From positions 1-36,329 of the IMG/VR virus record IMGVR_UViG_3300042861_002183: a stretch of 36,329 bases of DNA. The stretch is one strand, 5' to 3'. Both the position numbers and the translations under genes were made by a program. This DNA is from a virus. Position 1 is the stretch's first letter. Each line of letters starts with the position of its first letter. Positions 1 through 36,329 of this stretch are shown one piece after another. The notes below the pieces were generated by a model. That model saw nothing but the letters and a program-made list of their open reading frames with translations, was not told the DNA's origin and did not search any database.

Positions 1-3
1 CCC

Positions 4-312
4 ATGAAAACCAAACTTATCCGCTTCACCCTTGAAATGGCCGCCATCTACGGCTGCATCCTCGCCGTCCGCTGGCCCCTCGATCACGCCTACGATCCCA
101 CCACCGTGATCCTTACTACCCTCGTCTCCGGCATCGGCCTCACCCTCGGCTTCATTCTCTGGCAGCGAGCCAAGGATTACGGCATTACCAAGACGATCCT
201 CTGCTCATTCCCCGCATCGGAATTCGAAGACGATCTCCGCCTCCGCACGGCCCTCCGCCTCATCAAGGAAGCCGCCGAAGATCCTCTCCGCCAACTCAAT
301 CCCGACACCTAA
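4..312 (+). CDS. small membrane protein of unknown function
   Basis: A 102-residue protein. Residues about 8-25 are moderately hydrophobic and residues 34-53 (TVILTTLVSGIGLTLGFILW) form a clear membrane segment. A charged C-terminal half with the amphipathic stretch DDLRLRTALRLIKEAAEDP is probably cytoplasmic. I do not recognise the family. The ATG lies three bases from the window edge, so the true start could be further upstream. It reads towards the replication genes and may belong to the same leftward-arm operon; the following spacer begins just after its TAA. Confidence 0.6.
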   Translation: MKTKLIRFTLEMAAIYGCILAVRWPLDHAYDPTTVILTTLVSGIGLTLGFILWQRAKDYGITKTILCSFPASEFEDDLRLRTALRLIKEAAEDPLRQLNPDT

Positions 313-544
313 TTCCCATCAATCTCGTCACCACGGTCAATCCGGTCCCTCTTCCTGATTTTCAAAAAAATCAGCCCCCCCCCCGGAATCCCAATTCTAA
401 AATTTCGATGACACCCCGCGCCTCCTTGCTGTGCCGCCTCCCCCTCTCCATGAAACTGCGCCTTCTCCCACGCGGGCTCGTCCCGGCACCCAGCGTTCCC
501 GTGGCACCTCCGCCACCGCCCCCCCGGCACTCCTCATCGTCCAC
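313..544. other. intergenic spacer with small hairpin and C tracts
   Basis: The spacer holds an ACGGTCAATCCGGT element at 334-347 that recurs at 32128-32141, a small perfect hairpin (CTGATTTT, loop CAAA, AAAATCAG at 355-374) without a T tract, and two C homopolymers (C9 near 375, C7 at 519-525). The frame of the following helicase-type gene is open from a GTG at 431, but the proline-rich translation there is not convincing. An indel in the C7 run could join an ATG at 408 to that frame; this is a possibility, not a claim. Confidence 0.4.
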
Positions 545-976
545 ATGCCGGATGGCGAGCGCCGCCTCTCCGAGACCGCCCACGATCTCGGCCTCGCCCT
601 TGCCAGCCTAGCCGCCCCACTGCTCTACCGGCGCGGACGCCTCCCCGTCTATCCCGATTGGATCGAGCAGGACGGCGAGCGCCGCCGCGCCCTCATTCCC
701 CTCGAAGCCGCCGAAGCCCGCACTTTCTTTGACGAGTCCATCCTCTTCGTGCGGATGAAATACGATCAGCGCTCCGAGACCGAGCGCCAGGAGCACGTCA
801 CCCTCTCCAAATCCGAAGCCGAAGGCCTCCTCGTCGCCAAGCAGCTCCTCCAGCACCTCCCCGAGATCACCGCCATCCATCCACGCCCCCTTCCCATCCT
901 CAACCCCGATGGCACCCTCCGCCTCCTCCCTCCCGGCTACGACCCCGATACCGGCATCTACACCTACGGGGAATGA
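545..976 (+). CDS. N-terminal part of phage replicative helicase (split gene)
   Basis: About 143 residues from ATG 545 (GTG 431 would give 181). It begins with an SETAHDLGLALASLAAPLLYRRG stretch resembling the segment before the ATPase core in phage primase-helicases. It ends with LPEITAIHPRPLPILNPDGTL followed by PPGYDPDTGIY, which matches the 'NPDG...pGYDpaTGly' signature that in those proteins sits just before the 'FPF' and P-loop region. Here translation stops seven codons after PGYDPDT, and the rest of the enzyme appears as a separate gene at 2127. No archaeo-eukaryotic primase domain is visible. The family assignment rests on recalled motif order and is reasonably firm; the start is uncertain. 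Confidence 0.6.
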   Translation: MPDGERRLSETAHDLGLALASLAAPLLYRRGRLPVYPDWIEQDGERRRALIPLEAAEARTFFDESILFVRMKYDQRSETERQEHVTLSKSEAEGLLVAKQLLQHLPEITAIHPRPLPILNPDGTLRLLPPGYDPDTGIYTYGE

Positions 977-981
977 ACGAC

Positions 982-1052
982 GTGCTCTCCCACGAAGGGA
1001 GCACCCTGGACGCCGCTTCATCTAAGACATCAACGCTCCCGTAGTTGGGAGC
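982..1052 (+). promoter_or_regulatory. pair of related hairpins before small gene
   Basis: Two hairpins share the same stem theme: 982-1004 (GTGCTCtcCC, loop, GGGAGCAC, imperfect) and 1035-1052 (GCTCCC, loop GTAGTT, GGGAGC, perfect). They lie between the truncated helicase half and the small gene at 1073. Neither is followed by a T tract, so they are not intrinsic terminators. They may be RNA-binding sites or remnants of an insertion boundary. Confidence 0.4.
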
Positions 1053-1072
1053 AGCAACCTTGTTCGCATTTT

Positions 1073-1360
1073 ATGACCACACTGACCAGAGACGACACAA
1101 TCCACGACGTTGAATACGTCACCAAGCACGAAGCCGAACTGGAGATCGAAGCCGCAAACCATCGCGGCATGATCGCGGAGGCAACGCTCCGAAACGAGTT
1201 AACCTCAATCAAGCAGGAACTCAAACACCACCTAGCCGCCTTCGACTGGATGGATGGCCCTGAAGGCTGGACGGAATCATGCCAGCGCCTCGCCGCGTTC
1301 ATTGATGCGAATGTCATGGTGAGCGACGCGCCTAGTGGCAGCACTTCCCGTGACAGCTAA
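1073..1360 (+). CDS. hypothetical acidic helical protein
   Basis: A 95-residue protein, mostly helical by composition (DVEYVTKHEAELEIEAANHR, RNELTSIKQELKHHLAAF), with no motif I recognise. It is the first of three small genes filling the gap between the two helicase halves. Base composition is more moderate than in the flanking genes. It is soluble and lacks a signal sequence. The ATG follows an AT-rich stretch (TTCGCATTTT) without a Shine-Dalgarno sequence. Confidence 0.5.
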   Translation: MTTLTRDDTIHDVEYVTKHEAELEIEAANHRGMIAEATLRNELTSIKQELKHHLAAFDWMDGPEGWTESCQRLAAFIDANVMVSDAPSGSTSRDS

Positions 1361-1402
1361 TCGCGGTCGCTCTATCTACTTGTTAGCCTCATTTCTTTTT
1401 CT

Positions 1403-1777
1403 ATGACTAAAAATATCACCGTAAAAATATACGACCTCGACACCGACCGTGAAAAACCACCCTCCGGGCTGATAGATTATATCGCTTGGCTCAATAAAAA
1501 GCTGACCCAAGTTCCGGATGAATATCGTGCGACGGCACGCACGAAGATAGAGGCTACAACCAGTTATGACAGCGGGGAGTTGGTGTATGAAATCGCATAC
1601 ACACGGCCCGAGACTGCGGAAGAAACGAAATACCGCGAAGGCTGCGAGGCTGCGTGTGCCGAACGGATACGCCAGCAAGAGCTGAGAACGCTGGCGGCGC
1701 TCCAAGCAAAGTATGTTTTGGCTAACGATTTAGCTCACGGCGCTGCCGGGGGCGAGAAACCAACCCAAACATACTGA
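1403..1777 (+). CDS. hypothetical small protein in AT-richer cassette
   Basis: A 124-residue protein starting MTKNITVKIYDLDTDREK. It combines a short beta-like N-terminus with a charged helical C-terminus containing three cysteines (EGCEAACAERIRQQELRTL). Codon use is visibly more AT-rich (AAAAATATCACCGTAAAAATA) than in the genes on either side, suggesting recent transfer. It is followed four bases later by the next small gene, so the two are probably co-transcribed. No family recognised. Confidence 0.55.
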   Translation: MTKNITVKIYDLDTDREKPPSGLIDYIAWLNKKLTQVPDEYRATARTKIEATTSYDSGELVYEIAYTRPETAEETKYREGCEAACAERIRQQELRTLAALQAKYVLANDLAHGAAGGEKPTQTY

Positions 1778-1781
1778 ATAT

Positions 1782-2036
1782 ATGCCCAAGAAAAAGACAT
1801 CGAAAACACCCAGCGCCCCGGCAGTTGACCGTGCAGCTCCTTGTTCGGCTTTTGTTATCTTCGCGGAAAGCCTCCGCAAGATGGCTGGCTTCTACTCGGA
1901 GCACCCAAGCCCCGGCCACATACGGCCCGTGGATGCAATCCAGATGGCTCTCTGCGATGCTGCTGGCGCTGCCGAGTATGCGGCCCAAGGCAAGCAATGG
2001 GTAAAGCCTGGAGTGTGGGGGAAGCCGAACAGTTAA
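1782..2036 (+). CDS. hypothetical small protein
   Basis: An 84-residue protein with a basic start (MPKKKTSKTPSAP) followed by a helical segment (FVIFAESLRKMAGFY, AIQMALCDAAGAAEYAAQGKQW). It starts four bases after the stop of the previous gene. No known domain is recognised. With its two neighbours it forms a three-gene insert between helicase fragments and could be a moron (accessory gene cassette). Confidence 0.5.
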   Translation: MPKKKTSKTPSAPAVDRAAPCSAFVIFAESLRKMAGFYSEHPSPGHIRPVDAIQMALCDAAGAAEYAAQGKQWVKPGVWGKPNS

Positions 2037-2079
2037 TATCCCGAACACAATTCGGCATATCACCAGCCAAACCAGAACA

Positions 2080-2126
2080 TTCCCCTCTCCCAGTCTCCTC
2101 TTCTCAAAGTCTCCCCATCTCTCCCC
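2080..2126 (+). repeat. AGTCTCC-type octamer repeat upstream of helicase ATG
   Basis: A pyrimidine-rich run of imperfect AGTCTCC/ATCTCCCC units lies directly before the ATG at 2127. The same unit builds the arrays at 21893-21975 and 28351-28434. No ribosome-binding site is seen, so the start is set by the repeat-gene boundary and the reading frame. Confidence 0.6.
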
Positions 2127-3539
2127 ATGCCCCCCAGCGCCGCCTATCTCATCGCCCTCTACAAGGAATTCCCCTTCCAGGAAGGCCGCCTCGATGATCT
2201 TCTCCGCCGGCACCACATCGTCATCGAAAACGGGCAGGTCATCCAGGGAGACCTCAACAGCATCCCTCCCGAGCAGTGGCCGCGGAGCTTCCGCATCCAC
2301 CTCGCCTGCATGGTCACCCTGGCCGCCACCGCCCTCCTACCCAAAGGGGCGAACCGCCTTGGCTTCGCCTACAACGCCAATGCGCCCCGCTCCGGCAAGA
2401 CGCTCCTGCTACAGTCCGCCATCTGCCCCATCTACGGCTGGGTCTCTGGCCGCCCCTGGCCCGTGGGAGGGCAGGGGAAGAACCACAGTGATGAAGCCGA
2501 GCTGCGGAAATCCCTCGATGCCATCGCCCTCGAAGGCACCCCCTACGTCTTCTTCGACAACATCCGCTGCCAGGTCGAATCCCAATCTCTAGAGGCCTTC
2601 ATGACCATGCCCATCTGGACCGGCCGCCTCATGGGCCGGAACGATAAAACCTTCCAAGCCCAGATCGCCTGCACCATCTGCCTCACCGGAAACAACCTCA
2701 AACTCTCCACGGACATGATGGAGCGCTTCCTCATCTGCGACATCTTCGTCGAGGAAGTCGAAGCTACCTCCCGCCCCATCGAAAACGTCATCGAGCAGCC
2801 CTGGATCATGGAGCACCGGGAGGAGATCTTCGCCGCCGTCATGAGCCTCATCACCCATTGGGACGCCATGGGCCGCCCACCACCGCCCGCCCGCGTCCGC
2901 CGTGGCTTCGAGACCTTTGGGAACATCATCGGCGGCATCATCTCCGCCGCCGGTTTCGGGGATCTCTTCGAGCGACGTCCGGACAACGAATCCTCCGGCA
3001 ACAGCGCCGACACCGACATGCGCCGCCTCGTCCACCTCATGGTCGAAGCCATCGGCCCCCACCTCACCGATCCACGCCCCCGCCACGAGTTCACCTTCGA
3101 CCAGCTCGTGCAGCTCTCCTTCCAAGACGGCCTCTTCACCTACTACCTGGAAGGCAAGGAGCAGTTCGATGCCCCCACCCAGACCACCAAGCTCCACCTC
3201 ACCAATCAGAGCAATGCCCGCTTTGGTGCCGCCCTGCGCTCCTACGCCCCGGAAAAGAAAGGCCGCACCTGGGAGCTGCCCCACAACAGCCGCCTGCGCC
3301 TGCAAAGCAGCGGCAACGGCCGCAGCAAGCGCTACATCGCCACCCTGGAGCTCACCCCACGCGGGCGGCTGCATCAGCTCCTCCACTACCACGAGATCGG
3401 CCTCGCCACCTTTGACCAATGGCTGCTTGATCAAGGCTTCCCCGTGCTCTCCGGCACCACCGAGGAGGAGCAGCAGCTCCTCCTCCAGGGCTGGCCCTCC
3501 ACCTTGCAGGAACTCAAGGCCAGCATGCCCACGAGTTAG
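2127..3539 (+). CDS. phage replicative helicase, P-loop ATPase part
   Basis: A 470-residue ATPase resembling the helicase domain of phage primase-helicases. It opens with YKEFPFQ (residues 12-18), then a non-canonical Walker A, NAPRSGKT (85-92), where the usual first Gly is Asn. A Walker B-like strand YVFFDN follows at 140-145, and the sensor/arginine-finger region LTGNNLKLSTDMMERF at 186-201 is diagnostic for this group. It would unwind DNA at the phage replication origin. The piece normally preceding the ATPase core is encoded separately at 545-976. Its stop overlaps the stop of the convergent tape measure gene by 4 bp, with no terminator between them. Confidence 0.75.
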   Translation: MPPSAAYLIALYKEFPFQEGRLDDLLRRHHIVIENGQVIQGDLNSIPPEQWPRSFRIHLACMVTLAATALLPKGANRLGFAYNANAPRSGKTLLLQSAICPIYGWVSGRPWPVGGQGKNHSDEAELRKSLDAIALEGTPYVFFDNIRCQVESQSLEAFMTMPIWTGRLMGRNDKTFQAQIACTICLTGNNLKLSTDMMERFLICDIFVEEVEATSRPIENVIEQPWIMEHREEIFAAVMSLITHWDAMGRPPPPARVRRGFETFGNIIGGIISAAGFGDLFERRPDNESSGNSADTDMRRLVHLMVEAIGPHLTDPRPRHEFTFDQLVQLSFQDGLFTYYLEGKEQFDAPTQTTKLHLTNQSNARFGAALRSYAPEKKGRTWELPHNSRLRLQSSGNGRSKRYIATLELTPRGRLHQLLHYHEIGLATFDQWLLDQGFPVLSGTTEEEQQLLLQGWPSTLQELKASMPTS

Positions 3540-6500
3540 TTCAGTCGCTGCGCCGCGCCACCCACGTTCAGGCCTTTCACGGTCTGAATGAGCTTGTCCA
3601 GCCGCTCCACCACCTTCTTCGTGTCCGGCGCGGCACTCACCCCGCCGCCGCCGCCGATCCGCTGCAGGCTGTCCACCTGCTGGCCGCGCCCCATCAAAGC
3701 CTGGAACAACCCGCCTTCACGCTCCAGCTCGCGCCCCATGCGGTTGCGCTGCACTTCGGTGTCGGCTTGTTTCTCCGCCTCGGCTTTGGACATGCCGGTT
3801 TGATCCATCAATTCACGCGCACGGCGGGCCTTCCCCGCGTCTTCCTCGATGCGGGCCGCGTCTTCCTCCAGCTTCCGCGCCTCCGCGCCCCGCCCGCCCA
3901 AACGCGCCGCCTGCGCCTCCAGTTTGAGCTGATCGGCCTGCACCCCCGCCGCGTTCTCCCCAGCGGCCAGGGCTTTGCGCCGGGCCAGCTCCTGCTCGGT
4001 CAAGGCCAGCTTCTTCTTCTGCAGTTCATAGACGCTCGTTTCGATCTCCCCGCGCTGGTGCGCCAGGTCCAGCTTCTTCTGTTCCTGCTTCACCTGCTCC
4101 TCCGCACCTGCCAGCGCCCCCAGGTCCTCACCCGCCTGCGCCACGGCCAGATCCGCCGCCGCTTCTTCGTTGCGCTTCGCCCGCTCCCGCTCCAGCAGCC
4201 GCTCCTGACTTTCAATCACCCGCATCTTCAAATCGTAGCTGGTTTGGTCGATTTCACCCTCTTTGAGCTTCATCGCCAACTCCGCTTTGGCCGTCTCAAT
4301 CGACACCTTGGCACGCGCATAATCGCCACCCAAACCTGTCGCAACCCCGCCCCCAGCGACACTCATCGCACCAGTTTCACCCGCTAATTGCTCGCGCTCA
4401 GTAGCAAACTCACCCCTGCGTTTGGAGTTTTTCTCACGCTCAATCAACCGCTCCTGACTGCGAATCACCTCCATGCGCAAATCGTAAATTTCTTTGTCGA
4501 TCTGCTTCTGTTCCAACATCAGCGCCAGTCGCGCTTTTTCCGTCACGACCTCCTCCGTCCGCTGCGCATCCTCACCACTCATCTTGCGGCCGTCAGAAGT
4601 CTGCCCTGTTTCACGCGCTTTCTGTGCCCGCGCTGCGCCTTGCTCATCCAGTCGATTCCTCACGATCTCGCGCTTCGCCGCCGCCGCCTCCGCCCGTTTG
4701 GCGATTTCCTCCGGGCGATTCACATTGTCCGTTTGCGCCTCCTGTTTGAGCCGTGCCAGGCGCGCCTGCATCTCCTGCTCCTTGGCCGCATCCATCCCAG
4801 CCGCACCGCCTCCCAGCCGGTCCCGCGTTTCCCGCTGCCGCTGCAACGCCAGCTCCGCCGCCGCGATAGCCTTCAACCGTTCCACCTGCGCGTCCCCACT
4901 TTCATCCGCCGGTTCCTTTTGCAGTTCCGCCAGTTTGTTTTCAGCGGTCGTTACATCCGAAATCGCCGCCTGCCACGCCGCATACAACGTTAGCTTGGCC
5001 TGCAGTTTCACGATCTCGCTGTCCTGCGCCTCCGCCATCTGCATCTCCTGCCGCAGCAGCTCGGCCTCTTCTTTCTTGAGAGAAGCCAGCGCCGCTTCAG
5101 CATCGGCTGCCTTTTGCGCGGCTTTATCCAAAGCCTCCGCCGCCGCCGCTCGTTCCACCGGCGTCCCAGGTTTCGCCGCATTTTTCTTGGCTTCGGCAAG
5201 CTCTTGGATGGCCGCCTGCGGCGCCACCTGCTCCGCCGCGTTCTTCCGCTGCGCGGTCCGCACCCCTTCCACCTTCTGGCGGTATTCCTCGCTGCCTTCC
5301 GTCTCACGAATCGACTGCGCACGCCGCCCCGCCAGTTCGTTGGCTTCATCCTCCAAAGACTTGGCACGCTCGCTAGGGGACATGGTGGCCCGCGCCGCTT
5401 CACGCTCCGCCGCTTTCACCTGCCGCTCATTCGCCTCCCGCGCCGCACGCGCATCCACCGTCATCTGGCTTTTCTGCAAACTTCCCCGGTCAATCCCATC
5501 TTTTTGCGTCAGCTCGTTTTTCAAGCCCGCCAACCGCTTTTCCGCATTGGCCTGCCCCGGTTTATCCCCTTCCGCTTTGGCCGCCGCCAGATCCAGATAG
5601 GTCTGAGCCAGCGCATCCAGTGTGCTGGCATACGAGGCAGAGAGCTGATCCAGGGATTTGATCATCTCCCGCTGCGCCTTCATCTTGTCCAGCATGGCAT
5701 CCGTGGCACCCGCATATTCACGCTGCGCCTTCGCCGTGCGTTCTACCCGGTCTCGATACATGGTGAAGGCAGACACCAGCACCACCAGCAACGCTGCCAC
5801 CGCCACCACCGGCCCCATCGCCACCGTCACACTCACACCCAGCGCCCGCAATGCCACACTCAGCCCAGCCGCCGCCTTGCTGCCCAGATTCATCTTGGCC
5901 ACCAACCCGCCCAGCATCCCCACCAAATTAGCCGCGCCGATCACCGTGCCCAGCAGCGTGATGCCACCCACCACCAGCCCCACCGCGCGCGCCATGAACT
6001 CCAAAGCTCCCGACACCAGCGGAATACTGGTCATCATGGCCGTCAGTTTAGAACCCATCGTATTGGCGGCCGTCACAAAGAAGCTGAAGGCATCACTCAC
6101 GCCCTGCACAGCAGGTTTCAAATTTTGCAGCGTCTTGATCTGCGCCTCGATCGCCTCTTTCTGGCCCGCCATGAAGTTCTCACTGAAGGTGGCTTTCAAT
6201 TCGTCCTGCGTGTCCTCCAGTGTGCTTTGCAAACCCTCCAGCGTCTTGCTGGTGTAGTCCATGGTGCCAGCGCTGCGTTTGAGTTCGGCCTCCACCACAC
6301 CCCAGGCGGCACTGAAGCCCGCGCCACTCTCTTGCAGAGCCTCCAGTGACGTCCGCGCCTGCCCGGAAATGACACCCAGCTCCGCCAGCCGGAATAGCAC
6401 CTCGCCGACGGGACGCCCGCCGGCCAGTCCGTCATACAAGCGGCCCACATACACCGCCATGTCCTCAAACCCCACACCGGCCTGCGCCGCCGCATCGCCC

Positions 6501-6946
6501 ACCATGCTCATCGACTTCGCGGTGGTCAGCGCCCCTCGGCTCAAGCTTTCCAGTGCCCGATTCCCCGCCACAATATCCCCCATCTTGAAGGGCGTGGCGA
6601 TGCTGAAGTTCCGCAGCTCGCGCACGCGCTGTTTGGCCGCATCCAAACCTTTCAAAATGACCCGCAGTTGGTTTTCCACCGTCTCCAGCTTTGCCGCCGC
6701 GCTCGTGCCCATCACGGCCCACGCCTTGGTCATGCCATAGATGCCCTTCGTCGCCATCGCCGTCAGCCCGATGAATTTGCCCAGCGGTCCCACCACCTTC
6801 GTTAAAATCGCCTGCCCCACACCCGCCAGCGCCGCCTCCGCCTTGGAGCCTCCCAAGATCAGCGTGCCCAGCGCCGCCGCACCACCTTCTTTCAAAGACT
6901 GCGAGTTTGCGTCGATTCGTTTGCGGATGTTGCCGATGTCAGCCAT
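3536..6946 (-). CDS. tail tape measure protein
   Basis: A 1136-residue protein, the last gene of the late array. Residues about 30-260 carry the alpha-helical, glycine-containing N-terminal region typical of tape measures (KLETVENQLRVILKG, FSIATPFKMGDIVAGNRALE). Hydrophobic segments follow at about 300-400 (VGLVVGGITLLGTVIGAANL, VAVAALLVVLVSAF), then a long Ala/Glu/Lys/Arg coiled coil. The coiled coil contains an imperfectly repeated block, with versions of IDKEIYDLRMEVIRSQERL, IDQTSYDLKMRVIESQERL and IETSVYELQKKKLALTEQEL. At roughly 0.15 nm per residue this implies a tail near 170 nm (inference). The ATG at 6946 is chosen because GTTGACG lies exactly 20 nt upstream; its TGA is also the stop of the preceding gene. 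Confidence 0.9.
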   Translation of the reverse strand: MADIGNIRKRIDANSQSLKEGGAAALGTLILGGSKAEAALAGVGQAILTKVVGPLGKFIGLTAMATKGIYGMTKAWAVMGTSAAAKLETVENQLRVILKGLDAAKQRVRELRNFSIATPFKMGDIVAGNRALESLSRGALTTAKSMSMVGDAAAQAGVGFEDMAVYVGRLYDGLAGGRPVGEVLFRLAELGVISGQARTSLEALQESGAGFSAAWGVVEAELKRSAGTMDYTSKTLEGLQSTLEDTQDELKATFSENFMAGQKEAIEAQIKTLQNLKPAVQGVSDAFSFFVTAANTMGSKLTAMMTSIPLVSGALEFMARAVGLVVGGITLLGTVIGAANLVGMLGGLVAKMNLGSKAAAGLSVALRALGVSVTVAMGPVVAVAALLVVLVSAFTMYRDRVERTAKAQREYAGATDAMLDKMKAQREMIKSLDQLSASYASTLDALAQTYLDLAAAKAEGDKPGQANAEKRLAGLKNELTQKDGIDRGSLQKSQMTVDARAAREANERQVKAAEREAARATMSPSERAKSLEDEANELAGRRAQSIRETEGSEEYRQKVEGVRTAQRKNAAEQVAPQAAIQELAEAKKNAAKPGTPVERAAAAEALDKAAQKAADAEAALASLKKEEAELLRQEMQMAEAQDSEIVKLQAKLTLYAAWQAAISDVTTAENKLAELQKEPADESGDAQVERLKAIAAAELALQRQRETRDRLGGGAAGMDAAKEQEMQARLARLKQEAQTDNVNRPEEIAKRAEAAAAKREIVRNRLDEQGAARAQKARETGQTSDGRKMSGEDAQRTEEVVTEKARLALMLEQKQIDKEIYDLRMEVIRSQERLIEREKNSKRRGEFATEREQLAGETGAMSVAGGGVATGLGGDYARAKVSIETAKAELAMKLKEGEIDQTSYDLKMRVIESQERLLERERAKRNEEAAADLAVAQAGEDLGALAGAEEQVKQEQKKLDLAHQRGEIETSVYELQKKKLALTEQELARRKALAAGENAAGVQADQLKLEAQAARLGGRGAEARKLEEDAARIEEDAGKARRARELMDQTGMSKAEAEKQADTEVQRNRMGRELEREGGLFQALMGRGQQVDSLQRIGGGGGVSAAPDTKKVVERLDKLIQTVKGLNVGGAAQRLN

Positions 6947-6961
6947 GCCCACCCACCCGCG

Positions 6962-7636
6962 TCAACAGTTGACGCCGCGCATCCTTCGCATCAGCGCCCA
7001 AGCCCGCTCCCGCGCCTCCTCCACCGGGCACAGTTCCGGCTCAGTGATGGCGCGTGTCTGCCGCGCCTTCTCCATCATCTCCCGGTCGGCCTCAGTCTCA
7101 AACTTCCGCCCGCCCTCACGGCTGTTGATCGTCTCATACAGCCACCGCGCCAGCCCTGCCGGCCATTCCATGATGATCTGCTCCGCTGGCAGCCCGCACT
7201 CCGCCAGCCGCGTCCACACTTCCAGCAGCGGCGGCGCATCCCGCCGGAAAAACACCCCGCCCGCGCCCTCCTCCGCCTCGCGCTCCAGCATTTCCGGCGC
7301 GTGCTCGCAGCTCTTCAGCCAGGCCCGCAGCACCTCAAAGTGTTTCGGCATGCGCCAACCATGGCACAGCACCCGCCACCAGGTGCGCAGCCGCACGCAG
7401 CGCCGGGGGCGTGCCAGCCAGCGCGCCGCCGCCCGTGGATGGCGGCGGCAGATTTCCACCACCAGATCCACATCCGGCAGCAGCAGCCGCCCACCGGTCA
7501 TGATCTCACTGCCCGCCATGCGCAGCAGTTCGCGGTGCATCAGGCTCAGCGGCCGCAGCTCATGCCCCAGCACACGCCAGCGCCCCGCCCCCAGCCAAGC
7601 CAGCAAACACTCATCCAGACGTGGAAAGTCATTCAT
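6962..7636 (-). CDS. probable tail assembly chaperone
   Basis: A 224-residue, Arg/Trp-rich helical protein immediately upstream of the tape measure, the usual position of tail assembly chaperones. No domain is recognised from sequence alone, so the call is positional. The C-terminus ends VNC, with its TGA inside the start element of the tape measure. I saw no obvious slippery heptamer near its end for a lambda G/GT-type frameshift. Its own ATG has GTTGACG at exactly 20 nt upstream, preceded by a long hairpin spacer. Confidence 0.5.
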   Translation of the reverse strand: MNDFPRLDECLLAWLGAGRWRVLGHELRPLSLMHRELLRMAGSEIMTGGRLLLPDVDLVVEICRRHPRAAARWLARPRRCVRLRTWWRVLCHGWRMPKHFEVLRAWLKSCEHAPEMLEREAEEGAGGVFFRRDAPPLLEVWTRLAECGLPAEQIIMEWPAGLARWLYETINSREGGRKFETEADREMMEKARQTRAITEPELCPVEEARERAWALMRRMRGVNC

Positions 7637-7692
7637 GCCCCACTCAAACCGTCAACGGCAGCACAGCCATTCCTTCATTCCACCATTCTGAC

Positions 7693-7747
7693 CCATTCTC
7701 AGTTCTTCCATCTCTCCACACCCCAAGCATGGAAGAACTGAGAATGG
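7693..7747. repeat. 19-bp perfect inverted repeat, spacer hairpin
   Basis: CCATTCTCAGTTCTTCCAT at 7693-7711 pairs perfectly with 7729-7747 around a 17-nt loop. Outer CACCATTCT/AGAATGGTG copies extend the symmetry. The hairpin stands between the tail-tube terminator and the start element of the next gene. It belongs to the same class of spacer hairpins found at 21893, 28351 and 30233, although its sequence differs. Confidence 0.8.
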
Positions 7748-7782
7748 TGGAACTAAGAATGGAGAATGGACTCCAGAACACG

Positions 7783-7811
7783 AAAAACGGCGGCCCCCAC
7801 AGGCCGCCGTT
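7783..7811 (-). terminator. intrinsic terminator after tail tube gene
   Basis: On the minus strand AACGGCGGCC pairs with GGCCGCCGTT (10 bp, loop TGTGGG), followed by a run of five T. It lies about 33 bp beyond the stop of the tail tube candidate and would limit read-through into the chaperone and tape measure genes. Confidence 0.85.
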
Positions 7812-7844
7812 CTCTCATGTGTCACTACTTACGACCCAAAAATA

Positions 7845-8237
7845 TCAAGCCGCGATCGTTGTGCTGGCGCTGCTGGTGATCTGGCTGAAGTTCACCGCCG
7901 TGATCGTGCCCGTGCGGAAATCGTCCTTCTTCACGGCTTTTTCCGCCGTGCGGCAGATATAGACCAGACCGCCATAGTTGAAGGTCTTGCCCTTCGCGGC
8001 GGCGAACAGCGCGTTGTTGGAAATGTAGCCATTCAGCGTCAGGCTCTTCTTGCCGCCATCATCCATGACGAAGGCCACGGTGCGGTTGAAGGCGTCCTTG
8101 GCCTCAGACTCGATCTCCGGCTCATCGGAAACGGTGACTTCTTGCGGGGTCAGACCGACTGTGGCCGCAATCGCCGCCGCCTCCGCGTCAGTGAAACCAT
8201 ATCCGTAACCCGTATTGCCAAATTGTTTGAGAGCCAT
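7845..8237 (-). CDS. probable major tail tube protein
   Basis: A 130-residue protein with alternating beta-type segments (TVAFVMDDGGKKSLTLNGYI, TFNYGGLVYICRTAEKAVK, GTITAVNFSQITSSAS). The small beta-rich composition, the position just before the chaperone and tape measure genes, and the strong terminator directly after it all fit the abundant tail tube subunit. There is no direct sequence signature, so a decoration-like protein is an alternative. The start element GTTGAC lies 23 nt before the ATG. Confidence 0.5.
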   Translation of the reverse strand: MALKQFGNTGYGYGFTDAEAAAIAATVGLTPQEVTVSDEPEIESEAKDAFNRTVAFVMDDGGKKSLTLNGYISNNALFAAAKGKTFNYGGLVYICRTAEKAVKKDDFRTGTITAVNFSQITSSASTTIAA

Positions 8238-8250
8238 GATGCCCTCCGCC

Positions 8251-8706
8251 TCATGTCAACACCGCGTCAGGCGTGTTGACCGGGCCACCCTCCTGTTTTT
8301 CCAGCACCCCGCAGCCCACACTCATCTCAAACAGCGTGCCTTGCTCCTGCTCGGTGTTCGCCGCCGTGCTGCGCTGCATCACAAAGCCGTAGAGCCGCAG
8401 TTCCTGCGTCTCATCCACCCCGGGGCGGGGCAGCATTTCCAGCGCGTCCCGCACTTCCCCCACCACCTTCGCGTGCTCAAGCCCGCTGCCTTCATCGAGT
8501 CCATGTGTCACCAGGATCGCCACCGCCACGTAAAACACACCGCTCTCCGGCGTTGTTTCCCGGGCTTCATCGCACTGCACCACGCCATAAGGCGGGTTTC
8601 CTTCGGGGCAGTCCTGGCTGGCATACCACTTCAGCCCAGGCACACGCCCGGCCAGTTCCTCACACAAGCTTTTTTCCAGACGGTATTGAATCGGCAGCAG
8701 GCTCAT
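8251..8706 (-). CDS. probable tail terminator / minor tail protein (gpU-like position)
   Basis: A 151-residue protein starting MSLLPIQYRLEKSLCEELAGRVPGL. The layout of an N-terminal helix, a beta hairpin (YGVVQCDEARETTPESGVFYVAVAI), then a helix and strands (HAKVVGEVRDALEMLP, LRLYGFVMQR) fits the tail terminator or completion fold. Its place between the connector-type gene and the tail tube candidate supports this. Family membership is inferred from context. The ATG has GTTGACG exactly 20 nt upstream, and the TGA of that element is the stop of the preceding gene. Confidence 0.5.
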   Translation of the reverse strand: MSLLPIQYRLEKSLCEELAGRVPGLKWYASQDCPEGNPPYGVVQCDEARETTPESGVFYVAVAILVTHGLDEGSGLEHAKVVGEVRDALEMLPRPGVDETQELRLYGFVMQRSTAANTEQEQGTLFEMSVGCGVLEKQEGGPVNTPDAVLT

Positions 8707-8721
8707 GCCCTGGCCTGCGCG

Positions 8722-9069
8722 TCAACGCCGCGAGGACAACGCCTCCACCTGCAAGTCCAACCCCGCGCCACCCAGATCCTCCACCACCGTCACTTTGCCC
8801 GTGAACGCCCCGCGTTGCACCTTCAGCCCCTTCAGCGTCAGTGCCGCCTGCTCCGCGTCTGTCACCAGCGCCTGCACCTGCGCCAGGCTCAGATGCACCA
8901 CGAAGGCGATGCCGCTGTTGCGCAGACCCCTCTCGCCCAAAAACGAACCAGCGGCAGCGGGCGCACCCACCACCGCTGTCACGCGTGCTTCACCCAGGAT
9001 CAACTCCTCACCCATTTCCGTCTCCAGAAACGCATCAGAAGCCGCCCAGGCGTCGTCAAAAGCGCCCAT
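8722..9069 (-). CDS. probable head-tail connector protein (FII-like position)
   Basis: A 115-residue protein, MGAFDDAWAASDAFLETEMG then mainly beta-type sequence (ITAVVG-type strand, GKVTVVEDLGGAGLDLQVEAL). The short N-terminal helix followed by strands, and the position just before the tail terminator candidate, resemble lambda FII-type attachment proteins. Sequence similarity is not obvious to me. It begins three bases after the TAA of the upstream gene and is probably translationally coupled. Confidence 0.4.
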   Translation of the reverse strand: MGAFDDAWAASDAFLETEMGEELILGEARVTAVVGAPAAAGSFLGERGLRNSGIAFVVHLSLAQVQALVTDAEQAALTLKGLKVQRGAFTGKVTVVEDLGGAGLDLQVEALSSRR

Positions 9070-9072
9070 GGC

Positions 9073-9519
9073 TTATGGAGTGGTGCCACCTGCCAGGAAG
9101 CCCAGCTTGATCTGCGTGGCGGTGTTCGCCACGCCAGCGATGAGCAGTTTGTCACCGCTGTCCGCAGGCGCGGGTTGCAGCTTGCCGGCCGTGCCAGAAA
9201 GCACCAGCACCTGCCCGGCCGCCATGACTTCCGTGGTTGTCGCTCCGGTGTCCAGAGTGTTATCAGAGGTCACCACCGAGAAACGGCAGCCATTGCCCGC
9301 GCAAGCGCTGGCCGCGAGGCCTTCGATGCCCGCGTTCGGCGCTGTGCTGCCACCGCTGGCCGAAGTGCTGCTGTCCGCGTCGCACTTGAACCACTTGTCC
9401 AGCGTGGCATCGCGGTAAACCGCGTCACCCACGGCGATGGACTCGCCCCCGATCACGGTTTGGACGGCGGCGGAGGAAGACGGTTTGAAATCAGCAGCGG
9501 TGAAGACGTAGAGGCCCAT
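9073..9519 (-). CDS. probable decoration or head-associated protein
   Basis: A 148-residue Ala/Gly/Thr-rich protein (IGGESIAVGDAVYRD, TTTEVMAAGQVLVLSG, IAGVANTATQIKLGFLAGG). Its composition is typical of small virion decoration or cement proteins. It contains two close cysteines (ACAGNGCRF). No definite family is recognised. The start element GTTGAC is 23 nt before the ATG and begins three bases after the stop of the upstream zinc-ribbon gene, so here the TGA of the element is not the stop codon. Confidence 0.45.
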   Translation of the reverse strand: MGLYVFTAADFKPSSSAAVQTVIGGESIAVGDAVYRDATLDKWFKCDADSSTSASGGSTAPNAGIEGLAASACAGNGCRFSVVTSDNTLDTGATTTEVMAAGQVLVLSGTAGKLQPAPADSGDKLLIAGVANTATQIKLGFLAGGTTP

Positions 9520-9542
9520 AATGCCTCACGCGGGATGTCAAC

Positions 9543-9884
9543 TCACCATTGCCCCATCGGGCACCGGCTCGTCGGCAGCGCATGCTTCGCCGCACTGCAG
9601 CCGCAGCCCGGATGCCGGCAGCGGCCCGTGCCTGCAAAAGCGGCCGCATCCCAGTGCGGACACTCTTGGCAGATGGCTCGGCGCTGGGCGATGAGCTCGG
9701 GTTCTGCTTTAGGCGCTCCACTGGCGATCCATTGGCCGACTTCTTTGGCGGCACGCACGGCGAGCGTGGGCAGGCCCGGCAGCGGCGCTGGCCAGTGCTC
9801 ACAGTGCGCGGTCGGATCTCGCGGGAGGCGACAGAGCGCCCGCTGCGGACAGCGCATGCAGATGGAAAGATGCGCGGGCTTCAT
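9543..9884 (-). CDS. phage zinc-ribbon protein (CGC...CPxGxW type)
   Basis: A 113-residue protein with ten cysteines in two clusters. The N-terminal one is CMRC, C18 and C28. The C-terminal one is CQECPHWD (72-79), CRHPGCGC (89-96) and CPMGQW at the end. The pattern ICxxCxxWD...GrC...CGC..K....CPxGkW is familiar from many small phage proteins of unknown role and predicts bound zinc. The ATG at 9884 overlaps the upstream stop (ATGA), so translation is coupled. An upstream in-frame start would add residues but lacks support. Confidence 0.65.
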   Translation of the reverse strand: MKPAHLSICMRCPQRALCRLPRDPTAHCEHWPAPLPGLPTLAVRAAKEVGQWIASGAPKAEPELIAQRRAICQECPHWDAAAFAGTGRCRHPGCGCSAAKHALPTSRCPMGQW

Positions 9885-10741
9885 GATTCGGGCGCAAATT
9901 TCATGGGGCAGACACAACGCAGGACTTTATCCAAGGATTGCCAGTCTTCAGCCCAGGTAGGCATGGTGGAGCTGAAGAGCTGGGGGATGCCAGGAACCAG
10001 GGTGACACGCGTGAGGGGCATATCCGCAAGAAGCCCTGTGCCTTGGCCGATGACAAGATGCAACAAGAACCCTCCAACGCTGCGCAGCTCACTCTCGTAT
10101 TGGCCGACGCTGGCAAGCAAGGGTGGGCCCTCAAGACCGCGGGTGGCACCAGCGAGGTAGAAGCTCAAGTAACCACCCGCTTCACTGCCTCTGTAAGCGT
10201 CCACGGTTAGAATATCTGTCCAGTCGGACCATGCGCCCCATTCAAAGGCTTCAACCGCTTCGGCCTTGACTGCATCTTCGGTGGTGGAAGCACCACCATA
10301 AGTGAGGGTTGGAGTTTCAGTGATGGAGTAATCGGCTGGCGGGTCAAGCAGCGTTTCCAAACAGTTTTCTGGGTCATAAGTGGTGTCAGCAGGCTCGCCT
10401 GCACAGTCGGGCACCTCCTCAGTGCCCCCCCAAGAGACGAGTGCAGCGGGACCCGCATATTCAAACACGGTTTCTTCACAGGAGCGCACAAGCATGTCGG
10501 GCGTGGGAGCGCTGTCGTAGGCCTTGCGAATGGTGACGGTGGTGAGTTCGGTGTGGTAAGCGTCGGTTTCAGGGTTTTGGTAGGCAGCGCACTTTTGAGC
10601 GTAGGCACCGCCATAACGGGTGCGGATCTGCAGGCGGAGGGCGCGGTCACAACAACCCACAAGGCAGTGGCTCAAGGGCGGGATACCAGGACCAACGCCG
10701 GTGAGCACCTCACTTTCATCATATTCCGGCAGGCAAAGCAT
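9881..10741 (-). CDS. hypothetical tail-region protein
   Basis: A 286-residue protein with several cysteines in its N-terminal half (SHCLVGCCDRALRLQI, KCAAY, RSCEETVF, PDCAGEP, ENCLETLL) and beta-type aromatic segments. No domain is recognised. It begins after the TAA of the upstream gene with a four-base spacer and ends in an ATGA overlap with the zinc-ribbon gene. The cysteine spacing could make disulphides or a metal site in a minor virion protein; this is inference. Confidence 0.5.
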   Translation of the reverse strand: MLCLPEYDESEVLTGVGPGIPPLSHCLVGCCDRALRLQIRTRYGGAYAQKCAAYQNPETDAYHTELTTVTIRKAYDSAPTPDMLVRSCEETVFEYAGPAALVSWGGTEEVPDCAGEPADTTYDPENCLETLLDPPADYSITETPTLTYGGASTTEDAVKAEAVEAFEWGAWSDWTDILTVDAYRGSEAGGYLSFYLAGATRGLEGPPLLASVGQYESELRSVGGFLLHLVIGQGTGLLADMPLTRVTLVPGIPQLFSSTMPTWAEDWQSLDKVLRCVCPMKFAPES

Positions 10742-10745
10742 GCGG

Positions 10746-11402
10746 TTAGGGTGTCCAAATTGCGCCGACGTTGCGGCCTTCCTCGGTGCCGTCAGAGGCG
10801 TCACACACGCTCACGTTAAGGTTGGTTGTGGTGGGCTGCTGGCGCATCACCGCCCCATCCACCACATGAGCGATCAAGCGGTAGGTGATGAGCGTGTTGA
10901 GCGTCGCGTCAAAATCATCCACCACCGGCGACCCACTGGTATGAATCACCAACGGGTCTGCGTCTGTGAACTCCGCCGACGTCAGAAAAAAGTGGGCACC
11001 GAAGACCAGATCAAAGGTCGCCTTCACATACACCCAAAAACTTCCCGTCAAACTCAGATCATTGCCATCTTCACCGATGGGCTCACCGCTCAAGGTTGGA
11101 ATCCGCCCCCGTGCCGTGCCCGCGTGGATCGTCCCCTCATAATCCCCTGCCTCATGGATGTAAAAAGGGTGGATCACCAAACCACCCCCGCCACCGCGCC
11201 GAAACCGCCCACTCATCGAGATCGTCGTGCCTTGCGGCCCACTGCGCACACGCACCCCTGGCCCACCGCGCACATGCTTCCCCATCGCCGCTTCCTGCGC
11301 CAGCTTACCCATCGCGTTGAACCGGGCCGCCGTCAGCGCCGCGCTCACTCGATCTCCCGGCGTCAGTGGTGCCAGATGCTCATTGAATCGGGCCGCGCTC
11401 AT
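10746..11402 (-). CDS. hypothetical minor tail or virion protein
   Basis: A 218-residue protein starting MSAARFNEHLAPLTPGDRV, chosen because this ATG overlaps the upstream stop (ATGA). A helical, basic N-terminus is followed by a glycine-rich turn (RFRRGGGGGLV) and beta-type sequence (SFWVYVKATFDLVFGAHFFLT). No family is recognised. It forms a coupled cluster with the genes on both sides. Confidence 0.5.
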   Translation of the reverse strand: MSAARFNEHLAPLTPGDRVSAALTAARFNAMGKLAQEAAMGKHVRGGPGVRVRSGPQGTTISMSGRFRRGGGGGLVIHPFYIHEAGDYEGTIHAGTARGRIPTLSGEPIGEDGNDLSLTGSFWVYVKATFDLVFGAHFFLTSAEFTDADPLVIHTSGSPVVDDFDATLNTLITYRLIAHVVDGAVMRQQPTTTNLNVSVCDASDGTEEGRNVGAIWTP

Positions 11403-12160
11403 GAGGTGTAAATCTGGGTGTCCCAGCCGTTGCGCCCGGAAAGTTTCCACTCCCGTGAAATTTCATACACGACGCGGTTCACCACCCCACTCGGGTCGCC
11501 TCGGCGGCGGTAAGTAAAGCCCACATACAGCCAGTTGCGCCGCCCCAAGCTGCCTCGGAAGCCCGGGCCTGGCACATCGCCGCTGATTTCCCCAAACCCG
11601 CTAACGTGAGGCAGAGAGTAGCTCACGTAATTCTCCCGGTAGGTCATCACCGCGTCCAGATAACTCTCAATGCCCGCCTTGCGGTTCAGGCTCCCATCCA
11701 CATACGGGTAAAAGCTGTCGAAAACCGCCAACGTATTATCCGCCGAAGGGTATCCCGTGCTTGGGTCGATGAACAAGGCTCCATTCACCGGGGCGCTCGG
11801 TTTTCCCGCGATCGTCAGGAATTTCGGATGCGTGGAGATGGGCTGCTCCTCCATGCCGATGATCAGCTCATAACTTGGCTTCTCCAGGTTCTCGTAATTG
11901 ACCCCGGCATACGAGCACACCGCCTCCGCTCCATCCGCCCCATAGACCAACTCCTGCTGCTCCATCCACAACCGCCCATTGTAGGGGTGCGCTCCACCCA
12001 GAGGCCGCGCCGCCTGCAGGATCAGCCCGGCGCCGTAAGGTTCACCCTTGCAAGAGAACACACACTCCCCCTGCTCCAGGCCGTTGCGCTCACGCCGCGT
12101 GCGGGCCGAACCCGGCACGACATGAATCGCATAAGCACCTCCGAAAAGATTGATCGCCAT
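11399..12160 (-). CDS. hypothetical virion protein
   Basis: A 253-residue protein of beta-type composition (MAINLFGGAYAIHVVPGSA, SYELIIGMEEQPIST, NWLYVGFTYRRRGDPSG). It is likely a tail-tip or baseplate component by location only. The start is well supported: GAGGAGCGGGGGT precedes the ATG, and the GTTGAT variant of the start element lies exactly 20 nt upstream. It ends in an ATGA overlap with the next gene. Confidence 0.5.
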   Translation of the reverse strand: MAINLFGGAYAIHVVPGSARTRRERNGLEQGECVFSCKGEPYGAGLILQAARPLGGAHPYNGRLWMEQQELVYGADGAEAVCSYAGVNYENLEKPSYELIIGMEEQPISTHPKFLTIAGKPSAPVNGALFIDPSTGYPSADNTLAVFDSFYPYVDGSLNRKAGIESYLDAVMTYRENYVSYSLPHVSGFGEISGDVPGPGFRGSLGRRNWLYVGFTYRRRGDPSGVVNRVVYEISREWKLSGRNGWDTQIYTS

Positions 12161-12188
12161 ACCCCCGCTCCTCTATCAACCCACCCAT

Positions 12189-12332
12189 TCAAGGCTGCAC
12201 TTGCCGCGCCCGCTTTTGACGGGCCGCCTCGCGATCCGCGAGGGCAAACAGAGCGATGAGTCCAACCGCTCCAACAGCGGCCAGCGCAAACAAAATGCCC
12301 GCCACCCACGCGATGATTTGCAGCCAGGTCAT
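12189..12332 (-). CDS. small single-span membrane protein
   Basis: A 47-residue protein with one membrane span (about residues 4-32, IIAWVAGILFALAAVGAVGL) and a short basic cytoplasmic tail (DREAARQKRARQ). It lies 23 bases after the preceding gene's TAA and 28 before the next start. The length and charge pattern fit a small lysis-associated membrane protein, but there is no specific family match. Confidence 0.55.
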   Translation of the reverse strand: MTWLQIIAWVAGILFALAAVGAVGLIALFALADREAARQKRARQVQP

Positions 12333-12355
12333 GGGGACGCGGAGGTGGTGAAGGT

Positions 12356-12787
12356 TTAATATTTCGGCTGGACGAGCACCGGTTGCTTGGCGCTGGTGAG
12401 GACCTTGCGGACTTCGCGGAGCGCGGCGGCGTCGTCGGCGGTGTAGAGCTGTTTGCGTTCGCCGTAGCCGATGGCGATGGCGGAGAGGGGAGCGAGGTAG
12501 GAGCAGCTTGGCAGACTCAAGAGACAGAGGGAGGCGATGAGGAGCTTCGGCGTGTTGGTGCCGAGCCAGATGGCGGAGAGCCAGCCGCGCATGCCGGTGC
12601 CGTTTTGCAGCGCTTTGAGCCAGCGCCCGATCATCATCAGGGTGATGAGGCCGAGGCTCGTGTAACCGGCATACTGCGCAGGCACGGCGGCATCCACGGC
12701 GGCTTGCAGCGCGGGATCAACGGCCTGTGCGGAGAGTAGGGGGCAGAGGGCGAAGAGCAGGAGGCAGGAGAGGAGGAGGGTTTTCAT
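12356..12787 (-). CDS. exported membrane protein, holin/lipoprotein-like
   Basis: A 143-residue protein. Residues 1-22 are a signal peptide (MKTLLLSCLLLFALCPLLSAQA), followed by a probable span (YTSLGLITLMMIGRWLKAL). A second hydrophobic stretch, IASLCLLSLPSC, ends in a lipobox-like sequence in the middle of the protein and precedes an acidic/basic tail. It reads like a holin-type segment fused to what was once a small lipoprotein, though no internal ATG precedes the lipobox. Together with the neighbouring membrane genes it suggests a lysis cluster far from the lysin. Confidence 0.5.
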   Translation of the reverse strand: MKTLLLSCLLLFALCPLLSAQAVDPALQAAVDAAVPAQYAGYTSLGLITLMMIGRWLKALQNGTGMRGWLSAIWLGTNTPKLLIASLCLLSLPSCSYLAPLSAIAIGYGERKQLYTADDAAALREVRKVLTSAKQPVLVQPKY

Positions 12788-12858
12788 GACGTGGTTAAGC
12801 AGGTGTCAAAAGTCAGAGGGACGAGGTTGACGGGATTGACCGGAGTGACGGCGCTCAT
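12784..12858 (-). CDS. possible 24-residue linker ORF
   Basis: This tiny ORF overlaps its upstream neighbour by ATGA and its downstream neighbour by TCATGA, so it would couple translation of the two. Its DNA carries a GTCAATCCCGTCAAC repeat related to the dispersed GGTCAATCCGGT element. The peptide (MSAVTPVNPVNLVPL and so on) has no known role. It may be only a coupling device or a repeat-derived ORF. Confidence 0.3.
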   Translation of the reverse strand: MSAVTPVNPVNLVPLTFDTCLTTS

Positions 12859-13142
12859 TGTTCTCCCTCGCTCATTTTCGCGGCGACTTTGCCGGGCACT
12901 TTGCCAAGCTGACTGGCGATGCCGTGGAGACGGCCTTCGAGGTTGCTGATCTGCTGGCCGTGAGCCTTCACGTCTGGGGAGATGCGGCTTTGCTCGGCTT
13001 CGACGGTGCGCAGTCTCAGCTCCATGGTCGCGGCCCAAATAGCCCCACTGACGATGATCATGAGCGCGGCCAGGAGGAGCTTCGCGAGGCGCTCCAGGCG
13101 AGAGAGGATGAGGTCGATGCGGGAGAGGGAATCTTCGCTCAT
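12855..13142 (-). CDS. single-span coiled-coil membrane protein (XhlA-like layout)
   Basis: A 95-residue protein with an N-terminal amphipathic helix (SRIDLILSRLERLAK), a membrane span (LLLAALMIIVSGAIWAA, about 19-36) and a C-terminal coiled coil (ELRLRTVEAEQSRI, QQISNLEGRLHGIASQL). This layout resembles small holin-associated proteins with one span and a coiled coil; a spanin-type role is an alternative. The ATG at 13142 is chosen over longer in-frame starts because it follows the upstream stop closely and the longer N-terminus is basic, low-complexity sequence. Confidence 0.5.
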   Translation of the reverse strand: MSEDSLSRIDLILSRLERLAKLLLAALMIIVSGAIWAATMELRLRTVEAEQSRISPDVKAHGQQISNLEGRLHGIASQLGKVPGKVAAKMSEGEQ

Positions 13143-13156
13143 GTGTGGTTCAAGGT

Positions 13157-13609
13157 TCAAATTTGCGCGGCAGCGGCGAAGATGGCGTCGATTTGCTCGG
13201 GGGTTTGGCCGATGGCTAAAGCGAGGGCGATGACGAATGGGTGATCTCGTTGCACCGTGGTGCTCTGCGCCGTTTGCCACCAGATCTTGCCTTCGACGGT
13301 GGTGAGTGCGGCGGCTTCGACTTGCTCGTAAAGCCCGGCTTGAAGGAGTGCAAAGGCCAGTGAGCGAAACGGGACGATGACTGGAGTCGATGGGATGTCG
13401 TGGATCTGCCAGCCGAGCGTCAGCGTCTTCTCGGTGTGGTCGGGTGTTTCGGTGCGCGTGAGGTATTGCGCCTCGGTGATTTCTGGCTGCGCCTCTTGAA
13501 TGACTTCGTAGATTGCAAGCGAGGGATCAAGGCCAATGATTTCCCCGTCGTCTTCGCGTGGGTAGGATAGAAGGAAAGCTTGAGTGATAGTGTTGTAGAG
13601 TCTTTTCAT
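13157..13609 (-). CDS. hypothetical protein downstream of tail fibre genes
   Basis: A 150-residue protein (MKRLYNTITQAFLLSYPREDD, ALAIGQTPEQIDAIFAAAAQI). The position directly after the fibre and LamG genes suggests a fibre assembly or cap protein, but no motif supports a function. It starts in an ATGA overlap with the LamG gene. Confidence 0.45.
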   Translation of the reverse strand: MKRLYNTITQAFLLSYPREDDGEIIGLDPSLAIYEVIQEAQPEITEAQYLTRTETPDHTEKTLTLGWQIHDIPSTPVIVPFRSLAFALLQAGLYEQVEAAALTTVEGKIWWQTAQSTTVQRDHPFVIALALAIGQTPEQIDAIFAAAAQI

Positions 13610-14286
13610 GAATTTGGAAATGGTGCCGTCGGAGGTGTGAAGTTTGCGGTGTAGCGAGCCACGCCTTTGGTTACGCGAAATTCATCAATGCGTCCCGGTA
13701 TGCCGAACGCCCCCGTGACTGTAGCACCCACAACCAACGGCAATGCGCTGCTGCCCACTGCGGCGGATGACGTGCGCGTCCCTTTGGCGACTCCGTCGAT
13801 GTATAGTGTGAATGAATTGTCGGACCTCACGACGGCGATATAATACCATGTGTCAGCTGTAAGGCCGACAACTGTTATGCCCGATTGAATCACACCTCCT
13901 AGGTAAAGCAAAAAATTGTTTCCATCTTGGAAGCGCAGCGCAAAACTCTGCGCGCTGATGTCGAACAAAAAATTCAACCCGCTAATACTTGTCCACCGCA
14001 CGAAAAATTCGACAGTGAGATTTGACGTGCCGAAATTAAAATCCGCCGAGGCTGAGGCGGAGATGTAATCGTTTGCGCCGTCGAGCAGTAAAGCTCCTGT
14101 CCCGAATTTAGGGGCTGTCGTGGTGACTTGCGCGTTGCCAAAAGCAGTTACGGTTTTCGGCGATGTTGAATTGTCCGTGAATGTCGTGCTGCCGTTTGTG
14201 CCGTCGCAATGAAGCAAAAGGGAAACGCTCGCAAAATCAGGATCGCCCCCTGCGGCTGCAAATCGGTATGGGTTCAATAAGTTCAT
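13606..14286 (-). CDS. LamG / concanavalin A-like lectin domain protein
   Basis: A 226-residue protein. Residues about 20-215 match the laminin-G-like jelly-roll pattern: VSLLLHCDGTNGSTTFTD, GALLLDGANDYI, LTVEFFVRW, DTWYYIAVVRSDNSFTLYID and GRIDEFRVTKG are its characteristic strands. Such domains bind glycans or cell-surface polymers and are common in phage fibre-associated proteins. It starts in an ATGA overlap with the tail fibre gene, so both are probably made together and may form the host-recognition device. Confidence 0.8.
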   Translation of the reverse strand: MNLLNPYRFAAAGGDPDFASVSLLLHCDGTNGSTTFTDNSTSPKTVTAFGNAQVTTTAPKFGTGALLLDGANDYISASASADFNFGTSNLTVEFFVRWTSISGLNFLFDISAQSFALRFQDGNNFLLYLGGVIQSGITVVGLTADTWYYIAVVRSDNSFTLYIDGVAKGTRTSSAAVGSSALPLVVGATVTGAFGIPGRIDEFRVTKGVARYTANFTPPTAPFPNS

Positions 14287-16559
14287 GCGCGTGTTCCAAT
14301 GAGCGTCACTTTCAGTCCAGCGCCCGCAATGGTGCTGCCAACCTGGTCTATGTCGATGGTGATCTCAGCATCGTCTGCCAACCCGGTGTCGGAAATGACT
14401 GCGGCGGTGGCAGCGGTGACACTGGTCTTTTCGCTGGCGTCGATGCTGAGTTTGGTGCTCAAGATTGTGCTTCCGCTCTCATTGATGTCCACCACCAACG
14501 TGCTACCCGTTGGAGCTGTATTAACAGAGGCGCGAACGGCTGTCAGCGTCATGGCAAAAGGCATTCGGAAAGTGACTTTTGCGGTGCCCGCCGTGAGGGC
14601 TGTGGTCTCGTCTGAGACAGCCACGCTGTATTGGGCTGGCAGGCCCACAAACGAGCCGCCTGCGCGATAGAGCAGATTGCCCTCCACCGTGAGATTGCCA
14701 GCCGAGCTGCGTGCTAACGTCGTGTCGCTCGCGTGACCGACTTCAAGGCTGCCGACACCTAAAGGAGTGGAGGTGCTGCCGGTGATGCCCGCGACGGGTA
14801 GCCCGGTGGCATTGGTGAGGGTGGCTGCGCTCGGGGTGCCGAGGTTCGGCGCGACGAGGGTGGGCGAGGTGGCAAACACGAGCGCTCCGCTGCCGGTTTC
14901 GTCGGAGATCACGCCCGCGAGTTGCGCGGAGGTCGTGGCGGCAAATTGAGAGAGCGGATTGCTGGTGAGCGCATTGCCACCACCGCTCAGTGTCTGCATC
15001 GTTGGAGCCGCACCCGCACCGTTGCTCGTCAGCACTTGACCGGAGGTGCCGGTGGCGACGACGGCAGGGTTGCCGCTGGCGTCGTAGGTGATGAGGTTGC
15101 CCGCCGTGCCTGCGGCCATTTTTGCGAGAGTCACGGCATCGTCTGCGAGGGCTGCGGTAGGTAGCCCCGTGATATTAGAAAGGTTGCCGGTGGTGATGAG
15201 AGTGCCTGTCACGTTCGGCAAGGTCCAGGTGCGAGAGGCCGTGAGCGTTGCATAAGCCAGATTCCCGGACAGTGCCCCGCTTTGCGCCAGCACCAATTGA
15301 TCACCGCGCAGCTCGGCGATGGGGTAGGTAAAACTAGGACCGCTGGTCACTGCGAATGCATAACCAGCCGTCAAACTTCCAGCGCCGTTGAAAACCGCGA
15401 CCTTCCCCTCGTCCGCCGCACCATTCCCTCCCTCACTGAATCCCAGCAATGCCGCCGTGCCGAGGCCAAGTGTCGCGCGCATCGCCGCATAGTCTGCGGC
15501 ATTCAGCAGGCTCTGCACGTTGGCCGTGGGTGCAATACCCGCGAACGTGGTGAGGTTGGCGCTGTAGGCCTGGACGTTGGTGCCGATGACGAGACCCAGT
15601 AGGGTGCGCATGGCCGCATAATCTGCTGCACTCAGCAGGCTCTGCACGTTGGCCGCTGGAGCGATGCCCGCGAACGTGGCGAGGTTGGCGTTGTAGGCCT
15701 GGACGTGGGTGCCGATGACGAGACCCAGTAGGGTGCGCATGGCCGCATAGTCCGCCGCATTCAGCAGGCTCTGCACGTTGGCCGCTGGCGCGATACCCGC
15801 GAACGTGGTGAGGTTGGCGTTGTAGGCCTGGACGTGGGTGCCGATGACGAGACCCAGTGAGGCAGCGGTTTGATCACCCGTGTTGGTGCCGCTGAGTGTG
15901 CCGCTGGCACCATCGGCGATGGTGATGCCACTGGTCTGCACCACCTTGCCGGTGGTGCCGTCGTAGCGCACAATGGCGTTGTCGGTGGCGCTGGCGGGTC
16001 CAACGACATCGCCGCTGCCAGAGCCGCCCGCGACGGCCAATTCTTCGGCTTCATCGTCGTGCGTGAAACCATTGGCTTCAGGAGCGCGGAGTTTGAGCCA
16101 TTCCCACGGCGTCAGCAGCACCAGCGGATCACCGCCGCCAGCGCCGGTGCGGCGGTGCAGGGAGAAGATCAGGTCATCGCTCTCTTCTGGCGCGTCCGCG
16201 CCTGGAATGGTCCATTCCAGCGCCGCCAGCACTTGAAACAGCTCCTTCGTCGGGCTGGCCGCCAGCAGCGCCAGGATGGCATCCGTGTTCAGGCTCAAAC
16301 GCCCGCTGTAAAAGCCCGTGGCGGCGTTTTCTGGCACCTCAAACTCCGTCAACTCCGCCAGCAGTCCCGCGCTCTTAGTGGCGCGCACGCGCAGCGCCAG
16401 CGTGCTGCCGCTTTCCAGCAGCACCGCCTCGCCTTCCTGATGAAAGCGCACCTCCACCCGCTCTCCCGTCAGCGCTTTGACTTCTTGAGTCACCGGACCG
16501 CTGCGGGCAGGCCATTCGGCACTGACCACACCATTGAGGAGATTCGCATACAACCGCAT
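14283..16559 (-). CDS. tail fibre protein with tandem repeats
   Basis: A 758-residue protein. An N-terminal domain of about 180 residues is followed by the fibre-type transition GPASATDNAIVRYDGTTGK and then 43-residue tandem repeats. These carry the common phage fibre unit GTHVQAYNANLTTFAGI and NVQSLLNAADYAAMR. The C-terminal part resembles trimeric fibre sequence (LPVAGITGSTSTPLG, GSLEVGHASDTTLARSSAGN) and ends in a beta-rich domain. The ATG at 16559 follows a GTTGAT variant of the start element at exactly 20 nt. It lies between the capsid and the tail genes rather than after the tape measure. Confidence 0.85.
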   Translation of the reverse strand: MRLYANLLNGVVSAEWPARSGPVTQEVKALTGERVEVRFHQEGEAVLLESGSTLALRVRATKSAGLLAELTEFEVPENAATGFYSGRLSLNTDAILALLAASPTKELFQVLAALEWTIPGADAPEESDDLIFSLHRRTGAGGGDPLVLLTPWEWLKLRAPEANGFTHDDEAEELAVAGGSGSGDVVGPASATDNAIVRYDGTTGKVVQTSGITIADGASGTLSGTNTGDQTAASLGLVIGTHVQAYNANLTTFAGIAPAANVQSLLNAADYAAMRTLLGLVIGTHVQAYNANLATFAGIAPAANVQSLLSAADYAAMRTLLGLVIGTNVQAYSANLTTFAGIAPTANVQSLLNAADYAAMRATLGLGTAALLGFSEGGNGAADEGKVAVFNGAGSLTAGYAFAVTSGPSFTYPIAELRGDQLVLAQSGALSGNLAYATLTASRTWTLPNVTGTLITTGNLSNITGLPTAALADDAVTLAKMAAGTAGNLITYDASGNPAVVATGTSGQVLTSNGAGAAPTMQTLSGGGNALTSNPLSQFAATTSAQLAGVISDETGSGALVFATSPTLVAPNLGTPSAATLTNATGLPVAGITGSTSTPLGVGSLEVGHASDTTLARSSAGNLTVEGNLLYRAGGSFVGLPAQYSVAVSDETTALTAGTAKVTFRMPFAMTLTAVRASVNTAPTGSTLVVDINESGSTILSTKLSIDASEKTSVTAATAAVISDTGLADDAEITIDIDQVGSTIAGAGLKVTLIGTRA
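15451..15857 (-). repeat. 129-bp tandem repeats in the fibre gene
   Basis: The GTGCCGATGACGAGACCCAG block recurs at 15580, 15709 and 15838, an exact 129-bp period (43 codons). About three near-identical copies lie between 15451 and 15837, with a partial fourth. Such repeats can expand or contract by recombination and so change fibre length. Confidence 0.9.
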
Positions 16560-16581
16560 ACCCACGCGCCCGTATCAACCC

Positions 16582-16612
16582 AAAACAAAACCGCCACCCC
16601 GAAGGGTGGCGG
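16582..16612 (-). terminator. intrinsic terminator after major capsid gene
   Basis: On the minus strand CCGCCACCC pairs with GGGTGGCGG around a TTCG tetraloop, followed by TTTTGTTTTG. It lies just beyond the capsid stop and after a short AACTTCA heptamer run (16615-16640). Confidence 0.9.
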
Positions 16613-16644
16613 CAACTTGAAACTTCAAACTTCAAACTTAGAAC

Positions 16645-17616
16645 TCAACCCCACTGCGTGTTGATCAAGTAACCCTCGTTGGTGTCGATGATGTGCTCCC
16701 CGGTGTTCTGACGCACGCGGACGATGTCCTCGCGGGTCGTCTCATTGCGGTAGGTTTCCGCCGTGTAAAGGCCGTCGCCATCCTCCGTCCAGGTGATCGT
16801 GCGGCCGATGCCGCCGTTGTTGAAGTCACCGGCAGCCAGGTTCGCGATGAGCACCGTGCTGGTGCCCCAGATGGCCGTCAGGCTGGCACCGCCACCCTTC
16901 TTGCCCGCGTCGTAGTGGCGGCCGGAAACGATGATCTCCTTGACCTCCAGCGCATCCGCAGCGGCGGTGAGGGAGAGCTTCACATTGCCCACGTTGGCGT
17001 TGTTGCCGAAGGTGTAGCTCAGGAGCTTCGGCGAGCGGCGCAGGCGGTCCCACACCTGGCGGGCCAGCACAATGCTCACGTCATCCGGATTCACCCCACG
17101 CGCTTCCAGGTAGCGCTTGGCATCCTGCACATCCCGGGCGATGTCGATGTTCGCCAAACCGGCTTCCGTGTAGGCCGCCACGCTGTTGACGGCGGTGAAG
17201 CCGCTGTTCGCCTCGCTCATCACGAGGTTCGCCACGCGGCGCTCATAGGAGAGGGCCACATTGCGACGCACCAGCTTGGCTTCTTTGACTTCCACGTCGA
17301 AGAACTTCGCCATCTCCGCCTGCTCAGTGTCGTCCACCGCGCCTTCGAGCCCGCGATCCACGCAGTCGTAAGTGCTCCATTCCCAGGAGCGGTTCACGCG
17401 CTTGTAGGCGCTGTGCGGCGCACGTTCGGTTTCGAGCTCGGTCTTGAGCAGTTCGCCCTTCTCGATCTTGTAGCGCGGGTAGCGCCCGGTCTGGGTTTCG
17501 GAGGGGTAGATGCCGAGAACTTTCTCGGCGATGAGGCCTGTTTCGGCTTCACGAGCCTGCTCAAGGAAAGTCTTGATGTCAGGGCGATGGACGGCAGCGG
17601 CGTTGGAGTAAGGCAT
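16645..17616 (-). CDS. major capsid protein
   Basis: A 323-residue protein of the major capsid type. It has a basic, helical N-terminal region (LEQAREAETGLIAEKVLGIYP), a central spine-like region (VLARQVWDRLRRSPKLLSYTF) and a C-terminus (VRVRQNTGEHIIDTNEGYLI) resembling lambda-E or Mu-like capsid subunits. It follows the protease/scaffold and decoration genes and is closed by a strong terminator, as expected for the most abundant virion protein. It has no Shine-Dalgarno; instead it shares a conserved leader with the gene upstream. Confidence 0.85.
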   Translation of the reverse strand: MPYSNAAAVHRPDIKTFLEQAREAETGLIAEKVLGIYPSETQTGRYPRYKIEKGELLKTELETERAPHSAYKRVNRSWEWSTYDCVDRGLEGAVDDTEQAEMAKFFDVEVKEAKLVRRNVALSYERRVANLVMSEANSGFTAVNSVAAYTEAGLANIDIARDVQDAKRYLEARGVNPDDVSIVLARQVWDRLRRSPKLLSYTFGNNANVGNVKLSLTAAADALEVKEIIVSGRHYDAGKKGGGASLTAIWGTSTVLIANLAAGDFNNGGIGRTITWTEDGDGLYTAETYRNETTREDIVRVRQNTGEHIIDTNEGYLINTQWG

Positions 17617-17661
17617 AATCGGATGTCAGTGAAAAGTTCGTTCTGGGTTTCAGGAAAAGGA
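17617..17661 (-). promoter_or_regulatory. conserved TCCTGAAACCC leader of capsid gene
   Basis: Between the upstream stop and the capsid ATG, the minus strand reads TCCTGAAACCC, a short gap, then GAACTTTTCAC. The same arrangement precedes the decoration-type gene at 18375. Neither has a Shine-Dalgarno or the GTTGAC element. It may be a translation enhancer for the two most highly expressed genes. Confidence 0.55.
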
Positions 17662-18375
17662 TCAGGCCAGGTCGGCATCCACCGCGCCTTTCAGCACGCG
17701 GAAGTTGATCACCATCAGCGCGTTGAGGGCGTTGCTGGCGTGCAGGTTCGTGATGACGATGTCGAAGCTGCCGTTCGTCACGTTCTTCACGCTGAAGGCA
17801 GGCGTTCCCGCGCCGTTGTAGGTGGTGCTCAGGACGGGGATGTCCTGCGCCTCCACCGTGGTGTTCGTCACTGTGAAGGTTTCCTCAGCGGCAGCGGCAG
17901 TGGTCAAAGCCACCGTGGTGATCTGGCCCACACGCTTGCTCAGGGTCACCCCCGTGCTGGCGCTGGTGATCTGCGTCACCTTGCCACCTTGACCGGCCAC
18001 CGGATCAGCGGTCTGCTCCTTGGGCAGGTAGCGGATGGCCCCTTCAACCGCGCCGATGGCTTCGAGGGCGACGCCGATGAGCGCACCGGCCGCACGCTTG
18101 GTGATCATGCCGTTGGCAGCCGCTTCAAGTTCATCACCGATGGCGATGGCGGACGCGCCGGAGTTGTGACCCCAGTGCTGGCCGTAGGCGAGTTCGATGA
18201 TCGTGCCGTAGGACTTCGAAACAACGGTGGAGTCGATGTCCGTTTGCAGCGTGCCATCAGCGCGGGTGCCGGGACCGGCATACACGAGCTTGTTGCTGCT
18301 GTTGATGGAGACACGGCGATTGGCCGCGAGAGCGCCGCTATTGGCGTAGAAAGTGTGGCGATTAGAGTCCTGCAT
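17662..18375 (-). CDS. DUF2190-like capsid decoration/cement protein
   Basis: A 237-residue protein. The opening HTFYANSGALAANRRVSINS and GTIIELAYGQHWGHNSGASA, with the IAIGDELEAAANGMITKRAAGALIGVALE-like stretch, are typical of the DUF2190 family, small beta-rich proteins encoded beside major capsid genes and thought to stabilise the head. The C-terminal part is beta-rich and hydrophobic. It is placed between scaffold and capsid as usual. The name is by pattern; a fibre-like domain in the second half cannot be excluded. Confidence 0.65.
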   Translation of the reverse strand: MQDSNRHTFYANSGALAANRRVSINSSNKLVYAGPGTRADGTLQTDIDSTVVSKSYGTIIELAYGQHWGHNSGASAIAIGDELEAAANGMITKRAAGALIGVALEAIGAVEGAIRYLPKEQTADPVAGQGGKVTQITSASTGVTLSKRVGQITTVALTTAAAAEETFTVTNTTVEAQDIPVLSTTYNGAGTPAFSVKNVTNGSFDIVITNLHASNALNALMVINFRVLKGAVDADLA

Positions 18376-18419
18376 GATCGTGAAAAAGTGAAAGGTTCAG
18401 GGATGGGTTTCAGGACGGC
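18376..18419 (-). promoter_or_regulatory. conserved TCCTGAAACCC leader of decoration gene
   Basis: On the minus strand TCCTGAAACCC starts just after the protease stop and is followed by GAACCTTTCAC before the ATG. It matches the leader of the capsid gene at 17617-17661 in sequence, spacing and position after the preceding stop. Confidence 0.55.
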
Positions 18420-19211
18420 TCAGGCGTGGCGCGGGCGGATGCCGCGAGCCACCTGCCAATCTTCATAGAGGTCGGGGTGGTGCTTGGTGGCGAACTCGAC
18501 CGCACGGGCCTGCACCGTCACCTTGCTTTCCGCAGGAGCCGCCTTGGCGAACTCCGTGGCGTAGTGCGCCGTGGCCTGCTCGAAGGTCGTGATCTGGCCG
18601 CCGCCACCCTGCGGCTTGGCCGCGAAGAAGGTTTCGGCTCCGGCGCTGGTCTTGCCCTTGGTAGAGGCGAACTTGCGCAGCTCGGCGTTCTCGGCCTGCA
18701 GCGCTTCGATCTGGCCTTTGGCCTGTGCCGCGAACTCGGTGAGCTGGCCCGTCTTGGCCTGGAGCGAATTGAAAGCGATGACTTCCTGGCGCTGGGCCTC
18801 AGCAGCCTCACGGGCGGCGAGCGCCTGATTCACCGCGTGCTGGCTCATGATGCTGAACGCGGTGAGGACATCCCCGCGTGCCATGGCCGCAGCGGCTTCA
18901 GCAGGCACACCTTCAGCGGCCTCGCCGCCTTCGCCTTCTTCACCCTCGCCACTGCCGTCGTCATCGCCATCGGCGTCCTCGGCTTGCTCAGCCAGCGAGA
19001 AGGTGCCGTCGCCGTTATCGACGAGCGTGCCGTCTTCGAGACCGGCCTGGATTTCCTCTTCGGAGATTTCGTCGTCGTCGCTGCCGCCCTCTTCCATGGC
19101 GTCCATGCGCTCATTGATGGAATCGAGTTTGTCAGAGAGAGCCTGAGCCCAGGCGGGCATCTGCGCATCGGCAGCAGGAATTTCAACAGGGGAAGTAGAT
19201 GGGTTAGCCAT
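18420..19211 (-). CDS. nested head scaffold protein (in-frame internal start)
   Basis: The internal ATG at 19211 opens MANPSTSPVEIPAADAQMPAW exactly at the border between protease and scaffold. It is preceded by GTTGACAGCGGG at 21 nt, the same element that precedes independent genes of this array. The product would be 263 residues, the acidic and coiled-coil scaffold. Known parallel: lambda C/Nu3, where the scaffold is translated from an internal in-frame start of the protease gene. Separate translation here is inferred, not shown. Confidence 0.6.
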   Translation of the reverse strand: MANPSTSPVEIPAADAQMPAWAQALSDKLDSINERMDAMEEGGSDDDEISEEEIQAGLEDGTLVDNGDGTFSLAEQAEDADGDDDGSGEGEEGEGGEAAEGVPAEAAAAMARGDVLTAFSIMSQHAVNQALAAREAAEAQRQEVIAFNSLQAKTGQLTEFAAQAKGQIEALQAENAELRKFASTKGKTSAGAETFFAAKPQGGGGQITTFEQATAHYATEFAKAAPAESKVTVQARAVEFATKHHPDLYEDWQVARGIRPRHA

Positions 19212-19799
19212 GCTCTCTGGCCCGCTGTCAACACCTCGCGCTGAAAACATCCCCTCGGGATTCGCCGCCGGGCTGGCCACGAGGTCCGTGCTCACCAGCT
19301 CCGTGCATCGGGCAAACAGCTTCGTGCCCGCCACCACCGCTTGGCGCTGCCCCCCCTTGAGCGTGTAGTGCTGCTTCAGTTCTTGGTCGAAATACACCGC
19401 CGTGCCATCCGCCAGCTCGGGATCGCCCCGGAAGGCCACGGAAAGCCCCACGCTCTCCGGCATCTTCTCCGCCATCTCCATGAGATGCGGCGTCGTCGGG
19501 TAAGTTTTGAGCAGCACCCAGTCTCCGCGCACCTTGTCGCCGTCGATGCGGAAGTTGCACAGGTAGCCATTCACCGCATCCACCCCACTGCCGTGATTCG
19601 TCTTCACCGGCACCTTCCCCATGCCCACCGCGCATTCGTAGATCTGCTTCAGCGTGGTCTTATCCACCTGCAGCCCGTGGCCCTTGGCCTCCAAATCTCC
19701 GGTGATCATGGAGACCCCATGGATGGTCCCCTTATCCGCATTGACGACGGCGTCCTTGCTCTTGACCTGAAACGTGTGAACGGCAGAAAGTGTGCTCAT
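18420..19799 (-). CDS. prohead protease with C-terminal scaffold region
   Basis: A 459-residue protein. Residues 1-190 look like a prohead maturation serine protease, with a conserved His in VKTNHGSG and Ser in SVGLSVAF, flanked by beta-type segments (GTIHGVSMITGDLE, LVSTDLVASPAANPEGMF). The last 263 residues are acidic and low in complexity (DDDEISEEEIQAGLEDG, EGEEGEGGEAAEG), then a coiled coil (QIEALQAENAELRKF), typical of a head scaffold. The protein would assemble inside the procapsid and be degraded. The ATG at 19799 has GTTGACG 22 nt upstream. A second start element lies inside at the scaffold boundary. Confidence 0.75.
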   Translation of the reverse strand: MSTLSAVHTFQVKSKDAVVNADKGTIHGVSMITGDLEAKGHGLQVDKTTLKQIYECAVGMGKVPVKTNHGSGVDAVNGYLCNFRIDGDKVRGDWVLLKTYPTTPHLMEMAEKMPESVGLSVAFRGDPELADGTAVYFDQELKQHYTLKGGQRQAVVAGTKLFARCTELVSTDLVASPAANPEGMFSARGVDSGPESMANPSTSPVEIPAADAQMPAWAQALSDKLDSINERMDAMEEGGSDDDEISEEEIQAGLEDGTLVDNGDGTFSLAEQAEDADGDDDGSGEGEEGEGGEAAEGVPAEAAAAMARGDVLTAFSIMSQHAVNQALAAREAAEAQRQEVIAFNSLQAKTGQLTEFAAQAKGQIEALQAENAELRKFASTKGKTSAGAETFFAAKPQGGGGQITTFEQATAHYATEFAKAAPAESKVTVQARAVEFATKHHPDLYEDWQVARGIRPRHA

Positions 19800-19876
19800 A
19801 GGCACCACGCCCGCCGTCAACGGAGCCGCAAGGCTCCCCTCGTCCTACTCGTCCTCCTACTCGAACTCGTCCTCGA
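19800..19876 (-). repeat. GAGGACGAG repeats and hairpin between genes
   Basis: Between two minus-strand genes lie imperfect repeats of GAGGACGAG and GAGTAGGA, then a hairpin (GGAGCC, loop TTGC, GGCTCC), then the GTTGACG start element of the protease gene. The hairpin has no T tract. Confidence 0.55.
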
Positions 19877-20941
19877 TCAATCCCCACTCACCGGGAAATT
19901 TCGGCCAGTCTTGCCTTGGCTGTAAAGCACCTCGCCCAGGCCTGGCACACGTTCACGATGCCGCCCACGTCCCGGTTTGCTCATCCGCACGCGGCCTTGC
20001 AGCTTGTCGCGCCCGGTGCGTGCCAGTCCCTCCACCTTGCGCAGGCCGCCCGCCAGCAAAGAACGTCCTTTGACCGTGCCACCCAGCAGTCCCGCCGTGC
20101 CCAGCGCCGCCGCTGCCGCGCCGGGCACCAGCAGCTTCGACTTCTTCGGATCTTCCCCGTAAGCCTGCCGCATCGTCACCGGGTCCGCCCCACCCGTCAC
20201 GTTCGCCACAAACTGCCCATCGCCGTCGCGAGGACGGTTGAACTCGGTGGAGACACTGCCATCAGGGAGAACTCCGCCAACTCGTGCCCCATCCCCTTTG
20301 CGAGGTGATTCCTTCGCGCTTTTCTTCAAATTGCGGGGACGTCGATACAAACGATCCACCGCCGCGCCTGCCACCCAACCAATCGAAGCCCGAGGCGTGC
20401 CCGCATAAGTCACTGCATTGCGCTTCAGATGAGCCAACACACCTTTTTGCTTTCGGATGCCACCCTCTTCATCGCGATGATACCCTCCCGCAAAATTCGT
20501 CATTCGTCCTTCTCCATCGCGAGGACGAGCGAAGGCAAACGAAGGGAGCGCGGACACTCCTGTCCGCATCTCGGTCTTGTTTTTTCGATACCGTGCACGA
20601 GCCGCGGCACCCGCGCCTACGACGGCACCCGCGCCCACGACGGCACCCGTGACGGCTCGTTTAGCAGATTCAGCATTCTGGATCCGGGCAAGCCGCTCAG
20701 CGATGCGGGAGACTTTTCGCCTCTCAGTATCATCAATGCCATCTAACCTGCCATGCACCTCGACCCCCCCGTCATCAACACGCACCTTACGGCCAGATTT
20801 CTGGATTCCAACCTTCATACGCCGTGAACGCACCCCGGCCAGATCTTGAACAAAAGTGCCCACCGCTTTCTTGAAGTCCATCGACTTGAACAGCGTCAAA
20901 GCCGCATCGACCTGGCGGGAGAGTTGAGTGAGGGGGGGCAT
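19877..20941 (-). CDS. Ala/Gly/Lys-rich putative internal head protein
   Basis: A 354-residue basic protein. The N-terminus carries the amphipathic helix LTQLSRQVDAALTLFKSMD, similar to those at module starts in the giant neighbour. It has a glycine-zipper segment (GAVVGAGAVVGAGAAARARY), a second hydrophobic segment (LLVPGAAAAALGTAGLLGG) and two copies of an RPRDGEGR/RPRDGDGQF motif (NFxG/VANV context), reminiscent of the RDxxGRF motif frequent in virion proteins. Membrane-active segments in a basic protein encoded between portal and protease fit an ejected head protein. The start follows a CATCCTT-type repeat. Confidence 0.5.
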   Translation of the reverse strand: MPPLTQLSRQVDAALTLFKSMDFKKAVGTFVQDLAGVRSRRMKVGIQKSGRKVRVDDGGVEVHGRLDGIDDTERRKVSRIAERLARIQNAESAKRAVTGAVVGAGAVVGAGAAARARYRKNKTEMRTGVSALPSFAFARPRDGEGRMTNFAGGYHRDEEGGIRKQKGVLAHLKRNAVTYAGTPRASIGWVAGAAVDRLYRRPRNLKKSAKESPRKGDGARVGGVLPDGSVSTEFNRPRDGDGQFVANVTGGADPVTMRQAYGEDPKKSKLLVPGAAAAALGTAGLLGGTVKGRSLLAGGLRKVEGLARTGRDKLQGRVRMSKPGRGRHRERVPGLGEVLYSQGKTGRNFPVSGD

Positions 20942-20944
20942 GGG

Positions 20945-20975
20945 AGGAAAGGATGAAATTTGAAGGATGAAGGAT
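20945..20975 (-). repeat. CATCCTT heptamer repeat before start codon
   Basis: On the minus strand TTCATCCTTCATCCTTC and related units directly precede the ATG at 20941. The same heptamers stand before plus-strand starts at 34312 and 35744 and in the divergent region at 31622-31687. Confidence 0.7.
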
Positions 20976-20980
20976 GAAGG

Positions 20981-21820
20981 TCACTTGAGCAGGCCGGCGA
21001 CCTTACGCAGACCCATTACGCCCTTGATCTTGCGCACCACCGGCTCAGCGTGATACTTCGCCTGCACCATGCCGCGCTTCATCATGCGCTTGCCGGCTTT
21101 CATCGCATCGGTCACACCCTCACCATAAGCCGTGGCCCGCGTCGTCGGGAAGCCGTATTTCTTCTTGGCGCGGTTCATGATCGCTTTGTCCGCGATGATG
21201 GCACCTCCAGCTAAAATACCGCCCGTGGTAGCTGCCGCCGCTTTTTTATTGGCAAAACGACCGGCAATCTTTGCAGCTTTTTCATCGTCGCGGGGGTCGT
21301 CCTTCATCGCAAACTCCGCCAGCGCCTCATCCATCTTCGCTTCGAGCGCGATGATCTGGTCGGCGCGGGTGAACTTGACCTTGCGCAAGGCCGCGATTCC
21401 TGCGCCGAGCATGCCTTTGCCCCCAGTGGCTTTCCCCATCACCATGGCACCCTTGCGAGCTTGCTGGTAGCCTCCCGCCAGGTTCTTGCCATACTGGCCC
21501 ACACGGCTGTTTCCCACGGCACCTTTGAGTTTGTCCACGCCTTCTTGGGCCACGGACTTGTAAGCCTCCCACGGGCGCACCGGCCCCATCGCCGCTTCCG
21601 CGGCCCGGTTCATCACGGCCCCATGGAGTTTCTTCGCGCCATACACGCCCGCACCCACGGCAGCGGTGCCCACCGCCGCACCAACCACCCGGCGGTTGCG
21701 GCGCTCCCGCTGCGCCTGCTCCCACGGGTATTCCCCCGCCGGATTCGCCGCCAGGGCAAACTCGTTCAAGGTGGTGTCAATCGAAGCAGAAAGGGCGGTG
21801 ATTTGGGCAAGGCGGTTCAT
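20981..21820 (-). CDS. Ala/Gly-rich putative internal head protein
   Basis: A 279-residue basic protein with two tandem modules. Each begins with an amphipathic helix ending in a hydrophobic-polar-F motif (IDTTLNEFALAANPAGEY near residue 14; EAKMDEALAEFAMKDDPRDD near 175), followed by a basic region and a glycine-rich membrane-type segment (VVGAAVGTAAVGAGVYGAKKL; AAAATTGGILAGGAIIADKA). The same helix plus glycine-zipper arrangement recurs in the 1808-residue neighbour. The start at 21820 is the first Met of the module; a longer in-frame start has no support. Probably packaged in the head. Confidence 0.5.
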   Translation of the reverse strand: MNRLAQITALSASIDTTLNEFALAANPAGEYPWEQAQRERRNRRVVGAAVGTAAVGAGVYGAKKLHGAVMNRAAEAAMGPVRPWEAYKSVAQEGVDKLKGAVGNSRVGQYGKNLAGGYQQARKGAMVMGKATGGKGMLGAGIAALRKVKFTRADQIIALEAKMDEALAEFAMKDDPRDDEKAAKIAGRFANKKAAAATTGGILAGGAIIADKAIMNRAKKKYGFPTTRATAYGEGVTDAMKAGKRMMKRGMVQAKYHAEPVVRKIKGVMGLRKVAGLLK

Positions 21821-21892
21821 GCGGGGGAAGTTTGCGGTTGTTTGCCGTGGATGGCGATGGTTTGCGGTTGTTAAGCGGTGGCTGTCAATCAA

Positions 21893-21975
21893 GCCAGACT
21901 TGGAGAAGAGGAGACTCAGAATCTCCCCATCTCAAAGTCTCCCAGTCTCCCAGTCTCCTAGTCTCCTAGTCTGGC
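21893..21975. repeat. octamer repeat array folding into a hairpin
   Basis: The array consists of AGTCTCC octamers (CAGTCTCC, TAGTCTCC) with GGAGAC units at the other end. GCCAGACT (21893-21900) pairs with AGTCTGGC (21968-21975), and the neighbouring GGAGA/TCTCC units extend the stem. It is the largest of the AGTCTCC arrays and occupies the spacer between two head-protein genes. Confidence 0.8.
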
Positions 21976-22025
21976 CCTACGCCGCCGCACTCGCCCCCCC
22001 CGGCTTCACCACCTCCCACAGCCTT

Positions 22026-22196
22026 TCAACTCTTCTTCTTCATCCGCGCCAATTTCATCTCCAGCTTCCGCGCCAAAGCGCGGTAATGCAGCGCTCGTCC
22101 ATGCGCCGTGGCACCCACCGCATCAAGCTCATGCGTGAGCTTGTCAGTGAGCGGATGCAGCGAGCGTTTCGACTGGGAAGGAGAGGAAGTAGGCAT
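22026..22196 (-). CDS. small basic protein of unknown function
   Basis: A 56-residue protein starting MPTSSPSQSKRSLHPLTDKL, with a basic helical C-terminus (RALHYRALARKLEMKLARMKKKS). It lies directly downstream of the 1808-residue gene; a GTTGACG element is present but 28 nt from this ATG. Neither family nor role is recognised. The reading frame is open and charge-patterned, so it is probably real. Confidence 0.45.
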   Translation of the reverse strand: MPTSSPSQSKRSLHPLTDKLTHELDAVGATAHGRALHYRALARKLEMKLARMKKKS

Positions 22197-22232
22197 GGCA
22201 GAGAAGGTGAATCATCCCTGCCATGCGTCAAC

Positions 22233-25200
22233 CTACGCCGCCGCTGGCGGTTGCTTGGGCGGCTGCGGCTTGAAGTTCACCGCTTGGATATTGGTCGGCT
22301 TCTTCTCAGCGCGCATCTTCCGCACCTTCTGCAACGCGGCACGGATCTTGGCACGCTCCGCCTTCACAGCGTTCGTCACCTGCCGCCCCATCAGCTTCCG
22401 CATGGCCGCCCCGCCTGCCAGCGTGCTCGTCAGCGCTGCCCCGGCCCACAGCTTGCGCTCGTTCTCCACCTTCTCATGCCAGCGCTTCGGGCGGCGATCC
22501 CGCTGCCCGGCCTGCGGTGCAAACACCCGCGCCGAGTTCCCCCGCGCATCGCGGATGTCCCAGCCCACATCGAGCGGGTCCGCGAACTGCGTGAGCGCCT
22601 GAATCGCCATGCAGTTCCACCGGCGCAGGGCCGCACCCTTCGGCGTGAGCTCACCCCCCTTCGACGTCGCCCCCGGCATGCCGCCCATGCGGGCGCAGAA
22701 CGACTTCCGCCGCCCCGCCGCTTCCGAGCCTGCCTTCAGCTTCGAGGGCTTCGTCGTCACCGGCCGCTTGAGGTTGCTGCCATGCTCACGGTTGTAGCTC
22801 TTCCGAAAGCCATCGTTGAGCCCTCCCGTGCGGGCATGCCGCTTCGCGTTGTAACCCGCGAACGGCTTCTCGAACTGCGTGAGCGCCTGGAGCAGCAGGC
22901 GGTTCATCTCCCACTTGCCGGTCTTGCCGTTGTAAGTCGGCTGCTTGGGAGCCGCCACGCCCGGCTTCGGCTTCCGAGGCTGCTTCGGCTTCGACGCGGC
23001 CTTTTGCGGCGCAGGCGTGTTGGAAATCTGCGACTGCCCCCAAACGGAGCCGCCGCCAGAAGACGCGGAGGCCGGGGGAGGCGGCGACTTGGAGACGGGA
23101 GTTTTGGAGACCGCAGGCTTGGCCGGGGCAGGGGACTTCGGCTCCGGCACCAGATTCAGCTCCGGTCCCTTCGCCGCTGTTTTCTTCTTGGCCTTATCCA
23201 ACTCAGCCGCCTTTTTACGCGTGGCTTTGGCCTGCGCCTCCGTCTGCTTCAAGATGTCCGCAGGCGTGCTCTGCGGCTTGCCCGTGACTTTGGCATTGTG
23301 CGCGGCCCGCGCGGCTTCCGTGCCTTCATCCGGGAAGACGTTCGCCAGCTTCTTGTTCGCCCAGGTCCGCGCTTTGCCGATCGCCTCCTCACCCTTGCGC
23401 ACGGCCCGTGCTCCCACCTTCGTGTGGCGGCCCACGTAGCCTGCCGCCAGCAGCCCCGCCCCAGCGATGAGCTGATTGCGCCGGCGCTGGAACCACGGCT
23501 TTTCCCACTCGCGCTTCTTCTCGCGGCCCCAGCGATCTTTCTCACGCGCCTCACCCTTGGCCGCCTTCACCGCATCGCGCACGAGTCCACCGCCACGCTC
23601 GGACACCTTGCGCACGGTGTCCGCCTTCCGCAGCGCGGAATGCAGCACCTGCCCGCCCGCCACATCCACCGCCTTGTTGGCTTTGATGTCGGCCATCGCC
23701 CCTTGAATCTTGGCGATCTGCTCCGGCGTCAAATCCCGGCCCAGCAGACGACGGCGCAGCTTGTGGTAATCCCCCACATCCGCCCGGCGATACCCCTTCT
23801 CACCCTTGAGCCACTTCGAGAATGGATCCACGAAACGGCTGTTCTCGAGATCGGCAAGTTGTTCATTGCCCCCGAACTCATGAATCGCCCGCAGCGCCAG
23901 CGCATTGAACTCCCCCTCCTCCTTCCGCTGCCGCAGCCCCCCGGTCAGGAACGAACCCGCCGCACCTCCGACAATCCCACCTGCGTTCTCCGTCGCCAAA
24001 GCGCCGACGCGAGCAGCCCGCTTTGCCCAGACACCCGGCCCATACTTTTGGCGAATAGCCCGATACACCTTGCTGCGCATTTGACTCCCCGCATATGCCC
24101 CGCCCAGCGTCCCTGCAACGGTCCCCAGCGCCCCCAGGATGAACTCGTTCAACGCCTGCCGCGACTGCATCCGCTTCTCCGGCAGTGCCCGCACGGGTAG
24201 CCCAGTATCCGCGTCGATCAGCGGCCCTTTACCCCGATGCACCGTCTTGTCGCGCTTCGCCGGATTCCGGCGGCGGGCCATCACCTCCCGCTTCCGCGCC
24301 GCTTTCTTCGCCCATTTCATCAAGCCAGGACGCGCCTTCACAAGGCCTGCCGCCCCCAATCCCAGGCCAATCCCTGGCAGCAGATTGTCCTTGATGTTGC
24401 GGCCGATCGCCCCAACCACCTTCGCCGCGCGATTGTGCAGTTTGGGTGTGTTCAATTCTTCATCTTCAGCGCGGTTGATTTTCTTCTGCTTCATTGCCCG
24501 TGCCAGCAGCGCCGCCGCCGCACCCGCACCCGCCACCTTGCGGTTCACCCCACGCCGACCCTTGAGCAGCCCACCCCCGGCCAGCGCCAAACCCGCGCCT
24601 CCCGCCGCATGCAGCGGATAGGACATCGTGCCACCCTCCGCATACGCCTTGGCGAGCGCCGCCTTCGTTTTACCCATCACCGGTTGCTTGTCCTTGGGCG
24701 TCATTTTCTCATGCGCTTTGCGGGCCAGCTTCTCGGCAATCTTCCCGCCAGCCAGTTGCGCAGCCACCGGCAGCAAACCTGCCGCGATGGCGTAGCCTTT
24801 TTTCGGCCCCACATCAATCTTTACGCCACCCAAAGGATGCCCACCCATCTTCGGCATGGTGAACGTGTCACGCGGCGCTTTTTTCAAGAGGCTCATCGAA
24901 CCTTTCAAACCAGCCACCAGACCACCCGCTTGGCCCACCTTGTCCGCTCCAGCCGCTAGGTATTCACGCTTCCGCCAGCCGTCCAACCGCTCATTCTTCG
25001 GCTCCTGATCCTTGGAACTTGGCACCTTGAACGTGAAACTTGGAACTTGGCTTTCCAACAGCCGCAGCTTCTTGCCGATCCGCACCGTGCGCTTCGCCCA
25101 CAACGGCGCAGGCTTGGCAGCGGCCTCCCGCATGCCACCCTTGAACGCATCCGCCGAATCCGTGACCACCTTGCGGGCCTTGCGATACACGCGGCCCATG

Positions 25201-27659
25201 TCGGCACCGATGCTGGTGGCGTTCTGAATGTTGTCCGTCACCTGCGGCACCTGGCGCATGGCGGCACGCCCGCGCTTCGCCAGTCCGGCGATGGCCTTGC
25301 CGCCTTGGTGCGCCAGATACCCAGCACCTCCCACGGTGGCCGCACCGCCCGCGATGAGCGCCCCATCCCGCGTCTTCTGCCAGTTGTCCCGCTGCGGTAG
25401 CTGGACGATCACCGGCTCACGCCGCCGGGCAAAGGCCTGCACCGGACGTGGATCATCGTGCATCCATGAGCCGACAACCTTGGCAGCTTTGATGAACGGT
25501 TCTACAACCGCCTTACCGCCTTTAGCCACCGCCCGTCCCACGGCTTTCCCCCCCCGCGTGACCGCACTCGGCAGCGCCACTGCCTCCTCGATATTGGCCG
25601 CTGCTTTGCGGCTGCGGATCGCTGTGCGCCCCCAGGCACGAGCGGAGGCCTTCACCTGCGGCGCAACGTCGTTGATAGCCTTCCGCCCCGCACGATAGAG
25701 CTTCACGCCGCCGATCCCCGCCGCCGTGATTCCACCCAGCCCGGCCACATCTTTGGCAAGGCCGATCTTGTCCCGCAGATCCCGCACGCGGTTCTTGCGG
25801 GCCTCCTCAAAGAGGTGCAGGAGCATGGCATTGACGCTCATCTGCTTCTCTTCACGCTTGCGTTTCGTCATCGCACCCACGGCAGCACCACCAACCGCCG
25901 CGCCTCCCACCGCGCCGCCCACCAAGGCACGGGTCTGGTAGCTCTTGCGGCCCTGCCCGGCGATGTCGCGGGCGTGATGCTCGCAGTTGTTGCCGATGAG
26001 GCACAGATCCCCCCGCTTGGCCTTGCCCTGCGCGGCATCGTGGCGTTTCTCCATGCCTTTGGCCCACTCACCCCACTTGCTGGAATCCTTCGGCAGCGTG
26101 TCGCTGTCCACATGGATGCGATTTCCCCGGGAGAAACCGTCCTTATCCACCATGCGCTGGCCGTGCGCCTTGGTCTTTTCGATCACGCGACCACCTCCGG
26201 CACCCACACCGTAATGCCGCTGTGGGACGCCCAGGAAGTCATCCACCTTCAGCGCCGCACCAGCCAGCTTCGATCCCTTGAGCGCCTTCTTTTCGAGGCG
26301 ACGCCGCACCGTCTTGCCGCCGATGTTTACCACACTGGCAGGCGTGGTCAGACCCTCATGAGTGTAAAGCACCTTACCCGCCAGCTCCTCACCGTCCTTC
26401 AAAGGACGCCCCCGCCGGATTAGGCGCGGCAGCGTGCGGGCACCCAGCACCGCGCCCGCCGTGGCTCCTGCCGCAATCGCCGCTTTGCGCTTCCATCCAG
26501 ATTTCTTTTTCTCCTGCTCGAACTGAGTCAAAGCCGCGCCATTCGCCATCTGGCAGCCGCATCCGCCCGCCTTCGTGCCCAGCCGCGCCGGCGTCAAATC
26601 CAGCACATTCAATGAACTGGTGATGCCTGCCCGCTCCGCTTTGGCCAGGAAGTGATGCCCATCGATGATGCGGTCATTCATCAACAGCACATACTTGCCG
26701 CCAGCCTTGATCTTCCCCAGCACCTCAGCCGCAGCGCGACTGGCCCGCAGGGTGCCTAGCGCTTTCCGCGCCGTCTTGAGGTTCATGGGGTCGGCCTTGC
26801 CGAGCAGTTCTTTCACCGTCATGCCGTAATGCACCACCGGCGTGCCTTTCTCGGCATCCACAAACCGCAGCACGTCCTGTTGCACCTCCTTGGGCAGGCC
26901 AGAGAAGGTCATGTCCTCGATGTAGGCGCTCAACTGCGTCTCCGCCGGATTCGCGCCGATGTTGGAGACGGCCTTGACCACCTTGCGCTTCAGGCGCTTT
27001 TTGACGGTCTTGACCGCGTCTCCCAGCGTCGGCTCCGTGGGCGCTTTCGGCAGGGCTTCGGCGCGGAACTTGGCACGGGCGGCTTCCACGGCTTGATTGG
27101 CCGCGCGGGCATTGCTCAGATCCTTGCGCTTCTGCTGCGCTTTCATGAGCCGCACCCGGCGCGGATTCCCGCCAGGCGCTTTGGACAGCAGACCGCTCAG
27201 CGGATTCCCGCCTGCCATGGCACTGCGCAGGGCATTGCGCCCGCGTGCGCTGCACAGCACCAGCCCACCCGCTGCCAGCGTGCCCCCGGCGGCGAGGGCG
27301 GCTTTCTGCCCCGGCGTGAGCGGTTTTTTACCATCCTCGAAACGCCAGTCGCCACCCCCAGCCACGGAGTCGGCGGTGTCCTTGCTTGGTTTGGCGATGA
27401 GGCCCAGGCCCGCGCCTGCGGCCCCGCCAACCCGAGCGCCATGAATCGTCAGCGTCCTGCGGCGCGTCCGCGCCACCTTGCGCACCACTTGGGGGAGCTT
27501 GACCTTGCCATCCAGCACCATGCTGCCGAGGTAGGCTCCAGCCGTGCCGGAGATGAGCGCGTCCCGCAGGCGATCCCGCACCGTGGGCCGCGCCTCCTTT
27601 TTGGCAAAACAGATCAACTTGGAACCTAACACTTGAAACTTGAAACGGGGTGAAGCCAT
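22233..27659 (-). CDS. giant internal-head-type polyprotein with ParB-like and LRAT-like domains
   Basis: 1808 residues, very rich in Ala, Gly, Lys and Arg. Segments: ParB/sulfiredoxin-like fold about 252-362 (GKYVLLMNDR, IIDGHHFLAKAERAG); LRAT-like papain-fold domain about 420-585, with H482 in RHYGVGAGGGRVIE and C559 in GNNCEHHAR (the NCEH motif); and a phage motif at about 1604-1683 (YNREHGSNLK, RRKSFCARMGGMPG, ALRRWNC). At least eight glycine-zipper, membrane-type segments are spread along the chain. A helix ending in LTQF/LNEF/IHEF recurs at 371, 607, 1167, 1251, 1585 and 1684, often following a Met. It lies between portal and protease, where MuF-type and ejection proteins are encoded. 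The start at 27659 has GGGGAGGT and a TTTGAC element 21 nt upstream. It probably travels inside the head and enters the host membrane (inference). Confidence 0.6.
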   Translation of the reverse strand: MASPRFKFQVLGSKLICFAKKEARPTVRDRLRDALISGTAGAYLGSMVLDGKVKLPQVVRKVARTRRRTLTIHGARVGGAAGAGLGLIAKPSKDTADSVAGGGDWRFEDGKKPLTPGQKAALAAGGTLAAGGLVLCSARGRNALRSAMAGGNPLSGLLSKAPGGNPRRVRLMKAQQKRKDLSNARAANQAVEAARAKFRAEALPKAPTEPTLGDAVKTVKKRLKRKVVKAVSNIGANPAETQLSAYIEDMTFSGLPKEVQQDVLRFVDAEKGTPVVHYGMTVKELLGKADPMNLKTARKALGTLRASRAAAEVLGKIKAGGKYVLLMNDRIIDGHHFLAKAERAGITSSLNVLDLTPARLGTKAGGCGCQMANGAALTQFEQEKKKSGWKRKAAIAAGATAGAVLGARTLPRLIRRGRPLKDGEELAGKVLYTHEGLTTPASVVNIGGKTVRRRLEKKALKGSKLAGAALKVDDFLGVPQRHYGVGAGGGRVIEKTKAHGQRMVDKDGFSRGNRIHVDSDTLPKDSSKWGEWAKGMEKRHDAAQGKAKRGDLCLIGNNCEHHARDIAGQGRKSYQTRALVGGAVGGAAVGGAAVGAMTKRKREEKQMSVNAMLLHLFEEARKNRVRDLRDKIGLAKDVAGLGGITAAGIGGVKLYRAGRKAINDVAPQVKASARAWGRTAIRSRKAAANIEEAVALPSAVTRGGKAVGRAVAKGGKAVVEPFIKAAKVVGSWMHDDPRPVQAFARRREPVIVQLPQRDNWQKTRDGALIAGGAATVGGAGYLAHQGGKAIAGLAKRGRAAMRQVPQVTDNIQNATSIGADMGRVYRKARKVVTDSADAFKGGMREAAAKPAPLWAKRTVRIGKKLRLLESQVPSFTFKVPSSKDQEPKNERLDGWRKREYLAAGADKVGQAGGLVAGLKGSMSLLKKAPRDTFTMPKMGGHPLGGVKIDVGPKKGYAIAAGLLPVAAQLAGGKIAEKLARKAHEKMTPKDKQPVMGKTKAALAKAYAEGGTMSYPLHAAGGAGLALAGGGLLKGRRGVNRKVAGAGAAAALLARAMKQKKINRAEDEELNTPKLHNRAAKVVGAIGRNIKDNLLPGIGLGLGAAGLVKARPGLMKWAKKAARKREVMARRRNPAKRDKTVHRGKGPLIDADTGLPVRALPEKRMQSRQALNEFILGALGTVAGTLGGAYAGSQMRSKVYRAIRQKYGPGVWAKRAARVGALATENAGGIVGGAAGSFLTGGLRQRKEEGEFNALALRAIHEFGGNEQLADLENSRFVDPFSKWLKGEKGYRRADVGDYHKLRRRLLGRDLTPEQIAKIQGAMADIKANKAVDVAGGQVLHSALRKADTVRKVSERGGGLVRDAVKAAKGEAREKDRWGREKKREWEKPWFQRRRNQLIAGAGLLAAGYVGRHTKVGARAVRKGEEAIGKARTWANKKLANVFPDEGTEAARAAHNAKVTGKPQSTPADILKQTEAQAKATRKKAAELDKAKKKTAAKGPELNLVPEPKSPAPAKPAVSKTPVSKSPPPPASASSGGGSVWGQSQISNTPAPQKAASKPKQPRKPKPGVAAPKQPTYNGKTGKWEMNRLLLQALTQFEKPFAGYNAKRHARTGGLNDGFRKSYNREHGSNLKRPVTTKPSKLKAGSEAAGRRKSFCARMGGMPGATSKGGELTPKGAALRRWNCMAIQALTQFADPLDVGWDIRDARGNSARVFAPQAGQRDRRPKRWHEKVENERKLWAGAALTSTLAGGAAMRKLMGRQVTNAVKAERAKIRAALQKVRKMRAEKKPTNIQAVNFKPQPPKQPPAAA
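25012..25055 (-). repeat. AACTTGG heptamer repeat inside coding sequence
   Basis: GGAACTTGGCACCTTGAAC and following heptamers belong to the AACTTGA/AACTTCA family seen between genes at 16615 and 30233. Here they are translated in frame, giving roughly residues 868-883 of the giant protein (LESQVPSFTFKVPSSK). A second in-frame piece near 27620-27649 encodes RFKFQVLGSK at its N-terminus. Confidence 0.7.
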
Positions 27660-27782
27660 AGACCTCCCCGCCGTGTCAAATGCCCGCGCCGTTGACAAGC
27701 GGCGGAAGACCTCTCCGAGGGTGCACAACCCTCACTCCATAGCCCACGCGGCAGGTCGCAAGACCTGCCGCGTTTTTTGTGG
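27660..27782. other. spacer with two hairpins
   Basis: The spacer between the giant gene and the 74-residue gene holds a TTTGAC start-element variant at 27675-27680, a hairpin GAGGGT/ACCCTC (27717-27733, loop GCACA) and a strong plus-oriented terminator (separate entry). I see no gene in it. Confidence 0.5.
27746..27778 (+). terminator. plus-oriented intrinsic terminator within minus-strand operon
   Basis: ACGCGGCAGGTC pairs perfectly with GACCTGCCGCGT (12 bp, loop GCAA), followed by TTTTTT on the plus strand. No plus-strand gene lies upstream, so it faces against the late operon and would stop antisense transcription. On the minus strand the hairpin is not followed by T residues. Confidence 0.75.
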
Positions 27783-28007
27783 CTACCCGCCGAACTTCCA
27801 CGCCTCCTCCTTCTCCCACAGATACACGCGCCGGTTCTGCTCCTCGGAGAGTCCCTCGTGGAAGACGTAGATGTGCGTCTTTTTGGCTTCATCATGGATC
27901 CTCACCCGCCGCATGTCCGCCGTGTGCATGAACTCCTTGCCATCACACGGCCCCCGATGGGCATAACCGCGCAGATGATCAGGTTTGCTGGTGATTGTTT
28001 CCGCCAT
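27783..28007 (-). CDS. hypothetical small protein
   Basis: A 74-residue protein starting MAETITSKPDHLRGYAHRGP, then HTADMRRVRIHDEAKKTHIYVFHEG. The ATG lies two bases after the stop of the gene for the SSB-tip-like protein (TGAGCATG), so the two are coupled. The composition is of mixed alpha/beta type; no family recognised. Confidence 0.5.
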   Translation of the reverse strand: MAETITSKPDHLRGYAHRGPCDGKEFMHTADMRRVRIHDEAKKTHIYVFHEGLSEEQNRRVYLWEKEEAWKFGG

Positions 28008-28009
28008 GC

Positions 28010-28327
28010 TCAATACGGGATGTCATCATCCGCCGGAGCTGCGCCTGCCTCCTCATCCTCCGCCGCCGGGCCTTTCTTCTTGCGCTCCAGGTCGAACTTC
28101 TTTACCCGTGCCGTCGAGCTGCCCTTGTCCATCATCTGCCGCGCCATGGCGAAGAGCACGGGATTGAGCACGTCGGCATGCAGCCGGATCTCGGACCAGG
28201 TGTTGCCATGCCCGTCCTCGAACTCCAGCTCGTAACCGATCTCTCGGTAATCAATGGTGGGTTTCTGCGCGCCAGGTTTTTGATATTGCCCCACAGGGAG
28301 GCACAGCCGTTTGGTGATGTGAGCCAT
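28010..28327 (-). CDS. small protein with SSB-like acidic C-terminal tip
   Basis: A 105-residue protein. The N-terminal two-thirds is beta-type (ITKRLCLPVGQYQK, DYREIGYELEFEDGHGNTW). A Lys-rich segment (RVKKFDLERKKKG) is followed by an acidic tail ending DDDIPY, almost identical to the DDDIPF tip by which bacterial single-stranded DNA-binding proteins recruit repair and replication proteins. It could be a phage single-strand-binding protein or a tip mimic that docks host factors. Its place between portal and the giant head protein is unusual for a replication gene. GTTGACG lies exactly 20 nt before the ATG. Confidence 0.5.
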   Translation of the reverse strand: MAHITKRLCLPVGQYQKPGAQKPTIDYREIGYELEFEDGHGNTWSEIRLHADVLNPVLFAMARQMMDKGSSTARVKKFDLERKKKGPAAEDEEAGAAPADDDIPY

Positions 28328-28350
28328 GCCCCGCCCACGGCGTCAACGGG

Positions 28351-28434
28351 AGCCAGACTGGGAGAAGAGGAGACTGGGAGAAGAGGAGTGGAGGAAATTC
28401 AGAGTCTCCGAGTCTCAAAGTCTCCCAGTCTTCA
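28351..28434. repeat. AGTCTCC array with 11-bp inverted repeat
   Basis: AGACTGGGAGA (28355-28365) pairs perfectly with TCTCCCAGTCT (28421-28431), with further AGTCTCC/GAGACTGGG units between them. It fills the spacer after the portal stop and stops 7 bp short of the GTTGAC element of the next gene. Confidence 0.8.
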
Positions 28435-30195
28435 CCCCTCCGGCACCGCCTCCTCCGCCTCCGCCAGATCCAGCCCATAGCTCACGACGAGGATCTGCAC
28501 CGCCTGCTCCCGCGTGAGCTCGCCACGGTTCATCTGCTTCATCACATCGAGCAGGCCTTTGACCGCATCCTTGCCATGCGCCGCCGCGAGTCCTGCTGGC
28601 ACCGGTGGCATGCCTTCTTGACCGGATTGACTGGATTGACCAGATGGACCTTGCGGACCAGCCGCCTGATCGAGCACCGCACCCTCGGCAGCGGGATCTC
28701 CCCGGCCATTCATGGCGGCCATGAGCTGCGTGGCATTCTGCCAGCGTTGGCTTTGCAGCTCCACCGGCACGCCGGTCTCCGCCGCCACACGCTGGCGGGT
28801 CTGCATCTCGCGGGCCTGGGTGTAGCAGTGCTCTTCGAAGTCGCCGCCATACTTGCCTTCAATGAGGTTGCTCTCACTGAAAATGCCTGCCGAAAGGAGG
28901 GAGATGTCGGCATTCGTGTCGTGGCCGACGTCGCCGGTGATGTCGGGTCCAAAACCCCAGCGGCCTTTGCCAAACTTCGGATGCGCCGGGATGAGGCCCA
29001 GCGCGATCCCCCGCCGCAGCACGCGATCCTTCAACGGATCCAGCATGCGGGTCATGGCCACCGTGCGGATGTCGTCGAGCGTGCGCTTCATCTGCGCCAC
29101 CTCGATGCGGGCCGTGACGCCGCCAAGCAGCGCCAGATTCCACACGAAGCCGAACGGCACATTGAGCCCCACACTGATCTCCCGCACCTTGGCCTCAAAC
29201 CACGCCATGAAGGCTCCCGAAGGCCGTGAGGCACCGGGGGCGAATTCGATCCTCTGCCCCCCCGTGAGATTCTGGATGGTGCCGGGCTTGACGCTGTATT
29301 TGTTCCCACCGTCCGGCTTCTTCTCGGAGTCGAAGGCCATCGCCGCCTGCTCACTAAACGGCGTCTCGTTGTAGGTGAAGGCCGCGTAGCTGGCGGCGAA
29401 CTTGATGGCGTCCATCTCCGCGCCGAGCGCCTCATAGAGATCCCGCATGTGGGGCAGGGCCGGGGCACCCCAGCTCACCCCGCGATACTGATCCACCCGC
29501 AGCGGGTCAAAAACGTGCAGGAACCGCTCCGGCGGCAGCTCCGCCTCCAGGTCATACTGATTCGAGGGCTTGCGCTTGTAGATCTCGTAAATCAGCGGCT
29601 CTCCGTGCTCGCCCAGTTTGATGCCTTGCACCTTCTTTTCATCCGGCATCACCGGCATCGTGGGATTGCCAATGCGATCCGCCTCGATCCCCCGGATGCG
29701 ATATTCCCCGCTGGCCTCGTCGTCATGCAGCGCCAGGCCGAAATCCCGGTCCCGCAACATGCTGCGGATGCCCAGTCGGGCGATGACAGGGAAGGGGTGC
29801 CGCTGCGTCAGGTCGGCGCGTTTGCCCCACTCCTCCCAGTAAGTTTCATGCGCCTCATCAATCGCCGCGTCCCCGGTGCGGCTCTGCCACACGATCTTGC
29901 CCAGCGCATACTGCGTGGTGCGCGTGAGGATGCCGCGCCAGAGGCAGAAATTGCTCTCCATGTCCCGGCTCTCCCACATGAGCTGGATGGCGTCCTGGGA
30001 GACCCGTGAACTCTCCGGGCTGCCATTGCGAAACAGGCTCCCGCCCGCCGTGCCCCGCCGCCCCGTGTTCTTGGCCCCATCGTAATCGAAGCGAGTCAGG
30101 AGCGCCCGCGACGCCATCCGCTCCACCCCCCATTTCGGCGACACAACGGCCACGGCTTTGTCAATGAACGAGGTGAATGCAGACGGTTTTCCCAT
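28432..30195 (-). CDS. portal protein (lambda gpB family)
   Basis: A 587-residue protein. The N-terminus (MGKPSAFTSFIDKAVAVVSP), the central NPTMPVMPDEKKVQGIKLG and LLGGVTARIEVAQMKRTLDD region and the C-terminal helical tail follow the pattern of lambda-type portals, which form the dodecameric DNA gate at one capsid vertex. The small gpW-like gene upstream supports this, but no terminase gene is present next to it. The C-terminus contains a GQSSQSGQEG run encoded by a GGATTGACTGGATTGACC repeat (28620-28640). GTTGACG lies exactly 20 nt before the ATG. Confidence 0.9.
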   Translation of the reverse strand: MGKPSAFTSFIDKAVAVVSPKWGVERMASRALLTRFDYDGAKNTGRRGTAGGSLFRNGSPESSRVSQDAIQLMWESRDMESNFCLWRGILTRTTQYALGKIVWQSRTGDAAIDEAHETYWEEWGKRADLTQRHPFPVIARLGIRSMLRDRDFGLALHDDEASGEYRIRGIEADRIGNPTMPVMPDEKKVQGIKLGEHGEPLIYEIYKRKPSNQYDLEAELPPERFLHVFDPLRVDQYRGVSWGAPALPHMRDLYEALGAEMDAIKFAASYAAFTYNETPFSEQAAMAFDSEKKPDGGNKYSVKPGTIQNLTGGQRIEFAPGASRPSGAFMAWFEAKVREISVGLNVPFGFVWNLALLGGVTARIEVAQMKRTLDDIRTVAMTRMLDPLKDRVLRRGIALGLIPAHPKFGKGRWGFGPDITGDVGHDTNADISLLSAGIFSESNLIEGKYGGDFEEHCYTQAREMQTRQRVAAETGVPVELQSQRWQNATQLMAAMNGRGDPAAEGAVLDQAAGPQGPSGQSSQSGQEGMPPVPAGLAAAHGKDAVKGLLDVMKQMNRGELTREQAVQILVVSYGLDLAEAEEAVPEG

Positions 30196-30232
30196 GCCTG
30201 CCCCGCCGCGTCAACAGAACCAAACCGTTTCA

Positions 30233-30293
30233 AGTTTCAGGTTCAAAGTTCCAAGCTCCCAAACCTTGAACTTTGAACTTTGAACCTGAAACT
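30233..30293. repeat. heptamer array with perfect 19-bp inverted repeat
   Basis: AGTTTCAGGTTCAAAGTTC (30233-30251) pairs perfectly with 30275-30293. The arms are built from AACTTTG/AACCTGA heptamers. It lies in the spacer upstream of the portal, before the GTTGAC element at 30210-30215. Confidence 0.9.
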
Positions 30294-30299
30294 CAAAAC

Positions 30300-30560
30300 T
30301 CACAACCCCAACACCTTCCGCACCAGCTTCCGCTGCTCCTCCGCCCCGGCGGCCCGCGCTTGCTCCACGATGAGCTTCATCGCCCCGGTGACGTCCACCT
30401 CGATGTCGGAGGGGATTTGCAGCGTGACGCCGTAGCCCATGAACACGCCCCAGAGGGGGGATTCCGTGGGCATCGCCTTCATGCCCACCGCCGCCATGGC
30501 CCGCATCGTCACCGGCGGGCAGGCGGTGTCGAGTTCTTGAAGGTGATCGTAGTGCGCCAT
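30300..30560 (-). CDS. hypothetical small protein before portal
   Basis: An 86-residue protein starting MAHYDHLQELDTACPPVTMR, with a beta-type middle (PLWGVFMGYGVTLQIPSDIEVDV) and a helical C-terminus (LIVEQARAAGAEEQRKLVRK). The ATG at 30560 is two bases after the stop of the tiny upstream gene (TGACCATG), so it is coupled. No family recognised. Confidence 0.5.
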   Translation of the reverse strand: MAHYDHLQELDTACPPVTMRAMAAVGMKAMPTESPLWGVFMGYGVTLQIPSDIEVDVTGAMKLIVEQARAAGAEEQRKLVRKVLGL

Positions 30561-30562
30561 GG

Positions 30563-30724
30563 TCAGAAGGAAATCCAGGTGATGGTGAAAAATGAACGCT
30601 GGATGAGCACATTGCGCAGGACCGCGATCTCCGGGCAGCAAGTCCACACCAGCGGCATCATGAACGCCAGCATGCAGATTCTAAGGCGTGGCCGAAGGTT
30701 AAAAAAAACACGCATCAACTTCAT
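30563..30724 (-). CDS. 53-residue membrane-type protein
   Basis: A short ORF starting MKLMRVFFNLRPRLRICMLA, with a hydrophobic stretch (MLAFMMPLVWTCC) and a second hydrophobic end (RSFFTITWISF). GGGAGGGG lies nine bases before the ATG, the clearest Shine-Dalgarno in this part of the array. It lies between the gpW-like and the pre-portal genes. Its function is unknown. Confidence 0.5.
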   Translation of the reverse strand: MKLMRVFFNLRPRLRICMLAFMMPLVWTCCPEIAVLRNVLIQRSFFTITWISF

Positions 30725-30739
30725 GCTTTACCCCTCCCG

Positions 30740-30979
30740 TCAATACCCGCTGAAACTCACCGTGCCCCGATGGCTGGTGCTGGCGTGGCTGCGCTCATTC
30801 TGCACCCGCACCGCTGCCCGCAGCATGTCGTCGATCCGGCGCAAATCCTGCGTGTAGGCCTTGCTGCCCACGCTTTGGGAAAGGTAGCCACTCCGGGACT
30901 TTTTCAGCCGCGTGACCTCCTCCGTCAGCTCCTGCGTGGAAAACGACTGATAGACTTCGAGGTGATCCGTGTAGGCCAT
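30740..30979 (-). CDS. gpW-like head-tail joining protein
   Basis: A 79-residue protein (MAYTDHLEVYQSFSTQELTE, then VTRLKKSRSGYLSQ, RRIDDMLRAAVRVQN, RGTVSFSGY at the end). The size, the helix-strand-helix layout and the position just upstream of the portal match lambda gpW and its relatives, which plug the portal channel and build the head-tail joint. The ATG at 30979 is chosen because GTTGACG sits exactly 20 nt upstream; a GTG nine bases earlier is an alternative. The TGA inside that element is the stop of the 31-residue gene. Confidence 0.65.
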   Translation of the reverse strand: MAYTDHLEVYQSFSTQELTEEVTRLKKSRSGYLSQSVGSKAYTQDLRRIDDMLRAAVRVQNERSHASTSHRGTVSFSGY

Positions 30980-30994
30980 GCCTGCCACGCCCCG

Positions 30995-31090
30995 TCAACG
31001 CCGCCACATCGCGAGGATCATCCACACCAGCAACACGCCAGCGGCAAACACCGCGCCGCAGGCTGTGGCCAGGTTGTGCGGCGTCATCAT
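30995..31090 (-). CDS. 31-residue membrane peptide
   Basis: A tiny ORF starting MMTPHNLATACGAVFAAGVL, with one membrane span and a basic end (MWRR). The ATG overlaps the lysin stop (ATGA), and its own TGA falls inside the start element of the next gene. The size and position directly after the lysin suggest a lysis-related role such as a holin or spanin component; this is inference. Confidence 0.5.
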   Translation of the reverse strand: MMTPHNLATACGAVFAAGVLLVWMILAMWRR

Positions 31091-31590
31091 ACCGTGAAAC
31101 GGATGCGGCTGCGGATGCTGGACGCAGCGCGTTTCTTGCGTAGCACGGCACCCCCCTCCCGACTGCCCGCGCCATCCGTGTTGCCTTCGATGGTGGGCAC
31201 ATCGCCGTTTTTATCGACCGCGCCCGTGGCGATGCCGACGTGTGAAAACTTGAAAATCACGATGTCCCCGGCACGGATGTCATTGCGGTGCGGCTTGCGT
31301 GTGTGTGTGCTGGCATCCTGTGTCTGGCTCCAGTTCTCCAGATCCCACGCGCCCGCCGTGCGGGGCCGCTTGAAAGTCTTCGTTTCCGGCACACCGCTGA
31401 TGCGCAGCGCCTCGCGCACGCACCAGCACACAAACGCCGCGCACCACGGCCAGGACTTGTCCGCTGGTAGCCAGGTCGCCGCCTTGTATTCATTCACGCG
31501 CGGACCGCAGTTGCTGCCGTTGATTTCAGTCACACCGAGTTCCTGCGAGGCCACAGCCACCAACACAGGAGGTAGTAAAGGAGCGCTCAT
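31087..31590 (-). CDS. CHAP-type endolysin (amidase/endopeptidase)
   Basis: A 167-residue protein with the NlpC/CHAP papain-like pattern. GVTEINGSNCGPRVNEY is followed by the catalytic Cys in WPWCAAFVCWCVREA (C50), the His in FKFSHVGIATG (H117) and the polar residue in TIEGNTDG (N137). It cleaves peptidoglycan cross-links. There is no signal peptide, so it needs a holin or similar release. It is the first gene of the leftward array, far from the holin-like genes at 12.2-13.1 kb. GTTGACG lies exactly 20 nt upstream of the ATG. Confidence 0.8.
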   Translation of the reverse strand: MSAPLLPPVLVAVASQELGVTEINGSNCGPRVNEYKAATWLPADKSWPWCAAFVCWCVREALRISGVPETKTFKRPRTAGAWDLENWSQTQDASTHTRKPHRNDIRAGDIVIFKFSHVGIATGAVDKNGDVPTIEGNTDGAGSREGGAVLRKKRAASSIRSRIRFTV

Positions 31591-31755
31591 GCCCCGCGCC
31601 CCGCGTCAACGCCCCGCCTGCTTTCATCCATCATCCTTCCTCCTTCCTCCTTCATCATTCATCATTCATCCTTCATCCTTCCTCTTTCCGCCCTTCCCAC
31701 CTTGACGCCCAGCGTGAAAGCCCGCACGCTCCACCCCCCTCGCCACGCCGACACC
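31591..31755. promoter_or_regulatory. divergent control region with CATCCTT repeats
   Basis: The region separates the leftward virion array from the rightward arm. It holds the lysin start element (31605-31610) and a long CATCCTT/CCTCCTT/CATCATT run (31622-31687). I cannot identify -10/-35 boxes with confidence; the polypyrimidine run lies where a late promoter would be expected. Confidence 0.45.
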
Positions 31756-32112
31756 ATGCAGACGCTCCACATCCCATCCAGCTACGACGTGTGGCTCACG
31801 GGATTGAAGCACCACCTCGACCGCCATCGCGGCTCCAAAGCGGAGCTGGCCCGGCATCTGGCGCGGAGTCACGAGATCTCCGAAGCCGGGGCCGTGGTGA
31901 AACTCTCCCGCATCCTGGGCGGCACGCGCAAACCAGAGATCGAAGTCTTCTTCGACATCGCCGTATGGCTCCAGCAGCGCCAGGACGCGCTGAGTGAGCC
32001 GCCCCTGCCAGAGGACGCCCCACTCCCACCGCGCCAGGCCGTGACCTACTGGCAGACCCCGCCACCGGCCCCGGCCAAAGTGGCCGAAGGCCAGGCCAGG
32101 GAAGGGGAGTAG
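31756..32112 (+). CDS. XRE-like helix-turn-helix regulator
   Basis: A 118-residue protein starting MQTLHIPSSYDVWLTGLKHH. Residues about 29-68 form a Cro/C1-type helix-turn-helix (SKAELARHLARSHEISE, VVKLSRILGGTRKPEIEVFF). The C-terminal tail is Pro-rich and disordered. Placed between the divergent virion array and the rightward cassettes, it may switch between them. The ATG at 31756 is preferred over an upstream TTG because it begins at the conserved domain; no Shine-Dalgarno is visible. Confidence 0.65.
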   Translation: MQTLHIPSSYDVWLTGLKHHLDRHRGSKAELARHLARSHEISEAGAVVKLSRILGGTRKPEIEVFFDIAVWLQQRQDALSEPPLPEDAPLPPRQAVTYWQTPPPAPAKVAEGQAREGE

Positions 32113-32440
32113 CCCCGCACCAGTCAACACGGTCAATCCGGTTGCCCCTCCCCGCGGCACGCTGCGGCTGCACACGCACGCGGACGTTTAATTATGAATA
32201 GTTAAGCATAACGAGAAAGATCAACTTTCGTTTGCAAATCCTATCCAAACGGATAAGATAGTGATGTTCTCCGATGTGAATCAGCTGAACGTGAAGCAGG
32301 GCATCCCCTGCAATGGATTTTTTCAAAAGATGCCCCGCGCGTCTTACGGAAGTCCGTGCCCATAGGCTTCCCTATATAGGGAAGCCGCCCAAACGGAAAA
32401 GCGAGCCGTTTAACTCGCTACTTCTAGCCCCCTACCTCTT
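32113..32440 (+). promoter_or_regulatory. AT-rich control region with operators
   Basis: This 328-bp gene-free stretch holds a GGTCAATCCGGT element (32130-32141), an AT-rich segment, a candidate promoter (TTGCAA 32232, 16-bp spacer, TAAGAT 32254) overlapped by the inverted repeat TATCC-AAAC-GGATA (32242-32255), small hairpins (GCAGGG/CCCTGC near 32300; ACGGA/TCCGT near 32347) and a 22-bp palindrome at 32365. A further GCGAG/CTCGC hairpin stands near 32401. It is the most regulation-like non-coding region of the window. Confidence 0.5.
32365..32386. promoter_or_regulatory. 22-bp perfect palindrome, putative operator
   Basis: The arms are GGCTTCCCTAT and ATAGGGAAGCC, with perfect dyad symmetry. 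The core CCCTATATAGGG matches the near-palindrome at 33339-33354 upstream of the next gene (GTCCCTATGTAGGGAC). Both stand 30-55 bp before a start codon, as expected of sites for one dimeric repressor, possibly the regulator at 31756. Confidence 0.65.
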
Positions 32441-33232
32441 ATGTCTCAAAATTCTAAATGGTTCAGCATCGCCAAAGATGCCATTGCCCCCCGCGCTACG
32501 GAAATTCTCGATAGCATTCACAGTGCCATCACTGGCGCGATTCCATGCCTTGGCATTGTGCGATACAATGCCAAAATTGAAGGCGTGTCCCTGAAAGAAC
32601 TGGTTGCCAAGTATGGCGACGGCACGCGCAAAACTTTCGATAATGCACTGCCCCACGCTGAAGTTTTGCGTTTTTGTGAAGGAAAGTTGCCAGAATCGGC
32701 TTACTTCGCCATCACCTACGCGAAAGCAAGAGAAATTCGTGCCGCGTTTGAAGCGCACAAAGACAATACCGCCGCGAAAGAAGCCGCCGAAAAATATCTC
32801 TCCGTTTCCAAGTTTCGCGGAGCATGGGCGGATGAACTCATTAAACGCATTAATGAGGCCGCTAAGAAGCCGGAAGCCAAGCCGGAAGATGGCAAGCCGG
32901 AAGATGGCAAGCCCGAAGATGGCAAGCCCGAAGATGGCAAGCCCGAAGATGGCAAGCCGGAAGATGGCAAGCCGGAAGATGGCAAGCCCGAAGATGGCAA
33001 GCCCGAAGAAACGGCTACGCTAGATCAATTCCAGTTTATCACTGAGCTGGAAAAGCTCACACGCCGACTTTCGCCAGATAAGGCGGAAATCACGCGCTCC
33101 ATGCTGGCTCGCGCGGTGAATGATGCGACCGCATGGCGCAAATTCTGCGGTCTTAGCGAGGAAGCCGCCCCCCCTGTCAACGTGATTCCACTTCACACGC
33201 CAGCGAAGAAACGCGAGAAAAAGGCTGCTTAA
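32441..33232 (+). CDS. unknown protein with KPEDG repeat linker
   Basis: A 263-residue protein. The N-terminal domain, about 1-140 (SKWFSIAKDAIAPRATEILD, LPHAEVLRFCEGKLPES), is joined to a C-terminal helical domain (about 195-240, FQFITELEKLTRRLSPDK) by eight tandem KPEDG pentapeptides. It ends in a basic tail (PAKKREKKAA). No family recognised. It has its own control region with palindrome upstream and its own terminator downstream, so it is an independently expressed accessory gene. Codon use is more AT-rich than in the virion genes, suggesting separate ancestry. Confidence 0.6.
   Translation: MSQNSKWFSIAKDAIAPRATEILDSIHSAITGAIPCLGIVRYNAKIEGVSLKELVAKYGDGTRKTFDNALPHAEVLRFCEGKLPESAYFAITYAKAREIRAAFEAHKDNTAAKEAAEKYLSVSKFRGAWADELIKRINEAAKKPEAKPEDGKPEDGKPEDGKPEDGKPEDGKPEDGKPEDGKPEDGKPEETATLDQFQFITELEKLTRRLSPDKAEITRSMLARAVNDATAWRKFCGLSEEAAPPVNVIPLHTPAKKREKKAA
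32879..32998 (+). repeat. 15-bp tandem repeats encoding KPEDG
   Basis: Eight units of AAGCCnGAAGATGGC (CCG or CCC) in frame. The near-perfect period makes copy number likely to vary by slippage, changing linker length without frameshift. Confidence 0.9.
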
Positions 33233-33248
33233 CCTGCCAAGCCTCACG

Positions 33249-33281
33249 CGAGGCGCGGAGAAATCCGCGCCTCGTTTTTTT
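33249..33281 (+). terminator. intrinsic terminator after KPEDG gene
   Basis: CGAGGCGCGGA pairs with TCCGCGCCTCG (11 bp, loop GAAA) followed by seven T. Confidence 0.95.
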
Positions 33282-33338
33282 GACCTGGTTCCCGAAAGTG
33301 GCGCGTCCGCGCTCACCGGGAGAATCATGCCCACCCCT

Positions 33339-33354
33339 GTCCCTATGTAGGGAC
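33339..33354. promoter_or_regulatory. second CCCTAtrTAGGG operator-like site
   Basis: GTCCCTATGTAGGGAC is symmetric apart from the central two bases and shares the CCCTATRTAGGG core with 32365-32386. It lies 30 bp before the ATG at 33385. Confidence 0.55.
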
Positions 33355-33384
33355 GCTGTTTGAAACGTCCACTGCTCTTTTGCC

Positions 33385-34206
33385 ATGAAATCGTCCGACT
33401 CATTTTTCCAAGAGGGGCTGCCGCCCCACCTCTCCCGCCCGCGCTGCCACGGTGAATTTTTCGAGGAACCCCTCACCTACGAGAGCGGCTTCCACAACGC
33501 GGACATCGTGCTCTCCGGCGACGGCGTGCATGCCGCCACCTCCGGCGGGCAGGTCATCCTCGTCCGCCATCCGAACGCGCTGTCTCCCGGCATCTACGGC
33601 AAGTTCAAGGGCCGCCTCATCAAGGCCCGCAGCAAGGCGTCCATCCGCGAGCGCCGCTGGCTCGATCCCGCCGAGCACGCCCGCATCACCGCGCATCAGG
33701 AGCGCAAGCACCGCCTCGCCCATCCGCTCAGCTACCGCAAGCCGCCACCCAAGCCCTCCAAGGCCGAGCGCGAGCGCCTGCACGCGGAGCGAGAACGCGC
33801 CGACTACGCTGCCGAGCAGAAACGCCTGGCCACCGCCGTGCCACCGGCCCCGCCGGAAATCGTCTGCCCCATGGAAGCTGATCGCCTAACCCTGCTGGCC
33901 CGCATCGCCGCGCACAACGCGCCGCAGGTGCAAGGTGCCCGCGAAACAGGCCGCCGCCGTGCTCCCGAGGCAGAGCGCCGCGATGCCCTGGCGGCCCAAA
34001 CCCCCGCCCGTGCCATCTCCGCCCATGACCGCGCTGCCGCGATGGAACTGCTGCAATCAACCATTGAGGTGCGCAAGCCACGGCTGAAAACCGTGCGGGA
34101 AAAGCCGCCCGTGGTGCATGTCCATCACATGCCCGACTCCTATGTGAGCGCAGAAACCCTCGCCTGCATCAAAGCCAGCGAACGCTCCGCCTGGAGCCGC
34201 GCCTAG
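33385..34206 (+). CDS. unknown basic protein
   Basis: A 273-residue protein. A beta-type N-terminal domain (HNADIVLSGDGVHAATSGG, QVILVRHPN, GIYGKFKGRLI) leads into a long charged helix (KPSKAERERLHAERERADYAAE) and a C-terminus rich in Arg. No family recognised. It is flanked by its own operator-like site and terminator, mirroring the gene upstream, so the two cassettes may answer to the same repressor. Confidence 0.55.
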   Translation: MKSSDSFFQEGLPPHLSRPRCHGEFFEEPLTYESGFHNADIVLSGDGVHAATSGGQVILVRHPNALSPGIYGKFKGRLIKARSKASIRERRWLDPAEHARITAHQERKHRLAHPLSYRKPPPKPSKAERERLHAERERADYAAEQKRLATAVPPAPPEIVCPMEADRLTLLARIAAHNAPQVQGARETGRRRAPEAERRDALAAQTPARAISAHDRAAAMELLQSTIEVRKPRLKTVREKPPVVHVHHMPDSYVSAETLACIKASERSAWSRA

Positions 34207-34229
34207 TCTCCCCACCCCAAAACCAAACC

Positions 34230-34266
34230 AGCCCGTGTCCGCCTCCGTGCGGCACGGGCTTTCTTC
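34230..34266 (+). terminator. probable intrinsic terminator
   Basis: AGCCCGTG pairs with CACGGGCT (8 bp) around a GC-rich loop, followed by TTCTT. It is weaker than the terminator at 33249. Confidence 0.6.
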
Positions 34267-34273
34267 TGCCCAC

Positions 34274-34311
34274 CTTTCATCCTTCATCCTTCCTCCTTCC
34301 TCCTTTTCCCT
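34274..34311 (+). repeat. CATCCTT/CCTCCTT heptamers before start codon
   Basis: CATCCTTCATCCTTCCTCC and further units run to within a few bases of the ATG at 34312. The same arrangement precedes the start at 35744. Confidence 0.75.
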
Positions 34312-34515
34312 ATGACTCTCTCCTTCACCCCCACCGTCCGCACCGCCGCGCCCGATCTCCTCGAATCCACCGGCGATGAATCCACCGTCCGCGCCCACTG
34401 CGCCAACATCCTCCGCGCCGCCCGCGCCCGTGGGGAGCGCCCCCGTGCCGTGCTCACCGGCGTCCTGAAGCGCGTCTATCAGCTCTCCAACGGCCTGCTC
34501 AAACTCTGCCTGTGA
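34312..34515 (+). CDS. hypothetical small helical protein
   Basis: A 67-residue protein (TGDESTVRAHCANILRAARA, RAVLTGVLKRVYQLSNGLLK). Its stop lies 5 nt before the following RadC-type start at 34521, and overlaps an alternative GTG start for that gene. No family recognised. Confidence 0.5.
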   Translation: MTLSFTPTVRTAAPDLLESTGDESTVRAHCANILRAARARGERPRAVLTGVLKRVYQLSNGLLKLCL

Positions 34516-34520
34516 CCGCC

Positions 34521-35000
34521 ATGAAACGCCGCGCCCGCTATTCCTTCGGCCAGTTCCGCATCGAGACACTCCGGGAGACGCCCCACGAGGGCCACCTCGA
34601 AAGCCCCGCGCAGATCCACACCTACTGGCACCAGCACATCGCCCCCAGCCCACAGATGCAGCTCCCAGACAAGGAGCACCTTGTCGTCGTGCTCCTCAAC
34701 ACCCACCTCCGCCCGCTCGGCTGGCACCTGGTGTCCATGGGCAGCCTGAACTCGTGCGATTCCCATCCCCGCGAGATCCTGCGCCCCGTCCTCATCGGCG
34801 CGGCGCACGGCTTCCTCCTCATGCACAACCACCCCAGCGGCGACCCCACGCCGTCCGATCCCGACCGCCGCCTCACCCGCCGCATGAAGGACTGCGCCGA
34901 GAACCTCCACCTCCACTTCATCGACCACGTCATCATCGGCCACGACCTCCCCCACCAATCCCGGCCCTTCTTCTCCTTCCGCGAATACGGCTTGGTTTAG
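34521..35000 (+). CDS. RadC-type JAB metalloprotease-like protein
   Basis: A 159-residue protein with the JAMM/RadC signature HNHPSGDPTPSDPD (His-x-His, then Asp after eight residues), preceded by VVVLLNTHLRPLGWHLVSMG, typical of the RadC fold. The family is common in phages and mobile elements; its biochemical role is debated and not defined by sequence. It lacks the HhH region of chromosomal RadC. GTG 34512 is an alternative start overlapping the upstream stop. Confidence 0.85.
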   Translation: MKRRARYSFGQFRIETLRETPHEGHLESPAQIHTYWHQHIAPSPQMQLPDKEHLVVVLLNTHLRPLGWHLVSMGSLNSCDSHPREILRPVLIGAAHGFLLMHNHPSGDPTPSDPDRRLTRRMKDCAENLHLHFIDHVIIGHDLPHQSRPFFSFREYGLV

Positions 35001-35013
35001 CACCCACTCTCCC

Positions 35014-35568
35014 ATGATCGCCACCTTGGAAGCCGATGGATCCGCCGCCCCAGCGGAATTCAGCAGCATCGGGGAGTATCTCCGCCAGCACGCCCAACGC
35101 GTGCCGCTGGAACAGCAGATCGGATTTGGCCTGCATGCGCAGCGTTATTGCCGCGCCCTCGGGCTACCGGTGGTGCGGTTTCCGGGACAAGCCCCACGGC
35201 TACCCCTCGCCGCGCTCGATCACGTCCGCACGGCCCGTTACGCACACTGGAGCGAAGTGCCAGGGCCGGATCTCCTCCTGGAACTCGCGGGGCTTTGCGC
35301 TGCGGTGCTGCAACACCAGAACGAGGTCGGCCCCTTCACCTTTGCGGAATTCGCCCATCTGTGCCGCGAGCACGGCTACCTGCCCACCCTGTTCAAAAAA
35401 CACGACACGGAAGAATCCCTCCACGCTCGTCTAGGCCGCTTCTTCCGAAGCCACGCAGGGCATCGCTTGCCCAATGAATGCGTGCTGCACATCTCCACCC
35501 ACCAACGCCGCACCCACTACCGCATCACCCGCCATGCCAAACCAACTACGCCAACAACGCCTGCATAA
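35014..35568 (+). CDS. hypothetical protein
   Basis: A 184-residue protein. The N-terminal half is helical (SIGEYLRQHAQRVPLEQQIG, QRYCRALGLPVVRFPG); the second half contains FTFAEFAHLCREHGYLPTLF and LHARLGRFFRSHAGHRLP, suggestive of a winged-helix-type fold but not enough to assign one. It overlaps the next small gene. Confidence 0.5.
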   Translation: MIATLEADGSAAPAEFSSIGEYLRQHAQRVPLEQQIGFGLHAQRYCRALGLPVVRFPGQAPRLPLAALDHVRTARYAHWSEVPGPDLLLELAGLCAAVLQHQNEVGPFTFAEFAHLCREHGYLPTLFKKHDTEESLHARLGRFFRSHAGHRLPNECVLHISTHQRRTHYRITRHAKPTTPTTPA

Positions 35569-35704
35569 CCGCCGAAAAGCCGACCGCCAGTTCCTCGAAC
35601 TGCTGATCACCACCGGCCAAACCCTGGCCGTCCGCGCCCCCGAACCCGAAGCCCGCCAAGCCGCCACCCGCGTCACCCGCCGCCTCAAACTGCTGCTGCT
35701 GTGA
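35534..35704 (+). CDS. small basic helical protein
   Basis: A 56-residue protein (MPNQLRQQRLHNRRKADRQF, ARQAATRVTRRLKLLLL). It starts inside the end of the previous gene in another frame, a 35-bp overlap. It may be a DNA- or RNA-binding accessory protein by charge only. Confidence 0.4.
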   Translation: MPNQLRQQRLHNRRKADRQFLELLITTGQTLAVRAPEPEARQAATRVTRRLKLLLL

Positions 35705-35708
35705 GGTC

Positions 35709-35743
35709 TTCATCCTTCCTCCTTCCTCCTTCATCCTTTTCCC
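35709..35743 (+). repeat. CATCCTT/CCTCCTT heptamers before start codon
   Basis: The run CATCCTTCCTCCTTCCTCC continues to TTTTCCC directly before the ATG at 35744, matching the run before 34312. Confidence 0.75.
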
Positions 35744-36329
35744 ATGTCCCTCCCCAACAACGCCCTCCTCGCCCGGCTGCGCATCTGCATGCCGGGGAAT
35801 CGCCACAAGGACGCCACCCTGACCCATGACGTGCATGCCCGCCACGGCATGGCAGCGGATTCCGGCCTCTACCAGAAGCTGCTGCTGCCAGAGACGGCCT
35901 ACCACCAGCACAAGCGCGTGGCCCACGCCGCCCGCAAGGAGCACCAGCGCCGCACCTTCAGCACGGACTACGGGGCCATCCTGCCCGCCGCGAAAGTGGA
36001 CGACTTCATCGAAACCCTGACTGCCCGCCGCACCGAGTGGGACGCAGCAAACACCGACTTCTTCCGCAACTACCCCAAATACCTGGACACGGCCCGCCGC
36101 AAGCTCAACGGGGCCTTCAAAGCGGAGGACTACCCCGCGCCGTCCGAACTGCCACAGCTGTTTGTCTTCGAGTTCCAACTGCTGCCCATGCCCAGCGTGG
36201 ATACGCTGGATCACATCATCGGCCTGGCCGATGGCCGCGTGGCGGAGATGCGGCAGCAGCTCACCCGCACGGCGCAGGCCGCCGGGGAGGCCACGAGGCA
36301 CCAGCTCCTCCAGCGCATCCTCGACCGCC
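35744..36329 (+). CDS. unknown protein, cut by window end (DUF3150-like?)
   Basis: At least 195 residues, incomplete at the C-terminus. HDVHARHGMAADSGLYQKLL, VDDFIETLTARRTEWDAANT and FFRNYPKYLDTARRKLN give a helical, charged pattern with some resemblance to DUF3150 proteins of phages and plasmids; this is a weak assignment. A CATCCTT repeat stands directly before the ATG. Confidence 0.5.
   Translation, partial: MSLPNNALLARLRICMPGNRHKDATLTHDVHARHGMAADSGLYQKLLLPETAYHQHKRVAHAARKEHQRRTFSTDYGAILPAAKVDDFIETLTARRTEWDAANTDFFRNYPKYLDTARRKLNGAFKAEDYPAPSELPQLFVFEFQLLPMPSVDTLDHIIGLADGRVAEMRQQLTRTAQAAGEATRHQLLQRILDR

Follow-up and report, generated by a model that had tools for sequence, protein, structure and literature searches.

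A TTGAC element at a set distance before the late-gene starts of one Verrucomicrobiae phage lineage: a candidate late promoter core

Why should so many genes of one virus begin at nearly the same distance downstream of the same few letters? The window, by which we mean the whole stretch of DNA analysed, is a 36,329-base IMG/VR virus record (IMGVR_UViG_3300042861_002183) with genes for a lambda-family portal protein (28432..30195, minus strand; PF05136, E 1.4e-42; phrog_21), for a tape measure (3536-6946, minus strand) and for an endolysin-like product. The portal gene was the marker used in finding relatives. The closest of these, the 63.6-kb contig IMGVR_UViG_3300034064_001787, has an identical portal and ~28 kb more, so the window is a partial genome.

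The element in the window

An earlier note reported fourteen GTTGAC-like hexamers before start codons, nine of them at 20 nt and five at 21-23 nt. Each was found with these coordinates and spacings, although the list was incomplete, as a fifteenth site (TTTGAC, 12805..12810) lies 23 nt before the ATG at 12787. All sites are on the minus strand and, as the note had said, no plus-strand gene of the window bears the element. GTTGAC begins 20 nt before the ATG of the tape measure gene at 6946 (6961..6966, its TGA being the stop of gene 6962-7636), and likewise before those at 7636 (7651..7656, with an intrinsic terminator upstream in the same intergenic region), 8706 (8721..8726), 28327 (28342..28347), 30979 (30994..30999) and 31590, the last belonging to the endolysin-like gene (31605..31610). 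The same holds for the portal ATG at 30195 (30210..30215), where the site is conserved in a 72% relative (L009) and before a broken portal gene in a Verrucomicrobiaceae MAG, again at exactly 20 nt; this portal fossil gives the host group. The distance is 21 nt at 19211 (19227..19232), 22 nt at 19799, the start of the protease-scaffold gene (19816..19821), and 23 nt at 8237 (8255..8260) and 9519 (9537..9542). TTTGAC stands 21 nt before 27659 (27675..27680), and GTTGAT, whose TTGAT is among the few variants over-represented at this spacing, 20 nt before 12160 (12175..12180) and 16559 (16574..16579).

Measured from the first T to the start codon, TTGAC lies 19-23 nt upstream of 13 of the 27 minus-strand (late-strand) starts, compared with 0.13 expected (binomial P ~2e-23). 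Since plain GTTGAC is merely mildly over-represented across the whole window (21 against 13.5 expected), the signal is positional.

Restriction to one phage lineage and its late region

Twenty related viral contigs contain 2-13 matches each to GTTGAC-N13..18-ATG, nearly all on one strand, against 0-1 in the reversed control; most of them had been picked by the motif and are thus a biased sample. A less biased test came from 60 stretches of Verrucomicrobiae genomes (the G genomes, which are drafts) that surround a portal homologue and were chosen by protein similarity alone, with a portal profile built from contigs mostly found via the motif. These prophage regions gave 113 matches on the portal strand, compared with a mean of 18 in letter permutations and with 19 on the opposite strand. 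With gene starts taken from a simple, crude coding-score caller written for this analysis, TTGAC was present at 19-23 nt before 183 of 1174 ATG/GTG starts.

The earlier note held that the element would be chance or codon-driven if shuffled or unrelated genomes carried it as often, or if homologous genes lacked it. None of this was seen: besides the permutation result, the element is at background level in eight lambda-portal phages of other hosts (2/154 starts), stands at 0/231 starts in HK97-portal prophages of the same host class, and is conserved by gene family, including every one of the protease homologues described below. The TGA of the element is the upstream stop in three window cases, which lends some colour to a chance or codon-driven overlap with the upstream gene, but this explanation is refuted by the P value for the window, the excess over permutations and the opposite strand, the strict position and the conservation by family. 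Stop codons were correctly discounted from the outset. The observation is real and reaches far beyond the window; a literature search found no paper describing the element.

On a host chromosome GTTGAC was found at -25..-18 before 0/266 ATG starts, and a whole host genome showed no enrichment, which together rule out a host-wide start signal. A general trait of lambda-portal phages is ruled out as well, enrichment being missing in the eight phages of other hosts. A search of the element-negative prophages for a substitute motif returned AAGGA-like Shine-Dalgarno sequences only. Across the sequences compared, the element tracks one phage lineage and its late region, and not the host ribosome or general promoters.

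The core is TTGAC, with a preferred but dispensable leading G and with A or G after the C, and the consensus reads [G/T/A]TTGAC[A/G]C-N9-GG[C/T]-[A/G]TG. Single-letter variants are nearly absent at this spacing, a few CTGAC and TTGAT excepted. In the pooled prophages, TTGAC counts at 16-24 nt are 1, 0, 0, 95, 46, 26, 36, 13 and 3 over a background of ~2.1 per position, a distribution that stops abruptly at its lower end and tails off briefly at its upper end; the mild over-representation at 24-95 nt comes partly from mis-called starts. At exactly TTGAC-N14 the start codon is ATG in 102 cases, GTG in 39, TTG in one and CTG in none; it is preceded by GG[C/T], with mostly C or T at -1 and A or G at +1. 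The spacer after TTGAC is GC-rich (73%, against 60% upstream). SD-like 4-mers occur in 7% of the element genes (15/216) and in 19% of other genes, and the element is no Shine-Dalgarno site, which would be a purine-rich stretch complementary to the anti-SD and centred somewhere between about -5 and -12. Rfam gave no match.

The -35 box of sigma-70 promoters is TTGACA, and the prophage consensus is also TTGACA. Unlike in sigma-70 promoters, no conserved -10 hexamer was found ~17 bp after it, and from 19 nt the normal geometry would start the RNA inside the gene; the missing hexamer and the GC-rich spacer rule out a sigma-70 promoter.

Along the prophage regions, the element is found at ~3% of the starts between -24 and -12 kb relative to the portal and at 14-61% of those between -10 and +9 kb. 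The onset is thus ~10 kb upstream of the portal and the element continues through the late genes, with the early region and the opposite strand (3/144 starts) at ~2-3%. A sequence repeated before late genes only, as in phage late promoters, is therefore what is found. It was present in 6/7 members of the protease family, 16/22 of a 103-aa head family, 17/25 of a gpW-like family and 10/18 of a major-tail-like family. Tail-chaperone-like families, which are tightly coupled downstream genes, had it in 0/18 and 0/16 members, compared with about half to 86% elsewhere, and this supports the proposal that genes marked by the element have to be started independently.

In lambda C/Nu3, the scaffold has its own in-frame start within the gene for the protease. 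A like arrangement is seen at 18420..19799 (minus strand), a putative protease/scaffold gene judged by position and composition, with no strong family match. The ATG at 19211 had been listed among the minus-strand starts; the element is there, but the codon is an internal in-frame start within this gene, with 264 codons left. In 11/11 protease homologues (31-100% identity) TTGAC occurs twice, once at the beginning of the gene and once further in, 19-23 nt upstream of an in-frame ATG that follows the first ~147-196 codons. A scaffold of the lambda Nu3 type would begin at this internal ATG; unlike in lambda, both starts bear a phage element. Ten of the eleven came from motif-found contigs or their relatives, usually through the first site. 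The internal site played no part in the choice, and the homologue L182 was free of any such selection. The spacings possible at the internal site are those without an in-frame TGA, and only those occur.

Terminators and the function of the element

An intrinsic terminator, GCCGCCACCC-TTCG-GGGTGGCGG-TTTTGTTTT (16582..16613, minus strand), stops 2 nt short of the GTTGAT that precedes gene 16559 and is also found in a relative (L240). A terminator stands next to the element in the window in GCCGCCACCCTTCGGGGTGGCGGTTTTGTTTTGGGTTGAT-N14-ATG, and terminators run into it in GGGAGGGGGCTTTTTTTGAC-N14-ATG of L185 and CCCCCGGCCTTTTTGTTGAC-N14-ATG of L242; the T-tract merges with TTGAC in these two contigs and in L245 and L200. 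According to a terminator finder written for this analysis, terminators lie at most 45 nt from the start in 15/257 element genes and in 14/1259 others, a fivefold difference (Fisher 1.5e-5). If they work, only the few bases from TTGAC to the start codon are left as a place for the RNA of the next gene to begin. These terminators could be leaky, which counts against a promoter.

The earlier note had left the choice between a translation-start or processing signal and a phage promoter with very short leaders. Of these, the promoter is the best fit, and the other two are rated lower. We propose, with a probability of roughly 55%, that the element is the late promoter core of one Verrucomicrobiae phage lineage, acting with a phage initiation factor to give leaderless or near-leaderless mRNAs. 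This reading is favoured by the abutting T-tracts, the one-sided spacing, the pyrimidine/purine step at -1/+1, the lack of TTG starts and a co-occurring helix-turn-helix (HTH) gene, and confidence is held at that level by the GC-rich spacer and the missing -10 box. A phage-encoded factor, most likely the HTH protein famA and perhaps its neighbour famB, would bring RNA polymerase to TTGAC, and we infer that the RNA would start ~14 nt downstream of its C, on the start codon or 0-4 nt before it, so that no Shine-Dalgarno sequence would be needed. The element would head late-region transcription units, among them the one for the scaffold nested in the protease gene, and would restart transcription directly after terminators. 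The polymerase is assumed to be that of the host; a search for T7-type RNA polymerase (PF00940) gave no match in 24 genomes or records, but its positive-control search came back empty too.

The absence of a -10-like element and a GC-rich spacer, odd where DNA must melt, count against a promoter. So does the rarity of versions with longer leaders, which a promoter would not demand.

The main rival is a translation-initiation signal, in which the ribosome or a phage RNA-binding protein would recognise UUGAC ~14-18 nt before the start in place of Shine-Dalgarno pairing. In its favour are the fixed spacing to the start codon, the site before a nested in-frame start, the depletion of SD sequences in element genes, and the listing of Akkermansia and some other Verrucomicrobia as SD-scarce (PMC10783764). 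The element is missing from host genes and from HK97-type phages of the same host class, which excludes a general signal to the ribosome, and the one-sided edge of the spacing and the missing TTG starts also speak against this rival. Moreover, terminators that end inside or just before TTGAC would keep it off read-through mRNA, covariation in a spacer hairpin did not exceed that of shuffles, with a negative pairing test, and the co-occurring factor is an HTH protein. We consider this signal unlikely, at somewhat over one chance in five.

One-sided spacing and a pyrimidine/purine junction at the start codon would equally be accounted for by an RNA-processing site, at which a phage nuclease reads UUGAC in a long late transcript and cuts ~14 nt downstream to leave leaderless mRNAs. 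Terminators directly upstream would block such a transcript, however, and the gene that tracks the element encodes an HTH protein, no nuclease candidate having done so; processing is therefore quite improbable.

Returning to the late promoter, a single short element that starts transcription without a -10 box and yields leaderless mRNAs would, if true, be a compact system testable in vitro. Tentatively, and at odds somewhat short of even, the whole lineage may express its virion genes through many separate leaderless transcripts, the nested scaffold start included, with a small phage-encoded HTH factor that starts each of them by reading the 5-bp TTGAC placed 14 nt from the start codon, and with no -10 box. 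The element amounts to a code for virion-gene expression throughout the lineage, in phages of a poorly studied phylum, and there is a named candidate for its factor. The element also reveals start codons missed by gene finders, such as that of the nested scaffold, and allows a late regulon to be defined from sequence alone.

Known phage elements and a candidate factor

Start-Associated Sequences (SAS/ESAS) of cluster K mycobacteriophages are 13 bp long (GGGATAGGAGCCC), and about half are accompanied by 17-bp inverted repeats (PMC3203893). As with these, a short, conserved, asymmetric sequence lies right upstream of many starts within a single group of phages, largely in the same orientation and conserved per gene family, and for SAS/ESAS the mechanism was left open (PMC3203893). 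Unlike in SAS/ESAS, TTGAC and GG[C/T] alone are conserved here, 14-18 nt separate TTGAC from the start, SD sequences and inverted repeats are lacking, and the genes marked are late virion genes of Verrucomicrobiae phages. Membership of the cluster K SAS/ESAS is rejected, as consensus and spacing differ and spacer pairing is negative. The late promoters of phiKZ-type phages, which encode multisubunit RNA polymerases, are AACA-N6-T[A/G] in AR9, with leaders of 26-491 nt, and TATG in phiKZ (PMC5312081). They too are very short and repeated before many late genes, are read by phage-specific machinery and start RNA on a purine; unlike them, our element keeps a fixed place relative to the start codon, and a search whose control also came back empty gave no phage RNA polymerase.

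Comparison of genomes with and without the element yielded two adjacent orphan genes at the early/late border, famA and famB (L239:16179-16841+ and L239:16868-17749+, in a relative of the window). famA is missing from the window, since the window does not cover this part of the genome. famA is present in 20/20 element-positive genomes and, at strong score, in 0/11 element-negative ones and 0 of six HK97-only genomes; a truncated contig with a single element and no famA (G304) was left out of the positives. The co-occurrence has a P of 1e-8; counting the weak hits of two genomes, G049 and G116 (near E 1e-13), raises it to 3e-6. These values ignore phylogeny, although positives and negatives are intermixed along the portal score ranking. 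The predicted structure (mean pLDDT 82) has a confident C-terminal helix-turn-helix; in fold comparisons, sigma domain 4 and KorA were nearest to famA, and famB leaned to ParB/Noc, none significantly.

The likeness of famA to KorA-type repressors is as great as that to sigma domain 4, and a strict short motif suits protein binding, so TTGAC might instead be an operator, at which a repressor or other HTH protein controls transcription begun elsewhere. TTGAC is asymmetric, with no palindrome, its distance to the start codon is fixed, and between an abutting terminator and the start there is no space for another promoter; an operator thus has perhaps one chance in ten. With regard to the proposed late promoter, famA may be the factor that binds TTGAC, but co-occurrence is no proof of function and it could be a mere lineage marker. 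At five further famA loci, beyond the regions chosen by their portal (G242, G158 twice, G234 and G190), strict element matches lie 1-7 kb downstream on the same strand. The sole strict match in the 3.2 Mb of G242, and two of the three in the 4 Mb of G158, are found on the strand of famA, ~6 kb downstream of it.

Start contexts of other genes

Plus-strand genes of the window are preceded by pyrimidine-rich CATCCTTCCTCC-type leaders (2040-2130, 31620-31690, 34270-34310 and 35705-35745), and their start context differs from that of the genes with the TTGAC element. In the draft Verrucomicrobiae genome G143 (L228-L237), TTGAC lies 37-45 nt upstream of the ATG in host genes, the spacing to be expected of sigma-70 promoters with very short leaders.

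Truncated portal gene and nested start

A Verrucomicrobiaceae MAG carries a portal gene fossil (L127:2074-2400), in which GTTGAC is retained 20 nt upstream of the ATG of the truncated gene. The putative protease gene of the window (18420-19799, minus strand) encloses a scaffold-like nested gene, which starts in frame at 19211 and is kept in 11/11 homologues.

Genes of a related phage contig

Where the early and late regions of these phages meet lies a pair of orphan genes, famA and famB (L239:16179-17749, contig IMGVR_UViG_3300034064_001787). FamA is an HTH protein; the fold of FamB leans towards ParB/Noc, without significance, and its match to DUF1016_N is weak. Another phage gene of this relative of the window (L239:3051-4262) matches a domain of the sliding clamp, DNA polymerase III beta (PF02767, E 1.9e-6). 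Sliding clamps are involved in T4 late transcription.

Long and repetitive genes of the window

The very long gene at 22233-27659 (1808 codons, counted from the ATG at 27659) contains many basic and glycine/alanine segments, and homologous pieces occur in L108 and in the relative L009. A tandem coding repeat of KPEDGKPEDG type occupies 32880-33010 in the gene at 32441-33232.
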